From Bacteroidales bacterium (GTDB taxonomy: Bacteria > Bacteroidota > Bacteroidia > Bacteroidales > WCHB1-69): DNA of 55,422 nt. A program made the position numbers and the translations under genes. Each line of letters opens with the position of its first letter. Positions within the stretch are counted from its first letter, which is position 1. The stretch is taken from the NCBI GenBank assembly GCA_017962275.1, contig JAGCVQ010000060.1:1-55422 (forward strand), read 5' to 3'. The notes below the pieces were generated by a model that was not told the origin of the DNA, did not search any database, and was given only the letters and a program-made list of their open reading frames with translations. Below, piece by piece: positions 1 through 55,422 of this stretch.

Positions 1-60
1 AGGGACAAAACGCACGAAGTTCTAATACCCCCACACAAGGCGTAGCCGCAGTGTGGGGAC
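1..60 (-). repeat. Family A multi-hairpin repeat, copy 1 (cut by window edge)
   Basis: Arms CCCCACAC (29-36) and GTGTGGGG (51-58) enclose a smaller GGC/GCC stem. Read on the minus strand, the sequence continues with GTGCGTTTTGTCCCT, the same order of blocks as the copy at 31918-31995. The second hairpin is cut off by the window start. It lies beyond the 3' end and terminator of the PepD gene. Confidence 0.75.
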
Positions 61-74
61 TGGCCAACAGCAAA

Positions 75-114
75 AACAAACGCAGTCCCGGATTCTTCCA
101 GAACTGCGTTTGTT
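75..114 (-). terminator. Terminator hairpin after pepD
   Basis: Perfect 12-bp inverted repeat, AACAAACGCAGT (75-86) against ACTGCGTTTGTT (103-114), with a 16-nt loop. Read on the minus strand it ends in GTTTTTG and lies about 25 nt after the PepD stop codon, so it fits an intrinsic terminator for that gene. Confidence 0.7.
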
Positions 115-137
115 GGATAATAATCCCGAAAATCGGA

Positions 138-1592
138 CTACTGCACGTTCTTCAGCACCTCCACGAGGAAATCGTAGAACTTGCCGACGCTCTCGATGTT
201 GACGCGCTCGACGGGGGAGTGCGGGTGCTCGATGGTCGGGCCGAAGGAGACCATGTCCCAATCCGGATAGCAGACGCCGAAGAGACCGCATTCCAGACCG
301 GCGTGGATGGCCATCACCTTGGGATCGACACCGAATTTAGCCTTATAGACCTTCATGCAGGTGTTCATGATCGGGGACTTCAGGTTCGGGTTCCAGCCGG
401 GATATGCGCCGGTGAGCTCGATACCGCAGTCTGCCAGCTCGGCAATGGCGACCATCTTCTCGCCCAAAGCCTCTTTCGCGCTGTTCACGCTGCTGCGCAT
501 CAGGCACTTGGCACTCATCTCACCGTTCTCGGCGACGAAGTTGGCCAGGTTGTTGGACGTCTCCACCAAACCGGGCATGGAGTCGCTCATGCGCTGCACA
601 CCGTTCGGGATGGCGTAAATCATGTTCAGGAACTGGTTCAGGGCTTTGGGTTCGATGACCTGTGCGGGGGCATCGACAGCCGTCACGGTGAGGCTGAGAC
701 CTTCCTCGGTGAGGGCGAACTCGTTTTTCACAGTGGCTTCGAATTCCTTGGCAAATGCCTCGAACTCAGCAGCTTTCGCGGCGGGAACGGTCAGGATGGA
801 CGTGGCCTCGCGCGGGATGGCGTTGCGCAGACCGCCGCCGTTGATGCAAGCGACACATCCGCCGAAGTTGCGGACAACCTTCTGCAGGAAGCGCGTGGCG
901 ATCTTGTTGGCGTTGGCGCGGCCCAGGTTGATGTCCATGCCGGAGTGACCGCCGTGCAGACCCGTGACGAAGAGTTTGTAGCCCTTCATGCCGGCGGGCG
1001 TGGCAACGGTGGTGTATTTGCGGCTGAAGTTGGCGTCCAAACCGCCGGCGCAACCCACGTACATCTCACCTTCGGTTTCAGAATCGAGGTTGATGAGGAT
1101 CTTGCCCTTCACGAAGCCGGGTTTCAGGCCGAAAGCGCCGGTCATGCCGGTCTCCTCGTCGATGGTGACGAGCACTTCGATGGGTCCGTGCTGGCAGTTC
1201 GGGTCGGTGATGGCAGCCAAAGCGGCAGCCACGCCGATGCCGTCGTCAGCACCGAGAGTGGTCTTGTTGGCGCGCACCCAGCCGTTGTCGATGATCGGCT
1301 CGATGGGGTCGGTCAGGAAGTCGTGTTTCTTGTCGCTGTCGGCTTGCGGCACCATGTCGCAGTGCGCTTGCAGCACGACGGGCGTGCGGTTCTCGTAGCC
1401 GGGGGTGGCAGGGACGCTGAAGAGCAGGTTGCCCGTCTCGTCTTGCACCACGTCGATTTTGTTCTCAGCCGCCCATTCCTTGTACCATTTCACCACGGCG
1501 GTTTCGTGCTTGGAAGGGTGCGGGGCGTCGCAAATGTGCCCGAAAATGTCCCATAATCCTTTGGGATACAGACTCAAAAGTTCTTGATTCAT
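138..1592 (-). CDS. pepD: Cytosol non-specific dipeptidase (aminoacyl-histidine dipeptidase, M20C)
   Basis: A 484-residue cytosolic zinc aminopeptidase of the PepD family, which splits Xaa-His and many other dipeptides during peptide catabolism. Metal-site motifs of M20 peptidases are visible: AHCDM at residues 76-80 (His77, Asp79), GADDGIG around 115-120 with the bridging Asp, and DEETG at 145-149 with the general-base Glu. Length matches the family (about 480-490). The ATG at 1590-1592 is preceded by a TATCTTTG box (minus strand, 1646-1653), giving a leader of about 50 nt with no Shine-Dalgarno sequence. It is transcribed alone; a hairpin terminator follows at 75-114. Identification is firm from full-length family resemblance. 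Confidence 0.95.
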   Translation of the reverse strand: MNQELLSLYPKGLWDIFGHICDAPHPSKHETAVVKWYKEWAAENKIDVVQDETGNLLFSVPATPGYENRTPVVLQAHCDMVPQADSDKKHDFLTDPIEPIIDNGWVRANKTTLGADDGIGVAAALAAITDPNCQHGPIEVLVTIDEETGMTGAFGLKPGFVKGKILINLDSETEGEMYVGCAGGLDANFSRKYTTVATPAGMKGYKLFVTGLHGGHSGMDINLGRANANKIATRFLQKVVRNFGGCVACINGGGLRNAIPREATSILTVPAAKAAEFEAFAKEFEATVKNEFALTEEGLSLTVTAVDAPAQVIEPKALNQFLNMIYAIPNGVQRMSDSMPGLVETSNNLANFVAENGEMSAKCLMRSSVNSAKEALGEKMVAIAELADCGIELTGAYPGWNPNLKSPIMNTCMKVYKAKFGVDPKVMAIHAGLECGLFGVCYPDWDMVSFGPTIEHPHSPVERVNIESVGKFYDFLVEVLKNVQ

Positions 1593-1645
1593 TGTTTTTT
1601 CCTTTTATGTTTGAAATTTAAGTTTTGTAATTCGATTAAGACCTG

Positions 1646-1653
1646 CAAAGATA
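1646..1653 (-). promoter_or_regulatory. -7 box of the pepD promoter (TATCTTTG)
   Basis: Minus-strand TATCTTTG, the Bacteroidota TAnnTTTG -7 element, about 54 nt before the PepD ATG. An 8-nt-period array of GGTTA-type words lies just upstream at 1670-1693. Confidence 0.6.
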
Positions 1654-1719
1654 CATTTTTTTGGTACACGGTTATAGGGTTAAAGGGTTACAATTCTAAG
1701 GGTAAGGGATTCCGTGTTT

Positions 1720-1749
1720 TGTAGGGGCGAATAATTATTCGCCCCTACA
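1720..1749. repeat. Perfect 30-bp palindrome (family B)
   Basis: TGTAGGGGCGAATAA followed at once by its exact reverse complement. It lies between the start of pepD and the 3' end of the NfeD gene, 18 bp from the NfeD stop, so it may also terminate that transcript. A variant with 11-bp arms and a 4-nt loop is at 48403-48428. Confidence 0.85.
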
Positions 1750-1767
1750 TACCGCACAATGAAGATA

Positions 1768-3141
1768 TCAATGATTGTCTTGTATCATTTTTCTCACAAA
1801 AAGTTGGGCGTTTTCGAACCGGGTGACCTTGATTTTGTCGCCGGGTTCCGCAAAACCGTGCTCCACGGTGGCGTCTAAAATCTCGCCGTCGATGTTGATT
1901 TTGCCGGAAGGACGAAGGATGGTCTGTGCCGTGCCTTCCTTGCCGACGTACTGCTCGTTGCGCATGTCCTGCGAGGTGAAGCCTTTGTCGCTCTCCAGCT
2001 CGGTGCGCAAGGCCAAGGAACCGAAGCGCGTCTCCGCCAAAATCAGCTTCTTGCCGAGCCATAGCGACAGGAAGAATCCCGCCAAACTGCTCACCAATAC
2101 CAATATCGTCATCTTGCTGACGTAAGCCGAGGCGTTGAATTCGGGGTTGAAGTTGAATTTGAACCCCACATTAAATACTAAGGTAAGCACCAACGAGACA
2201 AGGATGAGCACGATGCCGGAGATGCCCGTGACGCCGAAACCCGGCACAACGAAAAACTCCAACATCAACAGCACGATTCCGGCGAGGAAAATGAGGATTT
2301 CCCAGTGCGCGGCGAGACCTTCGAGGTAGTGGGGCGCGAAGAAGAGTAGGGCAGCGGTGATGGCGATGACGCTCGGAAACCCTATTCCCGGGGCCTGCAG
2401 TTCGAAATAGAGTCCGCCGACGATGCACATGATGAGGATGCCGCTCACGACCGGGTTAACCAAGAAATTGATGATCTTGTCGATGGTGGTGAGTTCCTGT
2501 TCGGTGATCTCGGCCGGGGTCTCGCTGACCAGGGAAAGAGCCTCCTCGCGACTGCTGACCACGCTCTCGCAGAAGCCGTTCCGCACCGCCTCTTCGGAGG
2601 TGAAAGTCAGCACTTTACCGGAATCGCTGATGCCGGGGATTTTCACATCGGGATCGACCATGGCCTGCGCGATGTTGGGGTTGCGGCCGTTGTGCTCGGC
2701 GGTGGTGCGCATGAGCGACCGCATGTACGACTGGTACTTGTCGGGCATGATCTCGCCCTGCTCGTTGACCACCGAAGCCGCCCCGATGGAGGCGCCGGGC
2801 ATCATATAGATGCTGTCGCAGGCGATGCTGATGAGCGCGCCCGCCGACGCCGCGTTGTTGTTGATGAAGACGAGGGTCGGCACCTTGGTGTTGAGCAGCA
2901 GGGTGCGGATCTTGTCAGCGGCATCCAACTCCCCGCCGAAGGTGTTCAGCTCCAGCATCAGGTAGTCGAACTTGCCCGCCTCGGCCTCCTTCACGGCCTT
3001 CTCCGTGAGCCGGAGCGCCGGTTTGGAGATGTTGTCGTCGATTTTGTAGTAATAGACCTTCGGCTGCTGGGCGGAGACACGGAGGCTCATCGACAGCAAG
3101 GTCAAAACAATGGCCGAAAGAAATATATGTGCCTTTTTCAT
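1768..3141 (-). CDS. NfeD-family membrane-bound serine protease (ClpP class)
   Basis: A 457-residue protein with an N-terminal signal peptide (about residues 1-25, ending ...RVSAQ), a ClpP-fold protease domain, about four membrane segments between residues 230 and 345, and a C-terminal OB-fold NfeD domain (about 395-450). The crotonase-like segment has NNAASAGALIS with Ser99 as probable nucleophile and Lys135 as probable partner, the Ser-Lys dyad of long NfeD proteases. These proteases are linked to membrane quality control, often with stomatin-like partners. No stomatin gene is next to it. The start is the ATG at 3139-3141; a TACATTTG -7 box lies at 3168-3175. Substrate is unknown. Confidence 0.88.
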   Translation of the reverse strand: MKKAHIFLSAIVLTLLSMSLRVSAQQPKVYYYKIDDNISKPALRLTEKAVKEAEAGKFDYLMLELNTFGGELDAADKIRTLLLNTKVPTLVFINNNAASAGALISIACDSIYMMPGASIGAASVVNEQGEIMPDKYQSYMRSLMRTTAEHNGRNPNIAQAMVDPDVKIPGISDSGKVLTFTSEEAVRNGFCESVVSSREEALSLVSETPAEITEQELTTIDKIINFLVNPVVSGILIMCIVGGLYFELQAPGIGFPSVIAITAALLFFAPHYLEGLAAHWEILIFLAGIVLLMLEFFVVPGFGVTGISGIVLILVSLVLTLVFNVGFKFNFNPEFNASAYVSKMTILVLVSSLAGFFLSLWLGKKLILAETRFGSLALRTELESDKGFTSQDMRNEQYVGKEGTAQTILRPSGKINIDGEILDATVEHGFAEPGDKIKVTRFENAQLFVRKMIQDNH

Positions 3142-3167
3142 ACTGTTTCGGGTTCTAAATGAGGCGG

Positions 3168-3175
3168 CAAATGTA
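3168..3175 (-). promoter_or_regulatory. -7 box of the NfeD gene (TACATTTG)
   Basis: TAnnTTTG element on the minus strand, 27 nt before the start codon. It supports the annotated start. Confidence 0.5.
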
Positions 3176-3224
3176 CATAAATTACGAATACACGAAGCGA
3201 ATACCTTGACGTGGCCTTAGCCGA

Positions 3225-3925
3225 TTATTTCCAAGCGTTGCGAAATCTACTCTGCAACTCCAGCATCCTTATCATTAATTCATCAAACCCCATTGTTTCA
3301 CCGAAGATAAAGTGATGTTGCATCTCAGCATAGTCCTCCCGCCAATGTTCTAACTCTCCTCCGGGTGGCAAAAACTCAATCCTATGCGGAGCTAATTGGT
3401 CATAGTCCACATACTTTAGGCCATAATATGTGCGCCGATGTTCTACTATAGTTTCGTATAATGCTTTGTTTTCCAGCGCTTCCCGCGCAAATTCCGTATC
3501 CATAAGTCGTTCCAAATCATACAGATGACGGCTCATTCTCCTGTACCTTGGTCTTGTCCTTTGAAATTCCTCGCTCAGCAGAAAAACCTTTTCCAAGAAT
3601 GTGCGCGTAGGCACAACGGTTCTGACACAGCAACCCATCTCATTGTCTTCGTTTGGATAATACTTGGAAATCAGTGTGTTAAGTTCTCGTCCCTGAGTTG
3701 GTTCATCCATTGCAAGGCAACCGATTTCTACCTTGACGCGAGGATGAATATATTCGGCCTCTTCGTCTAATACGCTCTTGTAGTGCACAATTAGCACTGT
3801 CGGATCTGTATTGCTGTTGATGTGTATAGCCCCGTCTTTCGTCATACGTTCTGTCACTGCCTCAATGCTATAGATTGCAGGATTGCCCTTCGGTTATCTG
3901 CATTTAAGTCAATCCATTTAGACAT
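3225..3925 (-). pseudogene. AbiEii/AbiGii-type nucleotidyltransferase toxin, internally deleted
   Basis: Two pieces of one type IV toxin gene remain. The first begins at the ATG 3923-3925, overlaps nothing, starts 2 nt after the antitoxin stop, and encodes MSKWIDLNADNRRAILQS and five more residues before a TGA. That is the usual AbiEii N-terminus. The second piece, in another frame (3225-3857, 210 codons from a GTG), carries the AbiEii C-terminal half, with TFLEKVFLLSEEFQR and MSRHLYDLERLMDTEF at its centre. The segment between them, which in intact relatives holds the EKDWW and KGGTSLSK nucleotidyltransferase core, is absent (about 130 residues by comparison with the family from memory). The toxin should therefore be catalytically dead. 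What remains could still make an inert C-terminal fragment. Confidence 0.8.
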
Positions 3926-3927
3926 GA

Positions 3928-4515
3928 TTATATCAATGGTTTAATGATTCTCTTCATCCAAATCGGCATCTGTTGTACATCGGCGCGAAACTTCTCTTTC
4001 TCCTCATTCAAGTCTATGGCCCTTTTCAGAGCCGACACTTCTTCCTCACCCACATTCTCCTCACCAGTGGCCTTCAGTGCTTGAACAATCAACGCGGCCA
4101 GACGAGTCTTAAAGGCAAAATTACGAGGCACAGCGCGTTTAAGTGTAACCACTGTTCCATCAACGGTCAGCACTCTCGAAGAACCAGATGTGATAAACGT
4201 GTACTTCAAAGTGACTTGCACCGAGATACCCAGCATATTCGCTGCAGTAGCACCAGATGGTAGCACTTGAGCATGGTCGCGTTGGGCCACCGCTTCTACA
4301 ATCTTGGAGATTGGAGGGTACAATGGACCGAAACTTGTTACCCTGGGCTTACAGTAGATACCCTTGGCCAGACGCTTGATTACTTCTTGTACCTCCAGTT
4401 CCGATAACATCTTGCTCACCTCTTTGTCAGAAGTTATATCAAGGAAATCCGACACAAAGAATATGCTTTCTGCATCCATTTCCTCGATTCTTAATTTCAG
4501 GTCTTTACGTTTCAT
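3928..4515 (-). CDS. AbiEi-type antitoxin / transcriptional regulator (DUF6088-like)
   Basis: A 195-residue protein resembling the DUF6088/AbiEi antitoxins of type IV toxin-antitoxin systems. The N-terminal half (residues 1-60) looks like a winged helix (FVSDFLDITSDKEVSKMLSEL), followed by KGIYCKP and a domain with LPSGATAANMLGIS, both typical of the family. Antitoxins of this type counter the AbiEii nucleotidyltransferase and repress their own promoter through inverted repeats. The ATG at 4513-4515 is chosen because a TATATTTG box at 4535-4542 would start transcription near 4530, ruling out the longer frame from 4596. It is intact although its toxin is broken. Confidence 0.8.
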   Translation of the reverse strand: MKRKDLKLRIEEMDAESIFFVSDFLDITSDKEVSKMLSELEVQEVIKRLAKGIYCKPRVTSFGPLYPPISKIVEAVAQRDHAQVLPSGATAANMLGISVQVTLKYTFITSGSSRVLTVDGTVVTLKRAVPRNFAFKTRLAALIVQALKATGEENVGEEEVSALKRAIDLNEEKEKFRADVQQMPIWMKRIIKPLI

Positions 4516-4534
4516 AGCGATGAATTTTCGGCGG

Positions 4535-4542
4535 CAAATATA
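4535..4542 (-). promoter_or_regulatory. -7 box of the AbiEi promoter (TATATTTG)
   Basis: Minus-strand TAnnTTTG box 20 nt before the antitoxin ATG. The near arm of the inverted repeat lies immediately upstream, where a bound repressor would block polymerase. Confidence 0.6.
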
Positions 4543-4544
4543 CA

Positions 4545-4587
4545 AAAATAATGGAGAAAACTTTGTAAAAATTTTCTCCATTATTTT
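4545..4587. promoter_or_regulatory. Perfect 16-bp inverted repeat, probable AbiEi operator
   Basis: AAAATAATGGAGAAAA (4545-4560) and its exact complement TTTTCTCCATTATTTT (4572-4587) flank an 11-nt spacer. The repeat directly precedes the antitoxin -7 box. AbiEi antitoxins are known to autorepress by binding inverted repeats, so this is the likely operator; binding itself is inferred. Confidence 0.7.
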
Positions 4588-4751
4588 ATATCCCACCCCC
4601 CGCCCTGTGATTCTGTTATTAAAAAAAAGATTCGGATAATGTTAGTTTCACGTCATTATTTGTTGTTTTTATCGTGTCTTTTGAAATAAATACATCAAAA
4701 TGCTATCTTTAGTATGTTGATTTAAGTTGTTTGCTTTCATATTTTAGCAGC

Positions 4752-4976
4752 ATGAAAAAAAGCATCACATATGCATTCGGAATTAAGGTCGCTGAACTGC
4801 GAAAGAAACAAGGTTTATCGCAGGAAGAACTTGCCGACAAGTGCGGTCTTCATCGTACTTACATAGGTTTCATCGAACGTGGTGAAAAGTCACCTACGCT
4901 AAACACTGTTGAAAAAATTCTCAACGGATTAAACATTAATATCAATGAATTATGGGAAGTGATGCAAATAGACTAA
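4752..4976 (+). CDS. XRE-family controller (C) protein of a MunI-type R-M system
   Basis: A 74-residue single-domain helix-turn-helix protein. Residues 10-65 form the Cro/C1 fold, with LSQEELADKCGLHRTYIGFIERGEKSPTL covering the recognition region (shown in parts: LSQEELADKCGLH, then RTYIGFIERGEKSP). Its size and its position directly before the endonuclease gene, whose ATG at 4952 overlaps its last codons by 25 nt, are those of C proteins that delay endonuclease expression. The ATG at 4752 gives the compact family length; a TTG 21 nt earlier is less likely. A TATCTTTA hexamer-like box near 4703 may be its promoter. No clear C-box palindrome was recognised. The gene seems intact. Confidence 0.75.
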   Translation: MKKSITYAFGIKVAELRKKQGLSQEELADKCGLHRTYIGFIERGEKSPTLNTVEKILNGLNININELWEVMQID

Positions 4977-5596
4977 GAAGAAAATGGCAAGATTATGGTG
5001 GATTCCATGCTACTTCAGCGGAACATTCCTTTATAGAGGTCTTTGATAAAGTTTTTAAAGATACTGAGTATAGAGTTGTCAGTCAACCAACATGTTTCAA
5101 AGAACTCTATGTAAATGTCCATTTATCAAAAAAGGAGTTGTCGGAGATATATACTCCGAATGAGATAATCAAAAAACATGGAATTCAACCAGACGGAGCC
5201 ATCGTAAATACAAGAACAAACAAAACGATTTTTGTTGAAATAAAAAGACAAGATGGATGGGTAGAAGGCAAACCACGCTCTGCTGGTCGTGGAAATGCCC
5301 ATGAACGATTGTGCAAATATTTTACACCTGGCTTGTTGAAAACGTTAAGAAAAAAAAGCGGCATGTCTGAACCAAATTTGCCTTTTTGGATCGTTTTTCA
5401 AGGAGACATAACACGAGATCCTTGTCGAGTGCGTGAAATCAGATATTGGTTTGACGGTAATGATACTAATGTGTTCTTTTGGAGAGATACATCAGATGCC
5501 GATTATCCCACACAAAAGCTACTGTGCGATATTCGAATCCCCACGCTTCTCCTAATTGAATCCCTTGTGCTAAATGAGGATTTGTCACCCACATAA
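4952..5596 (+). pseudogene. MunI-like type II restriction endonuclease, C-terminus replaced
   Basis: The first 184 residues match MunI (which cuts CAATTG) from start to near its end as I recall it. The catalytic pattern is Asp81 in QPDGAI, then Glu96-Ile-Lys98, followed by KRQDGWVEGK, GRGNAHER (113-119), FTPGLLK and GDITRDP, all MunI hallmarks. The active site is therefore present. After FFWRDTSDAD (codon 184, about position 5503) the frame runs on the opposite strand of the methylase gene for about 30 codons, so its natural last 15-20 residues are gone. I call it a damaged gene rather than a longer variant. Activity is uncertain; with its methylase also cut, a fully active enzyme would be harmful. 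Confidence 0.75.
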
Positions 5597-5951
5597 ACAA
5601 GAGACAATTATCGGAACAGATTTTACCCAATGGTATTTTCATTAAGTCCTTAGTCTTTACAGTAGGGTACTTAAAGTTGGCAGCACTAATGAAAATACCT
5701 CGTTTCCAATCTTTGTTTTGCGTTTTGATGGAACTTTTGTCAAACTGCATTTTTCCACCGTAATCCCAAGGCGGATCAGCGTATATTATATCGTACTTTT
5801 GATTTGGTAAGTCTGGATAAAATTCAGGTAGTTCGTTGTGCATAGTTCTTCTATTCTGTTCAGGTGCGTATATCTGATATCCAGATATTGCAGAACGATC
5901 TTCATAATTGAGGGTTTGTTCCAATGGGAACAAGGTTAAATCCTCTGACAT
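5466..5951 (-). pseudogene. MT-A70-type adenine methyltransferase of the MunI-like system, C-terminally truncated
   Basis: Residues 1-150 are an N6-adenine methyltransferase of the MT-A70/M.MunI kind, with the catalytic DPPW at 59-62 (IIYADPPWDYGG), LLFMWVTNPHL and GEAWGFEYRTVAFVWDN. The family continues for roughly 70 more residues past FVWD, including the conserved region ending near the GW motif. Here the frame crosses into antisense endonuclease sequence after residue 150 and stops 11 codons later. The gene faces the endonuclease tail to tail and the two overlap by 131 nt. A deletion with its junction near 5503 explains both truncations. The enzyme is probably inactive. No other MunI-type methylase is in the window. 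Confidence 0.75.
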
Positions 5952-6084
5952 TATTGCTTAATTCTAAGTTGCAAAAATACATTTTTTTAGGTTTGTTATT
6001 CTAAAGAAAGATTTAAAAATATCACAATCTCTAATGCTGTCATTTATTCTCCATTATTCATTATCAATTAAACCGATAATTTTG

Positions 6085-6092
6085 TATCTTTG
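6085..6092 (+). promoter_or_regulatory. -7 box before the heptose kinase gene (TATCTTTG)
   Basis: Consensus TATCTTTG ending 18 nt before the ATG at 6111. It excludes the upstream TTG at 6090 as a start codon. Confidence 0.7.
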
Positions 6093-6110
6093 CCGACTAA
6101 TTTTTTGGAC

Positions 6111-7121
6111 ATGAAAAAGGAAAATGTAGATCAGATTTTTGAGGAATTCAAGAATGCTAAGATACTGGTTATCGGCGATGTAATGATCGACTGTTACCTC
6201 ACCGGCAAGGTCACGCGCATTAGTCCGGAAGCGCCCGTGCCGATCGTGAATGTGCAAAACCGCAGCTACCGTCTCGGCGGCGCGGCCAACGTGGCCCTCA
6301 ATCTCAAGAGCCTCGGCGCCGACCCGATTCTCTGTTCCGTCATCGGCAGCGACTCGAAAGCCAAGGTCTTCTACAACCTGATGGAGGACTGCGACCTCAC
6401 CTCCGACGCCATCGTCCCGATGTACGGCCGCCGCACCACCATCAAATACCGCATCATCGGCAACAACTGCCATATCGTGCGTGTGGATGACGAGAAGGTG
6501 CAGTCGCTGAAGGAGCGTGAGAAACGGCAGTTCCTGACCACTGTGGAGCAGATCATCGACCACAACGAAATCGATGCCATTATCTTCGAGGATTACGATA
6601 AAGGTCTGTTCTCCAAGGATTTGATTTCCGAAATCATCACTTTTGCCCATAAGAAGAACATCTACGTGGCCGTTGACCCCAAGGAGAAGAACTTCAACAA
6701 CTACGCGAACGTCAACCTCTTCAAGCCCAACATGAAGGAGCTGTCGAAGGGTCTCCACGTGGAGGAGAACGCCGAGCTCTCGCTGGAGGAGATTCACGAG
6801 CTGGCCAAGGATTTCGCCGAACGTCAGAACATCGACAAGGTGATGGTGACCATGTCGGCGAAGGGCATTGCCTTCTACGACCGTCAGAACGACACTTTCC
6901 AACATCAGCCTGCCTTCCAGCGCCGCGTGAGCGACGTTTCGGGCGCCGGCGACACGGTGATTTCCGTCTCCACGCTCTTCCTGCTGAAGGGCCACACGGT
7001 GGAGGAGACCTGTCTGGCTTCCAACCTGGCCGGCGGTATCGTGTGCGAATATGTCGGTGTGGTGCCCATCAACTGCGCGCAGCTCAAGGCCGAGATGGCG
7101 AAATACGCTCCCGGCCGCTAA
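6111..7121 (+). CDS. rfaE1: D-glycero-beta-D-manno-heptose-7-phosphate kinase (RfaE1/HldE kinase domain, PfkB family)
   Basis: A 336-residue PfkB-family sugar kinase. It resembles the kinase half of HldE, which phosphorylates heptose-7-phosphate at C1 on the way to ADP-heptose for the lipopolysaccharide core. N-terminal ILVIGDVMIDCYL, then the glycine-rich RLGGAANVALNL near residue 60, and the C-terminal SGAGDT with the catalytic base Asp281 are visible. There is no fused nucleotidyltransferase domain, so the adenylyl step must be encoded elsewhere. GmhB, the phosphatase acting next, is at 23.2 kb. The promoter box at 6085-6092 fixes the ATG at 6111. Other PfkB sugars cannot be excluded, but the KVTRISPEAPVPIV segment is characteristic of RfaE1. 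Confidence 0.88.
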   Translation: MKKENVDQIFEEFKNAKILVIGDVMIDCYLTGKVTRISPEAPVPIVNVQNRSYRLGGAANVALNLKSLGADPILCSVIGSDSKAKVFYNLMEDCDLTSDAIVPMYGRRTTIKYRIIGNNCHIVRVDDEKVQSLKEREKRQFLTTVEQIIDHNEIDAIIFEDYDKGLFSKDLISEIITFAHKKNIYVAVDPKEKNFNNYANVNLFKPNMKELSKGLHVEENAELSLEEIHELAKDFAERQNIDKVMVTMSAKGIAFYDRQNDTFQHQPAFQRRVSDVSGAGDTVISVSTLFLLKGHTVEETCLASNLAGGIVCEYVGVVPINCAQLKAEMAKYAPGR

Positions 7122-7184
7122 CTTTCTTTGCCGCAATATACTAAAACACTCAGAATCTCGTTACGGCAACTTTGATTTGGCAAT

Positions 7185-7901
7185 ATGAGACTTAAACGCT
7201 TACTCACCCTCGCAGTCGTGTTCCTCGGCCTCGCCACGCACGCCTACGCCCAGTTCGGGGTGCCCAACCTGCTCAAATACGACAAGCGCAGGTTCCACTT
7301 CGGCTTCACGTTAGGGTATAACAATTTCGACTATCGCATCGACTCCAAGCCGGATCTCGCGGAATACGACTCGCTGATGCTCATCCACACCCGCGCCATG
7401 AGCGGTTTCAGCCTCGGCATCGTCACCAACCTCAGTCTCGGCAAGTATTTCGACTTGCGGTTCATCCCCGGACTTTCGTTCGGCGACCGCTACATAGACT
7501 ACACCATCCGCTATGCTGACGGATCCGAAATTGTGACCCCGAAGAACGTGGAATCCGTTTATCTCGACCTGCCCATCCTCTTCAAGTACAAGTCGTCGCG
7601 AATGCTCAACAACATCCGCGCCTACGTCATCGCCGGCGGCCAATACACCTTCGACATGATCTCCGCCAAGAAGAAGAAATCCCCCCCGAACGGCGATGTG
7701 GTGCTCAAACTCAACCCCCACGACGTGCAGGCGCAGGTCGGCGTCGGCTTCGATTTCTACTGCACCTACTTCAAATTCACCACCGAACTCAAGATGTCGT
7801 TCGGCTTCCTCAACATGCTCGTCCCGGAAGACAACATGTACGCCACCAGCGTCACCGGCCTCCACGCAAAGAACCTGCAGATCTCCTTCATTTTCGAATA
7901 A
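7185..7901 (+). CDS. porT: PorT-like outer-membrane beta-barrel protein (type IX secretion)
   Basis: A 238-residue protein with a signal peptide (residues 1-22, ending THAYAQ) followed by a PorT-type pattern: NLLKYDKRRFHFGFTLGYNN near the mature N-terminus and alternating beta strands up to a terminal aromatic-rich strand ending in F-E. PorT is an outer-membrane component needed for the type IX secretion system in Porphyromonas and gliding bacteria. T9SS cargo is present in this window (32.5 and 50.7 kb), which supports the reading. It follows the heptose kinase after 63 nt and may be read with it. A generic PorT-family barrel with another job is the main alternative. Confidence 0.75.
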   Translation: MRLKRLLTLAVVFLGLATHAYAQFGVPNLLKYDKRRFHFGFTLGYNNFDYRIDSKPDLAEYDSLMLIHTRAMSGFSLGIVTNLSLGKYFDLRFIPGLSFGDRYIDYTIRYADGSEIVTPKNVESVYLDLPILFKYKSSRMLNNIRAYVIAGGQYTFDMISAKKKKSPPNGDVVLKLNPHDVQAQVGVGFDFYCTYFKFTTELKMSFGFLNMLVPEDNMYATSVTGLHAKNLQISFIFE

Positions 7902-7923
7902 TGTGAGACCTCCCCCCCCTAAC

Positions 7924-7957
7924 CCATAAACCTTAAACCCTAAACCCTAAACCATAT
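7924..7957 (+). repeat. Heptamer array, CCCTAAA type, abutting the GlyRS start
   Basis: Five consecutive heptamers (CCATAAA, CCTTAAA, CCCTAAA twice, CCATATA) run directly into the ATG at 7958. The coding strand of the array has no G, so an mRNA leader made from it would be unstructured. Confidence 0.9.
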
Positions 7958-9472
7958 ATGGCAAACAACGAAGACCTTTTCAAACAGATCATAGCCCATG
8001 CGAAAGAGTATGGGTTCATTTTCCCGTCGAGCGAGATTTACGACGGTCTCAGCGCGGTGTATGACTACGGTCAGAACGGCGTGGAGCTGAAGAACAACAT
8101 CAAACAGTACTGGTGGAAGGCCATGGTGCAGTACCACGACAACATCGTGGGCCTTGACAGCGCCATCTTCATGCACCCCACCATCTGGAAGGCATCCGGC
8201 CACGTGGATGCGTTCAACGACCCGCTGATCGACAACAAAGATTCCAAGAAGCGTTATCGCGCCGACGTGCTCATCGAGGATCACATCCAGAAAATCGAGG
8301 ACAAGATCGACAAGGAGATTGAGAAGGCGAAGAAACGTTTCAACAACTTCGACGAGGTGCTGTATCGCCAGACCAACACCCGCGTGGTGCAATATCAGGC
8401 GCAGGTCGATGACATCCGCACGCGTTTTGCCGAGCTGATGAACAACAACGACCTGGTCGGACTGAAGGCGCTGATTGAGGAATTGGGCATCGCTTGTCCG
8501 ATTTCCGGTACGCGTAACTGGACGGATGTCAGACAGTTCAACCTGATGTTCGCCACCAAGTTGGGTTCCGTTGCCGATGGTGCCGACACGATTTACCTCC
8601 GTCCCGAGACGGCGCAGGGCATCTTCGTCAACTACCTGAACGTGCAGAAGACCGGTCGCATGAAACTGCCCTTCGGCATCGCGCAAATCGGCAAGGCTTT
8701 CCGTAACGAAATCGTGGCTCGCCAGTTCATCTTCCGTATGCGCGAGTTCGAGCAGATGGAGATGCAGTTCTTCGTGAAGCCCGGTGAGGAGCTCAAGTGG
8801 TTCGACTACTGGAGACAGACCCGTCTGCAGTGGCACACCGACCTCGGCATCGCCCCGGAAAACTACCGTTTCCACGACCACGAGAAATTGGCGCACTACG
8901 CCAACGCCGCCACCGACATCGAGTTCAAGTTCCCGTTCGGCTTCAAGGAGCTGGAGGGCATCCACTCGCGCACAAACTTCGACCTGTCGCAGCATGAGCA
9001 GTATTCCGGTAAGAAACTGCGCTATTTCGACCCCGAGACGAGCGAAAGCTACGTGCCCTACGTCATCGAGACCTCCATCGGTGTTGACCGTATGTTCCTC
9101 GCGGTCTTCAGCCACGCTTACACCGAGGAGACCTTGGAGGACGGCTCCACGCGTACGGTCCTTCGTATCCCCGCGAAACTCGCGCCCTACAAGGTGGCCG
9201 TGCTGCCGTTGGTGAAGAAAGACGGACTGCCGGAAATCGGCCAGGAGGTCTTCGACATGCTGAAGAAGGACTTCATGGTGCAGTATGAGGACAAGGACGC
9301 CATCGGTCGCCGCTACCGTCGTCAGGACGCCATCGGCACCCCGTTCTGCGTCACCATCGACAACCAGACCAAGGAGGACAACACGGTAACCGTTCGCGAA
9401 CGCGACTCCATGCAGCAATACCGCCTGCCCATCGCCGATCTGACGGTGGAATTGATGAAGAAATTACGTTAA
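7958..9472 (+). CDS. glyQS: Glycyl-tRNA synthetase (single-chain, dimeric type)
   Basis: A 504-residue class II aminoacyl-tRNA synthetase that charges tRNA-Gly. It begins with the family's KQIIAHAKEYGFIFPSSEIYDGL block (split here: AHAKEYGFIFPSSEIY, then DGLSAVYDYG). Class II motif 2 is seen as GKAFRNEI with RQFIFRMREFEQMEMQ, motif 3 near VIETSIGVDRM, and the C-terminal anticodon-binding domain starts at about residue 400 (KLAPYKVAVLPL). It is the eukaryote/archaeal-like alpha2 form, as usual in Bacteroidota. Length fits (about 500-515). The ATG directly follows a CCCTAAA-type heptamer array. A tRNA-Gly gene is at 38.3 kb but is unrelated in position. Confidence 0.96.
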   Translation: MANNEDLFKQIIAHAKEYGFIFPSSEIYDGLSAVYDYGQNGVELKNNIKQYWWKAMVQYHDNIVGLDSAIFMHPTIWKASGHVDAFNDPLIDNKDSKKRYRADVLIEDHIQKIEDKIDKEIEKAKKRFNNFDEVLYRQTNTRVVQYQAQVDDIRTRFAELMNNNDLVGLKALIEELGIACPISGTRNWTDVRQFNLMFATKLGSVADGADTIYLRPETAQGIFVNYLNVQKTGRMKLPFGIAQIGKAFRNEIVARQFIFRMREFEQMEMQFFVKPGEELKWFDYWRQTRLQWHTDLGIAPENYRFHDHEKLAHYANAATDIEFKFPFGFKELEGIHSRTNFDLSQHEQYSGKKLRYFDPETSESYVPYVIETSIGVDRMFLAVFSHAYTEETLEDGSTRTVLRIPAKLAPYKVAVLPLVKKDGLPEIGQEVFDMLKKDFMVQYEDKDAIGRRYRRQDAIGTPFCVTIDNQTKEDNTVTVRERDSMQQYRLPIADLTVELMKKLR

Positions 9473-9477
9473 TCCCC

Positions 9478-9548
9478 GTAGGGCTGTCGCATTGCGGCAG
9501 CCCTACATCGTGATATAATGCAGGGTTGTCGCATTACGGCAACCCTAC
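9478..9548. repeat. Two tandem family C palindromes
   Basis: Hairpin 1 (9478-9506) pairs GTAGGGCTGTCGC with GCGGCAGCCCTAC around an ATT loop, with one T-G mismatch. Hairpin 2 (9521-9548) is a diverged copy, AGGGTTG (9522-9528) against CAACCCT (9540-9546). They lie 6 nt after the GlyRS stop. They may act as terminators, but the copy structure points to a dispersed REP-like repeat. Confidence 0.8.
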
Positions 9549-9586
9549 ATTATTTTAAACACCGTCATTATTATACCGAAAAATTG

Positions 9587-9594
9587 TATCTTTG
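9587..9594 (+). promoter_or_regulatory. -7 box before the GWxTD gene (TATCTTTG)
   Basis: TATCTTTG, 34 nt upstream of the ATG at 9629. Confidence 0.65.
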
Positions 9595-9628
9595 CAGGTT
9601 CAAAATTAAAATGGAAAAATAGTAAGCA

Positions 9629-11107
9629 ATGAGAAAATATACTCTTCTGATAATCATGCTGATGGCGGTGGCGAGCGGCTTTTCGCAAGGTTTGAAGGCT
9701 TTGATCAGCCACAAGGGCTACTGCACCAGCAACCTGCAGCCCTACATCGAGTTCACCTTCGTGGTGGGCGGCAACACCGTGCGCTATGTGCCCGACGGGA
9801 AGGGCGGTTTCGAGGCCGGTGTGGAGATCCGGGTCGAGATGCAGCAGAACGACACCGTGGTGAAGCAGCTGCACTACATTCTCGGCAGCGACCGTTTTGC
9901 CGATTCCACCCGCAGCGGGAAACCCGATTTCGCGGACATCCAGAATGTCCAGCTGCCGCAGGGCGAGTATTTCCTCTATTTCTACATGAAGGATGTCAAC
10001 GCGCTGCCCGACAGCACAGGAAAGGTCGAAGAGCTCGCTTATATCGATAAGATCACCCTCGATTTCCCTGAGGACCGCATCTCCACATCGAAGATTTCGC
10101 TCTACAAGTCCGTTTCGGTGGCCCAAGCCGGCGGTCTTTTCGTGAAATACGGTTTCGACCTGCCGCCGTTGTACTCCAATTTCGTGCCGGAGTCGCAATA
10201 CACGCTGCCGTTCGCGCTGGAGGTCTATAACACCCCGAAAATCCTCGGCAACCGCCCGCTGACGGCCAAGTGCTATGTCGAGCAGGCCGAGTCGCATCTC
10301 GCTGCCAACCCCTCCAACATCATCACGATGACCTATCCGCCGAAGGAAGTAGTGCTGGTTTTCAACGAGTTCAATGTCTTCAACCTCCCTTCCGGCAACT
10401 ATTTTGCCGTGGTGCAGCTGCTGGACGACAGAGACAGCTTGCTGCTGGTTGACAAGGTCTTCTTCCAGAAGAGCAATCCTTCCGTGCAGCTGAATCTTGA
10501 AGAATACAGCCAGTCAAGCATAGTGGGCACCTTCGTGGAATTCGACACCAACCGCAAAGAGCTGATTGACATGGTGAAATGTCTCTATCCCATCAGCAGT
10601 ATCACAGAGCGCGACTTCTATGAAAACCGGCTGAAGACCACCCCGACGGAACAGTTGCAGCAGTTCTTCTACAACTTCTGGCTGCGCCGTAACCCTGCCA
10701 ACCCCGAGGAAGCCTGGAACAATTACAAGAAACGGGTGGACGAGGTGCAGAAGATGTTCGGCAGCAAGCAGATCAAGGGTTACCTTACCGACCGCGGTCG
10801 CGTCTATCTGCAATACGGGCGCCCCGACGAAGTCAAGGACCAGCCTTCTGACCCCGTGACGCTGCCGTATCAGATCTGGCAATACTACTATTTGAACAAC
10901 CAGACCAACGTGAAGTTTGTCTTTTACGACCCCGTGATGACGGGCAAGGACTACGAGCTGTTGCATTCCACCATGTATGGAGAGTTCCAGAACCCGAACT
11001 GGAAGATGCAGTTGGTGCGCAAAATCCAGACCCAGCAGGACCTCTACGACACGGAGCCGGTCAACTATTGGGGCAACGAAATGGACGACTACTGGAAATA
11101 TCACTGA
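9629..11107 (+). CDS. GWxTD domain-containing secreted protein
   Basis: A 492-residue protein with a signal peptide (residues 1-19, ending SGFSQ) and a C-terminal GWxTD-type domain (about residues 330-475). The domain holds FYNFWLRRNPANPEEAWNNY and GYLTDRGRVYLQYGRPDEV, the two best-conserved blocks of that family. The N-terminal 300 residues look beta-rich. GWxTD proteins are exported or periplasmic proteins of Bacteroidota and relatives with no settled function. The downstream sugar-phosphate transferase starts 12 nt later, so the two are probably cotranscribed. A promoter box lies at 9587-9594. Function is not assigned. Confidence 0.85.
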   Translation: MRKYTLLIIMLMAVASGFSQGLKALISHKGYCTSNLQPYIEFTFVVGGNTVRYVPDGKGGFEAGVEIRVEMQQNDTVVKQLHYILGSDRFADSTRSGKPDFADIQNVQLPQGEYFLYFYMKDVNALPDSTGKVEELAYIDKITLDFPEDRISTSKISLYKSVSVAQAGGLFVKYGFDLPPLYSNFVPESQYTLPFALEVYNTPKILGNRPLTAKCYVEQAESHLAANPSNIITMTYPPKEVVLVFNEFNVFNLPSGNYFAVVQLLDDRDSLLLVDKVFFQKSNPSVQLNLEEYSQSSIVGTFVEFDTNRKELIDMVKCLYPISSITERDFYENRLKTTPTEQLQQFFYNFWLRRNPANPEEAWNNYKKRVDEVQKMFGSKQIKGYLTDRGRVYLQYGRPDEVKDQPSDPVTLPYQIWQYYYLNNQTNVKFVFYDPVMTGKDYELLHSTMYGEFQNPNWKMQLVRKIQTQQDLYDTEPVNYWGNEMDDYWKYH

Positions 11108-11119
11108 TGCACCTGCGGT

Positions 11120-11737
11120 ATGAAACGTCTCTTCGATATTCTGTTTTCGCTCATCGTGCTCACGATTGGTCTGCCGTTCGCGCTGATCATCGCGTTGTTG
11201 ATTGTGGCGGATTCCAAGGGATGTGTTTTTTACCGGCAGAGCAGGGTAGGGCGCAACAATGTCGATTTCCAGCTCTATAAGTTCCGCACGATGTGCTCCG
11301 GCGCCGACAAGGGCAGCCTGATCACAGTGGGCGGCGACGACGCGCGAATCACGAAGGTGGGCCGTTTTCTGCGCAAGTTCAAGATCGACGAATTCCCGCA
11401 GTTCCTGAACATCCTGAAAGGCGAGATGAGCATCGTGGGACCGCGTCCTGAGGTGCGGAAATATGTCGATATGTACACCCCCGAGCAGATGCGCGTGCTC
11501 AGCGTCCGTCCCGGCCTCACCGACTACGCCTCCATCCGCTACGTGAACGAGAACGAACTGCTCGCCACCTCCAAAGACCCGGAAAAGACTTATATCGAAG
11601 AGATTATGCCCGACAAACTAAACCTTAACTTGAAGTATATCGACGAGCAATCGATATGGGTGGATATGAAGATTATTTTCAAAACTATGAAAGCGATAGT
11701 GATTAAGAATGAAGAATGTGTTGTGGTGGAGACGTAA
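11120..11737 (+). CDS. Sugar-phosphate transferase initiating glycan assembly (bacterial sugar transferase, PglC-like)
   Basis: A 205-residue monotopic phosphoglycosyl transferase, which moves a sugar-1-phosphate from a nucleotide sugar to undecaprenyl phosphate. Residues 5-31 are the re-entrant membrane helix. KFRTM (54-58), the catalytic Asp90-Glu91 pair in [10 protein letters not shown], and SIVGPRPE (104-111) are all present. It is the short form without the large N-terminal membrane domain. The frame ends in [10 protein letters not shown], where two AAGAATG heptamers (11705-11718) lie inside the coding sequence, suggesting the C-terminus was extended by repeat sequence. The GWxTD gene lies 12 nt upstream. 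The sugar specificity cannot be told from sequence. Confidence 0.9.
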
Positions 11738-11761
11738 AATTTTGCATAGTTACGAATTCCC

Positions 11762-11804
11762 TAACCGATAACCCATAACCCTTAAACCATAAACCTAAAC
11801 CAAT
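11762..11804 (+). repeat. Heptamer array, TAACCCA/TAAACCA type, abutting the HerA-like gene
   Basis: Units TAACCGA, TAACCCA, TAACCCT, TAAACCA, TAAACC (6 nt) and TAAACCA run to 2 nt before the ATG at 11805. It has the same C-rich orientation relative to the gene as the array at 7924-7957. Confidence 0.85.
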
Positions 11805-13394
11805 ATGTATATAGAAGAACACGGACTTTACGTGGCGCACTGCGAAGAAGGGGCGCTTTCGATTCAGAGTAAAATGGCCAACAGGCACGGCTTGATCGCC
11901 GGCGCCACCGGCACAGGCAAGACGGTCAGCCTGCAAGTTTTGGCCGAGACTTTCAGTCAGATTGGCGTGCCCTGCTTCATGGCCGACATGAAGGGCGACC
12001 TTTCCGGCATCAGCCAGGTCGGCAAGATGAGCGGCTTTATCGAGAAGCGGCTGCCCGAGTTCGGATTGGAAAATCCGGAATTCCAGGCCTGTCCGGTGCG
12101 TTTTTACGACGTGTTCGGCGAGCAGGGACATCCGATCCGCGCCACCGTCTCCCAGATGGGTCCGCAATTGCTTTCCCGTCTGCTCGGTCTCAACGACACG
12201 CAGGACGGCGTGCTCAATATCGTCTTCCGCATTGCCGACGAGCGTGGACTGATGATCATTGACCTCAAGGACCTGCGGGCGATGCTGGAGTATGTCTCCA
12301 AACACGCCAAGGAATACACGATGAAGTACGGAAACGTCTCCACGGCCTCCATCGGGGCCATCCAGCGGGCGTTGTTGCAGCTCGAGGCGCAGGGTGCGGA
12401 CAAGTTCCTCGGGGAACCGAGTTTCGACATCTACGACCTCATTCAGACCGAGAACGGCAAGGGCGTGATGAGCGTGCTGGCCGCCGACAAGCTGATGATG
12501 CAGCCGAAACTGTACAGCACCTTCCTGCTATGGCTGCTCTCCGAACTCTATTCCACGCTGCCGGAAGTCGGTGACCTCGACAAACCGAAGTTGGTCTTCT
12601 TCTTCGACGAGGCACACACGCTCTTCGAAGATACCTCCAAAGCGCTGATAGACAAGATCGAACAGGTGATTCGTCTGATTCGAAGCAAGGGCGTGGGCAT
12701 CTACTTCATCACGCAGTACCCGACTGACATTCCCGACAACATCCTGGGTCAGCTCGGCAACCGCATCCAGCATGCGTTGCGTGCCTACACGCCCAAGGAC
12801 CAGAAGGCTGTGCGCGCCGCCGCCGACACCTTCCGCACAAATCCGGCGTTCAAGACCGACGAGGCCATCATGAACCTGGAGACCGGCGAGGCATTGGTCA
12901 GCTTCCTCGACGAGAAGGGATCTCCCGGCATCGTGCAACGTGCCAAGATCCTCTTCCCGCTGTCGCAGATCGGTGCCATCACTGATGGTCAGCGGCTGGA
13001 CATCATCAAGCAGAGCCGCGTCTATGGCAAATACGACACCCCAGTCGATAACGAGAGCGCATTCGAAATCCTGATCAAGGAGGCCGAGGATGCTCTTGCC
13101 GCCCAAGAAGCTGAGAAACAGGCCATTGAGGAGGCCAAGCAGGAGGAGAAGGAAGCAAAGTCGAGCTCCAAGAAAAAGGGTGTGCTCGGAAAGGTCCTCA
13201 AGGCGATTATCACGGCCATCACGGGCACCGTGGCCACCGCCGTGGGCACGGCTGTCAGTAACAAAGTGACCGGCAAGAAGTCCAAATCGAAAACCTCCAC
13301 CGCCGAAAAGGTGATCAAGAACAGCACGTCGGCTGCGACGAGAACCATCACTCGCGAGATTTCACGTGACATTCTCGGAAATATTTTGAAATAA
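11805..13394 (+). CDS. HerA-like ATPase (DUF853/YjgR family)
   Basis: A 529-residue P-loop ATPase of the HerA/FtsK superfamily, DUF853 type. The Walker A motif GATGTGKTV is at residues 33-41 and the Walker B region [12 protein letters not shown] at about 264-275. [20 protein letters not shown] near 305 is typical of the family and resembles the sensor segment. After residue 440 a lysine/alanine-rich tail and a small-residue hydrophobic stretch ([15 protein letters not shown]) follow. The family is widespread, probably cytosolic, and has no settled role. No NurA-like nuclease is adjacent, so a DNA-end-resection role is not supported. The start directly follows a C-rich heptamer array. Confidence 0.85.
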
Positions 13395-13400
13395 TGTTTT

Positions 13401-13470
13401 TTGGTTTACATGGTTACACGGTTAGTCACTAACCACTAACCATGTAACCCTTTAACCCTTAATCCATCAA
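13401..13470. repeat. Folded GGTTA/TAACC array before the asparaginase gene
   Basis: The first half is G-rich (GGTTTACAT, GGTTACAC, GGTTAG) and the second half C-rich (CTAACCA repeated, then TAACCCT, TTAACCC). ACATGGTTA (13408-13416) is the exact complement of TAACCATGT (13437-13445), so the array can form a hairpin. The C-rich half runs to the ATG at 13471. Confidence 0.75.
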
Positions 13471-14502
13471 ATGCGTAAAGTATTAGTCATATACACCGGC
13501 GGGACCATCGGCATGATGATGGACCCGGAAGACAAGGCCCTGAAGCCTTTCGAATTCAAGAACATCCGACAGCAGCTGCCCATGCTGGACCTCTTAGAGT
13601 GTGATATCACCTTCAAGAGTTTGCTTCCTCTCATCGACTCTTCGGACACCAACCCGCAGTTTTGGATCCGGCTGGTGGAGATGATCGAGTGCGAGTATCC
13701 GAACTATGACGGCTTTGTGGTGCTGCACGGCACCGACACGATGGCCTACACGACTTCGGCGCTCAGCTTCCTGTTAGAAAACTTGGACAAGCCCGTCATC
13801 GTCACCGGCTCGCAGCTGCCTCTTGGCGTGTTACGCACCGACGGCCGTCGTAACATTCTCAACGCCATCGGTTTTGCCGCCGATAGCAAAGACGGCAGGC
13901 CTATGCTGAACGAGGTGTGTCTCTTCTTCCAGACCGCCCTTTTCCGTGGCAACCGTATCTACAAAGACGATGCCGCCAGCTTCAATGCTTTTCATTCGCC
14001 CAACTATCCGCACTTGGCCAATGTGGGCACGGAAATATCCTACAACGAGCACTGTCTGCTCCCCAAGAGCGTCCCCGGCACGTTCATCGCCCATCACAAG
14101 ATGGACACCAACGTGGGACTCATCAAGCTCTTCCCGGGCATCAATCTCGCCACCATGGAGGCTATGCTGCACACGGAAGGTTTGCACGCCGTTGTGCTGG
14201 AGACCTTCGGCGTGGGCAATGCGCCGACTTCGCCCGAGTTCCTGAAGGTGCTCAAGGACGCCATCGACCGTGACATCCTCCTCGTCAACATCTCCCAATG
14301 CAAGGGCGGTGGCGGCGTGGAGATGCAACGCTACGCCACGGGCAAGCACCTTGCCGACATCGGGGTCACTTCCGGCAGCGACATGACCACCGAGGCGGCC
14401 CTCACCAAGCTGATGTACCTCTTCGGCGAGGCTTATCCTTTGGATACCATCCGGAAATTGATGAAAATGTCCCTGCGCGGGGAGTTAACCGAGAATTACT
14501 AA
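13471..14502 (+). CDS. ansA: L-asparaginase, type I (cytoplasmic)
   Basis: A 343-residue amidohydrolase turning L-asparagine into aspartate and ammonia. The two threonine active-site blocks are present: YTGGTIG at residues 8-14 and LHGTDTMAYT at about 85-94. GSQLPLG near 112 is also family-typical. No signal peptide is seen, which fits the cytosolic type I enzyme. The TAA stop overlaps the ATG of cutC (TAATG), so the two genes are translationally coupled. The start directly follows a C-rich TAACC array. Confidence 0.93.
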   Translation: MRKVLVIYTGGTIGMMMDPEDKALKPFEFKNIRQQLPMLDLLECDITFKSLLPLIDSSDTNPQFWIRLVEMIECEYPNYDGFVVLHGTDTMAYTTSALSFLLENLDKPVIVTGSQLPLGVLRTDGRRNILNAIGFAADSKDGRPMLNEVCLFFQTALFRGNRIYKDDAASFNAFHSPNYPHLANVGTEISYNEHCLLPKSVPGTFIAHHKMDTNVGLIKLFPGINLATMEAMLHTEGLHAVVLETFGVGNAPTSPEFLKVLKDAIDRDILLVNISQCKGGGGVEMQRYATGKHLADIGVTSGSDMTTEAALTKLMYLFGEAYPLDTIRKLMKMSLRGELTENY

Positions 14503-15176
14503 TGGAAATCGAAATCTGTTGCGGCTCCATCCAATCCGCCGCGAATGCGAAAGCCGGGGGTGCAGAACGAATAGAGCTCTGTCAAGGACTTGTGGAAGGC
14601 GGTACCACACCGTCGCCCGCCACCATCCGTTATGCCGTGAAGGAACTCGGACTGCGGGTCTTTGTACTCGTGCGTCCGCGTGGCGGCGACTTTTGTTACA
14701 ACGAGCTGGAAATCAAAACGATGGAGGAAGACGTGAAGTTCTGCAAGGAGGTCGGTACCGCCGGTATCGTGGTCGGCTTCCTGCACCCGGACGGCAGCAT
14801 CGACACCGAGTTGACCCGCCGTTTCGTGAAGTTGGCCTCGCCTCTGCCGGTTACTTTCCACCGTGCTTTCGATGAGTGTACCGAGCCCTTGGAAGCTTTG
14901 GAGCAGATCATCGACTGCGGTTGCGCCCGCATCTTGACTTCCGGTTGTCAGCCCACTGCTATGGAGGGATTGAAACTGCTGCAACAACTTGTGAAACAAG
15001 CGGATGGCAGAATCACCATTCTTGCCGGCAGCGGAATCACCCCCGAGAATGCCGCCGCGTTGAAGCAACAGACCGGCGTTCCGGAAATCCATGGTTCCTG
15101 CAAGATGACACGTGCCGACGGCGCGTGGGAGACGGATATGGAAGAGGTTCGGAAATTGTTGGAAGTGTTAGGGTAA
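14502..15176 (+). CDS. cutC: CutC family protein (copper homeostasis)
   Basis: A 224-residue TIM-barrel protein of the CutC family. The N-terminal MEIEICCGSIQSAANAKAGG and AERIELCQGLVEGGTTPS blocks, FVLVRPRGGDFCY, TFHRAFDE and LTSGCQPTAMEG are nearly canonical. CutC has been linked to copper tolerance, but its biochemical role is not settled. The start is the ATG sharing its A with the asparaginase stop; the open frame extends further 5' only inside that gene. Its last 9 nt overlap the 3' end of the convergent SGNH gene at 15168. Confidence 0.93.
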   Translation: MEIEICCGSIQSAANAKAGGAERIELCQGLVEGGTTPSPATIRYAVKELGLRVFVLVRPRGGDFCYNELEIKTMEEDVKFCKEVGTAGIVVGFLHPDGSIDTELTRRFVKLASPLPVTFHRAFDECTEPLEALEQIIDCGCARILTSGCQPTAMEGLKLLQQLVKQADGRITILAGSGITPENAAALKQQTGVPEIHGSCKMTRADGAWETDMEEVRKLLEVLG

Positions 15177-16208
15177 CCGTTGTTTGATGGTCGCCGCCAC
15201 ATTCTCCGCAATTGCTTGTCTGCCGACCTGGTCGTAGTGCTCGGTCGGGAAATCGCGGTCCAGGAAGCTGGCGTCGCGAACCGCGGTCAGGTTGTTAACC
15301 GTGATCACCCCCATCGCCTCGTATCGGTCAGTCACGTATTGCACGTTCCGTTTCAGAAGGTACATCAGGTTGGGATCGCATAAACTGTCCACCTGATCGA
15401 CATTCTCGGCTAGGATATTGAACACGGGCTGCCAACCGCGCTTCCGGCACAGTTTCACAATATTGTCCAAGTCTTTGATTCTCGGATTTTTGTCGTCCAA
15501 CGTATAGGCGAAGTGCTTGATATGGTGGCAGGCCAGGGCAATCGTGTCCAGGGCCGGGTGCGAACCGTCGAACATCACACAGTTGGTCCCGACCTCGTGA
15601 TCCCAATCGTATGCATTGTGAAAGGGGAAGGGGTGGGGGAGCGTGAACGTCTGTTTCTTGAAACCTTCCGTCAGCATGGCGGAACGTTCCTCTTCCGTCC
15701 ATGACGGGTACGCCTTGAACGCCAGCAGCATCCGTCTGAACAATGTCGGCGCCTTCTTCATCATGATCTGCTCTTTCCGCAGCGCCGGCTCCAGGTTGGA
15801 GTAAATCCATTCCGTGGTGAACGAGCGCATGTTGACCGTCACGATGGCGGTTTTCACCTCGTTTCTTTTGGGGATGTTGCGCAAAATGTCATAGTAAATG
15901 CCCGCATGGCACGCACTTTTGGACAAGTTGCCGACATTATGCTCCGGGAGCAGATCGTCGATCATCACGCAAATATAACGTTTGTCGGTATCGGTTTCGG
16001 CACTGCTGAAGTTTGACGATTCTCCCAAATAGACGATATCAACCCCTTTCTCCCCGCGCATGGAAATCTCCATCAGACTGCAGTTTTCCTCCAAATCTTT
16101 CGGATACAACGTGAAATAGTACAGAATGTCCAGCAACGCCAATACGATTAGCGCTATCAGCGACTTGTAGAGCAGCTTTCGGATTGTATGTTTTTCGTTC
16201 TCAGTCAT
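15168..16208 (-). CDS. Membrane-anchored SGNH/DltD-like protein paired with MBOAT
   Basis: A 346-residue protein with one N-terminal membrane helix (about residues 12-33) and an extracytoplasmic domain. The VYLGESSNF segment at about 59-67 sits where SGNH-type proteins have their nucleophile block, and DRDFPTEHYDQVGRQAIAEN near the C-terminus has the Asp...His spacing of the same fold. Its ATG directly follows the MBOAT stop with no spacer, so they form one operon. Such pairs (AlgI with AlgJ/X, DltB with DltD, PatA with PatB) carry acyl groups across the membrane and place them on envelope polymers. The acceptor here is unknown and the SGNH assignment is moderate. Confidence 0.65.
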   Translation of the reverse strand: MTENEKHTIRKLLYKSLIALIVLALLDILYYFTLYPKDLEENCSLMEISMRGEKGVDIVYLGESSNFSSAETDTDKRYICVMIDDLLPEHNVGNLSKSACHAGIYYDILRNIPKRNEVKTAIVTVNMRSFTTEWIYSNLEPALRKEQIMMKKAPTLFRRMLLAFKAYPSWTEEERSAMLTEGFKKQTFTLPHPFPFHNAYDWDHEVGTNCVMFDGSHPALDTIALACHHIKHFAYTLDDKNPRIKDLDNIVKLCRKRGWQPVFNILAENVDQVDSLCDPNLMYLLKRNVQYVTDRYEAMGVITVNNLTAVRDASFLDRDFPTEHYDQVGRQAIAENVAATIKQRLP

Positions 16209-17630
16209 TTAGAATTGGAAATAGATGAATGGGATTTGTTCAACGGACGATAAAGCGATGACAGCGAAAATCAGGAAGGCATAGACGCACCAGCGGATAA
16301 GCGGTTTTTGACTGCCGCACCACACGTCGAAGCGGCTTTTGCGTATCACAATGTCCGCTAACGCGAAGAGAATCAATGACATCCACGCGACGGGAGCCAC
16401 CTGCAGCTGACTTTCAAGCGCACCGTTGTGAAGCAGTGCCGAGAACAGGTCGTGGAGATTCCCGAAGGAGGTCGCCCGGAAGACACTCCACAAAAGCGTC
16501 ACGATCACGAAAGTTTTCGTCACATTGCCGATTTTGATGAGGATTCTGCCGGTTTTGCCTTCGATTTTGTCGAAAAGATGGATGTTGCGGAGACCTCGTT
16601 CGATAATCAGCAGCACCCCGTAGGCGAATCCCCAGATCATGAAGGTCCAGTTCGCGCCGTGCCAGATGCCGCATACCGTGAAGACTATCAGCGTGTTGAG
16701 TGCCCAGCGCGGAATGGAGACGCGGTTGCCGCCGAGGGGAATGTAGAGGTAATCGCGGAACCAGGTGGAGAGCGAGATGTGCCACCGCCGCCAAAATTCC
16801 TGCACGCTGTCGGAAAGGTAGGGCGTTTTGAAGTTGTCCATCAGCGAGAAGCCCATCGTCAGTGCGCAGCCAAGCGCGATGGTGGAATAACCGAAGAAGT
16901 CGCCGTAAATCTGGAACGAGTAGAACAGCATCCCCAACAGGATGTCGCCGCTGCTGTAATCGAACGGACTTTCGTAGATTTTGTCCACGTACATGCCCAG
17001 ATTGTCGGCCACCACCATCTTCAGAAAGAGTCCGAACAGGATGAGTCTCAGACCGTTGGCAATGTTGTCGTACTGCAGTTCCTTGTGCTCATGCAACTGT
17101 CGGAGCAGGTTCTGCGGCCGCTCGATGGGGCCGGTGACCAGCTGCGGGTAGAACATCACGTAGAGGGCGTAATAGCCGAAATGATGCTCGGCTTTCTGGT
17201 TGCCGCGATAGACCTCGATGACGTAGCTCAAACTCTGGAACGTGTGGAAGGAGAGACCGATGGGCAGGGCGATGTTGAGGATCCTCTGCGGGTGCGACCA
17301 CCCGAAATGCTGCGCGAGCGCGACCAGATTGGCACTGCAGAAGTTCAGGTATTTGAAGATGAACAACACCAGACAGGTGGAGATGATGCTGACCACCAGA
17401 CAGGTTTTCTTTCGGGGAATGTCCTCTTTCCATTTCTCCATCAGGATGCCGGCGGAGTAGTCTATAAGTATGGTAATCAGTAAGATAAAGATGTATTTCG
17501 GGATGAACCACATATAGAAGAAGCAGCTGGCGGCCAGCAGGAGGAGCCAGCGCCACTTGTGCGGCATCAGATAGAACAGCAGCGTGACTATCGGGAAGAA
17601 AATCAGAAATTCGATCGAGTTGAAGAGCAT
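16209..17630 (-). CDS. MBOAT-family O-acyltransferase (AlgI/DltB-like)
   Basis: A 473-residue polytopic membrane protein of the MBOAT family. The core reads FFGYSTIALGCALTMGF, EFWRRWHISLSTWFRDYLYIPLGG (given in parts: EFWRRWHISLSTW, FRDYLYIPLGG) and CGIWHGANWTFMIWG, the last with the family's conserved histidine. AlgI-type members pass acetyl groups through the membrane for polysaccharide O-acetylation. The ATG at 17628-17630 is chosen because the minus-strand TATCTTTG box at 17655-17662 lies upstream of it and overlaps the codons of the longer frame. It is the first gene of a two-gene operon with the SGNH-like protein. Confidence 0.9.
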   Translation of the reverse strand: MLFNSIEFLIFFPIVTLLFYLMPHKWRWLLLLAASCFFYMWFIPKYIFILLITILIDYSAGILMEKWKEDIPRKKTCLVVSIISTCLVLFIFKYLNFCSANLVALAQHFGWSHPQRILNIALPIGLSFHTFQSLSYVIEVYRGNQKAEHHFGYYALYVMFYPQLVTGPIERPQNLLRQLHEHKELQYDNIANGLRLILFGLFLKMVVADNLGMYVDKIYESPFDYSSGDILLGMLFYSFQIYGDFFGYSTIALGCALTMGFSLMDNFKTPYLSDSVQEFWRRWHISLSTWFRDYLYIPLGGNRVSIPRWALNTLIVFTVCGIWHGANWTFMIWGFAYGVLLIIERGLRNIHLFDKIEGKTGRILIKIGNVTKTFVIVTLLWSVFRATSFGNLHDLFSALLHNGALESQLQVAPVAWMSLILFALADIVIRKSRFDVWCGSQKPLIRWCVYAFLIFAVIALSSVEQIPFIYFQF

Positions 17631-17654
17631 TCTTTTGGGTTTGGATTCAGGCGG

Positions 17655-17662
17655 CAAAGATA
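17655..17662 (-). promoter_or_regulatory. -7 box of the MBOAT operon (TATCTTTG)
   Basis: Minus-strand TATCTTTG, 25 nt before the MBOAT ATG. An 8-nt-period GGTTACAG array lies directly upstream at 17669-17705. Confidence 0.7.
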
Positions 17663-17715
17663 CGTTTTTTAGGGTTACACGGTTACAGGGTTACAGGGTT
17701 AGGGAGGTTGTAGAA

Positions 17716-17731
17716 ACGCAAAATTTTGCGT
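17716..17731. repeat. Family D palindrome, short copy
   Basis: ACGCAAAATTTTGCGT is a perfect 16-bp palindrome inside the degenerate frame GTAGAAACGC...GCGTCT. It matches the centre of the longer palindrome at 20464-20495 and a half copy at about 11729-11745. Confidence 0.65.
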
Positions 17732-17762
17732 CTTAACAATGTTGGTGCATTTGTATTTTATG

Positions 17763-17770
17763 TACATTTG
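17763..17770 (+). promoter_or_regulatory. -7 box before the transglutaminase-like gene (TACATTTG)
   Basis: TAnnTTTG element 30 nt upstream of the ATG at 17801. Confidence 0.55.
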
Positions 17771-17800
17771 CGGATTGAAAAATAAACCAAATTGTATAAT

Positions 17801-20440
17801 ATGAAACGTCATTTTTTACTGTTTATAGCCCTGCTTGGTTGGCTGTTTTGTGCTTTTACACCATCTGGCTTCGCGCAGGCCGATTATTGGAGTGCCGTGC
17901 GGGAGGATTTTCAGAATCGTCAGGACATTCCTGGAGAGGTTCGTGACAAAATCGGCATGTACAACCTCAAGACGGCCGCCGACCAAAGCCGCAACATGGC
18001 CAAATACCTGATGTTCCTCTACGCCTACATGCCGCAGAGCGACCTTGCCGACTACGATTTCGAGTTCTTCGAGGACCAAGTGAAGGTCGCAATGGAAGCA
18101 CGGAAGACTTTCTCGTGGGGGGCTACCATTCCCGACGACATCTTCCGCCATTTCGTTGTCGTCTATCGCGTGAACAACGAGAATTTGGACACAGCGCGGG
18201 CGTACATCTTCCATCAGCTGAAGAAACGCATCCAGAATATGAGCATGTATGATGCGGCCTTGGAGGTGAACCACTGGTGCCACGAATACGTGGATTACCA
18301 GCCTGCTGATGTGCGAACTTCCGCACCGTTGGCCACGCTGAAGACCTCGCATGGACGTTGCGGCGAAGAGAGCACCCTCACGGTGACCGCGTTACGTGCT
18401 GTCGGCATTCCCGCCCGCCAGTGCTACACGCCGCGCTGGGCGCACTGCGACGACAACCATGCCTGGGTGGAGGTCTGGGTCGATGGCAAGTGGTGGTTCC
18501 TCGGTGCCTGCGAGCCCGCACCCGCCCTCAACATGGGCTGGTTCGCGAATGTCTCCACGCGCACGATGATGGTGCATACCAACGTCTTTGGCCGTTACGA
18601 CGGTCCCGAGGAGGTCAACAAACGCACGCCGTACTATTCCTGCATCAACCTGCTTTCCAACTACGCCGACACCGCCACGGCATACGTCACCGTCTATGAC
18701 AAGCGTCATCTGCCCGCCAAAGACGCCACCGTCTGCTTCAAACTTTACAACTATGCGGAGTATTACACGTTAGCGGAGGTGAAAACCGACGAGAACGGTC
18801 GTGCGAAACTCAACACTGGCCTCGGTGACCTGCTGATTTGGGCAAAGCAGGGCGATGATTACTCCTATGCCCAGCTGGACCTGCGCAAACAGGACCATTT
18901 GGTGCTGATTTTGAGCGACAAAGGTCCGAATCCATGGATGTCGCCTGCCGGCAATCTCATCCAACGGTTCGATATGGTTCCGCCGGTGGGAAAGCCGCTG
19001 AACAACAACGTAAGCGCTTCTGCGCAAATGGCTTGCGACAAACGGTTGGCCAAGGAGGACAAGATGCGCGAGGCTTACCGCGCCACGTTCCCGACCAAAG
19101 CACAAACCGACAAGTATCGCAACGATTATTTCAACTCCGATGAGTACTACGATGTGATTCACCGCAGCGAGGGCAACCACGCCGAAATCATCAAGTTCCT
19201 GCAAGCGCATCCCAAAAGGGTAGGGGGGCTCTATCTGAAAGAATTCGTCAATGCATTGGCGGACAAGGATTTGAGAGACACCAAAGCGGAGACGCTGGAG
19301 AAGCAGCTCACGGTGTACAAGGATGGAAAATATCCGATTTCAGCCTTTGTCAGAGGGATTCTGCCGGCGCGTATCTCCAACGAGCTGATTCGCGACTGGC
19401 GCGGACCTTTACGCGAAGCCATCGTGGGCGCAATCCCGAATACAGTCATTACCGCGGACAAGCTGTTGAACTGGACGAAACAAAACATCACCGTGGATCC
19501 GCTCTGCAACTACTACAACTGCCCGATCAGTCCGATGGGCGTGATGAAGACACGTCGCACTGACGCCCATTCCCGCGACATCTTCTTCGTGGCCGCCTGC
19601 CGCAGTCTGGATATTCCGTGTTACTTAGACAATGCCTCCAACCAGCTTTACGTGTGGGAAAAAGGGGATTGGCAGGAGGTTACCTTCGAGGAAGAGGAGG
19701 TTGTCCCGTTGGAGGAGATGGCCACGTTGACGCTGCATAACCCGAAAGGATATACCTACTATATCCATTATACGCTGCAACGTTTCGAGAACGGCGAGTA
19801 TGTCTCTTACGACTTTGAGAACGACCCGCGTGTGGAAACTCGCGACATCGTTCTTGTCCTGCCTCCGGGCAAATATTGTCTGTCCACCGGCAACCGCTAC
19901 AGCGACGGCGAGGTATTGTCGGAACTGCATTTCTTCACCTTGAACAAGAAGGATGAATACACCATCAAAATCCCCGAATTGGTGCAGCGAAACAACACGT
20001 ACGGTCATTTGGATATGAACATTAACAAGCTGAATAACAAATCGTTATCAGACATGCTGAACGAGTCAGGCAAAGATAGGGTAGTGCTCTGTCTTGTCGC
20101 GCCCGGAACCGAACCGACCAACCATTTGGCCAAGGAACTGGCCGCGAAAAAGGCCGACTACGAAGCTTGGGGCGGCAAGGTGCTGCTGGTGGCCAACAAC
20201 ACGAACTGGAAAAAGGAGAAGAACCAGCCCGCCAACGTGGAGGTCTTTTCCGCGAAGGTCAACGACCTGACAGAGAGCGTTTTGGCGGCTCTGAAGAACG
20301 CGGTTCACGACGGTTCTTTGCCGCACACCACCGGCGAGCGTCCCGTATGCTTGATCCTCGACAAAGACGGTAATATTTTGTTCGTCTCCGAAGGATATCA
20401 CATCGGTCTTGGAGATTTGCTTCTTGAGGGCGTTAAATAA
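17801..20440 (+). CDS. Secreted transglutaminase-like protein with thioredoxin-fold C-terminus
   Basis: An 879-residue exported protein; signal peptide at residues 1-26 (ending PSGFAQ). A transglutaminase-like core has GRCGEES with Cys187 and NHAWVEVW with His220; the third catalytic residue is unclear, because GACEP replaces the usual Asp position. A second, Cys-less core-like block is near residues 560-620 (DAHSRDIFFVAACRSLDIPC). From about residue 760 the sequence turns into a thioredoxin-like domain (VVLCLVAPGTEP, then RPVCLILDKDGNILFVSEG) without a CxxC pair. The enzyme may act on peptides or proteins in the periplasm, but the reaction is unknown. Start at the ATG rather than the TTG 9 nt upstream. 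It is monocistronic and is followed by a hairpin and tRNA-Leu. Confidence 0.78.
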   Translation: MKRHFLLFIALLGWLFCAFTPSGFAQADYWSAVREDFQNRQDIPGEVRDKIGMYNLKTAADQSRNMAKYLMFLYAYMPQSDLADYDFEFFEDQVKVAMEARKTFSWGATIPDDIFRHFVVVYRVNNENLDTARAYIFHQLKKRIQNMSMYDAALEVNHWCHEYVDYQPADVRTSAPLATLKTSHGRCGEESTLTVTALRAVGIPARQCYTPRWAHCDDNHAWVEVWVDGKWWFLGACEPAPALNMGWFANVSTRTMMVHTNVFGRYDGPEEVNKRTPYYSCINLLSNYADTATAYVTVYDKRHLPAKDATVCFKLYNYAEYYTLAEVKTDENGRAKLNTGLGDLLIWAKQGDDYSYAQLDLRKQDHLVLILSDKGPNPWMSPAGNLIQRFDMVPPVGKPLNNNVSASAQMACDKRLAKEDKMREAYRATFPTKAQTDKYRNDYFNSDEYYDVIHRSEGNHAEIIKFLQAHPKRVGGLYLKEFVNALADKDLRDTKAETLEKQLTVYKDGKYPISAFVRGILPARISNELIRDWRGPLREAIVGAIPNTVITADKLLNWTKQNITVDPLCNYYNCPISPMGVMKTRRTDAHSRDIFFVAACRSLDIPCYLDNASNQLYVWEKGDWQEVTFEEEEVVPLEEMATLTLHNPKGYTYYIHYTLQRFENGEYVSYDFENDPRVETRDIVLVLPPGKYCLSTGNRYSDGEVLSELHFFTLNKKDEYTIKIPELVQRNNTYGHLDMNINKLNNKSLSDMLNESGKDRVVLCLVAPGTEPTNHLAKELAAKKADYEAWGGKVLLVANNTNWKKEKNQPANVEVFSAKVNDLTESVLAALKNAVHDGSLPHTTGERPVCLILDKDGNILFVSEGYHIGLGDLLLEGVK

Positions 20441-20463
20441 GCTTTACTCCTAATAATATAATG

Positions 20464-20495
20464 ATGTAGAGACGTAAAATTATGCGTCTCTACAT
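20464..20495. repeat. Family D palindrome, long copy
   Basis: ATGTAGAGACG (20464-20474) pairs with CGTCTCTACAT (20485-20495) around a 10-nt AT-rich loop. It lies 24 nt after the transglutaminase-like gene, where it could also end transcription. Confidence 0.75.
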
Positions 20496-20529
20496 TTGTT
20501 TACTGTGGTCAACGTTCGGGAAAAAAGTG

Positions 20530-20537
20530 TATTTTTG
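20530..20537 (+). promoter_or_regulatory. -7 box before tRNA-Leu (TATTTTTG)
   Basis: TAnnTTTG box 16 nt before the mature tRNA 5' end. Confidence 0.55.
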
Positions 20538-20552
20538 CACCCTCAAAACGAT

Positions 20553-20633
20553 GCGGATGTGGCGTAATGGTAGCCGCGCCAGACTTAGGATCTGGTGGCG
20601 AAAGCCGTGGGGGTTCGAGTCCCCCCATCCGCA
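20553..20633 (+). tRNA. tRNA-Leu (anticodon UAG)
   Basis: The acceptor stem GCGGATG pairs perfectly with CATCCGC (20626-20632), with discriminator A. The anticodon arm is CCAGA-CTTAGGA-TCTGG, giving anticodon TAG, which reads CUN leucine codons. A class II variable arm (TGGCGAAAGCCG) and a TTCGAGT T-loop are present. CCA is not encoded. Confidence 0.95.
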
Positions 20634-20643
20634 CTTTCCAATG

Positions 20644-20671
20644 CAGAATTCAGAATGAAGAATGAAGAATT
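20644..20671 (+). repeat. Heptamer array, CAGAATT/AAGAATG type
   Basis: Four exact-length units: CAGAATT, CAGAATG, AAGAATG, AAGAATT. It starts 11 nt after tRNA-Leu. The rest of this 250-nt spacer to the FucP gene shows only the promoter at 20846-20853. Confidence 0.9.
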
Positions 20672-20845
20672 ATCGCTGATGCGATGATCTTCTTTGTTTA
20701 ATCAAACAGGGCAAAATCTTCGTACGGTTTTCGCTCTATGCTTGTCCGATAATTTATATTATGTTAAATAGGGTTATGCGGAGATGGTGTTCGGTGGATT
20801 TGTCTCACCCTATTTCGCTTATGACAAGACAATTATGAAAAATGC

Positions 20846-20853
20846 TATCTTTG
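20846..20853 (+). promoter_or_regulatory. -7 box of the FucP-like gene (TATCTTTG)
   Basis: It lies 34 nt before the ATG at 20887, and overlaps the codons of the longer frame starting at 20842. That decides the start. Confidence 0.7.
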
Positions 20854-20886
20854 CCGAAGATTGAATTTAATTTTGGATTTTTACGT

Positions 20887-22218
20887 ATGATTGAGAATAA
20901 CCCTTTGAAAGACAACAATTTGAAACTCGTTGAACGGAAATACCTGCTTCCGTTCATCCTCATCACTTCGCTGTTCGCGCTGTGGGGATTCGCCAACGAC
21001 ATCACCAACCCGATGGTGGCAGCTTTCCAGACATTGATGGAGCTCAGTGCGGCGAAGGCATCCCTCGTGCAGTTCGCTTTCTACGGCGGTTACGCGACGA
21101 TGGCCATCCCTGCCGCTCTTTTCATCCGGAAATTCTCCTACAAAAAAGGCATCCTGCTCGGACTTGCCCTATACGCGGTCGGCGCGTTCCTGTTCATCCC
21201 CGCCGCGGCTTACCAGAAATTCTCCTACTTCTGCCTCTCGCTCTACATTCTCACCTTCGGACTTGCCTTCCTCGAAACCACCGCGAGCCCGTTCATCCTC
21301 TCCCTCGGTCGCAAGGAGAACGCCACCCGCCGCCTCAACCTTGCCCAGGCATTCAATCCGATGGGCTCGCTCTGTGGCATGGCCGTGGCTTCCCTTATCG
21401 TGCTGCCCAACCTTTGGTCCGACCGTCGTGACGCCGCCGGCAACATCATCTTCCCTACCCTTCCCGAGGCCGATAAAGCCGCCATCCGCCTTCACGACCT
21501 CGCCATCATCCGCGACCCTTACGTGGCTATCGGTTTGGTAGTACTTATCATGCTGATTGTCATTGCTTTAGTAAAGATGCCCGATACCACCGCAACCGGC
21601 GAAAAACAGAACAGTTTCCGCCAAACCCTCTCAAATTTGTGGCACAACAAGGTCTATCGCGAAGGCGTCTTCACGCAGATCTTCTACGTGGCCGCCCAAA
21701 TCATGACCTGGACTTTCATTATTCAATATGCTGACAATTTGGGAATTAACAAGGCTACGGCACAGAACTACAACATCGTGGCCATGATTCTCTTCCTCTG
21801 CGGTCGTTTCATCTCCACATTCCTGATGAAATACGTGAACGGACGCAAACTGCTGGCCATTTTCGGTATCTGCGCTGGACTTTGCGCGTTAGGTGCAGTT
21901 TTGATTGTGGGTATGCCGGGGCTTTACTGTCTGGTTGGCATCAGCATCTTCATGAGCCTGATGTTCCCGACCATCTACGGCATCGCTTTGGAAAACGTCT
22001 CCCTTCAAGACTCCTCGCTCGGCGCGGCCTTCCTGGTGATGGCCATCGTGGGCGGCGCGCTTATGCCCCCGCTCCAAGGCACGATTATTGACTGCGGTAC
22101 CATCCTCGGTCACCCCGCCGTCAACGTCAGCTACGCCCTGCCGTTGCTCTGTTTCGTAATCGTAAGCATCTACGGGATACGTTCCTACAGACGGGATTCC
22201 GCTAAAACAAGGCAATAA
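20887..22218 (+). CDS. FucP-type sugar:proton symporter (MFS)
   Basis: A 443-residue major facilitator with about 12 membrane segments. It follows the fucose permease pattern: LITSLFALWGFANDITNPMV in TM1 and its flank, then FAFYGGYATMAIPAALFIRKFSYKKG, quoted in parts (FAFYGGYATMAIPA, RKFSYKKGILLGL), and FLETTASPFILSLG in TM4-5. FucP-type carriers in Bacteroidota import L-fucose, glucose, galactose or N-acetylglucosamine, so the sugar is not assigned. No sugar-catabolic genes adjoin it. It is transcribed alone from the TATCTTTG promoter and converges on the lipid A acyltransferase gene. Confidence 0.88.
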   Translation: MIENNPLKDNNLKLVERKYLLPFILITSLFALWGFANDITNPMVAAFQTLMELSAAKASLVQFAFYGGYATMAIPAALFIRKFSYKKGILLGLALYAVGAFLFIPAAAYQKFSYFCLSLYILTFGLAFLETTASPFILSLGRKENATRRLNLAQAFNPMGSLCGMAVASLIVLPNLWSDRRDAAGNIIFPTLPEADKAAIRLHDLAIIRDPYVAIGLVVLIMLIVIALVKMPDTTATGEKQNSFRQTLSNLWHNKVYREGVFTQIFYVAAQIMTWTFIIQYADNLGINKATAQNYNIVAMILFLCGRFISTFLMKYVNGRKLLAIFGICAGLCALGAVLIVGMPGLYCLVGISIFMSLMFPTIYGIALENVSLQDSSLGAAFLVMAIVGGALMPPLQGTIIDCGTILGHPAVNVSYALPLLCFVIVSIYGIRSYRRDSAKTRQ

Positions 22219-22257
22219 GTCTTTATCAATCAGTGAATGCGCTTTGTGCAGAAACCA

Positions 22258-22285
22258 ACAGCTAATAGCCAAAAGCTAACAGCTA
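22258..22285. repeat. Heptamer array, ACAGCTA type, between convergent genes
   Basis: Units ACAGCTA, ATAGCCA, AAAGCTA, ACAGCTA. The last unit contains the stop codon of the minus-strand acyltransferase (22283-22285). Confidence 0.85.
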
Positions 22286-23146
22286 AAATTTCAATTTCCA
22301 GCGTCTGTGGCTCCAAATCCAGTATTCGGGTTTGCGGCGGATGGTCTGTTCCAGTAATTCGGTGTATTTCTGCGTGATGGCATAGGGTTCCTCCTCTTGC
22401 GGATGGTCTGTAATGAGGTGGACATCCACGCGGTACTTCCCTATTCTCTCCTTTATCACCTCGTAATAGAGCACCGGGATGTTGTATTTGCGTGCGAAAT
22501 ACTCGGGACCGTATATCACGCCGGTGGTTTGGTTGAGAAACTGCGTGACGTAGCATTTTTTCGGGTTGCTGGGCGATTGGTCGGCGAGCATCATGTAGGC
22601 CGCGGGGATATGGTTTTCCTCGTAATGCGCGAAAACCTCGCGGGCGGTGTCGGCGAAGCAGACCTCCGTGCCGTTGCGGGTGCGCGCACGGTTCACCCAC
22701 TTCTCGAAGACTTTGTCGCTGTTGGCCTTCCCCACCCCGATACCGTGCTGCGGGAACATCTCGTCCAAGGCCACAATCATCCACTCCCAGTTGTTGTAGT
22801 GGCTCGACATCAGGATCACACTCCTACCCTCTTTGAAGAAATTTTCTGGCAGCGATTTGTCGTCGCAGTGGTAACGGTAGCGCAGGGCGAAACGCGGAAT
22901 CAGCAACATCTTGATCATCTCAATAGCAATCTGTGACAAATGCCAGTAGTAGCGGTTGCGTATCCGTCTCCGTTCTTGAACCGTCAGTTCAGGAAACGAC
23001 CGCAACAGATTGTCGTCCACCACTTTCCGTCTGTATCGAACCACGTGATTCACCACCCCATACACCACGGGCAACAACAGATATAGCACAGCTAACGGCA
23101 GCGCTGCGAGGGGGTAACAGATGAAGAAGATGAAGAAGAAGGTCAT
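22283..23146 (-). CDS. Lipid A acyltransferase (LpxL/HtrB-like lysophospholipid acyltransferase)
   Basis: A 287-residue inner-membrane acyltransferase. The HX4E catalytic motif is seen as His116-YNNW-Glu121 in ILMSSHYNNWEW, and residues 1-31 form an N-terminal membrane anchor. YMMLADQSPSNPKKCYV around 185-205 matches the second conserved block (ADQ). LpxL-type enzymes add secondary acyl chains to Kdo-lipid A. The gene follows GmhB in the same direction after 93 nt that hold a heptamer array, so both serve lipopolysaccharide. The stop codon lies in a heptamer array. Length is slightly short against E. coli LpxL (about 306), as usual in this phylum. Confidence 0.88.
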   Translation of the reverse strand: MTFFFIFFICYPLAALPLAVLYLLLPVVYGVVNHVVRYRRKVVDDNLLRSFPELTVQERRRIRNRYYWHLSQIAIEMIKMLLIPRFALRYRYHCDDKSLPENFFKEGRSVILMSSHYNNWEWMIVALDEMFPQHGIGVGKANSDKVFEKWVNRARTRNGTEVCFADTAREVFAHYEENHIPAAYMMLADQSPSNPKKCYVTQFLNQTTGVIYGPEYFARKYNIPVLYYEVIKERIGKYRVDVHLITDHPQEEEPYAITQKYTELLEQTIRRKPEYWIWSHRRWKLKF

Positions 23147-23149
23147 TTC

Positions 23150-23184
23150 AATTAAGAATTAAGAATGGAGAATGAAGAATGAAA
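23150..23184. repeat. Heptamer array, AATTAAG/AATGAAG type
   Basis: Five units: AATTAAG twice, AATGGAG, AATGAAG, AATGAAA. It starts 4 nt upstream of the acyltransferase start codon. Confidence 0.9.
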
Positions 23185-23238
23185 ACATTTCCTTGAACGG
23201 CCCCGCAGGGGAAAGAGCTTGGTAGAGCAGATGGATGG

Positions 23239-23781
23239 TTATACATAAAATGGGTAGTTCTTGGCGAAATCCAGCAGATTACGGTAGTGCAATGACGTGA
23301 GTTTCAGGATTTCCTCGTATTCGCCGGGGTGTTTCGCGCCGACGTGTACGGGCGTGATCCCCGCATTTACGGCGAATTGGATATCGGAGAGGCTGTCACC
23401 GACCATCAAGGAATCGGAGAAGTCGATGTCGGGGAAATCGGCTTTGGCCTGCAGTGCCATCCCGATGTCGGGCTTGCGGCAGCCGCAACCCTTCCCTGCC
23501 AAGTGCGGACAGCAATAGACTGCGTCCAACGGAGTCAGATTCTCCTCGAAGGTGACGCACATCTGCCGGTGAATCTCTTCGATGTCCTCCATCTTGCAGA
23601 TGCGCTTCTCCACGCACTGCTGGTTCGTCACCACGATGATGTGGCGGAACTTCGGCCGCAGCCACTGCATGGCGGTCAGCACGCCGTTGACGAGGACGAA
23701 CTCCTCCGGCTTGCGCACGTATCCGCCCACAATCTGCACGTTGATGATGCCGTCTCTATCTAGGAATAAAGTGTTTTTCAT
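23239..23781 (-). CDS. gmhB: D-glycero-D-manno-heptose 1,7-bisphosphate 7-phosphatase (HAD-IIIA)
   Basis: A 180-residue HAD phosphatase. The nucleophile motif FLDRDGIIN has Asp8 and Asp10; VVTNQQ (50-55) is motif II, KPDIGMAL follows, and VGDSLSDIQFA is motif IV. The structural zinc site typical of GmhB is present as Cys91-Pro-His93 and Cys99-Gly-Cys101 (CCPHLAGKGCGCRKPD). It removes the 7-phosphate during ADP-heptose synthesis, the step after the heptose kinase encoded at 6.1 kb. It is upstream of the LpxL-like gene on the same strand. Histidinol-phosphatase function is possible in this superfamily but less likely given the isolated context. Confidence 0.9.
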   Translation of the reverse strand: MKNTLFLDRDGIINVQIVGGYVRKPEEFVLVNGVLTAMQWLRPKFRHIIVVTNQQCVEKRICKMEDIEEIHRQMCVTFEENLTPLDAVYCCPHLAGKGCGCRKPDIGMALQAKADFPDIDFSDSLMVGDSLSDIQFAVNAGITPVHVGAKHPGEYEEILKLTSLHYRNLLDFAKNYPFYV

Positions 23782-23798
23782 TTTCTATTTATATTACG

Positions 23799-23900
23799 TC
23801 CCCACACTGCGGCTATCTCCTTGTGTCCACCCCACACTGCGGCTGTCGCCTTGTGTGGGGTTATTAAAATGTTGTCCCTCCGGGACTGTTTAAGGAATAA
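23799..23900 (+). repeat. Family A multi-hairpin repeat, copy 2 plus degenerate copy
   Basis: A degenerate unit (23800-23829) is followed by a full one: CCCCACAC (23830-23837) paired with GTGTGGGG (23853-23860), then GTCCC-TCC-GGGAC (23874-23886), then TGTTTAAGGAAT. The second stem differs from that at 31971-31983 by paired changes, so it is conserved as a structure. It lies between gmhB and the antiporter gene, antisense to both. Confidence 0.8.
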
Positions 23901-23934
23901 TTCTTCATTATACATTCTTCATTATGCATTGTCG
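23900..23934. repeat. Heptamer array, ATTCTTC type, over the antiporter 3' end
   Basis: Units ATTCTTC, ATTATAC, ATTCTTC, ATTATGC, ATTGTCG. The antiporter stop codon (23922-23924) is inside the array. Confidence 0.85.
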
Positions 23935-25649
23935 CCATTCAGGTTCGTTTTGAACTTCCGTTCCATGGTGGCGAAGCGGTTCAGGTTGCGGCGCGACAGG
24001 ACAATCAGGAAAATCACCGCAAACGCGATAAGCACAATCACCCATTTGGTGAACTTGAAGAAGTTGACCAGGATGGAGAAAACGAAGTAGAAGACAATCA
24101 TGAAGCGGAAGAGGGTCCAGACGATGACGGCCAGCATGTTGGCGCGGTTCTCTTTCACCAAGTTGCGGTAGAGTTCGTGCACTTTCGGGCTGTTGCGGAC
24201 GATGCCGAAGAGGAACGGCGAGATGATCAGCAGCGACCCGGTGGCGCACAATGTGTTGAAACCCCATTGAGGAATCATCTCCACAAATGGCAGCTTTTTG
24301 ATGAAAGGTATCAGTTTCTCGAACAGAAGCCATAGTGTGGCAAACGAAAGCACCGAGAAAACCAGCACATTCGTGATGGTGCTTTTGATGATGCTGCTCC
24401 AATTTTTCTTACCCTCCTTGCTGGCCCCGAAAAGAGCGTACTCGTCCAACGTGGCTTTCGTTTTGGGAGAGAGCTTGCTGTCCAACAGATTGTACACCGG
24501 CGTGGCCAGTTTGATCCAGTAAGGCGTGGTGAAGGTGGTGATGACGGAAGAAGCGATGATCACCGGATAGATGTACGACGGCATCACGCGCTGCGCCACG
24601 GCCACGGAGGCGATGATGAACGCAAATTCGCCAATCTGCGACAAGGTGAAGCCCGACTTGATCGAATCCTCCAAGTTGGCGCCCGCGATAACCGCCGAGG
24701 CAGAACAAACAAACGCCTTGACAACCAGCGTAATAATAACCAATGCGAGAATCAGTTTCCAATACTGCGTTAAAATCTGCGGATCAATCATCATACCCAC
24801 AGAGACGAAGAAGATGGCTGAAAAAAGATTCTTGATACTTTCGGTGAGATGTTCAATGCGCTCATTCTCGTCCGTTTCCGCGAGAATAGAACCGATGACG
24901 AACGCGCCCAAGGCGGAGGAGAACCCCACATTATTGGCAATAATCACCATGGCGAAACAGAGACCGATGGAGATGATGAGCAGGTTTTCATCATTGATGT
25001 ATTTCTTGAACTTCCGCAAAAGCGTGGGTATCAAATAGATGCCGACCACAAACCAAAGAATCAGGAAGAAGACCAACTTCACGATGCTCATCAACATCTC
25101 CTTGCCCGGCATCGAATTCTTACTCGCCGCGACGGTGGAAATCAACACCATCATCACCACGGCCACGATGTCCTGGATGATCAGTACCACCGTGGTAAGG
25201 CTTGCGAACGATTCTCCCTTGAGGTTCATGTCCTCGAAAGCCTTGACGATGATGGCCGTGGAGGACATCGACAGCATACCGCCGAGAAAGATACTCTCCA
25301 TCACGCCCCACCCCATCACAAAGCCGAGCAAAGCGCCCACGCCAATCATGCCGATGATGCCGACAAATGCGGTGATGAAGGCCTTGCTGCCCACCGACAT
25401 CAGTTTCTTGAAGCTGAATTCCAGTCCGACCCCGAACATCATGAAGATGATACCGATTTCGGACCATGCCTCCACATCGGCCATATCGGCCACGGTGGGG
25501 AAAATATGCAGGTGCGGCCCGACCAGGAATCCGGCCACGAGATAGCCCAGCACAAGAGGCTGTTTCAGCAGTTTGAAAATCACGGTCACGACCCCCGCCG
25601 ACGTCAATATCAGCGCCAAATCCGCAACCAACCGTAAGTCTTCTGACAT
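23922..25649 (-). CDS. Cation:proton antiporter (CPA2, KefB-like)
   Basis: A 575-residue membrane protein with about 12 membrane segments in its first 390 residues. The CPA2 signature is seen in VLGYLVAGFLVGPH (about 32-45), MMFGVGLEFSFKKL and MLSMSSTAIIVKAFED. It exchanges Na+ or K+ for protons. The C-terminal part (about 400-575) has four further hydrophobic segments and no recognisable RCK/TrkA nucleotide-binding domain. It is therefore not a canonical KefB/KefC. Ion preference is not deducible. The stop codon lies in a heptamer array, and an AGTGAAC array lies upstream of the start. Confidence 0.85.
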   Translation of the reverse strand: MSEDLRLVADLALILTSAGVVTVIFKLLKQPLVLGYLVAGFLVGPHLHIFPTVADMADVEAWSEIGIIFMMFGVGLEFSFKKLMSVGSKAFITAFVGIIGMIGVGALLGFVMGWGVMESIFLGGMLSMSSTAIIVKAFEDMNLKGESFASLTTVVLIIQDIVAVVMMVLISTVAASKNSMPGKEMLMSIVKLVFFLILWFVVGIYLIPTLLRKFKKYINDENLLIISIGLCFAMVIIANNVGFSSALGAFVIGSILAETDENERIEHLTESIKNLFSAIFFVSVGMMIDPQILTQYWKLILALVIITLVVKAFVCSASAVIAGANLEDSIKSGFTLSQIGEFAFIIASVAVAQRVMPSYIYPVIIASSVITTFTTPYWIKLATPVYNLLDSKLSPKTKATLDEYALFGASKEGKKNWSSIIKSTITNVLVFSVLSFATLWLLFEKLIPFIKKLPFVEMIPQWGFNTLCATGSLLIISPFLFGIVRNSPKVHELYRNLVKENRANMLAVIVWTLFRFMIVFYFVFSILVNFFKFTKWVIVLIAFAVIFLIVLSRRNLNRFATMERKFKTNLNGDNA

Positions 25650-25664
25650 TTATATTTGTATATT

Positions 25665-25692
25665 AGTGAATAGTGAACAGTGATCAGTAATC
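25665..25692. repeat. Heptamer array, AGTGAAC type
   Basis: Units AGTGAAT, AGTGAAC, AGTGATC, AGTAATC, in the 99-nt spacer between the antiporter start and the 5'-nucleotidase end. Confidence 0.85.
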
Positions 25693-25729
25693 AGGTAAAA
25701 GATAGCACGTTGTATACTACGAAAGAAAT

Positions 25730-25771
25730 ATTCTTCATTATGCATTCTTCATTCTTCATTCTGGATTGTCA
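25730..25771. repeat. Heptamer array, ATTCTTC type, encoding the 5'-nucleotidase tail
   Basis: Units ATTCTTC, ATTATGC, ATTCTTC twice, ATTCTGG, ATTGTCA. On the minus strand the array supplies the final codons Q-N-E-E and the TGA stop (25749-25751). Confidence 0.85.
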
Positions 25772-26558
25772 GCACTCCGAAACATTTCCCCCTGTTCGTC
25801 ATCTGACAGATGCGGGTGTTACCGACAACTTTCGGCGGGTTCAGTTCCTCGTGCGAGTGGCCGCCGATAATCACATCTATTTCAGGGACTTGACGAGCGG
25901 TTTCGAAATCATTATCCTTGACTGTGGTATCGACCCCGACATGCGAGAGACAGACGATCAGGTCGCAATTTTGGGCTTTCAGTTCAGCCACCATCTTGCG
26001 GGCGGTCTCCACGGGATCAAGGTAAGTGACCTCGCGGGCGATCTGCGGTGCAACAAAGCCGTCGAGATTCACGCCGAGACCGAAGATGCCGATGCGATGT
26101 CCGCCGCGTTCAATGATGACGTAGGGTTTGACGACCTTGGCCAACTTCTTGTTGGCAAACTGATAGTTGGCGCATACCACAGGAAAATCGGCCGTCTTGA
26201 GGCGGGCGGCAAGGGCTGAACAGCCATTGTCGAACTCGTGGTTGCCCAGCGTGGCGGCATCATAACCCATTGCGTTCATCAGCCGCACCTCCACATAGCC
26301 CTTGAAGAAGTTGAAGTACGGGGTTCCCTGCGAGAAGTCGCCGGCATCAAGCAGCAACGAGTAGGGATTTTCGGCCCGCACCTCGCGGATGGCCGCCTCC
26401 CGCCGCAGGAATCCACCCACATTGATGTCGTCCTTGTACGAATAGGGGTCGATCTGGCTGTGCGTGTCGTTGGTGTGCATAATCACCAGCGGCTGAGCCT
26501 GCACCCAACCAAGCGATAAAACGCTGAGAACGAATATGATTAGTCCAGTTTTTCGCAT
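25749..26558 (-). CDS. Secreted metallophosphatase (5'-nucleotidase/UshA N-terminal domain only)
   Basis: A 269-residue calcineurin-type metallophosphoesterase with a signal peptide (residues 1-22, ending WVQAQ). Metal ligands are visible in IMHTNDTHSQ, LLDAGDFSQGT, GNHEFDNG and GGHSHEE. This is the catalytic domain of UshA/5'-nucleotidases, which release phosphate from nucleotides outside the cytoplasm. The substrate-binding C-terminal domain of UshA is missing. In Bacteroidota it is often a separate adjacent gene, but the next gene here is an acyl-CoA ligase. The last codons (QNEE-stop) come from a heptamer array, so the present C-terminus may be secondary. Confidence 0.85.
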   Translation of the reverse strand: MRKTGLIIFVLSVLSLGWVQAQPLVIMHTNDTHSQIDPYSYKDDINVGGFLRREAAIREVRAENPYSLLLDAGDFSQGTPYFNFFKGYVEVRLMNAMGYDAATLGNHEFDNGCSALAARLKTADFPVVCANYQFANKKLAKVVKPYVIIERGGHRIGIFGLGVNLDGFVAPQIAREVTYLDPVETARKMVAELKAQNCDLIVCLSHVGVDTTVKDNDFETARQVPEIDVIIGGHSHEELNPPKVVGNTRICQMTNRGKCFGVLTIQNEE

Positions 26559-26560
26559 TC

Positions 26561-26602
26561 TTAACTCTTAATTCTAAACTCTAAACCCTAAACTCTAAAC
26601 TA
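26561..26602. repeat. Heptamer array, TAAACTC/TAAACCC type
   Basis: Units TTAACTC, TTAATTC, TAAACTC, TAAACCC, TAAACTC, TAAACTA fill the 46-nt spacer between two minus-strand genes. Relative to these genes the array is G-rich, the orientation otherwise seen at gene 3' ends. Confidence 0.85.
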
Positions 26603-26604
26603 AC

Positions 26605-28260
26605 TTATTTATACAGGAACCTCCGTATCGACCGTTTCGGGGTCTTCGCGAACTCCTGCTCCACGGTCTCGATGGCTGAGATGTGCTCGTATTTGGCCAC
26701 CATCCCATTGATGGTCTCCAAGTTCTGCTGCATCTGCTCCTCCACGGTGATTTTCGACCAATCGAAGGCGGGGTCAGGATAGACAAGTGCCACGACCTTG
26801 CCTTTGCGACCTACCACCACGGTCTCCCCCACCCCGGGCAGCGTGCTCAGTTTGGATTCCAGCTCCTCGGGGTAGATATTCTGCCCGCCGGAGGTGAGGA
26901 TCATCGCCTTGCTGCGCCCCTTGATGTAAAGGTTGCCGTGTTTGTCCATAAGACCGAGGTCGCCGGTGTGCAGCCAGCCCTCGCTATCGATGGCGGCCTG
27001 CGTTGCCTCCTCATTCTTGTAATATCCCTTCATCACGTGCTCGCCACGGAAAAGGATTTCACCGACCTCGCTTCTCGGGTTGGGTGAATTGACCATTATC
27101 TCGTTGCGAGTCACCACCTTGCCACAGGAACCTACTGGTTGCTTGTACCAGTGTTCGTAACTCACCAGCGGACCGGCCTCAGTCATGCCGTAGCCCACCA
27201 CTAACGGGAATTTGATGCGCCGCAGCACTTTCTCCACGCTGGTGTTCAACGCGGCGCCGCCCGTAATCAGCCAAATCAAGTTGCCACCGAAGGCGTTCAT
27301 CAGCTGGCTGTAAATCTTCTTTTCCACAATTTTGCAGAGAATCGGCGTGTTCCACAACGTCTTGACACCCGGTTTTCTCAACGCCGGGAATATCTTTGAA
27401 TGGAAGATTTTCTCAATCACCAACGGCACGGTGAGAATCATGTAGGGTTTCGTCTCGGCGTAGCACTTCAGCAGTGTGGACGGAGTGGGTGTCTTGCCGA
27501 GGAAATAGACATGGCAACCGCCCGCCACTTGGTACAGGAACTCGATGGTCATGCCGAACATGTGGGCCAGCGGCAACATACAGACCTCCGTCCAGCCGGC
27601 GTGGTTGGGAATCTCCTCCTGACTGTACTGCACGTTAGCGGAGATGTTGCGGTAAGTCAGCATCGCACCACGGGGAGCACCCGTGGTGCCGGAGGTGTAG
27701 TTGATAATCATCAGATCATCGAGGTTGTCGGTCGGCAGGTTGATATCCTCGCGCTGCAATCCCCTCGGATAACGCTCGCGGTAGAGATTTCCGTATTGTT
27801 CGTATGCCTTTTCCTGCTGCTCCGTGCGGGCGTACAGCAGCTGGAAGCCGTCGGTGTCGAGCACCAAGTTGACATTCTCAAGATGCTGGACGTCAATGTT
27901 TTTCCAAACGTTTTGACTCACAAACATCGCCTTGGCATCGGAGTGGTTGGTGAGACTTTCGATGTCGGCGGGCGCGAAAGCGTCCATGATGGAGACGATG
28001 ACGCCCCGGTTGGCGGCGATGGCCAGCAGCGACACCGCCCAGTTGGCGCAGTTGCGGCTGCATATCACCACCTTGTCGCCACGCCCTACCCCAGCCTGCT
28101 CCAGCAGGATTTGAAGTTTGAACATCTGCGCGGCCATCTCGCCGTAGGTATAACTTGTGGTGCCGTTATAGTCGGTCAATGCCGGAGCATTCCAGTTTTC
28201 GGGAATCGTCCGGTTATAATAGGTGAAAAAGTGTTGTGTGGGTTTTCCTTCTCGTTTCAT
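26605..28260 (-). CDS. AMP-dependent acyl-CoA ligase (long-chain fatty acid type)
   Basis: A 551-residue ANL-superfamily ligase that activates a fatty acid to acyl-AMP and acyl-CoA. The phosphate-binding loop INYTSGTTGAPRGAML (about 190-205), VGYGMTEAGP (about 355-365), GWLHTGDLG (about 430-438) and KGRSKAMILTSGGQNIYPEEL are visible. The final Lys of the C-terminal lid is in AKTPKRSIRR. Length matches the shorter bacterial long-chain ligases. It is probably cotranscribed with the upstream cdsA (48 nt away) or has its own leader, because its ATG directly follows a C-rich heptamer array. The chain length of its substrate is unknown. Confidence 0.88.
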   Translation of the reverse strand: MKREGKPTQHFFTYYNRTIPENWNAPALTDYNGTTSYTYGEMAAQMFKLQILLEQAGVGRGDKVVICSRNCANWAVSLLAIAANRGVIVSIMDAFAPADIESLTNHSDAKAMFVSQNVWKNIDVQHLENVNLVLDTDGFQLLYARTEQQEKAYEQYGNLYRERYPRGLQREDINLPTDNLDDLMIINYTSGTTGAPRGAMLTYRNISANVQYSQEEIPNHAGWTEVCMLPLAHMFGMTIEFLYQVAGGCHVYFLGKTPTPSTLLKCYAETKPYMILTVPLVIEKIFHSKIFPALRKPGVKTLWNTPILCKIVEKKIYSQLMNAFGGNLIWLITGGAALNTSVEKVLRRIKFPLVVGYGMTEAGPLVSYEHWYKQPVGSCGKVVTRNEIMVNSPNPRSEVGEILFRGEHVMKGYYKNEEATQAAIDSEGWLHTGDLGLMDKHGNLYIKGRSKAMILTSGGQNIYPEELESKLSTLPGVGETVVVGRKGKVVALVYPDPAFDWSKITVEEQMQQNLETINGMVAKYEHISAIETVEQEFAKTPKRSIRRFLYK

Positions 28261-28268
28261 ATTTTAAG

Positions 28269-28296
28269 GTTTATAGTTTATGGGTTAGGGTTTATG
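28269..28296 (-). repeat. Heptamer array, CATAAAC/CCTAACC type, upstream of the ligase
   Basis: Forward units GTTTATA, GTTTATG, GGTTAGG, GTTTATG. Read with the ligase gene they are G-free, CCTAACC-like, and end 8 nt before its ATG. Confidence 0.85.
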
Positions 28297-28308
28297 TGTG
28301 AATGTGTT

Positions 28309-29130
28309 TTATAAGATTGCTGTCAGCCAGAACAGGTATGCGGGGATAGTGGCAACCAGGATGGAATCGACCCGGTCGAGGACGCCGCCGTGGCCGGGGA
28401 TGATGTTTCCGCTGTCCTTCACGCCAGCCATGCGTTTGAACAGTGACTCGACAAGGTCACCCATCAGTCCAAAGACCTGAATGATGAGCGCAAACACAAT
28501 CCACCAAGATATGGGCATTCCCATCATTCGGAAAAACGGAATATACGAAAGCCCTACAGCAAGCCCAATCGTAAACACACAGCTGCAGAGGAATCCTTCC
28601 CATGTTTTGCCCGGAGAGATGTTTGGCGCGAGTTTGTGCTTTCCAAAGAGAGAGCCGAAGACGTATGCAGCAGTGTCAGACATCCAAATCAAGACAAAAA
28701 AGGCCAGTACCGACACTGAATTTTGGGGAATCCAGAGTAAGAAAAGCACACACAAGGGCACTACAATCCACATCTGACCAAAAAAGCCTAATCCAACACG
28801 ACTCATGGACAACTCGCTCTTCGCTATCAGTTCGGGAATAAAAAGGCATACGTATGCAATGCAAAGACCTGCTATCCAAGAAATTGGCGGCAAATTCGGA
28901 AAGGAAACAAACAAAGCATAGAAACTCTCAAAAAGACATAATGCCGCGATAAACCAAAAGGAAAAGTTTTGACGAAGTGTAGGGTCATTGCATAGTTTAT
29001 AGAATTCGTAAAGGCCTACAATAACGAAAAACAATGCCAGCGGCACGGCCACCCATGGGGTGAACACCGCCGTCACCATCAGGGCGACATAGACGATGCC
29101 GGAAGCGGTTCTGATGAGCAGATTACGCAT
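28309..29130 (-). CDS. cdsA: Phosphatidate cytidylyltransferase
   Basis: A 273-residue polytopic inner-membrane enzyme making CDP-diacylglycerol from CTP and phosphatidic acid, the branch point of phospholipid synthesis. The CDS signature near the C-terminus is complete: ESLFKRMAGVKDSG followed by NIIPGHGGVLDRVDS, including the catalytic Asp residues. About eight membrane segments are predicted by eye. The ATG at 29128-29130 (MRNLLIRTASG) is chosen over the longer frame, whose first 50 residues are arginine-rich shadow sequence of the upstream gene. This start overlaps the LUD gene stop by 8 nt, so the two are coupled. Confidence 0.93.
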   Translation of the reverse strand: MRNLLIRTASGIVYVALMVTAVFTPWVAVPLALFFVIVGLYEFYKLCNDPTLRQNFSFWFIAALCLFESFYALFVSFPNLPPISWIAGLCIAYVCLFIPELIAKSELSMSRVGLGFFGQMWIVVPLCVLFLLWIPQNSVSVLAFFVLIWMSDTAAYVFGSLFGKHKLAPNISPGKTWEGFLCSCVFTIGLAVGLSYIPFFRMMGMPISWWIVFALIIQVFGLMGDLVESLFKRMAGVKDSGNIIPGHGGVLDRVDSILVATIPAYLFWLTAIL

Positions 29131-29770
29131 TTTTCGGCGGGTTTTCGTCCAACAGAAGCAGAATGTATCTCGGATTCTGCGGGGTGCGCACCTCCTTGCC
29201 GTTCTCCTTGGGCAGCACGGTCGGGGTGACGAACTCCACGCCGGCCTCCTTGGCGAACTTCTCGTTGCGAACCAGCGCACTTTCGAAGTCGGGCACGATG
29301 TCGCTCATGCGCGAAATCACGATCACGTCTTTGGCGATGTTGCGCATGGAGACGAACCGCGCCACGGGCTGCGTGAAGCCGATGCTCCCCGTGCGGGCCA
29401 CCAACAATGTGGAAAGCACCACCACCGCGTCGATGGGCATGTTCACGGAGATGGCGTTGACATAGTTCATCTGGGCTTGCTCCAAATCCGGACAGAGGTT
29501 GTTGTGGGTGTTCAGCACCACGTTGTACTGCTGGTCTTCGGCCAGCATCTTCAGGAATTTGAGGCGGTCCTGACGGTTGTGGCAGCGCAGGATCTTGCCG
29601 CCGTTGGCCTGGAAATTCTGCCAGAACTCGACCTGCACGTTAGTCATGGGTGCGAGGAACTGCAACGAAGGCTGTCCCTCCTCCTTGTGCTCATGCGAGA
29701 GCGTGCTCTTGCGGATGACGCCCCGGATGTATTCTTTATCGGTGATAAAACTGGATTCGTTATTGCTCAT
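29123..29770 (-). CDS. LUD domain-containing protein
   Basis: A 215-residue cytosolic protein with an LUD fold, the domain shared with LutC/LutB of lactate oxidation. Visible blocks are NGGKILRCHNRQD, GSIGFTQPVARFVSMRN and DVIVISRMSDIVPDFESAL. In Bacteroidota this gene commonly sits between ftsH and cdsA, as here, overlapping ftsH by 11 nt at its start and cdsA by 8 nt at its end. The fixed position suggests a role linked to membrane protein or lipid homeostasis rather than lactate use, but no function is known. No lutA or lutB partner is nearby. Confidence 0.75.
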   Translation of the reverse strand: MSNNESSFITDKEYIRGVIRKSTLSHEHKEEGQPSLQFLAPMTNVQVEFWQNFQANGGKILRCHNRQDRLKFLKMLAEDQQYNVVLNTHNNLCPDLEQAQMNYVNAISVNMPIDAVVVLSTLLVARTGSIGFTQPVARFVSMRNIAKDVIVISRMSDIVPDFESALVRNEKFAKEAGVEFVTPTVLPKENGKEVRTPQNPRYILLLLDENPPKNA

Positions 29771-31880
29771 TTTCTTCTGTGTTCGTGGGGGTGGAGACCT
29801 CTTCTGTGGAAGCGGGTTCGCTCACAGAGGGGGTGTCGGGGTTGGATTCCGTTTTGAAAGGACGGTCACCGAGAATGCGCTGCACGTCTTCGGTGAAAAT
29901 CACCTCACGTTCAAGCAGCAGCTTGGCTAATGTTTCCACCTTCTCGTAGTTGTCCGTCAGAATCTGCTTGGCGCAGGCGTAGGCCTTCTCAATGAGATCA
30001 TGCACCCGTTTGTCAATCTCCTCGGCCGTCTTCTCACTATAGGGTTTGGTCATGTTGTACTCCTGCTGGCCCGTTGAGTCGTAATAACTCACATTGCCGA
30101 TTTTCTCGTCCAGACCGTAATAGACTACCATGGCGTAAGCCTGCTTGCTCACCCGTTCGAGGTCGTTAAGGGCACCCGTGGAGAGTTGGCCGAAGAAAAC
30201 CTCCTCGGCGGCGCGACCGCCTAACGTGGCCGCCATCTCGTCAAAGAGCTGCTCGTAGGTGGTGAGCTGCCGTTCCTCGGGGAGATACCAAGCCGCGCCG
30301 AGGGCCTTGCCACGCGGCACGATAGTGACCTTCACCAACGGGGAGGCATAGCGTAGCATCCAGCTCACGCAGGCGTGACCGGACTCGTGGTACGCGATGG
30401 TTTTCTTCTCTTCGGGGGAAATCACGCTGCCTCTGCGCTCCAAACCGCCGATGATACGATCCACAGCAGCCAAGAAGTCCTCTTTCTCGATCTGCGTCTT
30501 ACTTTGGCGGGCGGCGATCAACGCGGCCTCGTTACAGACATTGGCAATGTCGGCGCCGGAGAAACCCGGAGTCTGCTTCGCGAAGAAGTCCAAATCGACA
30601 TCGGGACCGAGTTTGAGGTTGCGCACGTGGACGCCGAAGATGCCCTTACGTTCGTTCAAATTGGGCAGCTCGACCTGGATTTGGCGGTCGAAACGGCCGG
30701 CACGGAGCAAGGCTCTGTCGAGGATGTCGGCGCGGTTGGTGGCTGCCATGATGATGACACCGGCGTTGGTGCCGAAGCCATCCATCTCTGTAAGTAACTG
30801 GTTCAGAGTGCTTTCGCGCTCATCATTGGCATTCGAGAACGCCCCTTTGCCACGGGCGCGTCCGATGGCGTCAATCTCGTCAATGAAAATGATGCAGGGG
30901 GCTTTCTCCTTGGCGTTGCGGAAGAGGTCGCGCACACGCGAGGCACCCACGCCCACGAACATCTCCACGAAATCGGAGCCCGACATGGAGAAGAACGGGA
31001 CTTTCGCTTCGCCGGCCACAGCCTTGGCCAACAGGGTTTTACCCGTGCCTGGAGGACCGACCAGCAGCACGCCTTTGGGGATCTTACCGCCCAAAACGGT
31101 GTATTTTTGGGGATTTTTCAGGAAATCGACCACCTCCTCAATCTCAAACTTCGCGCCTTCCAGACCGGCCACATCCTTGAACGTGACCAACTGTCCGGTC
31201 TTCTCATCGAACTCTTGCGCCCGCGACTTGCCAATGTTGAAAATGTTGCTGCCGCCGCCAGCGCCACCGAAGGGGCCTCCGCCGTTGCGCATCGAACGCA
31301 TCCAAAAGAAATAGAGGAGAAGAATCAGCAAGAAGGGGAACATCCAAATCAGGAGCTCGAAGCCCCAGCTTTGGGTGTTGTCCTGCTTCATCGGGAAGTC
31401 ATACTCCTTAGCTATGTCGCTGGCCACCAGCGTGCTGTCCTGCGCCAAACGCTCTTGAACGCATTGCTGTTTGACATCCCTGAGATTTTCGTTGTAAACC
31501 TGCAAGTCCGTGACGACCAAATAGTACTGCGGACCTTCGGTGTTTTTGCGGACCTCTTCGTGCACCGCGTTGTGCTCCAAAGCATCGCGTTTCAGAAAGA
31601 CGTTGATGTGCGAGTTTTTCTTCACATACTCCACATGCTCGATGTCCTGATTCTTCACCATCTGGTAGAACTCCATGTCGTTCACCTCCTTGATGGGCTC
31701 GTTGCCGGAGAAGAAATAGATTCCGATCAGCCCTAAGGTGATGGCAAGGTACAGGAACGACCAGTTGAATTTCTTCTTGCCGCCGTTTTTGCTGTCCGCG
31801 TTTTTCATCCCGCCGAAGAAATCCGGCCTGTTTCCGGGCTTTCTGTTGTTATTGTTTGGGTTATTATTATTGTCTGGCAT
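29760..31880 (-). CDS. ftsH: ATP-dependent zinc metalloprotease FtsH
   Basis: A 706-residue membrane-anchored AAA+ protease that degrades misfolded or regulatory membrane and cytosolic proteins. It has an Asn-rich N-terminal stretch (NNNNPNNNN at about 4-12), a first membrane helix at about 40-58, a periplasmic domain, and a second helix at about 175-190. The Walker [19 protein letters not shown] is near residue 275, [12 protein letters not shown] is Walker B, and the zinc motif HESGH is near 497. A glycine-rich run ([13 protein letters not shown]) follows the second helix. The tail after about 680 is acidic and Thr/Ser-rich. It lies between rsfS and the LUD/cdsA genes in one operon. Confidence 0.97.
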
Positions 31881-31902
31881 CTGTTTTTACTTTTTATGTC
31901 CC

Positions 31903-31996
31903 CTCACTTTCTATATGCCCCACACTGCGGCTTTCGCCTTGTGTGGGGTTAATTGCACTCCGTGCGTTTTGCCTCTTCGAGGCTGCTTAAGGAATT
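31903..31996 (+). repeat. Family A multi-hairpin repeat, copy 3 (most complete)
   Basis: Three stems in order: CCCCACAC (31918-31925) with GTGTGGGG (31941-31948); GCAC-TCC-GTGC (31955-31965); GCCTC-TTC-GAGGC (31971-31983); then TGCTTAAGGAAT. It lies between ftsH and rsfS, antisense to both. Confidence 0.8.
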
Positions 31997-32022
31997 ACAT
32001 TTTTGAAATGGGGTATCATTCT

Positions 32023-32057
32023 CTTAACCTTGAACTTTGAACCTTGAACTTAGAACT
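32023..32057. repeat. Heptamer array, TTGAACC/TTGAACT type, over the rsfS end
   Basis: Units CTTAACC, TTGAACT, TTGAACC, TTGAACT, TAGAACT. The rsfS stop codon (32050-32052) lies inside. Confidence 0.85.
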
Positions 32058-32430
32058 TCTGAATCTCAGCATCGCCCCAGAGGGATTCGAGCTGGTAGTG
32101 CTCGCGGGCTTCGGGGAGGAAGATGTGGACCAGAATGTTGAAGTAGTCGAGCAGCACCCACTCCTTGTTTTCGAGCCCCTCGACATGCAGCGGCTTGACA
32201 CCGGCAACGCGCTGGGTCTGCTCCTGCACGAAGTCGCAGAGCGTCTCCACATGGGGTTTGGAATTGCCTGTGCAGACGATGAAGTAGTCGAAATAGACGT
32301 GGTTTATCTTCTTCAGGTTGACGCAATGGATATCCACCCCTTGCTTCTCGATCAGGGCTTGTATAATCAACTCTTCCAGGTTCCCTTCGTAGGGAACACC
32401 CTCAAATTTCACTTTTCTCTTTACTGTCAT
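32050..32430 (-). CDS. rsfS: Ribosomal silencing factor RsfS
   Basis: A 126-residue protein of the Iojap/RsfS family, which binds ribosomal protein L14 and keeps the subunits apart when nutrients are scarce. Conserved blocks are DYFIVCTGNSKPHVETLCDFV and GLENKEWVLLDYFNILVHIF (quoted in parts: FIVCTGNSKPHV, EWVLLDYFNILVHIF). The ATG at 32428-32430 is used, because the open frame upstream begins with TTG. A TATTTTTG box at 32453-32460 precedes it. It heads the minus-strand run through ftsH, the LUD gene and cdsA, the usual order in Bacteroidota. Confidence 0.93.
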   Translation of the reverse strand: MTVKRKVKFEGVPYEGNLEELIIQALIEKQGVDIHCVNLKKINHVYFDYFIVCTGNSKPHVETLCDFVQEQTQRVAGVKPLHVEGLENKEWVLLDYFNILVHIFLPEAREHYQLESLWGDAEIQKF

Positions 32431-32452
32431 TATGCTCAATTTAAAACGGTTG

Positions 32453-32480
32453 CAAAAATACGATTTTTTTTATACTTTTG
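32453..32480. promoter_or_regulatory. Divergent promoters: rsfS (minus) and secreted protease (plus)
   Basis: CAAAAATA at 32453-32460 is TATTTTTG on the minus strand; TACTTTTG at 32473-32480 is on the plus strand. The two -7 boxes are only 12 nt apart, back to back, so the upstream regions of the two promoters overlap fully. Confidence 0.65.
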
Positions 32481-32507
32481 CGGCCTTGAATTATATCTAT
32501 TAAAAGT

Positions 32508-34196
32508 ATGAGAAAATATTTCATCCTGACGGCGGTTTTCGCCTTGTTAACCAGCATGTTATTCGCCCAAGCAGAGAATGGCGAATTCCCCTATTCTTTC
32601 AACAAGAAGGGTATTTCACAGTCGGTGGATGTCATTCTGACCCCAAAAACGGACGTGGACAAGCTCTTGCGCGAAGATGCAGCCATCGTGGAAAAGTCCC
32701 GCCCGCTTCGCACCGGCATCGGCTATTCCGAGAACAAGACGTTTGAGAACTCCGGCCGCAAAGACATCACCGAAGACGGCGGCATGCTCTGGCGCGCCCA
32801 ATTCGTGTCGGAAGGTGCGGTCATGACCTACCTGGTTTTCGATAAATTCAACATTCCGGAAGAGGGTAAATTGTTCATCTACAGTCCCGACCGGGAACAG
32901 GTCTTCGGCCCCTACACCAACGCCGACATGCAGGAGGTGGGCAAGTTTGAAACCGACAACATCATCGGCGACGAACTGATCGTGGAATACTATGAACCGG
33001 CCGACGTCGCCTTCAAGGGCGAAATCAACATCGCCGCGGTGATGCATATTTACAAAGATTTCCTCCATGTGAGAAAGGACGACAAAGGCCCCATCGGCAA
33101 CGCAGAAGGCAACTGCCATATCGATGTGGTCTGTCCCGACGCACAGGGTTGGGGAAATCCCATAAAGTCGGTGGTTTGCATCGGCATCACCGCCTATTAT
33201 TACGATGAAGACACACATCAATGGGGATGGGGCAGCTTCCTCTGTTCCGGCGCCATGGTCAACAACGTGCGCATGGACAAGACCCCGTATGTGCTTTCCG
33301 CCGACCACTGTGTCGCGGCCGATGACGAGACCCACAAGTTCTATTTCAATTACCAGACCACCACATGCGGAGGAACCTCGGGCAGTTACAAAGTGGCCAA
33401 CGGCGGCACTATCGTCGCTCGCTCCAACACCACAAGCACGATGCAAGCTTCCGATTTCCTGCTGCTGAAAATCACCGGCAGCCTGAGTGTCACTTTCCGT
33501 GACAGCATCGTCTTCGCAGGTTGGGACCGTAGCGGAGCGGCATCCATCGGCGCCGGCATCCATCACCCCGGCGGCGACTGGAAGAAAATCAGCTTCCCGC
33601 AGACTATTACGGCACCGACATCGGGCTCTTACGCAGACAAATACTTCGTTGTTCGTTGGCGCACCAACCCCAACAAGGGCGTCACGGAGCAAGGGTCTTC
33701 CGGCTCACCGTTGTTCAACTTCAAACAGCAGATTATCGGCACACTGACCAGCGGTATGAGTTACTGTAATTATCCGCAAGGCACTGACAACTACGGCAGA
33801 ATGTCCTACCACTGGACGAACAACAACAACACCAATGCCGACAGAAAGCTGCAACCGTGGCTCGATCCTGACAACACCGGCGTAACCACGCTTCCGAGCA
33901 TGAAGTACGACGGCACCGTGGTGACAGGAATAGAAGACTACGAACTCAAGACATACACGTTCGACATCTACCCCAACCCGGCGCAGGACGGTCTCGTCAC
34001 CATCCAAGGTGAATTCCTCCCCGAAACGGCTGTTTGCAATATCTATAACACAATGGGACAGCTGGTTATGAGCACTTCCGTCACTACCGACGCCACCTTC
34101 ACGCTGAATGTGAACGGTCTCCAAGACGGGGTCTATTTCATTGAGCTGGTCGGCTCGGAGCGCAACTATAAATCCAAACTGGTCATCGCCCGTTAA
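32508..34196 (+). CDS. Secreted trypsin-like serine protease with T9SS sorting domain
   Basis: A 562-residue exported protein. Signal peptide at residues 1-20 (ending MLFAQA), a beta-rich pro-region to about 200, then a chymotrypsin-fold domain of the lysyl-endopeptidase type. Its triad is His267 in LSADHC, Asp316 in QASDFLLL and Ser398 in EQGSSGSPLF. The C-terminus (about 480-562) is a type A T9SS sorting domain: FDIYPNPAQDGLVTI, VCNIYNTMGQLV, GLQDGVYFIELVG and a basic end. T9SS domains direct passage through the outer membrane and surface attachment or release. The pro-region may act as a chaperone removed on activation. WbqC starts 2 nt after its stop. Confidence 0.9.
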   Translation: MRKYFILTAVFALLTSMLFAQAENGEFPYSFNKKGISQSVDVILTPKTDVDKLLREDAAIVEKSRPLRTGIGYSENKTFENSGRKDITEDGGMLWRAQFVSEGAVMTYLVFDKFNIPEEGKLFIYSPDREQVFGPYTNADMQEVGKFETDNIIGDELIVEYYEPADVAFKGEINIAAVMHIYKDFLHVRKDDKGPIGNAEGNCHIDVVCPDAQGWGNPIKSVVCIGITAYYYDEDTHQWGWGSFLCSGAMVNNVRMDKTPYVLSADHCVAADDETHKFYFNYQTTTCGGTSGSYKVANGGTIVARSNTTSTMQASDFLLLKITGSLSVTFRDSIVFAGWDRSGAASIGAGIHHPGGDWKKISFPQTITAPTSGSYADKYFVVRWRTNPNKGVTEQGSSGSPLFNFKQQIIGTLTSGMSYCNYPQGTDNYGRMSYHWTNNNNTNADRKLQPWLDPDNTGVTTLPSMKYDGTVVTGIEDYELKTYTFDIYPNPAQDGLVTIQGEFLPETAVCNIYNTMGQLVMSTSVTTDATFTLNVNGLQDGVYFIELVGSERNYKSKLVIAR

Positions 34197-34198
34197 CA

Positions 34199-34834
34199 GT
34201 GGACAATGTCCTGCTTTCCACCGCCTACCTCCCGCCGGTAGAATATTTTGCGCTGCTGCTGTCCGAAAACGCCGCTATCGAGCGCGAGGAGCGGTATCAG
34301 AAGCAGTCCTACCGCAACAGGACGGTCATCATGAACGGCAACGGGGCGCTGAATCTCATCATCCCCACGGTTCATGACGGCAGGATGGGCATTGTCAAGG
34401 ATGTCCGCATCGAATATGTCACGCCCTGGCAGCGCGCACATTGGCGTTCCATCGAGTCGGCTTACAACAACACCCCCTACTACCTCTACTACAAGGATGC
34501 GCTGAAACCCTTCTATGAGCGGGAGTTCGAGTTTCTTTTCGACTTCAACCTGCAACTTACGCAAACGCTGATGAAGCTCCTGCGCCTCGATTGCGAAATT
34601 AGGACCACCACGGAGTTCTCTCCTTACATCAACAACGATCCACGTCTGCTCATCCACCCGAAACAGGCCCGCAGAGAGGACTACCCTTTCCGACTGAAAA
34701 CCCCTTACTATCAAGTTTTTGAGGACAAGTTCGGATTCGTGCCCAATCTTTCCGTCATCGACCTGCTCTTCAACGAGGGACCGCAGGCCGCGACCTACCT
34801 CCGACAACTTCTGACCCAATCTGAGACTCGCTAA
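34199..34834 (+). CDS. WbqC family protein
   Basis: A 211-residue protein of the WbqC family, found in glycan gene clusters and once proposed to act in O-antigen or amino-sugar synthesis; its reaction is not established. Typical blocks are LLSTAYLPPVEYF at the N-terminus, YQKQSYRNRTVIMNGNG, LIIPTVH and WQRAHWRSIESAYNNTPYY. The frame opens with GTG only 2 nt after the protease stop and ends 2 nt before the next gene, so the three genes form an operon. Using a cytosolic WbqC with a T9SS substrate suggests a link to glycan decoration, which is inference. Confidence 0.8.
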   Translation: MDNVLLSTAYLPPVEYFALLLSENAAIEREERYQKQSYRNRTVIMNGNGALNLIIPTVHDGRMGIVKDVRIEYVTPWQRAHWRSIESAYNNTPYYLYYKDALKPFYEREFEFLFDFNLQLTQTLMKLLRLDCEIRTTTEFSPYINNDPRLLIHPKQARREDYPFRLKTPYYQVFEDKFGFVPNLSVIDLLFNEGPQAATYLRQLLTQSETR

Positions 34835-34836
34835 AT

Positions 34837-36696
34837 ATGTCCAAAGAGACCACCAATATATGGGAACGCATCTTCATCCGCATCAAGAATGTTGTGGACA
34901 AGTTCCTCTATTACGACAATCTCTTTGACGACAACGTCTGGCAAGTCCGTTTTTCGAAGGTCAACAAGGAGAAAATCAAGTATCAGATTGAGAAAAAACA
35001 GTTCTCGTTCTCGCTGAGAAGCAGTGACGACGTCTTCAAATATTTGTGGATGCTGCTGCTTGCGGTGGCGTTGGTATGGATGTTGGTGCTGTGCCAGCGA
35101 ATCGGCATCTCCGACCGCGAAGTGGCGCAGAACGAATATTCAGAGCTGCTTTACAACCACTTCCATCACATCGGCGATCCGGATGCGTATAAAGCGCACC
35201 CCTACGCGCATACGCAGGCGCAAACCATCGACCTGCTGATTTATTCTCTCGCCAAATCGCTGAATTTCAGTGATGTCTATAGATTCAGACACATCCTGAG
35301 CAGTATTTTCGGCTGGCTGATTGTGGTTTATCTGTCGTTTATCTTGCTGCGAGCGTTCAGTTGGCGGGCGGCGTTTTTCACGGCCTTCTTCCTCTTCCTT
35401 TCTCCGAGATTTTTCGGCTATTCGTTGAGCAACATTGTCGATGTGACATTTGCCTACTTCTTCATATACAGCATTATGCAGATGTACTATTTCAGCCGGG
35501 AGCTTCCGGTGATCCGGATCTCGCGGCTCATCCGCATCGCCATCGGCATTCTGCTCACGCTTTCGGTCCACAACGCCGGATCCTCGCTCCTGCACTTCTT
35601 CCTCGTCTTCACGCTGCTCAACTTTTTCCTCTACAACCCCATCAAGAAGATGTTCACCCGCGAATACCTCAGGGCTCTCGGGCTCGTCTCCTTGTCCGTG
35701 GTCGCCATGTGGGTCGCCGTGGGAATCATACACACCGCCTGCACCTGGTACTTGGAGACCTCCTTCATCACCCCCAACAACGCGTTTGCCTCCTTGGTCA
35801 CCAACATCCCGTTCGACCAGAACCAGATTTTCGAAGGACATCTTATCGGGCCGGACAACTTTCCGAAAAGGTATCTATCTAAATATCTGTATGTTACCAC
35901 CCCAACGGTCGTGCTTATCAGCTTCCTGCTTTTCTTCATTTTCTTCAAGAATGCCATTAAGTCGCTGAAGCCGTTTTCGATATTCATATTTATATATACG
36001 TTCCTCTTCTGCATCAACCGCGTGAAGACGCACTACATGAACCCCGACACGCTCTGGGCCATCCACTACTGTATCTATCCGCTCTTCATGCTGATGGCAG
36101 CCAGCGGTGTGGAATGCACGCTACGGCAGATCAACGACCGTTACACCAATTTCGTGATTCTGGCGCTCATGGGGTTTCTCTCTTTCATGCCGATCCGCCA
36201 CATCCTGATAAACAGCCCTTTCACCACGCTCTACTTCAACGAGATTTCCGGCGGCATCCATAATGCTTACGAGAAATATGCTTTGGACAGCAACTTCGAG
36301 GCCAACAAGGAGGTCAACGAGTGGATGCGGGACTACATCTACACGCACGACATCGGGAAACACTATACCGAACGACCGGTAGTGGTGGCGACCAACGGCA
36401 ACGCCGCCTGCGGGCTTTTCTACGACAAAGACCCGAATATCAACCTCATTTTCAAGCCTTACGACCGGTTGGACACCGTTTGGGACTATTATGTGGCCTA
36501 CTGCAACCAGATTCCGGTCACGCAGCTGCGCAACGGAACTTGGCCGCCTGACAGCACTTTCCACTTGATGACCTACGAGCAGAAACCCATGGTGGCCTTC
36601 TACCGCAACGAGGCCGGTTTCCGCCAATGGGCTGCCGAAGACACCATGGCCATGGCCGCTGACTCCATGCTTCTATTGATAACGAATAATAACTGA
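34837..36696 (+). CDS. Polytopic membrane protein, GT-C/PMT-like glycosyltransferase candidate
   Basis: A 619-residue protein with a cytoplasmic N-terminal region, a first membrane helix at about 68-88, then some ten more helices to about 470 and a soluble C-terminal domain. After the first helix comes VAQNEYSELLYNHFHH, with an acidic residue in the first external loop, and a following HPYAHTQAQTID region. That layout recalls GT-C enzymes of the ArnT/PMT kind, which use lipid-linked sugars. I do not recognise a specific family, and an uncharacterised membrane protein is equally possible. It follows wbqC by 2 nt and is probably the last gene of the protease-wbqC operon. Confidence 0.6.
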   Translation: MSKETTNIWERIFIRIKNVVDKFLYYDNLFDDNVWQVRFSKVNKEKIKYQIEKKQFSFSLRSSDDVFKYLWMLLLAVALVWMLVLCQRIGISDREVAQNEYSELLYNHFHHIGDPDAYKAHPYAHTQAQTIDLLIYSLAKSLNFSDVYRFRHILSSIFGWLIVVYLSFILLRAFSWRAAFFTAFFLFLSPRFFGYSLSNIVDVTFAYFFIYSIMQMYYFSRELPVIRISRLIRIAIGILLTLSVHNAGSSLLHFFLVFTLLNFFLYNPIKKMFTREYLRALGLVSLSVVAMWVAVGIIHTACTWYLETSFITPNNAFASLVTNIPFDQNQIFEGHLIGPDNFPKRYLSKYLYVTTPTVVLISFLLFFIFFKNAIKSLKPFSIFIFIYTFLFCINRVKTHYMNPDTLWAIHYCIYPLFMLMAASGVECTLRQINDRYTNFVILALMGFLSFMPIRHILINSPFTTLYFNEISGGIHNAYEKYALDSNFEANKEVNEWMRDYIYTHDIGKHYTERPVVVATNGNAACGLFYDKDPNINLIFKPYDRLDTVWDYYVAYCNQIPVTQLRNGTWPPDSTFHLMTYEQKPMVAFYRNEAGFRQWAAEDTMAMAADSMLLLITNNN

Positions 36697-36706
36697 ACCT
36701 TGAATC

Positions 36707-36775
36707 CCTCATCGCGGGCTTGACCCGCGACCCCCAACAAAACGGAAGGGATGCCGGCTCAAGACCGGCATGAGG
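36707..36775. repeat. Cruciform element with two hairpins inside an outer stem
   Basis: CCTCAT (36707-36712) pairs with ATGAGG (36770-36775) and encloses CGCGGG/CCCGCG (36713-36729) and TGCCGG/CCGGCA (36752-36770). Together they make a three-way junction. It lies between the GT-C gene and the NifU gene. Confidence 0.75.
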
Positions 36776-36828
36776 AATGGCACGAACTTTGAACTAAAAT
36801 TCCCAGCTGTACATCACGAAAAAAATTG

Positions 36829-36836
36829 TATCTTTG
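36829..36836 (+). promoter_or_regulatory. -7 box of the NifU-like gene (TATCTTTG)
   Basis: TATCTTTG ending 18 nt before the ATG at 36855; it overlaps the TTG that opens the longer frame. Confidence 0.7.
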
Positions 36837-36854
36837 CCGCCTAAATTTGAAGAT

Positions 36855-37103
36855 ATGGAAAACCCCACGTTAGAACAGAAGGTCATCTCGATCATCGACC
36901 AAATCCGCCCCTATTTGGAACAGGACGGCGGCAACATCGAGTTTGTGGAGCTCACCCCCGACAATGTCGTGAAGGTTCGCCTGCAAGGCGCGTGCGGCAC
37001 CTGTCCCCACGCCAAGATGACCCTCAAGAACGGCGTGGAACAAACGATCAAACACTATCTCCCCGAGATCGACCACGTGGAGGACGTGGTGCTCGGATTT
37101 TGA
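36855..37103 (+). CDS. NifU C-terminal domain iron-sulfur protein
   Basis: An 82-residue NifU-C/Nfu-type protein that carries and donates [4Fe-4S] clusters. The cluster-binding pair is Cys47 and Cys50 in GACGTCPHA, preceded by EQDGGNIEFVEL, both canonical. It has only the NifU-C domain, without the scaffold N-terminus or an A-type domain. It is read from its own promoter (36829-36836), which fixes the ATG. A TTAGTAG heptamer array and the YchF gene follow. Confidence 0.92.
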   Translation: MENPTLEQKVISIIDQIRPYLEQDGGNIEFVELTPDNVVKVRLQGACGTCPHAKMTLKNGVEQTIKHYLPEIDHVEDVVLGF

Positions 37104-37107
37104 TTAG

Positions 37108-37135
37108 TTAGCAGTTAGTAGTTAGTAGTTAAGAC
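37108..37135. repeat. Heptamer array, TTAGTAG type
   Basis: Units TTAGCAG, TTAGTAG twice, TTAAGAC, in the 39-nt spacer between the NifU and YchF genes. Each unit holds an in-register TAG or TAA. Confidence 0.85.
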
Positions 37136-37142
37136 AAACAAT

Positions 37143-38240
37143 ATGGGTTTGAAATGCGGCATAGTAGGATTGACGAACTCGGGTAAGACGACGATGTTCA
37201 ACTGCATCTCCAACACGAAGGCGGAGGTGACAGATTTCGCGTACAGCACCAACAAGTCGAACATTGGCGTATGTGCAGTGCCTGACGAGCGTCTGGCCCA
37301 CATCAACACCTTCATCCATGCCGACAAGTTGGTCTATGCCAACTTGGATCTCGTCGATATTCCCGGTTTGGCCAAGGGTGCCAGCACCGGCGCGGGCATC
37401 GGCAACAGCTTCCTCGCGGACGTGCGTCTGTGCGACGCGCTCATCCACGTGCTGCGCTGCTTCGACAACCCTGCCCTACCCCATGAGGAAGGTTCTGTGG
37501 ATCCCGTCCGCGACATCGAGATTGTGGATTTCGAGTTACAGTGCAAGGACCTGGAGCAGATCGAGCGCAAAATCTCAAAGGTGGAGAAAGCCGCCAAGGT
37601 GGGCGACAAAACCGCCAAGCACGACTACGAAATTCTGAAGAAATACAAGGAACATCTCGAAGGTTTCCAGAATGTGCGCACCTTGGAAGTCACCGCTGAT
37701 GAAAAAGCCGTGGTGGCCGACATGATGCTGCTCACCGAGAAGCCCGTGATGTTCGTATGCAACGTGAACGACGACGACGCGGCCACCGGGAACGCTTATT
37801 CCGAGGCCGTGAAGAAATATGTGGAAGAGAACGGCGGGGAAATGTTGGTTATCGCCGCCAAGATCGAATCCGAAATTGCCGAATTGGAAAGCGAGGAGGA
37901 CCGCAAAGCCTTCTTGGAGGATGTTGGTCTGACCGAGCCGGGCGTGAACAAGGTGATCCGTGCGGCCTACAAGATGCTGGATCTCATCTCCTTCTTCACC
38001 GTTGGCGGCAAGGAGAACAGAGCCTGGACCATCAAGCGGGGCATGTTGGCACCGCAGGCGGCGGGCGTGATCCACAGCGACCTGGAACGCGGCTTCATCC
38101 GCGCCGAGGTCATCAAATACAACGATCTGGTGCAATACGGATCGGAACTCAAGTGCAAGGAGGCCGGCAAGTTGGCGGTCGAAGGCAAGAACTACGAAGT
38201 GCAGGACGGCGATATCCTTCACATAAGGTTTAATGTTTAG
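37143..38240 (+). CDS. ychF: Redox-regulated ATPase YchF (Obg-like)
   Basis: A 365-residue P-loop protein of the Obg family that prefers ATP. GIVGLTNSGKTTMFNCISN is the G1 region, DIPGLAKGASTGAGIGN the G3 region, followed by a coiled-coil insert (about 130-190) and a C-terminal TGS domain ending in HIRFNV. YchF associates with ribosomes and is linked to oxidative stress control. The last codons F-N-V-stop are typical of the family, yet they also form the first units of a GTTTAAT/GTTTAGG heptamer array that continues past the stop. The array may have grown out of the gene end. Confidence 0.95.
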   Translation: MGLKCGIVGLTNSGKTTMFNCISNTKAEVTDFAYSTNKSNIGVCAVPDERLAHINTFIHADKLVYANLDLVDIPGLAKGASTGAGIGNSFLADVRLCDALIHVLRCFDNPALPHEEGSVDPVRDIEIVDFELQCKDLEQIERKISKVEKAAKVGDKTAKHDYEILKKYKEHLEGFQNVRTLEVTADEKAVVADMMLLTEKPVMFVCNVNDDDAATGNAYSEAVKKYVEENGGEMLVIAAKIESEIAELESEEDRKAFLEDVGLTEPGVNKVIRAAYKMLDLISFFTVGGKENRAWTIKRGMLAPQAAGVIHSDLERGFIRAEVIKYNDLVQYGSELKCKEAGKLAVEGKNYEVQDGDILHIRFNV

Positions 38241-38300
38241 GGTTTAATGTTTAAGGTTTAAAGAATAACCCCTAAACCTTAAACTCTAAACCCTAAACCA
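38228..38300. repeat. Opposed heptamer arrays between ychF and tRNA-Gly
   Basis: G-rich units GTTTAAT, GTTTAGG, GTTTAAT, GTTTAAG, GTTTAAA (38228-38262) are followed by C-rich units CCCTAAA, CCTTAAA, CTCTAAA, CCCTAAA (38270-38297). The halves are largely complementary and could fold together. The ychF stop lies in the first half; tRNA-Gly begins 6 nt after the second. Confidence 0.9.
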
Positions 38301-38305
38301 AAAAT

Positions 38306-38378
38306 GCGGTAGTAGCTCAGTTGGCAGAGCGGCGGCTTCCCAAGCCGCAGGTCGCGGGTTCGAACCCCGTCTACCGCT
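38306..38378 (+). tRNA. tRNA-Gly (anticodon CCC)
   Basis: The acceptor stem GCGGTAG pairs with CTACCGC (38371-38377), with discriminator T. The anticodon arm GCGGC-TTCCCAA-GCCGC gives anticodon CCC, reading GGG. The T arm GCGGG-TTCGAAC-CCCGT and an AGCTCAGTTGGCAGAG D arm are normal. CCA is not encoded. Confidence 0.95.
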
Positions 38379-38395
38379 CAAAAATCTAACAATTT

Positions 38396-38441
38396 AAAAC
38401 AAAATCAGCAATTTACGAGAGTAGATTGCTGATTTTGTTTT
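38396..38441 (+). terminator. Strong hairpin terminator after tRNA-Gly
   Basis: A perfect 17-bp stem, AAAACAAAATCAGCAAT (38396-38412) with its complement at 38425-38441, and a 12-nt loop. The descending arm is T-rich. It ends the tRNA transcript and separates it from the convergent glmS. Confidence 0.8.
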
Positions 38442-38511
38442 ATAAGGATGGAAATTCCCGAAAAACAGTCGAGTTTATCTTGAAATATGAAAGAACATCA
38501 AATCGCAAAAC

Positions 38512-40356
38512 CTATTCGACGGTCACCGATTTCGCCAGGTTGCGAGGCTGGTCCACGTTGCATCCGCGCATGACGGCGATGTAGTAGGCCAAAATCTGCA
38601 ACGGCACTGTGGCCAACAGCGGCGAATAGAGGCACTCCGTCTCGGGAATCTCTATCACGTAGTCGGCCATCTTTCTGGCCAAGACATCCTTCTGGCTGAT
38701 GATGGCGATGATTTTGCCGTCGCGGGCCTTCACCTCCTGGATGTTGCTGAGCACCTTCTCGTAGGTGCTATGGTTGGTGGCGATGAACACCACCGGCATA
38801 TCCTTGTCAATCAGGGCAATGGGGCCATGCTTCATCTCGGCGGCAGGATAGCCTTCTGCATGGATATAGGAAATCTCCTTCAGTTTCAAAGCGCCTTCCA
38901 AGGCCACGGGATAGTTCTGCAAACGCCCTAAATACAACATGTTGCGCACGTCTTTGTACTTGGCGGCAATGTCCTTCACGTGACCGCTGTGGTCGAGGGT
39001 CCATTGAATCTTCTCGGGAATGGTGTCCAATTCCCGGATGAACGCGGCCCGCTCTTCGTCTTTCATCGATCCTTTCAACTCGGCCAGACGTAAAGCTAAC
39101 ATGGCCATCACGGTGACCTGTGAGGTGAACGCCTTGGTGGAGGCCACGCCGATTTCCGGACCGGCATGGGTATAGATGCCCGCATCGGTGACTCTGGATA
39201 TGGACGATCCGATGACGTTGCAGATGCCTAACACCACAGCCCCTTTCTCCTTGGCTAAATTGATGGCCGCCAGGGTGTCGGCAGTCTCACCCGATTGCGA
39301 CACGGCAATCACCACGTCGTGCGGGGTGACCACGGGATTGCGGTAGCGGAATTCGGATGCATATTCCACTTTGACCGGGATCTTGGCCAGGTTTTCAATC
39401 ATATAACTGCCCACCAGACTGGCATGCCAAGAGGTACCGCAGGCCACAAAGATTATGTTGTCGGCATAAAGCAGCTGTTTCTCATATTGGATGATACCGC
39501 CGAGACTCACCGTGTTGCTCTCCGGATGGAGACGTCCGCGCATAGTGTCGCGCACGATGGTGGGTTGTTCGTAAATCTCCTTCATCATGAAGTGGTCAAA
39601 ACCCGCCTTCTCGATGCTGTCGAGGTTCATCTTCAGCTCCTGCACGTAAGGGATGGCTTCCACATCCTGGATGGTCTTGATGCGAAGCTCCTCGCCCAAT
39701 TTGATGCGCACCACCTGCTCGTCCTCGATGTAAACCACCTTTTGGGTACGGCCCACGATCGGTGTGGCATCGGATGCGACGAAATATTCCCCGTCGCCAA
39801 TGCCAATGACCATCGGACTGCCTTTACGGGCGGCGATCAATTCGTCGGGATGACCTTTCTCCAGAATAGCAATGGCGTAGGCGCCAATCACGTGGTTCAA
39901 AGCAATGCGGACCGCCTCAAAAAGATCAACCTGCTCGCTCTGCTGCACATCCTCAATGAGGTTGGTGAGCACCTCCGTGTCGGTGGAGGATTGAAAGACG
40001 TAACCGCGTTTTTCCAACTCCTTGCGAAGACTCAGATAGTTCTCGATGATGCCGTTGTGAATCAAGGCGATGTTACCCGACTTGGAGAGATGCGGGTGGG
40101 CGTTGGCCTCGTTCGGCTCGCCGTGAGTGGCCCATCGGGTGTGGGCGATGCCGATGTGACCGCTGACATCCTTGTCGGCCGCTTTGGCTTCCAAATCGGA
40201 AACCTTGCCCTTGGCCTTATAGACATTCAACTGGTTCTCGTCGTTCAGGAGCGCCGCGCCGGCACTGTCATAACCACGGTATTCAAGACGTTTCAATCCC
40301 TCTATCAGAATGGGATAGGCCTCTTGATGGCCCACATATGCTACGATTCCACACAT
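38512..40356 (-). CDS. glmS: Glutamine-fructose-6-phosphate aminotransferase (isomerizing)
   Basis: A 614-residue enzyme making glucosamine-6-phosphate from fructose-6-phosphate and glutamine, the entry to peptidoglycan and lipopolysaccharide amino sugars. The N-terminal class II glutaminase begins MCGIVAYVGH with nucleophile Cys2, and IAHTRWATHGEP follows. Two SIS domains follow: FVACGTSWHASLVG and AVSQSGETADTLAA in the first, YLGRLQNYPVALEGALKLKE in the second. The C-terminus PRNLAKSVTVE is canonical. A TATCTTTG box lies 40 nt upstream. No glmS ribozyme-like leader is present, as expected outside Firmicutes. It lies downstream of purF and pyrG on the same strand? No: it lies 58 nt beyond the purF 3' end, with its own promoter box between them. 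Confidence 0.97.
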   Translation of the reverse strand: MCGIVAYVGHQEAYPILIEGLKRLEYRGYDSAGAALLNDENQLNVYKAKGKVSDLEAKAADKDVSGHIGIAHTRWATHGEPNEANAHPHLSKSGNIALIHNGIIENYLSLRKELEKRGYVFQSSTDTEVLTNLIEDVQQSEQVDLFEAVRIALNHVIGAYAIAILEKGHPDELIAARKGSPMVIGIGDGEYFVASDATPIVGRTQKVVYIEDEQVVRIKLGEELRIKTIQDVEAIPYVQELKMNLDSIEKAGFDHFMMKEIYEQPTIVRDTMRGRLHPESNTVSLGGIIQYEKQLLYADNIIFVACGTSWHASLVGSYMIENLAKIPVKVEYASEFRYRNPVVTPHDVVIAVSQSGETADTLAAINLAKEKGAVVLGICNVIGSSISRVTDAGIYTHAGPEIGVASTKAFTSQVTVMAMLALRLAELKGSMKDEERAAFIRELDTIPEKIQWTLDHSGHVKDIAAKYKDVRNMLYLGRLQNYPVALEGALKLKEISYIHAEGYPAAEMKHGPIALIDKDMPVVFIATNHSTYEKVLSNIQEVKARDGKIIAIISQKDVLARKMADYVIEIPETECLYSPLLATVPLQILAYYIAVMRGCNVDQPRNLAKSVTVE

Positions 40357-40395
40357 ATCGTTTTAGCTTTAATCCTTATTACTTTTTTAGCAGCG

Positions 40396-40403
40396 CAAAG
40401 ATA
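40396..40403 (-). promoter_or_regulatory. -7 box of glmS (TATCTTTG)
   Basis: Minus-strand TATCTTTG in the 58-nt spacer between purF and glmS, 40 nt before the glmS ATG. Confidence 0.65.
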
Positions 40404-40414
40404 TAAAAAATATC

Positions 40415-42154
40415 TTACACGCTCTCCATATAATTTACAAACGCCTGATTCACGAGTCTCGTGCCGCCAGGGGTGGGATAACAGCCCGTGAAATACCAGT
40501 CGCCGGGATGGTCTGGACAAGCGTGATGAAGCCCCTCGATGCTTTGGAATACGAGTTCGACGGGCGCCTGCATGCCCTTCGGACGAAGCATTTCGACAAT
40601 CTTGTTGTTGATTTCCTCAACGGTGAAGGGTTCGTAAAGGGCGCGGACGCAATTCTGCATCTCCTCTTTCGGCTTCCGCAGCTCCTGCTTGCAAGCCTGA
40701 TAGGTGTCGGAAACCAGCTGCTTCATGCCCCGCTCCTCAATCAGCGCCATCATGGCGCGGAAGGCGCAGAACTCCTCCAAGTGGGCCATGTCGATACCGT
40801 AGTAATCCGGGTAACGGATTTGGGGCGAACTCGACACCATGACGATTTTCTTGGGGTGCAGACGGTCGAGAATCTTGAAAATGCTCTCGTGAAGGGTGGT
40901 GCCGCGCACAATGGAGTCGTCGATGATCACAAGATTATCCTCGTAAGGTCTTATCGAACCGTAGCTGATATCATAGACGTGGGCGGCAAGGTCGTTGCGT
41001 TCGGAATTGTCGGCGATGAACGTGCGCAATTTGATGTCCTTCCAAACCACCTTCTCCGTCCGCACATTGTATCCCTGCTGACGGAAACCGTCGGTCATCC
41101 CATAGTAGGCCACCTCGGCCGTGTTGGGAATATAGGAGAAGACGGTATTATCCACATCGCCGTCAATGGCTTTCAGAATGGCCGGCGTAAGCTGCTCGCC
41201 CAAACGTTTGCGTTCCTGATAGATGTCGCAGTCGGAGCCACGGCTGAAATAGATGCGCTCGAAAGAGCACGCGCCCAGTTTCTGGGCCGGCATAATCTGC
41301 TCCAGGTGACTCTCGCCATTGCGACGCACAATGAGTGCCTGACCGGGCTTCAACTCGCAGATATCCTCGGCAGAGAGGTCGAAGGTGGTCTGCAGAACCG
41401 GACGTTCGCTGGCCAAAACCACCATTTCGTCGTTGCGATAATAAAAGGCGGGACGGATGCCCCAAGGGTCCCGGACAGAGAACATCTCTCCGCTTCCCGT
41501 CAACCCGCACATCACATAACCACCGTCGTAGTGGCTCATCGTGGTTTTCAGCACGTTGGCCATCTCCACGTGGTCATCGATGTATCGCGTGATGTCAAGG
41601 CCTTCCAATCCCTTCGCCTTGGCCTCCTCAAAGAGCCGCTCCACCTCGCGGTCCAAACGGTGTCCCATCAGTTCGAGCGTGATGTACGAGTCGCCATAAA
41701 TACGCGGCGACTGACCCTGAGCGGTCAGGAACTGAAACACCTCTTCGACGTTGGTCATGTTGAAGTTACCGCACAGGCAGAGGTTTTTGGCGCGCCAGTT
41801 GTTACGGCGCAGGAAAGGGTGTACAAACGTCAACCCGCTCTTGCCGGTGGTGGAATAGCGCAGATGCCCCATCAGCAACTCTCCGGCCACCTTTTTCGTC
41901 ACCCTCGAGAAAATCTCCGTGATGGCGTCCTTGCCTTCGGCTTTCTCGCGGAACATATACTCGGTGCCGGGTTCGTTGGTCAGACTCACCGACGCGATTC
42001 CCGCCCCCTCCTGACCACGGTTGTGCTGTTTTTCCATCATCAGGTAGAGCTTGTTGAACCCGTAAGCCCATGTACCGTACTTTTTCTCGTAGTAATCCAG
42101 CGGCTTCAGCAGGCGTATCATCGCCACGCCGCATTCGTGTTTCAGCGGTTCCAT
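40415..42154 (-). CDS. purF: Amidophosphoribosyltransferase
   Basis: A 579-residue enzyme for the first step of purine synthesis, PRPP plus glutamine to phosphoribosylamine. The N-terminal glutaminase has MEPLKHECGVAMI, where Cys8 is the likely nucleophile after removal of a short propeptide. RGQEGAGIAS, MGHLRYSTTG and SVRDPWGIRPAFYY follow. The PRPP loop NLVIIDDSIVRGTT is at about 405-418 and CSFERIYFSRGSD matches the interdomain region. It is longer than standard PurF (about 470-505) through insertions and a C-terminal extension, a form found in Bacteroidota. The ATG at 42152-42154 lies 5 nt after the pyrG stop, so the two are cotranscribed. The earlier in-frame ATG would overlap pyrG. Confidence 0.9.
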   Translation of the reverse strand: MEPLKHECGVAMIRLLKPLDYYEKKYGTWAYGFNKLYLMMEKQHNRGQEGAGIASVSLTNEPGTEYMFREKAEGKDAITEIFSRVTKKVAGELLMGHLRYSTTGKSGLTFVHPFLRRNNWRAKNLCLCGNFNMTNVEEVFQFLTAQGQSPRIYGDSYITLELMGHRLDREVERLFEEAKAKGLEGLDITRYIDDHVEMANVLKTTMSHYDGGYVMCGLTGSGEMFSVRDPWGIRPAFYYRNDEMVVLASERPVLQTTFDLSAEDICELKPGQALIVRRNGESHLEQIMPAQKLGACSFERIYFSRGSDCDIYQERKRLGEQLTPAILKAIDGDVDNTVFSYIPNTAEVAYYGMTDGFRQQGYNVRTEKVVWKDIKLRTFIADNSERNDLAAHVYDISYGSIRPYEDNLVIIDDSIVRGTTLHESIFKILDRLHPKKIVMVSSSPQIRYPDYYGIDMAHLEEFCAFRAMMALIEERGMKQLVSDTYQACKQELRKPKEEMQNCVRALYEPFTVEEINNKIVEMLRPKGMQAPVELVFQSIEGLHHACPDHPGDWYFTGCYPTPGGTRLVNQAFVNYMESV

Positions 42155-42159
42155 TGTGA

Positions 42160-43764
42160 TCAGTGATTTGTGGTGCAAGCTTTGATAAAACTCATGAACA
42201 GCGGATGCGGATGAAGCACCGTCGAGGAATATTCAGGATGGAACTGCGTGCCGATGTACCAGCGATTCTCAGGTATCTCGACGATCTCCACCAGATTAGC
42301 GGCGGGATTGATGCCCACACACTTCATGCCTTTCGCTTCATACTCCTCCGTATAGGCATTGTTGAATTCGTAGCGATGCCGATGCCGCTCTTTGATCAGC
42401 GTCTCTTCGCCGTATGCCTCGTAAACGCGGCTGCCCTTCACCAGCTCGCACTCGTAAGCGCCCAACCGCATGGTGCCGCCCATCTGCGTGATACTTTTCT
42501 GTTCCTCCATGATGTCGATGACGTTGTGCGGCGTCTGCCCGTCCATTTCGGCGCTGTTAGCGTCTTTGTAGCCCAACACATTGCGGGCGAATTCGATGAC
42601 CATCATCTGCATACCCAAGCAGATGCCGAACGTGGGAATGTCGTGGGTCCGGGTATATTCGGCGGCCAGAATCTTGCCTTCTATGCCACGCTGTCCGAAA
42701 CCGGGACAGATGACGATTCCCGCCAGTCCTTCAAGCTTCCCGGCTACATTCTCTTTCGTGATCTCTTCGCTGTTGACAAAATGGAGCTTCGCTTTCACAT
42801 CATTATATATACCGGCCAGATTCAGACTCTCGCGGATGCTCTTGTAGGCATCCTGCAGGTCATACTTGCCCACGAGACCGATATGGACCTCACGTTTGGC
42901 GTTGCGCTGCTTGTCGAGGAAGTCGTGCCAGGGCTTCATGGCAGGGCTCTCCCCTACCGGGATGCCTATCTTCCGCAGGATGGCCGCATCCAGTCCCTGG
43001 TGCTGCATGCTCACGGGCACTTCATAGATGCTGGGCATGTCCTCGCTCTGCACCACGCACTCTAAATCGACGTTACAGAACGAGGCCACCTTCATGCGCA
43101 CGTGGTCGTCCAAATGACGCTCTGTACGCAGCACGAGAATGTCGGGCTGGATTCCCAATCCCTGCAACTCTTTCACGCTGTGCTGTGTCGGTTTCGTCTT
43201 CAGTTCGTCGGCGGCCTTCAGGTAAGGCACGAAAGTCAAATGCACGCAGACAGAATTGCGGCCTAATTGCCAGCGCAACTGACGGATGGCCTCCATAAAC
43301 GGAGCACTCTCAATGTCGCCGATGGTGCCGCCCACCTCGGTGATGACGAAATCGAGTTCTTCCCCTTTCTCGTCTTCCCGCAGCATTCTGCGCTTAATCT
43401 CATCCGTGATATGGGGCACCACCTGGATGGTCTTGCCTAAATAGTCGCCGTGACGTTCACGGTCGATGACAGTCTTGTAGATGCGGCCCGTCGTGACCGA
43501 ATTGTTGCGCGTGGTGTGTATGCCCGTGAACCTCTCGTAATGTCCCAAGTCGAGGTCGGTTTCCATCCCATCCACCGTCACATAGCACTCCCCGTGCTCG
43601 TAGGGGTTCAGCGTTCCCGGGTCGATGTTGATATACGGATCGAATTTCTGAATGGTGACTTTGTAGCCGCGTGCCTGCAGCAGTTTGCCGATGCTGGCGG
43701 ATATGATGCCCTTCCCCAGGGAAGAGACTACACCGCCTGTGACGAAAATGTACTTTGTGTCCAT
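42160..43764 (-). CDS. pyrG: CTP synthase
   Basis: A 534-residue enzyme aminating UTP to CTP with glutamine and ATP. The amidoligase domain starts YIFVTGGVVSSLGKG (about 5-19), and DPGTLNPYEHGECYVTVDG is nearly invariant. The C-terminal class I glutaminase has FGICLGMQMMVIEFARN with the nucleophile Cys in GICLGMQ (about 387-393) and HPEYSS near residue 515 with the catalytic His-Glu pair. Its own TATTTTTG promoter is at 43790-43797. With purF and glmS downstream it makes a cluster of glutamine-dependent nucleotide and amino-sugar enzymes. Confidence 0.97.
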   Translation of the reverse strand: MDTKYIFVTGGVVSSLGKGIISASIGKLLQARGYKVTIQKFDPYINIDPGTLNPYEHGECYVTVDGMETDLDLGHYERFTGIHTTRNNSVTTGRIYKTVIDRERHGDYLGKTIQVVPHITDEIKRRMLREDEKGEELDFVITEVGGTIGDIESAPFMEAIRQLRWQLGRNSVCVHLTFVPYLKAADELKTKPTQHSVKELQGLGIQPDILVLRTERHLDDHVRMKVASFCNVDLECVVQSEDMPSIYEVPVSMQHQGLDAAILRKIGIPVGESPAMKPWHDFLDKQRNAKREVHIGLVGKYDLQDAYKSIRESLNLAGIYNDVKAKLHFVNSEEITKENVAGKLEGLAGIVICPGFGQRGIEGKILAAEYTRTHDIPTFGICLGMQMMVIEFARNVLGYKDANSAEMDGQTPHNVIDIMEEQKSITQMGGTMRLGAYECELVKGSRVYEAYGEETLIKERHRHRYEFNNAYTEEYEAKGMKCVGINPAANLVEIVEIPENRWYIGTQFHPEYSSTVLHPHPLFMSFIKACTTNH

Positions 43765-43789
43765 AAAAAATATCCTTTTTTATGGGCTG

Positions 43790-43797
43790 CAAAAATA
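43790..43797 (-). promoter_or_regulatory. -7 box of the pyrG-purF transcript (TATTTTTG)
   Basis: Minus-strand TAnnTTTG box 26 nt before the pyrG ATG. Confidence 0.6.
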
Positions 43798-43881
43798 CAA
43801 AAATTCTGCAATCAGAAGAATGCCGTGGAAAACAAAGGATATCGGCAACGATATAAAAATGCTAATACCCGAAAAAAATCG

Positions 43882-43889
43882 TACTTTTG
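43882..43889 (+). promoter_or_regulatory. -7 box of the ABC permease gene (TACTTTTG)
   Basis: It lies 9 nt before the ATG at 43898, giving a leader of only a few bases. It excludes all earlier in-frame ATGs. Confidence 0.6.
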
Positions 43890-43897
43890 CCGCCGAT

Positions 43898-44995
43898 ATG
43901 AACTTCTGGCGACATAAGAAAAATGAAGAACGTGCGGTCTCCCTTTCCGCGCTCACGTGGCAGCGTTTCAAGAAAGAGCGCCAGGCTATCGTGTCGCTGG
44001 CCTACATCGCGCTGGTGGTCTTCGTCGCCATTCTCGGCTATCTCATCACCCCCGATTCCACCCCGTTCTGCAACCACCAACAGCTCGAAATCGCCTTGCA
44101 GAAGCCCGGTTTCACCGTGAAGATGCTTGAAATCAAACCCGAGCAGGAAGTCCCGCACGTCAACATCCTTCACAAGATGTTGTTCGGACAACCCGCTGAA
44201 TATAAGACTGTTCCGATTGAATCACTCCAAGACAACGGCGATTCCGTGACGGTGAAGCTTTTCCAACAGGAGTATTACGAATCCTACGCCAAAAGTGACC
44301 TTTCGCAGCGGATGGTCAGGAAGCAGCGGTTTTTGCTCGGCACCGACCGCTACGGTCGCGACGTGCTCAGCCAGCTGATGATCGGCGCTCGCGTGAGTCT
44401 CTCCGTCGGCTTCCTCTCCATCTTCATCGCCCTCTTCATCGGCACGCTCGTGGGCGCGACGGCCGGCTACTACCGCGGCAAGGTCGATGACGTGCTCACC
44501 TTCTTCATCAATGTGGTGTGGTCGATCCCTACCCTACTGCTTGTCATCGCCATCAGTTTCGCCCTCGGCAAGGGTTTCTGGAAGATCTTCATCGCCATCG
44601 GCCTGACCATGTGGGTGGATATCGCCCGTGTGGTGCGCGGACAGTTCCTGAGTCTGCGCGAGCAGGACTTTGTAGAATCCGCTAAAGCTTTAGGTTACAG
44701 CAATTTGCGAATCATATTTAAACACATACTTCCGAACATCACCGGCACGCTCATCGTGATTGCCGCCTCCAATTTCTCGTCTGCCATTCTGATGGAAGCG
44801 GGTTTGAGCTTCCTCGGTTTGGGAGTGCAGCCCCCCACCCCATCCTGGGGCATGATGATGAAGGAGAACTACGCCTGTATCGTACTCAACAATGCTTACT
44901 TGGCTATCATCCCCGGTCTGGCCATCATGCTGTTGGTACTCTCGTTTATGCTGATTGGCAACGCGTTGCGAGACGCGATGGACGTGAGGAGTTAG
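43898..44995 (+). CDS. ABC transporter permease, DppC/OppC type
   Basis: A 365-residue inner-membrane permease of peptide-type ABC importers. It has an N-terminal helix at about 33-53, a long periplasmic insert of about 100 residues, and a C-terminal transport domain with five helices. The domain includes FLLGTDRYGRDVLSQLMIGAR, quoted in parts (LLGTDRYGRDVL, SQLMIGAR), and the EAA-type loop EQDFVESAKALGYSN. The end QPPTPSWGMMM is typical of DppC/OppC. The periplasmic insert is longer than in most DppC proteins. No DppB, ATPase or binding protein is adjacent, so its partners are elsewhere. The promoter box places the start at 43898. The TAG stop lies in a GGAGTTA heptamer array. Confidence 0.88.
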   Translation: MNFWRHKKNEERAVSLSALTWQRFKKERQAIVSLAYIALVVFVAILGYLITPDSTPFCNHQQLEIALQKPGFTVKMLEIKPEQEVPHVNILHKMLFGQPAEYKTVPIESLQDNGDSVTVKLFQQEYYESYAKSDLSQRMVRKQRFLLGTDRYGRDVLSQLMIGARVSLSVGFLSIFIALFIGTLVGATAGYYRGKVDDVLTFFINVVWSIPTLLLVIAISFALGKGFWKIFIAIGLTMWVDIARVVRGQFLSLREQDFVESAKALGYSNLRIIFKHILPNITGTLIVIAASNFSSAILMEAGLSFLGLGVQPPTPSWGMMMKENYACIVLNNAYLAIIPGLAIMLLVLSFMLIGNALRDAMDVRS

Positions 44996-45015
44996 GAGTT
45001 AGGAGTTAGCAGTTG
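44988..45015. repeat. Heptamer array, GGAGTTA type, carrying two opposed stop codons
   Basis: Units GGAGTTA three times and GCAGTTG. It contains the permease stop (TAG, 44993-44995) on the plus strand and the stop of the 86-residue protein (TAA, 45006-45008) on the minus strand. Confidence 0.9.
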
Positions 45016-45266
45016 AAAAGCCACGCCTCCAGTTCCGCAACCCGTGCGCGGTATTTCGCGATTTGTCCTTCGATGAAGTCGTCGCTGTATTTGCGGTCGC
45101 AGAAGCCGTTGCCCCGCGCCACGTATTCGTCGTCCTCCAACGAGCCGTACAAGTCCAGATAGTTGTCCAGATACTCCTGGTTCTCGCGCAACAGACGTTT
45201 CAAATCCTCCGTATCGGCCTCAATCGTCTCGCCGGTGGAATAGCGGTATTGTTTCTTTTTGGGCAT
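45006..45266 (-). CDS. Small protein of unknown function
   Basis: An 86-residue cytosolic protein that I do not recognise. It starts with a basic MPKKKQYRYSTGETIEADTEDL, quoted in parts (MPKKKQYRYS, TGETIEADTEDL). The middle is acidic, and the C-terminus has a helix (QIAKYRARVAELEAWLF) ending in Cys. The codon pattern and balanced composition look genuine. It is convergent with the ABC permease gene, with only 10 nt between stops, both inside one repeat array. No signal peptide is seen. Confidence 0.5.
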   Translation of the reverse strand: MPKKKQYRYSTGETIEADTEDLKRLLRENQEYLDNYLDLYGSLEDDEYVARGNGFCDRKYSDDFIEGQIAKYRARVAELEAWLFNC

Positions 45267-45307
45267 GATCTATTTCTTATAATACAATTGATTTCTTTTG
45301 TTTTTAC

Positions 45308-45443
45308 GACAACTGGGACAACTTAGACAACAGTCAAGCATCGAAATGCGAACTCATACTGTTCTTTTGTTATCTTGCTCATAATTCTGGATGATTACTG
45401 GATCTATTGTTTTGACGACAATTAGGACAACTCAGACAACATT
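45308..45443. repeat. Two copies of a 27-bp block of GACAAC nonamers
   Basis: Block 1 (45308-45334) is GACAACTGG, GACAACTTA, GACAACAGT; block 2 (45417-45443) is GACAATTAG, GACAACTCA, GACAACATT. The blocks are 109 bp apart, are each preceded by a TTTTNACGACAA-like flank, and have a 9-nt period unlike the 7-nt arrays elsewhere. The 176-nt spacer holds nothing else I can identify. Confidence 0.75.
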
Positions 45444-46674
45444 AATTCGGGGTGCTTCTAAAATGCGCTGGTGGATAACTACCGAGATTTTGTGGTGGAA
45501 AGTCAAAATGGATTACTTTCACCGTAGTGCCTTCTATGTCGATGAGACCACCCTCGAGACTTCCGTATTTGGCATTAAAAATCAGCAGGCAACATTCGGG
45601 CTTCATGTTCTGCTGATTGAACGTGCTGATTTGAAGTGCGGATGGATCGATTTCGAAATGTTGCCCGAGATCCACCACTGGGGTAAGACGACTGTTGTCC
45701 AAGCGCGCGATAAACGTTTTGAGAGGAGCGCTCACGACCAAATAGATACGATTATCCACAGAGAATGCCCCGTCAAAAACGGTGTCTCCGTGACCATATC
45801 CGTCAACATAGTAGTTGCTGTAGCGATAAGTTGATTTTCCATTGGTCACGTCATAAAGTATGGAATCTTTGTCGATATAATCTTCTGTATAATAACCATC
45901 ATAATAATAATTGATCGCATCCATCAGAATCGGATCGTTAATCATGGTGTTCCGGCGGATTCTCCCTCCTGGCGGCAAATCATCACGACGTGATCTTACT
46001 TGACAACGATGCACAAAATAGTACCGACCATTGGTGTGCAAGATGCGAGTCGGCTTTCCAAACCTATCATATTGTCTGTTAACGGGTTCCATCTGCAACC
46101 AACCGTTAGCGGTGTTGGTTTCCCAAGTCGTTTGCTTCTCTATGAACCGAACGTATTGTTGCCCAAATACCCGATAACGGTCATCTTCGAATGCCAGATC
46201 TGAAACCTCTTGCTCGTATTTCCACGCCCAATTGGCTTCATCAAAATAATAACCCGAATGATTTTCTGATTTTCGGTACGATAAGGACGACTTCAACCAT
46301 AGCGTGTCGTTTCTGACAAAAAGGTCTGCAGTGTGCGACATAGAACCGTTGAATTCATCGGGCAAGGCCACTTTTCGCGATGTCTTTTCTTTTTCAGACA
46401 TTGCCACTAATATGGATTCGCCCCACCATTGTGTCGGATTTTCTTCTAAATAGTGCACGTTCAGTTTTAGAAAATAGTATCCATGGTATTTCACGGCATG
46501 AGATAGAGGTGTCATATCATACCGCATTGTGATTCCGCTGTCGGGGGTGATTTGTACCGGAACATGCTCCCAATCTACAGTGAACTGCTGAGCACGCACG
46601 CCTTGCGCTACACCACAAAGTAGAAGCAGTAACGCCAATGTCATAAAGCGGTTATATCTACACCTTTTTTCCAT
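45442..46674 (-). CDS. Secreted protein of unknown function
   Basis: A protein of 410 residues (from the ATG at 46672-46674) with an N-terminal signal peptide whose core is MTLALLLLLCGVAQGVRAQQ. I do not recognise the mature part. It is rich in aromatic residues and beta-strand-like segments (for example YYYDGYYTEDYIDKDS near residue 260), lacks cysteine pairs, and has no T9SS sorting domain. A beta-propeller or similar repeat fold is possible. The minus-strand TATCTTTG at 46679-46686 is so close that the ATG at 46672 would be leaderless; the next ATG (46642-46644) gives a short but usable signal peptide. Its stop lies at the edge of a nonamer repeat block. Confidence 0.6.
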   Translation of the reverse strand: MEKRCRYNRFMTLALLLLLCGVAQGVRAQQFTVDWEHVPVQITPDSGITMRYDMTPLSHAVKYHGYYFLKLNVHYLEENPTQWWGESILVAMSEKEKTSRKVALPDEFNGSMSHTADLFVRNDTLWLKSSLSYRKSENHSGYYFDEANWAWKYEQEVSDLAFEDDRYRVFGQQYVRFIEKQTTWETNTANGWLQMEPVNRQYDRFGKPTRILHTNGRYYFVHRCQVRSRRDDLPPGGRIRRNTMINDPILMDAINYYYDGYYTEDYIDKDSILYDVTNGKSTYRYSNYYVDGYGHGDTVFDGAFSVDNRIYLVVSAPLKTFIARLDNSRLTPVVDLGQHFEIDPSALQISTFNQQNMKPECCLLIFNAKYGSLEGGLIDIEGTTVKVIHFDFPPQNLGSYPPAHFRSTPN

Positions 46675-46678
46675 ACGG

Positions 46679-46686
46679 CAAAGATA
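46679..46686 (-). promoter_or_regulatory. -7 box of the secreted unknown protein (TATCTTTG)
   Basis: Minus-strand TATCTTTG, 5 nt from one candidate ATG and 35 nt from the next. The usual spacing favours the second. Confidence 0.55.
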
Positions 46687-46731
46687 TAAAAGTTTCACAT
46701 ATAGGACGCGAGAAATGCAAAAGGTTGCCGT

Positions 46732-46830
46732 TTAACCTCATAACCCTTTAACCTCCTAACCTTTTAACCTCTTAAACCATAAACCTTAAACCCTAAACCA
46801 TTTTGCCTTTTCCCTATTGCCTGTTGCCTG
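46732..46830 (+). repeat. Composite array: TAACCT/CCCTAAA words then TTGCCTG heptamers
   Basis: The first part (46732-46800) mixes 7- and 8-nt units such as TTAACCT, CCATAAA, CCTTAAA, CCCTAAA. The second (46803-46830) is TTGCCTT, TTCCCTA, TTGCCTG twice. The second array ends 8 nt before the TATCTTTG box at 46839-46846. Confidence 0.85.
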
Positions 46831-46838
46831 AAATTGTG

Positions 46839-46846
46839 TATCTTTG
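46839..46846 (+). promoter_or_regulatory. -7 box of the DUF4301 gene (TATCTTTG)
   Basis: It lies 23 nt before the ATG at 46870 and rules out the longer frame from 46834. Confidence 0.7.
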
Positions 46847-46869
46847 CCGCCACAAAAAAACCGACGATT

Positions 46870-48366
46870 ATGCAATTGGAATTCACATTTGAAGATAAAG
46901 ATTTTATGAAACAGCGTGGGAGCGACCCCGCACAAGTGGAACAACAGTTCGCCAATTTCGAGAAGGGATTCCCCTTCGCCGATATCGACCGTCCCGCTAC
47001 GATTGACGACGGAATCCTGCGACTCGACGAGGATCAGGTGGCTGAACTGGAGGCCGAATACCCCTACGCCATCGAAGGCAAGAAAATCGAGAAGTTCGTG
47101 CCCGCGTCCGGTGCCGCGTCCCGTATGTTCAAGGACCTCTACGCCCTGCTGAACGAAAATCTGGACGACAAGCAGAAAGAGCTGGCGCAGACCTTCCTCT
47201 CTACCCTGCCCCGCTATCCGTTCTACGAGGCGCTCAAGCAGGTGATGGCCGACAAACAGCTCGACCTCGACACAGAAATCCAAAAGGGCAACTTCCGCCT
47301 GATAATCCAATACCTTCTTGAAAAAGAGGGACTTAACTATGGGAACCTGCCCAAGGGTCTGCTGCTCTTCCACCGATACAACGACGAAATCCGTACCGCC
47401 ATAGAGGAGCATTTTGTGGAAGCCGCCCTCTATGCCACCTCCGGCATCGACGCCTACCTGCACTTCACCGTCTCTGAGCATCATCTGGAGCTTTTCAAGG
47501 CGAAAGTGGCCGAGTTGCTGCCGAAATACGAGCAGAAGTTCGGAATCACCTACCATGTCTCTTTCTCCATGCAGGCGGCTTCGACCGACACGCTGGCTGC
47601 CACCGAAGACAACCAGCCTTTCCGCGACGAGAACGGCAAGCTGCTGTTCCGTCCCGGCGGACACGGCGCGCTCATCTACAACGTGGATGGCCGCGATGCT
47701 GACATCCTCTTCGTGAAAAACATCGACAACGTCACCAAAGACCAGAACATCGCCCCCACGGTCATCTACAAGAAGGTATTGGCGGCGTATCTGTCGCAGC
47801 TGCAAAGTATTCAGTTCCAGTATCTTAAAATCTTAGAAGCCGGCGAGGTGGATCCAATGACACTGTGCGAGATCATGGACTTCGCCGAGAGCAAGCTGAT
47901 GATTTCCCTTGATGAACAACCCACTGCCGAGGAACTCTACGAGCTGATGAACCGTCCGGTGCGTCTCTGCGGCATGGTGAAAAACGAGGGCGAGCCTGGC
48001 GGTGGTCCCTTCTGGGTGCGCGACACCGAGGGCGACTGCTCGCTGCAGATCGTGGAGTCGTCGCAGATCGACAAGAACGACCCCGAAAAGCTGTCCATCA
48101 TGGCGAAAGCCACCCACTTCAACCCCGTCGATATGGTCTGCGCCATCAAGAACTACAAGGGCGAGAAGTTCGACCTGCTGCAGTACGTTGACCCGAACAC
48201 GGGCTTTATCTCCTCCAAGTCCTATAACGGCAGAACGCTGAAAGCCATGGAGTTACCCGGACTCTGGAACGGTGCCATGGCCAACTGGATTACCATCTTC
48301 GTCGAGGTGCCGTTAGCCACGTTCAACCCGGTGAAGACCGTGTTTGATCTGCTGAAACGCAACTAA
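46870..48366 (+). CDS. DUF4301 family protein
   Basis: A 498-residue cytosolic protein matching the Bacteroidota family DUF4301. Family-typical blocks are KFVPASGAASRMFKDLYALL (about 75-95), GLLLFHRYNDEIRTAIEEHF, then FRPGGHGALIYNV, ADILFVKNIDNV and GEPGGGPFWV. The mix of PASGAASRM and a later RPGGHGALI resembles sugar-nucleotide transferase-like folds, but no activity is known. The start follows from the TATCTTTG box at 46839-46846. It is transcribed alone; a family B palindrome follows 36 nt after its stop. Confidence 0.82.
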   Translation: MQLEFTFEDKDFMKQRGSDPAQVEQQFANFEKGFPFADIDRPATIDDGILRLDEDQVAELEAEYPYAIEGKKIEKFVPASGAASRMFKDLYALLNENLDDKQKELAQTFLSTLPRYPFYEALKQVMADKQLDLDTEIQKGNFRLIIQYLLEKEGLNYGNLPKGLLLFHRYNDEIRTAIEEHFVEAALYATSGIDAYLHFTVSEHHLELFKAKVAELLPKYEQKFGITYHVSFSMQAASTDTLAATEDNQPFRDENGKLLFRPGGHGALIYNVDGRDADILFVKNIDNVTKDQNIAPTVIYKKVLAAYLSQLQSIQFQYLKILEAGEVDPMTLCEIMDFAESKLMISLDEQPTAEELYELMNRPVRLCGMVKNEGEPGGGPFWVRDTEGDCSLQIVESSQIDKNDPEKLSIMAKATHFNPVDMVCAIKNYKGEKFDLLQYVDPNTGFISSKSYNGRTLKAMELPGLWNGAMANWITIFVEVPLATFNPVKTVFDLLKRN

Positions 48367-48402
48367 ACGGCGAATTGGGCGGATTTTGCAAATTATACGT
48401 GT

Positions 48403-48428
48403 TAGGGGCGAATCATTATTCGCCCCTA
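48403..48428. repeat. Family B palindrome, second copy
   Basis: TAGGGGCGAAT (48403-48413) pairs with ATTCGCCCCTA (48418-48428) around CATT. It is a variant of the perfect palindrome at 1720-1749. Confidence 0.85.
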
Positions 48429-48431
48429 CGG

Positions 48432-48510
48432 TTACACCTTCTAACCTCTAACCATGTAACCGTGTAACCCTTTAACCAATAACCCCATAAACCATAAACC
48501 TTAAACCAAA
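48432..48510 (+). repeat. C-rich array (CTAACCA, then CCATAAA) abutting the flippase start
   Basis: 7- and 8-nt units (CTAACCT, CTAACCA, TGTAACC, CTTTAACC) pass into regular heptamers CCATAAA twice and CCTTAAA (48485-48505). They reach the ATG at 48511 after CCAAA. Confidence 0.85.
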
Positions 48511-50007
48511 ATGCCCACCAACGAAGTCAAAAAATTAGCCGGACAGACGGCCATATACGGCGGCACGACCGTGATCAGCAGACTGCTCAACTACCTGCTC
48601 GTGCCGCTCCACACCTACCTTTTCCGCAATGCCGCGGACTACGGCGTTGTGGGCGAGCTTTACGCTTGGACAAGCCTCTTCATCGTGATTCTCACCTACG
48701 GCATGGAGACCGCCTTTTTCAAGTTCTCGCAGGACGACAGCATCAAAGACCGCGTTTACACCACCGTGGTGGGATCGCTGCTCTGCACCTCCACCCTCTT
48801 CATCGTGCTCTGTTCGTGGTTTGCGCAGCCCATCGCCGACTGGCTGCAATATCCCAACCATCCTGAATATGTGCGCTGGTTTGCCGTCATCATCGGCGTG
48901 GATGCGCTCACCTCCATCTTCTTCGCGCAATTGCGTTTCCTGAACCGGCCCATCCGCTTCGCCGCCGTCAAAATCACCAACATCCTCGTCAACGTACTGC
49001 TCAACCTCTTCTTCCTGCTGCTCTGTCCGTGGCTGCTGCAGAAGAGCCCCGATTCGGCCTTCGTCAATGCCATCTACAATCCTGAAATCGGGGTCGGCTA
49101 CATCTTCATCGCCAATCTCGTGGCCAGCGTCGTCACCATGCTGATGCTGTTGCCCGGTATCTTCCGCCAGAAGTTCGTCTTTGACTGGAGTTTGTGGAAG
49201 AAGATGTTCCGCTACGCCTTCCCGCTGCTGATTTTCGGTCTGGCCGGCATCGTCAACGAGACCATGGACCGCGTGCTCATCAAGCGGTTGTCGCCCGCCG
49301 CCGAACCGCAGGCCTCCGTGGGCATCTACAGCGCCTGTTACAAGATTTCCATCATGATGACCATCTTCATCCAGGCCTTCAAATACGCCGCCGAGCCCTT
49401 TTTCTTCCGCAAGGCGAAGGACAAGGACGCGAAAGAGACCTACGCCGAGGTGATGACCGCCTTCGTGCTGGTCTGCTCCGTCATCTTCGTCGGCATCATG
49501 CTCTACATCGACATCGTGCAATATTTCGTGGGCGAGACATATCGTGTGGGATTGCCCATCGTTCCTATCTTGCTGATGGCCAATCTTTTCCTCGGCATTT
49601 TCTACAACCTTTCGATTTGGTACAAGCTCACCGGACAGACCAAGTTCGGAGCCTACATCGCCCTCTTCGGCGCGGCCATCACGCTGGGCCTCAACTGGTT
49701 GCTGATCCCGCGTTTCGACTACATGGGCGCGGCCTGGACCACCTTCGCCTGCTACCTCTCCATGATGGTCGTTTCCTACCTCCTCGGTCAGAAGTACTAC
49801 CACGTCAACTACGACCTCAAGCGCATCCTCTTTTATCTCGTCTTCGCGGTCGCCGTTTACGGTCTGAGCTGCGGCGTCATCCGTCTCTTCGGCATCGAAA
49901 GCATGGCACTCCGCTTGGTGGTCAACACGGTGATTTTGATTGGATATTTGGGAGTTTTAGGGTTGATGAACAAGGAGATGGTGCGAGGGATAATGAGACG
50001 AGGGTGA
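48511..50007 (+). CDS. Polysaccharide flippase (Wzx-like, MOP superfamily)
   Basis: A 498-residue membrane protein with about 14 membrane segments, of the oligosaccharide-flippase (PST/Wzx) family. It opens with VKKLAGQTAIYGGTTVISRLLNYLL, quoted in parts (LAGQTAIYGGTTVI, SRLLNYLLVPL). The short helix-loop pattern and FSQDDSIKDRVYTT are typical of the Bacteroidota members. It would turn lipid-linked glycan units to the periplasmic face. No glycosyltransferase cluster directly adjoins it; the initiating transferase (11.1 kb) and GT4 genes (52.8 kb) are apart. The ATG directly follows a C-rich array, and an ATTCAGA array follows its stop. Confidence 0.88.
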   Translation: MPTNEVKKLAGQTAIYGGTTVISRLLNYLLVPLHTYLFRNAADYGVVGELYAWTSLFIVILTYGMETAFFKFSQDDSIKDRVYTTVVGSLLCTSTLFIVLCSWFAQPIADWLQYPNHPEYVRWFAVIIGVDALTSIFFAQLRFLNRPIRFAAVKITNILVNVLLNLFFLLLCPWLLQKSPDSAFVNAIYNPEIGVGYIFIANLVASVVTMLMLLPGIFRQKFVFDWSLWKKMFRYAFPLLIFGLAGIVNETMDRVLIKRLSPAAEPQASVGIYSACYKISIMMTIFIQAFKYAAEPFFFRKAKDKDAKETYAEVMTAFVLVCSVIFVGIMLYIDIVQYFVGETYRVGLPIVPILLMANLFLGIFYNLSIWYKLTGQTKFGAYIALFGAAITLGLNWLLIPRFDYMGAAWTTFACYLSMMVVSYLLGQKYYHVNYDLKRILFYLVFAVAVYGLSCGVIRLFGIESMALRLVVNTVILIGYLGVLGLMNKEMVRGIMRRG

Positions 50008-50013
50008 TGTTTA

Positions 50014-50044
50014 ATTCAGAATTCAGAATTAAGAATTAAAAATT
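50014..50044. repeat. Heptamer array, ATTCAGA/ATTAAGA type
   Basis: Units ATTCAGA twice, ATTAAGA, ATTAAAA, beginning 6 nt after the flippase stop. Confidence 0.85.
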
Positions 50045-50057
50045 GTTTGAACGCGAA

Positions 50058-50081
50058 CGCAGGCAGGCTGTTAGGCCTGCG
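50058..50081. terminator. GC-rich hairpin between convergent flippase and hicB
   Basis: CGCAGGC (50058-50064) pairs with GCCTGCG (50075-50081) around a 10-nt loop. It lies between two convergent genes and may serve both; no clear T-run follows on either strand. Confidence 0.45.
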
Positions 50082-50096
50082 GGCAGAAAGCGGGTA

Positions 50097-50486
50097 TTAT
50101 ACCAGGCAAACCATGCGCAACTCTTCGGAGAAGCGTGTTATTCCCTCCTGGATGCGCTGAACCGTTTTGGACGACGGGCGGCTTTTCCCAGTGGCGTAAT
50201 GACTGAGCTGATGGCGGTTAACACCCGTAATATTTTGTAAATCAGCGAGATTCAATCTCCCGTTAATGTATTGCAGGAAGCTGGCCGTATCGAATTTGTA
50301 CACAAAATCCATTTCGGGCAATGACGGAAGCATCTCTTTGGCCTCTGCATAGGAATTCCTTAAATCATCCATCGCCTCTCCTACGGTCTTTCCCATTCCG
50401 ATAAAACCGATTTTATGCTTATGCTGCGGCACTGCCGTATAACTGCCGTCATTGTTTCGCTCTATGATTACCGTGATGTTTTCCAT
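50097..50486 (-). CDS. hicB: HicB-type antitoxin with XRE helix-turn-helix
   Basis: A 129-residue protein with an N-terminal HicB fold (MENITVIIERNNDGSYTAV..., then GMGKTVGEAMDDLRNSYAEA at about 31-50) and a C-terminal XRE-like DNA-binding domain (LADLQNITGVNRHQLSHYATGKSRPS, quoted in parts: LADLQNITGVNRHQ, LSHYATGKSRPS). HicB antitoxins neutralise the HicA mRNA interferase and repress their operon. No intact hicA is present; a 17-codon frame directly upstream looks like its remnant. A TATTTTTG box at 50536-50543 drives the unit. The antitoxin seems intact and may act only as a regulator. Confidence 0.8.
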   Translation of the reverse strand: MENITVIIERNNDGSYTAVPQHKHKIGFIGMGKTVGEAMDDLRNSYAEAKEMLPSLPEMDFVYKFDTASFLQYINGRLNLADLQNITGVNRHQLSHYATGKSRPSSKTVQRIQEGITRFSEELRMVCLV

Positions 50487-50518
50487 TTCAGTTTCTTCTT
50501 AAGTTCTGATATTTTCAT
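50468..50518 (-). pseudogene. Probable hicA remnant (17 codons)
   Basis: The ATG at 50516-50518 opens MKISELKKKLKWKTSR-stop. The first 11 residues look like a HicA N-terminus (typical pattern MK-x-SEL-x-KKLK). The rest is the start of hicB in another frame, so all of the toxin after codon 11 would be deleted, including the catalytic His. The short length makes this tentative; a leader peptide is the alternative. Confidence 0.4.
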
Positions 50519-50535
50519 AGTTGACTAATTAAATG

Positions 50536-50543
50536 CAAAAATA
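50536..50543 (-). promoter_or_regulatory. -7 box of the hicB unit (TATTTTTG)
   Basis: Minus-strand TAnnTTTG box 18 nt upstream of the hicA-remnant ATG. The remaining 250-nt spacer to the LRR gene shows no further element beyond the box at 50701. Confidence 0.55.
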
Positions 50544-50700
50544 CACAAATGTTGATTATCTTCAATACACAAACGAATATTTTTATTAACAGGATTATGA
50601 ACAGCCATATCCTGTTCTATTTCCATAGTATGCTTTTTATAGGAAATGTTACACCCCGAACGAAAATTTTCTTTCTGTTACCTCTTGCCTCAAAAAAATG

Positions 50701-50708
50701 TATCTTTG
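50701..50708 (+). promoter_or_regulatory. -7 box of the LRR protein gene (TATCTTTG)
   Basis: It lies 24 nt before the ATG at 50732 and excludes the longer frame from 50549. Confidence 0.7.
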
Positions 50709-50731
50709 CGGCAATATCGAAACTACCAAAT

Positions 50732-52633
50732 ATGATGAAAAGAAATCTACTGCTTGCGGCCATGTTCGCAATGGCCACGTTCGCTGGGCATAACGTGAAA
50801 GCCCAGAATCCCGTGTTCAGCTATGACTATCAGGGCAAAACACTTTATTACGTTATCGACAGCAACTTGCATGCACAGGTTGTATCGCCAGACTATCCCG
50901 ACCTGCATTTTACTGTTGACAGCTCGGATTGCAATCCTTGGTACGGCCACACCCAGCCCCAAGGAGCCATTGTGGTACCCGATTCGGTGATGTTCAACGG
51001 TGAATATTATCCTGTCACTGCTCTTGCAGACCGTGTTTTTTATTATTGTAGCAACATCCAGTCATTGGTACTCCCGCAGAGCCTGACAATCATTGGAAAA
51101 CTCTCAATATGCGAATGTTTGGGGCTCCAATCGGTGACTTTTGAGGGAAATCAGACTCCTGGCGCAGGATCCAGAATCAAAGTGATTGATCGTCATGCAT
51201 TTCGGGGATGCATCGCTCTCCAGTCGGTAATCCTCCCGGATAGCCTGACCACCCTTGCGTATGCAGCTTTCTATCACTGCACCAGCCTCCAATCGGTAAC
51301 ATTTCCCGATGCTCTGACCACCATTGAAAATTTCGCTTTTGGGGAATGCGACGCGCTTCAATCAGCGACACTCCCAAACAGCTTGACAACTCTTGGCGAT
51401 TGTGTGTTTATCCGATGCCCGGGACTCCAGTCGGTGACACTTCCGCCAAGCCTGACCAACACTGGCACTTACGCGTTCGATGAATGCACAGGACTCCAGT
51501 CGGTATCATTGTCTGAGGGATTGATGACCATTGGGGAAAAAGCATTCCGGAGATGCTCGAGTCTCCAGTCGATAGACATCCCTGCCAGCGTGAATACGAT
51601 CGGTTTGAGTGCATTTCAAGAATGTGGATCACTTCTCACCGTCACCCTGCACGAAGGCATTGATACGATAGGTGTAAATGCTTTCTGGAGTTGCAGCAGT
51701 CTGACCACCATCAACTATCCCTCCACGCTGAAGGTGATAGGCGATAACGCTTTTGAGTTCGACAACATGCTCGCCACTCCCGTCGTACTCCCTGAAGGTT
51801 TTATCACCCTTGGAAATGTCGCTTTCGGCGATTGCTCCAGCATCCCATTTGCTGACCTTCCTGGCAGTCTGAGTTCAATCGGGGACTGGACCTTCTACCA
51901 GTGCATAAGTCTCACCAGTGTCACCTTGCATGAGGGCACAGAGAGAATTGGAACCCGCGCATTTCTGGGATGCACAAACCTGACAACCATCAACTACCCC
52001 TCCACGTTGAATGAGATTGATGAAGTAGCGTTCGGACTCTGCACTGCACTTGACGAGACTCTTATTCTTCCCAATGGGCTCACCAATTTGGGACTTGCGG
52101 CCTACGCATTTTGCAGCAACATCGTTTCCGCAAGTCTGCCTGGGACGATAGGAGAAATCCAGTCGGAAATGTTCTACGGCTGCACCTCGCTTTCCAAAGT
52201 CACGATTGGGGAGGGTATCACGAACATCGGCATGGGTACTTTCAATGTTTGCCCCAATATCGATACCCTCTTTGTGAACTGCGCCGTGCCGCCCACGGTT
52301 GAATCGCCCATCGACAGTACTTTCTTCACGTTTAATTCCACCGTGGTTGTTCCCTGCGGCTCCGAAGAGGTTTACCGTCAACATGCGGTTTGGGGACTCT
52401 TTTCCGACATTGTGGAAGACTGCGGCGTGGGCATCCCTGATGTGGATATTCCCGACGTCACTATCCGTGTCACAAACAGCCGCATAGAGGTTGAGGGTGC
52501 CGAGGGCGAAAACGTGCGCGTGTTCGACATCACAGGCCGCATCGTACGCAACGAAGCATTGTCCGCAGGCGTCTATCTGGTGCAGATCGGCAACCGTCCG
52601 GCAGAGAAAGTAGTGGTACACCCGAATATGTAA
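50732..52633 (+). CDS. BspA-like leucine-rich-repeat surface protein with T9SS sorting domain
   Basis: A 633-residue exported protein. Signal peptide at about 1-24 (NLLLAAMFAMATFAG, ending VKAQ). From about residue 100 to 540 come some 17-18 LRR_5/BspA repeats of 23-24 residues, each of the form AF-x-x-C-x-x-L-x-SVTLP-x-SLTTIG. The C-terminus (about 570-633) is a short T9SS type A domain: ITGRIVRNEALSAGVYLVQIG and a basic end (quoted in part: VRVFDITGRIV, SAGVYLVQIG). BspA proteins bind host or bacterial surfaces. Near-identical repeats make internal recombination likely. A paralogue starts at 55313 and a strong terminator follows. Confidence 0.9.
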   Translation: MMKRNLLLAAMFAMATFAGHNVKAQNPVFSYDYQGKTLYYVIDSNLHAQVVSPDYPDLHFTVDSSDCNPWYGHTQPQGAIVVPDSVMFNGEYYPVTALADRVFYYCSNIQSLVLPQSLTIIGKLSICECLGLQSVTFEGNQTPGAGSRIKVIDRHAFRGCIALQSVILPDSLTTLAYAAFYHCTSLQSVTFPDALTTIENFAFGECDALQSATLPNSLTTLGDCVFIRCPGLQSVTLPPSLTNTGTYAFDECTGLQSVSLSEGLMTIGEKAFRRCSSLQSIDIPASVNTIGLSAFQECGSLLTVTLHEGIDTIGVNAFWSCSSLTTINYPSTLKVIGDNAFEFDNMLATPVVLPEGFITLGNVAFGDCSSIPFADLPGSLSSIGDWTFYQCISLTSVTLHEGTERIGTRAFLGCTNLTTINYPSTLNEIDEVAFGLCTALDETLILPNGLTNLGLAAYAFCSNIVSASLPGTIGEIQSEMFYGCTSLSKVTIGEGITNIGMGTFNVCPNIDTLFVNCAVPPTVESPIDSTFFTFNSTVVVPCGSEEVYRQHAVWGLFSDIVEDCGVGIPDVDIPDVTIRVTNSRIEVEGAEGENVRVFDITGRIVRNEALSAGVYLVQIGNRPAEKVVVHPNM

Positions 52634-52652
52634 CGTAAATCCTTTTCGTTTC

Positions 52653-52696
52653 TAAACCGAAAGCGGCAGGCCCAATGGTCTGCCGCTTTCGGTTTA
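52653..52696 (+). terminator. Strong hairpin terminator after the LRR gene
   Basis: A perfect 17-bp stem, TAAACCGAAAGCGGCAG (52653-52669) with its complement at 52680-52696, and a 10-nt loop. Its core AAAGCGGCAG...CTGCCG recurs after the second GT4 gene. Confidence 0.8.
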
Positions 52697-52786
52697 TACG
52701 CTAACCTTCTCCTTTTTTTGCGAAAATCAAACCATTAACACTTAATCATAATTGATTATCAATGATTTATATTTCCTAAAAAATGT

Positions 52787-52794
52787 TAATTTTG
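52787..52794 (+). promoter_or_regulatory. -7 box of the GT4 pair (TAATTTTG)
   Basis: TAnnTTTG box 27 nt before the ATG at 52821. Confidence 0.6.
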
Positions 52795-52820
52795 CCGCCG
52801 TTGTTTTTAGATAGCGATAT

Positions 52821-54017
52821 ATGAAAATTTTGTTTGTAGTTAACAACATCTACTGTCTAGGAAATGGTCTTGATGCATCGGCAAGACGCACTGTACAGAC
52901 ACTGCGTGATGCAGGACAGGACGTGCGGGTACTCTCCTGCGAGAATTTGGAAGAGCCTGACGGGCCGCAACCCGAATACAGACAAAAGGAATTCCATTTC
53001 CCCATATTTCAGCCACTTATCAAGGCGCAAGGATATTCGTTTTCCAAATGGGACGGTCAAAATATTGAAGCTGCCGTCCGATGGGCGGATGTGGTCCATA
53101 TTGAGGAGCCTTACTTCATCGAACACGTAGCGATGAATTGGGCGAAAAAACTTGGCAAGCCCCTCACGGCGACATATCATCTGCATCCCGAAAACGTTTT
53201 CTACTCACTCGGCATGGGCAGTTGGTCGCTTCCGAATAACACCTTGTTGCGCTATTGGGCGCGCGTTTTCTTGGACAATTGTGTCTATGTGCAATGTCCG
53301 ACAGAAAACGTCCGTGAGCGACTGAGTCGTTTTCACGTCAAAGCCAATTGTATAACGATTTCTAACGGATTGGTACCAGACAAATGCATTCGTCCGCAAA
53401 CGCCGCCAACGGATTATTTTGACGAGAATCGGCCGCTCGAAGTGATCTATATCGGTCGTCTTTCGGGCGAAAAAGACCAGCCCACGCTGCTGAAAGCCAT
53501 GCGCTATAGCAAATTCGCGAGCAGAATCCGTCTTCGTTTCGCCGGACAAGGACCCAATCAGAAAAAGTATCAGCGACTGGCAGAGAAACTTTACGAAGAG
53601 GGAATCCTGAAATACAAACCCTCCTTCGAGTTCCTCAATCGCGACCAATTGCGTGAATTGGCTGCCCACGCGGATTTGGCTGTGCATTGCGCCATCATCG
53701 AAGTGGAAGGTCTTAGCATCATGGAAGCCATGCAGCAGGCTGTGGTACCTGTGATTGCCGTCGGAAGCTGCTCCGGCACTTCGCAGTTCGCGCTGGACGA
53801 TCGCTGCAAATTTCCCGCGAAAGACGCCAAAGCACTCGCCGCCCGTATCGACTACTGGCTCGAACACCCGCAGGAGCGTTGGGAGATGGGCTTCAAATAT
53901 GCCGAATCGATGGAAAAGTATGACATCGCCAACAGCGTGAAACAACTCATCGATATGTTTGGCAAAGCAATTGAAAAAAAACACAACCAAATAATAAACC
54001 AAAATACCGTACAATGA
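52821..54017 (+). CDS. Glycosyltransferase family 4, first of tandem pair
   Basis: A 398-residue GT-B fold enzyme. The N-terminal half starts MKILFVVNNIYCLGNGLD (acceptor domain). The C-terminal half has the donor-site pattern VIYIGRLSGEKDQPTLLKAM (about 210-230) and EVEGLSIMEAMQQAVVPVIA (about 293-312), with the spaced Glu residues of GT4 enzymes. No membrane segment is seen, so it acts at the cytosolic face on lipid-linked or protein acceptors. Its stop overlaps the next start by 4 nt (ATGA). It is clearly homologous along its whole length to the next gene, a tandem duplication. Sugar and acceptor are unknown. Confidence 0.88.
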   Translation: MKILFVVNNIYCLGNGLDASARRTVQTLRDAGQDVRVLSCENLEEPDGPQPEYRQKEFHFPIFQPLIKAQGYSFSKWDGQNIEAAVRWADVVHIEEPYFIEHVAMNWAKKLGKPLTATYHLHPENVFYSLGMGSWSLPNNTLLRYWARVFLDNCVYVQCPTENVRERLSRFHVKANCITISNGLVPDKCIRPQTPPTDYFDENRPLEVIYIGRLSGEKDQPTLLKAMRYSKFASRIRLRFAGQGPNQKKYQRLAEKLYEEGILKYKPSFEFLNRDQLRELAAHADLAVHCAIIEVEGLSIMEAMQQAVVPVIAVGSCSGTSQFALDDRCKFPAKDAKALAARIDYWLEHPQERWEMGFKYAESMEKYDIANSVKQLIDMFGKAIEKKHNQIINQNTVQ

Positions 54018-55189
54018 AAATTCTGTTTGTAGTAAACAACTTTTTCTGTCAGGGCAATGGTCTTGACGAGTCAGCAAGAAGGACAGTAAAGGCACTGAGT
54101 GACGCAGGACAGGATGTGCGTGTGCTCTCAGGCAAAAACTTGGAAGATCCCAATGGCCCGCATGCGGATTATGAGATGGAGAATTTCGATTTCCCTCTTG
54201 TGCAACCCATGCTTTCCTCCTTTGGCTACCATTTTGCCAAGTGGAAGGGGCCGCAAATTGAGGCCGCGGTTCGTTGGGCGGATGTTATCCACATGGAAGA
54301 GACCTTCTTTCTCCACCACGCCGCCATGAATTGGGCGAAAAAGCTGGGCAAACCCATGGTGGGAACCTATCATGTCCATCCGGAGAACATCATTTTCAAC
54401 ACCCTGGGCTTCCGGGGCGGTTTTCTGACGTGCCAAATCCTTTATCGTTACTGGTGCCGCGTTTTCTATGACAATTACAAATATCTGCAATGCCCTACGG
54501 AGAATGTGCGCGAGCGTTTGATTCGCCATCGGGTCAAAGCGAACTGTTTCACCCTCTCCAACGGCGTGATTCCCGACAAATGCATCCGTCCGCTCACACC
54601 GCCGGAGAACTACTTTGATGAGAATCGTCCGCTCGACCTGATCTATATCGGTCGCACGGCCATTGAGAAGGACCAACCGACGCTCTACAAGGCGATCCGT
54701 CTCAGCAAGTACGCGAAACGTATCCGACTGCACATTGCCGGCCGCGGTCCGAAGTTGGAACCCTACACCCGCATGGCCGAGAAACTCTATGAAGACGGTG
54801 TGGTGGGTTATAAACCGACTGTAGGTTTCTACAACCGCGACGAATTGCGAGAACTGGCTGCCAAAGCCGACTTGGCTGTCCATTGCGCCTTTGTGGAGGT
54901 GGAAGGAATGAGCATTACGGAGGCCATGCAGCAGGCCGTCGTGCCTGTGATTGCCACCGCACGTTACTCCGGCACATCCGCATACGCCTTGGATGATCGC
55001 AGCAAATTCCCCACAAAAAACGCGAAAGCGCTTGCCGAACGCATCGACTATTGGTTCGATCACCCTCAGGAACGGTGGGAGATGGGCTTCAAATACGCCG
55101 ATTCGATGAACGATTACGACATCAACACCGTGGTGGCGAAACGGCTCATCGAAACCTATGAGGCAGCGATACGGGAAATGAAGAATTAA
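54014..55189 (+). CDS. Glycosyltransferase family 4, second of tandem pair
   Basis: A 391-residue paralogue of the preceding gene. Matching blocks are MKILFVVNNFFCQGNGLDESARRT, quoted in part (MKILFVVNNFFCQGNGLD), LIYIGRTAIEKDQPTLYKA and EVEGMSITEAMQQAVVPVIA. The two share most positions, including ENYFDENRPL just before the donor domain, yet differ in the acceptor half (about 60-130), so they may add different residues or use different acceptors in sequence. The stop codon (55187-55189) comes from an AAGAATT heptamer array, which also encodes the final M-K-N. The gene is translationally coupled to the first. Confidence 0.88.
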   Translation: MKILFVVNNFFCQGNGLDESARRTVKALSDAGQDVRVLSGKNLEDPNGPHADYEMENFDFPLVQPMLSSFGYHFAKWKGPQIEAAVRWADVIHMEETFFLHHAAMNWAKKLGKPMVGTYHVHPENIIFNTLGFRGGFLTCQILYRYWCRVFYDNYKYLQCPTENVRERLIRHRVKANCFTLSNGVIPDKCIRPLTPPENYFDENRPLDLIYIGRTAIEKDQPTLYKAIRLSKYAKRIRLHIAGRGPKLEPYTRMAEKLYEDGVVGYKPTVGFYNRDELRELAAKADLAVHCAFVEVEGMSITEAMQQAVVPVIATARYSGTSAYALDDRSKFPTKNAKALAERIDYWFDHPQERWEMGFKYADSMNDYDINTVVAKRLIETYEAAIREMKN

Positions 55190-55215
55190 GAATTAAGAAT
55201 GAAGAATTAAGAATA
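55181..55215. repeat. Heptamer array, AAGAATT type, over the GT4 3' end
   Basis: Units AAGAATT twice, AAGAATG, AAGAATT, AAGAATA. It supplies the stop codon of the second GT4 gene. Confidence 0.9.
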
Positions 55216-55227
55216 TTGATTCCAAAG

Positions 55228-55254
55228 CGGCAGGCCAAACGGTCTGCCGTTTTT
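55228..55254 (+). terminator. Terminator after the GT4 pair
   Basis: CGGCAGGCC (55228-55236) pairs with GGTCTGCCG (55241-55249) around AAAC, followed by five T. The core is shared with the terminator at 52653-52696. Confidence 0.8.
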
Positions 55255-55290
55255 GCCTATTGCCTTTTGCCTATAAAAAATGTATCTTTG
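55253..55290 (+). promoter_or_regulatory. TTGCCTA array and TATCTTTG box before the second LRR gene
   Basis: Heptamers TTGCCTA, TTGCCTT, TTGCCTA (55253-55273) precede the -7 box TATCTTTG (55283-55290), 23 nt before the ATG at 55313. The DUF4301 gene has the same order of TTGCCTG heptamers then TATCTTTG. Confidence 0.7.
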
Positions 55291-55312
55291 CAGGCTCAAA
55301 AGCGATTACAAT

Positions 55313-55422
55313 ATGAAGATAAGAAATCTACTGTTTGCGGCCGTTTTCGCGATGGCCACGTTCGCCGGACTTGACGTGAAAGCCCAGGATTCCGTGTTCA
55401 GCTACGCCTATCAGGGCACGAC
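55313..55422 (+). CDS. Second BspA-like LRR surface protein (5' end only)
   Basis: The first 36 codons of a paralogue of the 50.7-kb LRR gene, cut off by the window end. The signal peptide NLLFAAVFAMATFAGLDVKAQ, quoted in part (FAAVFAMATFAG), and the mature start SVFSYAYQGTT match it almost residue for residue. An LRR and sorting-domain body is expected beyond the edge but not seen. Confidence 0.75.
   Translation, partial: MKIRNLLFAAVFAMATFAGLDVKAQDSVFSYAYQGT

Follow-up and report, generated by a model that had tools for sequence, protein, structure and literature searches.

What kind of process fills the spacers of a bacterial genome with tandem repeats that share a period of seven nucleotides and are built from many different words? 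The question is raised by the window, a 55,422-nt contig (JAGCVQ010000060.1) of a Bacteroidales bacterium analysed here over its full length, for which the original prediction, made from the letters alone, had described about 17 arrays of 7-nt period spread over most spacers, together with a few of 8-nt period. Heptanucleotide repeats have been known in bacteria for decades, among them the STRR of filamentous cyanobacteria, and the arrays described here resemble the latter in their 7-nt unit, intergenic position and occurrence at many loci.

Period, place and words of the arrays

Arrays were called with Tandem Repeats Finder and with the authors' own lag scoring, and genes with an author-made script whose start positions are rough. 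The window spacers hold 17 arrays at lag 7 against a mean of 0.07 and a maximum of 1 in 100 dinucleotide shuffles; the same scoring gives five arrays at lag 8, one at lag 9 and none at lags 5, 6, 10 and 11. The six stretches originally given as examples are all 7-nt periodic (lag-7 matches at 23 of 27 positions in one and at 18, 16, 18, 17 and 19 of 21 in the others), Tandem Repeats Finder reports arrays at the places named as well as further ones, and the word "most" is just right for the spacers affected, as 18 of 32 that are at least 25 nt long contain a 7- or 8-nt array. The arrays of the window are as follows.

1665-1690, plus strand: 8-nt array, G-rich on the plus strand, spacer interior
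7916-7956, minus strand: CCCTAAA/TAAACC array, ending 1 nt short of a class II tRNA synthetase gene start, outward G
11762-11795, minus strand: TAACCC/TAAACC array, 9 nt ahead of a gene start
13437-13470, minus strand: 8-nt TAACCCTT array abutting a gene start, with a G-rich 8-nt repeat opposite (13406-13424)
17673-17701, plus strand: 8-nt GGTTACAG array, interior
20640-20670, plus strand: AATGAAG array, outward G, 5 nt beyond tRNA-Leu (20553-20634) on its 3' side
22257-22286, minus strand: AACAGCT array between convergent genes, outward G relative to the right-hand gene
23150-23183, plus strand: AATTAAG/AATGAAG array, gene start 3 nt away, outward G
23900-23930, minus strand: ATTCTTC/ATTATAC (14-nt) array over the last codons of a minus-strand gene
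25664-25694, plus strand: AGTGAAC array, interior
25730-25762, minus strand: ATTCTTC array over the stop of a minus-strand gene
26559-26601, minus strand: array shifting from TCTTAAT to CTAAACC units, stop 3 nt away
28263-28294, plus strand: TTTAAGG array, gene start 2 nt away, outward G
32026-32058, minus strand: AACCTTG array over a stop
37106-37131, plus strand: AGTTAGC/T array, 2 nt past the stop of a NifU-domain gene
38224-38268, plus strand: G-rich GGTTTAA arm across the final codons of a ychF-like gene
38266-38304, minus strand: C-rich arm (TTAAACC), 1 nt ahead of tRNA-Gly (38306-38379)
44984-45014, plus strand: AGGAGTT array over a gene end
46733-46775, minus strand: 8-nt TAACC array
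46773-46799, minus strand: TAAACCA array
46801-46830, minus strand: TTGCCT array
48449-48493, minus strand: 8-nt TAACC array
48485-48507, minus strand: CCATAAA array, 3 nt ahead of a gene start
50013-50044, plus strand: AATTCAG/AATTAAG array, 5 nt past a stop
55177-55214, plus strand: AATGAAG/AATTAAG array running over the final codons and the stop of a gene ending at 55189
55253-55272, minus strand: TTGCCTA array

The period extends to a wider sample of the genome, 302,616 bp made up of the window and contigs L029-L048 (49,685 spacer and 252,813 coding bases); these contigs were picked without the 15-mer TAACCCTTTAACCCT, so the sample leans slightly against arrays. Contigs L255-L274 were likewise picked without TAACCCTTTAACCCT, and the majority of L009-L028 because they hold it. 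With runs counted from at least ten matches and five shuffles as the null, the spacers of the wider sample contain 75 lag-7 runs against 0.0 shuffled and eight lag-8 runs, lags 5-6 giving none, and its coding DNA a single lag-7 run, a number that one shuffle also gave. Seven of 104 arrays lie mostly within called genes.

The 247 arrays of the genus use 78 distinct consensus words, none of which is dominant, and the common words AGTTAGC, AATGAAG and GATAATG are without GGG. The words are as varied as was claimed, but "unrelated" does not hold throughout, since the array at 26559-26601 passes from TCTTAAT to CCTAAAC units. On their G strand, 497 arrays have 8% C and 29% G, a skew of 0.61 compared with 0.24 in control windows. 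One period combined with many words, in this genome and in the congeners sampled, favours, as the original prediction argued, a common 7-nt-stepping process over the spread of one element. The arrays also owe something to local tandem duplication or slippage: in 118 long arrays, similarity is 5.86 of 7 for units at distance 1 but 4.47 for those at distance 10; identical units are slightly commoner at even distances, that is in 14-nt steps.

Strand polarity at gene edges

Next to a gene, be it at a stop, a start or the end of a tRNA, the G-rich strand of an array usually reads outward. Expressed as the ratio of outward-G to outward-C arrays within 15 nt of an edge, the polarity in the first stretches of this genome is 94:13 at stops and 35:4 at starts, orthologous loci counting more than once in this tally and the next. 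Stretches fetched after the rule was seen gave 34:6 and 7:1 for the same genome (41 of 48 outward-G) and 50:3 and 18:0 for congeners (68 of 71). Restricted to 7-nt arrays, the ratios are 114:8 and 31:5 within 15 nt in this genome, and 68:5 and 23:4 in L029-L048, L255-L274 and the window together; 8-nt arrays barely follow the polarity at stops (14:11). The same polarity is present within 60 nt in 47 cyanobacterial loci picked by the word TTGCCTN (stops 56:7, starts 23:3, with four and one ties), where runs at lag 7 likewise prevail (208, with 22 at lag 8), and it is lacking from their arrays at most 3 nt from a start (3:3). Arrays adjacent to tRNAs are outward-G in 13 of 13 cases, ten of which are one orthologous site; at this site, covered by ten loci from nine genomes, about eight word families (sorted by eye) occur, and every array is outward-G and 1-7 nt from the tRNA. 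Neither the polarity nor the inverted pairs described below figured in the original prediction.

Away from the edges the pattern differs. Interior arrays of tandem spacers are sense-C rather than sense-G by 50 to 18 in this genome, 43 to 20 in congeners and 40 to 39 in the cyanobacterial loci. Of the arrays lying 16-80 nt beyond a stop, most are outward-C (outward-G to outward-C 8:27 in this genome, 8:24 in congeners). A symmetric rule throughout the spacer is broken by both groups and was dropped. Some of the outward-C arrays beyond stops, though, form the second half of a pair.

A general skew of gene edges as the cause of the polarity is unseen in the array-free spacers of this genome, where the polarity is missing (stops 60 G:81 C, starts 97:93), and partly present at array-free cyanobacterial stop edges, which lean towards G as well (46:21). 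Stop-codon selection is supported neither by the tRNA ends nor by the word classes: at stops, words with stops in three frames solely on the C strand stand at 12:4 in the genus and 4:0 in the cyanobacterial loci, and words without stops on either strand at 25:4 and 15:1. Start-codon selection is weakly excluded, the informative classes being small (4:0, 2:1 and 4:2); most start-edge arrays of the genus (30:2) hold start codons on the G strand alone.

Paired arms and turnover of words

Adjacent arrays are most often ordered G-rich then C-rich (75 GC, 21 CC, 14 GG and one CG, with three ties; orthologous loci again counting more than once). At least 9 complementary nt are shared in 27 of 88 G-then-C pairs, against a mean of 6.1 and a maximum of 12 in 100 permutations, and 61 of the 88 have unlike words; smaller samples place the arm matching at, not above, the permutation maximum (5 of 22, maximum 5; 6 of 26, maximum 6). 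The arms at 38224-38268 and 38266-38304 of the window are partly complementary. Both arms have an 8-nt period in five pairs, a number within the range of the null (mean 2.0, maximum 6). RNA hairpins as a general property were rejected, fold z-scores being -1.80 with arrays (n=56) and -1.76 without (n=79).

Words turn over, and the period and gene-edge polarity persist. With one genome per species compared and orthologous loci counted more than once, both species carry arrays in 89 orthologous spacer pairs, 56 of which have no 10-mer in common, and in 63 of 246 compared pairs an array is present in one species only. The spacer behind the NifU-domain gene (37106-37131) has a word common to G003 and G005, and other congeners carry different words or cassettes there; arrays and palindromic cassettes replace one another at orthologous spacers. 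One palindrome is found at 101 places. Between G006 and G013 a single spacer differs in length by +7, that is by one unit.

The vocabulary of the genus is shared by 6 of 14 arrays from ten Bacteroidota loci (none in the reversed control), and AGTTAGN arrays occur in 30 of 296 same-phylum genomes (this one among them), compared with 18 in a manual table count when the word is reversed. Cyanobacterial words are used by 35 of 234 genus arrays (reversed control 14) and genus words by 16 of 122 cyanobacterial arrays with the TTGCCT family left out (control 12); for the mixed remaining loci the figure is 1 of 26 against 3. A vocabulary common across phyla is thus weak with the cyanobacterial loci and absent with the mixed rest. 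Sequence records from many phyla contain the single word TTGCCTN. No plasmid matched when one gene of the window served as query.

Comparison with described heptamer repeats

The likeness to STRR does not extend far into the words themselves, where the overlap is weak. Paludibacter belongs to the Bacteroidales. The original remark that no description from this order was known is doubtful, since TAACTGA direct repeats are reported from Beggiatoaceae, Cyanobacteria and five Bacteroidetes including Paludibacter (PMC4679880, in the part of the text available). The same part describes them as 7-nt direct repeats, mainly intergenic, that differ by 7-nt indels in closely related Cyanothece strains and in some genomes stand among other heptamers, and it notes several heptamers in Microcystis; one word dominates the main genome of that study and related words are rarely repeated, unlike the dozens here. 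AACTGAT, the canonical form of TAACTGA, is outside the 45 commonest of the 78 genus words; five cyanobacterial arrays have it.

GGGAATC repeats of Xanthomonas and GGGGA(C/T)T repeats of Nostoc, according to the available text of PMC4692102, lie mostly within 50 bp of genes, vary in length and sequence between relatives and are found on the coding strand past stops and on the non-coding strand before starts, the same gene-edge strand rule as here. They differ in consisting of one G-quadruplex word per genus with a preference for four units, and in that two species mostly retain them at the same gene pairs, whereas the words here are many and often replaced. In the accessible parts of the published heptamer papers, single-word studies deal with one or few fixed words per genome, unlike the 78 found here, and the origin of the repeats is a matter of proposals without a demonstrated mechanism. 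Heptamer repeats as such are known, and for Xanthomonas and for Nostoc the polarity of a single G-rich word has been published (PMC4692102, available text); the new part is that the polarity rule spans many words and outlasts their replacement. Such many-word polarity at starts, stops and tRNA ends, here and in the cyanobacterial loci, provides a clear signature for mutation-accumulation or strain-pair data and turns the question of why seven into a testable one.

Possible origin of the arrays

That the polarity holds despite differing words hints at one putative copying or repair process. On the preferred account, a tentative one, the arrays may be filler that turns over within neutral spacers and arises by 3'-end extension in 7- (or 8-)nt steps and joining; they would then not be one element and mostly not conserved signals, and a regulatory role should not be presumed for the spacers of genomes like this one. 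3' DNA ends would be extended in steps of seven, sometimes eight, nucleotides by a C-poor strand containing G, starting from both edges of an intergenic gap or break, and the two extended sides then joined, which would leave a G-rich and then a C-rich array on one strand, with the G-rich strand outward. Both sides might sometimes carry the same word, forming a near-palindrome, and more often different ones. Later, units would duplicate or vanish in multiples of seven and mutate, so that words drift, and the whole filler could be replaced again, its limits being set by selection that maintains genes, tRNAs, promoters and terminators. The period, the gene-edge polarity, the order of paired arrays, the turnover of words, the partial match between arms and one +7 difference are observed, and the break or gap, the extension, the joining and the neutrality are inferred. 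Against this filler speak the 8-nt arrays at stops, the interior arrays and those found 16-80 nt beyond a stop, all of which depart from the polarity.

It is quite possible, if short of probable, that the arrays arise by replication slippage with a polymerase-determined 7-nt step, a proposal for heptamers cited in PMC4692102 (available text), together with selection against harmful orientations near genes. The sharp period, the decay of unit similarity, the slight excess at even distances and the one-unit difference between G006 and G013 all fit slippage, and the fading of polarity in the spacer interior fits selection at gene edges. Slippage was also suggested originally and does contribute locally, but alone it leaves unexplained the replacement of words at one site, the words common to two inverted arms and the polarity beside tRNAs and for stop-less words. 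Loss of MutS is ruled out as the cause, as mutS1 is present in 30 of 30 genomes, and loss of SbcD is unsupported, this genome having an SbcD match above the cut-off. Functional RNA or DNA signals, namely hairpins or protein-binding arrays at operon joints acting as terminators, insulators or in translation control, are an unlikely source: translational regulation has been proposed for TAACTGA (PMC4679880, available text), arrays touch stops and starts and some pairs are complementary, yet congeners differ in word at the same gene pair, many arrays are present in one species only and fold z-scores are alike with and without arrays.

The filler reading leaves room for a more specific and rather improbable suggestion, that a DNA-end activity of telomere-like geometry, needing neither an RVT_1-type reverse transcriptase nor Ku, exists in two or more bacterial lineages and adds C-poor 7-/8-nt repeats. 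In non-essential DNA, the two 3' ends flanking a gap would receive such repeats and then be fused, and spacers would be rewritten repeatedly with new words and fixed polarity. Ku was found in none of 30 genomes, and a known end-joining route is therefore missing. Telomere ends resemble the outward-G polarity, which counts for a telomerase-like reverse transcriptase with an RNA template. Like the arrays, DRT10 involves short tandem-repeat DNA, produced as cDNA from a short RNA template, and differs in being protein-primed, RT- and ncRNA-based and of 9-nt unit in the best studied case (PMC12632851, a preprint, available text). That a DRT10-like enzyme writes the repeats is very improbable, as many words would require many templates and PF00078, a model that divergent reverse transcriptases may escape, has no match in this genome (G000, 94% complete) or in 12 of 17 congeners, the other five having matches. 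Reverse transcriptase and Ku thus find no support as makers of the arrays. A mobile hairpin cassette system that inserts array pairs as units, served for example by Y1 (RAYT-like) transposases, is improbable as well, since the arrays show no common end sequence, most pairs have unlike words and Y1 matches are about as frequent in relatives without lag-7 runs in the stretches sampled; what agrees with it are the PF01797 matches, three in this genome and present in 28 of 30 genomes, the exchange of arrays with palindromic cassettes, and the many copies of one palindrome.

Abundance and spread of the arrays

The assembly comprises 2,772,719 bases in 105 contigs and is 94.31% complete, with the window lying in contig C12. 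Arrays with 7- and 8-nt periods are picked up by Tandem Repeats Finder across most of the window and, as the original prediction had it, most spacers are occupied, 18 of the 32 carrying a 7- or 8-nt array. Lag-7 arrays number 17 in the window spacers against a mean of 0.07 and a maximum of 1 in 100 shuffles; there are five arrays at lag 8, one at lag 9 and none at lags 5, 6, 10 or 11. The predicted lag-7 excess over shuffled spacers is borne out in the window taken together with the sampled stretches L029-L048 (75 in spacers, 0.0 in shuffles, 1 in genes), where multiples of 7 are also raised in spacers (59 at lag 14, 31 at 21 and 25 at 28). Seven of 104 arrays lie mostly within called genes.

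Stretches were sampled from 16 of the 17 congeners, all except G008, and from 11 genomes of other families, each sample measuring 5 to 40 kb. A strict run test finds lag-7 runs in 13 of these congeners and none in the sampled stretches of G014, G015 and G016; with looser scoring, G014 and G016 do have arrays at individual loci. Among the samples of the 11 genomes of other families, eight show no lag-7 runs and those of G018, G026 and G028 have them, G026 also showing at least one run at each other lag from 4 to 12. In the species collection, at least 117 stretches contain four copies of TTGCCTN and, among the matches listed, 80 loci were sorted by record title into 47 cyanobacterial, 10 from Bacteroidota and 23 others. 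AGTTAGN arrays listed in genomes of the same phylum (e.g. G315, G256 and G211) are long and uniform, whereas the arrays of the own genome in general are short and mixed.

Strand polarity beside genes and tRNAs

Heptamer repeats in intergenic DNA are a kind already known, and the same polarity has been published for two G-rich words (PMC4692102). Taken as additions here are a rule holding for many words, its constancy under word replacement, the G-then-C order, the tRNA edges, and the separation of polarity from stop-codon content, none of which was found in the open-licence literature searched; subscription papers may contain them.

The rule is that the G-rich strand reads away from the adjoining gene (outward-G; counts are outward-G:outward-C). 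It was first noticed in tandem spacers, at 36 of 36 stop arrays and 17 of 19 start arrays. In stretches fetched after the rule had been seen, the own genome gave 34:6 at stops and 7:1 at starts (binomial p 6e-7) and the congeners, whose loci are not all independent, 50:3 and 18:0 (p 5e-17). Within 15 nt of a gene, 7-nt arrays of the own genome score 114:8 at stops and 31:5 at starts and 8-nt arrays 14:11 and 11:0; congeners score 67:9 and 32:0 for 7-nt arrays and 8:2 for 8-nt arrays at stops. Of 19 own stop exceptions listed, 11 are 8-nt GGTTACAC/TAACCNTG-like arrays, as judged by eye. Near-gene arrays at the TTGCCTN loci give 56:7 at stops and 23:3 at starts in cyanobacteria, 7:1 and 3:0 in Bacteroidota and 8:4 and 5:2 in the others; cyanobacterial arrays lying over 60 nt away from any gene stand at 48:42.

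On the stop side, arrays sit directly against the stop codon (120:15 within 3 nt), and at 16-80 nt beyond it most are reversed (8:27). Start-side arrays are distributed across 0-80 nt (24:3, 18:2, 19:5 and 19:7 with distance), as if this side retained leader and promoter sequence. Convergent spacers of the own genome favour G on the left (G:C 10:2) and C on the right (G:C 0:11). Arrays adjoining tRNAs are all outward-G, ten at 5' ends and one at a 3' end, these eleven no more than 15 nt off, and two farther away. The chief failing of the rule is the interior arrays of tandem spacers, where the sense strand is C- rather than G-rich by 50:18 in the own genome, 43:20 in congeners and 40:39 at the cyanobacterial loci. 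Adjacent 7-nt arrays on one strand run G-rich then C-rich in 30 own pairs (GG 8, CC 6, CG 0), 12 congener pairs (5, 5, 0) and 31 pairs at cyanobacterial loci (19, 13, 4).

Codon selection was considered as a cause of the polarity. It should flip words with three-frame stops on the C strand only, yet at stops these score 12:4 in the genus and 4:0 at cyanobacterial loci; stop-free words score 25:4 and 15:1. Start codons are less firmly excluded, because the word classes with a start codon on the G strand only, the C strand only, neither or both count 30:2, 4:0, 2:1 and 4:2 in the genus and 2:2, 2:0, 6:0 and 2:1 at cyanobacterial loci. The tRNA-end arrays help against this cause, though 10 of the 13 are one site.

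Word turnover at orthologous spacers

Two spacers of the window have flanks that co-occur again in congeners:

37104-37142, AGTTAGC/T array between a NifU-domain and a ychF-like gene
38241-38305, GGTTTAA/TTAAACC arms between the ychF-like gene and tRNA-Gly

The former is filled by AGTTAGC in G003 and G005, by CAATAACC in several congeners, by GGCTATT and then TAAACTC units in G010 and G013, and by other cassettes in G002 and G006. Before tRNA-Gly the pairs are GGTTTAA/TTAAACC, AATTATG/CATAATT, GGCTATT/AATAGCC and the 8-nt AGGTTAAN/NTTAACCT, a matching pair of this kind being absent from two of the seven spacers listed beside the own one.

Among 388 orthologous spacer pairs, 142 were left out (one spacer below 22 nt) and 246 compared: 94 have no array, 63 an array in one member only, 56 arrays in both without a common 10-mer and 33 arrays in both with one. 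The short spacer near 3833 of stretch L270 illustrates presence against absence, since its counterpart in G013 (L279) carries two arrays of a single word, one G-rich and the other C-rich. A 7-nt step is seen at L088 near 14499, where the G013 counterpart is longer by one unit. Drift of established arrays in multiples of 7 is supported. At L097 near 14014, L262 near 1602 and L292, a terminator-like hairpin and tRNA are left intact, with the array or cassette between the stop codon and them.

Possible origin of the polarity

A break or gap would present two 3' ends, the top strand at the left and the bottom strand at the right, and C-poor extension of both would yield filler that is G-first and C-last. 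Outward-G would then result at both flanking genes irrespective of gene direction. Terminal transferase N-additions at V(D)J joints have a similar geometry. In 27 of 88 pairs the words match (null mean 6.1, maximum 12), which suggests that in many but not all cases the two sides use one source or fold back on each other. A transcription-linked process should impose one polarity per transcript, and tandem spacers show otherwise. Replication slippage combined with selection at gene edges is still about as likely as end extension, because the polarity rule weakens inside spacers.

Palindromes, transposases and other features

The palindrome GTAGAGACG...CGTCTCTAC (window 20466-20493) belongs to a family at 101 places of the own genome, within two mismatches of a consensus-like form, and its members replace heptamer arrays at some orthologous spacers. 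A second type, GGGCGAAT..ATTCGCCC, lies at 1721-1748 and 48406-48425, in each case sharing its spacer with 8-nt arrays. Hairpin modules CCCCACAC..GTGTGGGG occur at 29-58, 23830-23860 and 31918-31948, often within a longer composite found in several congeners. A Y1 transposase is a possible partner of the palindromes; its matches in the own genome and one further window feature are:

G000:C2:13540-13884, Y1 transposase (PF01797), match 1
G000:C72:33018-33359, Y1 transposase (PF01797), match 2
G000:C101:11515-11739, Y1 transposase (PF01797), match 3, weak (26.7 bits)
Window 50549-52633, BspA-type leucine-rich-repeat protein, 694 aa
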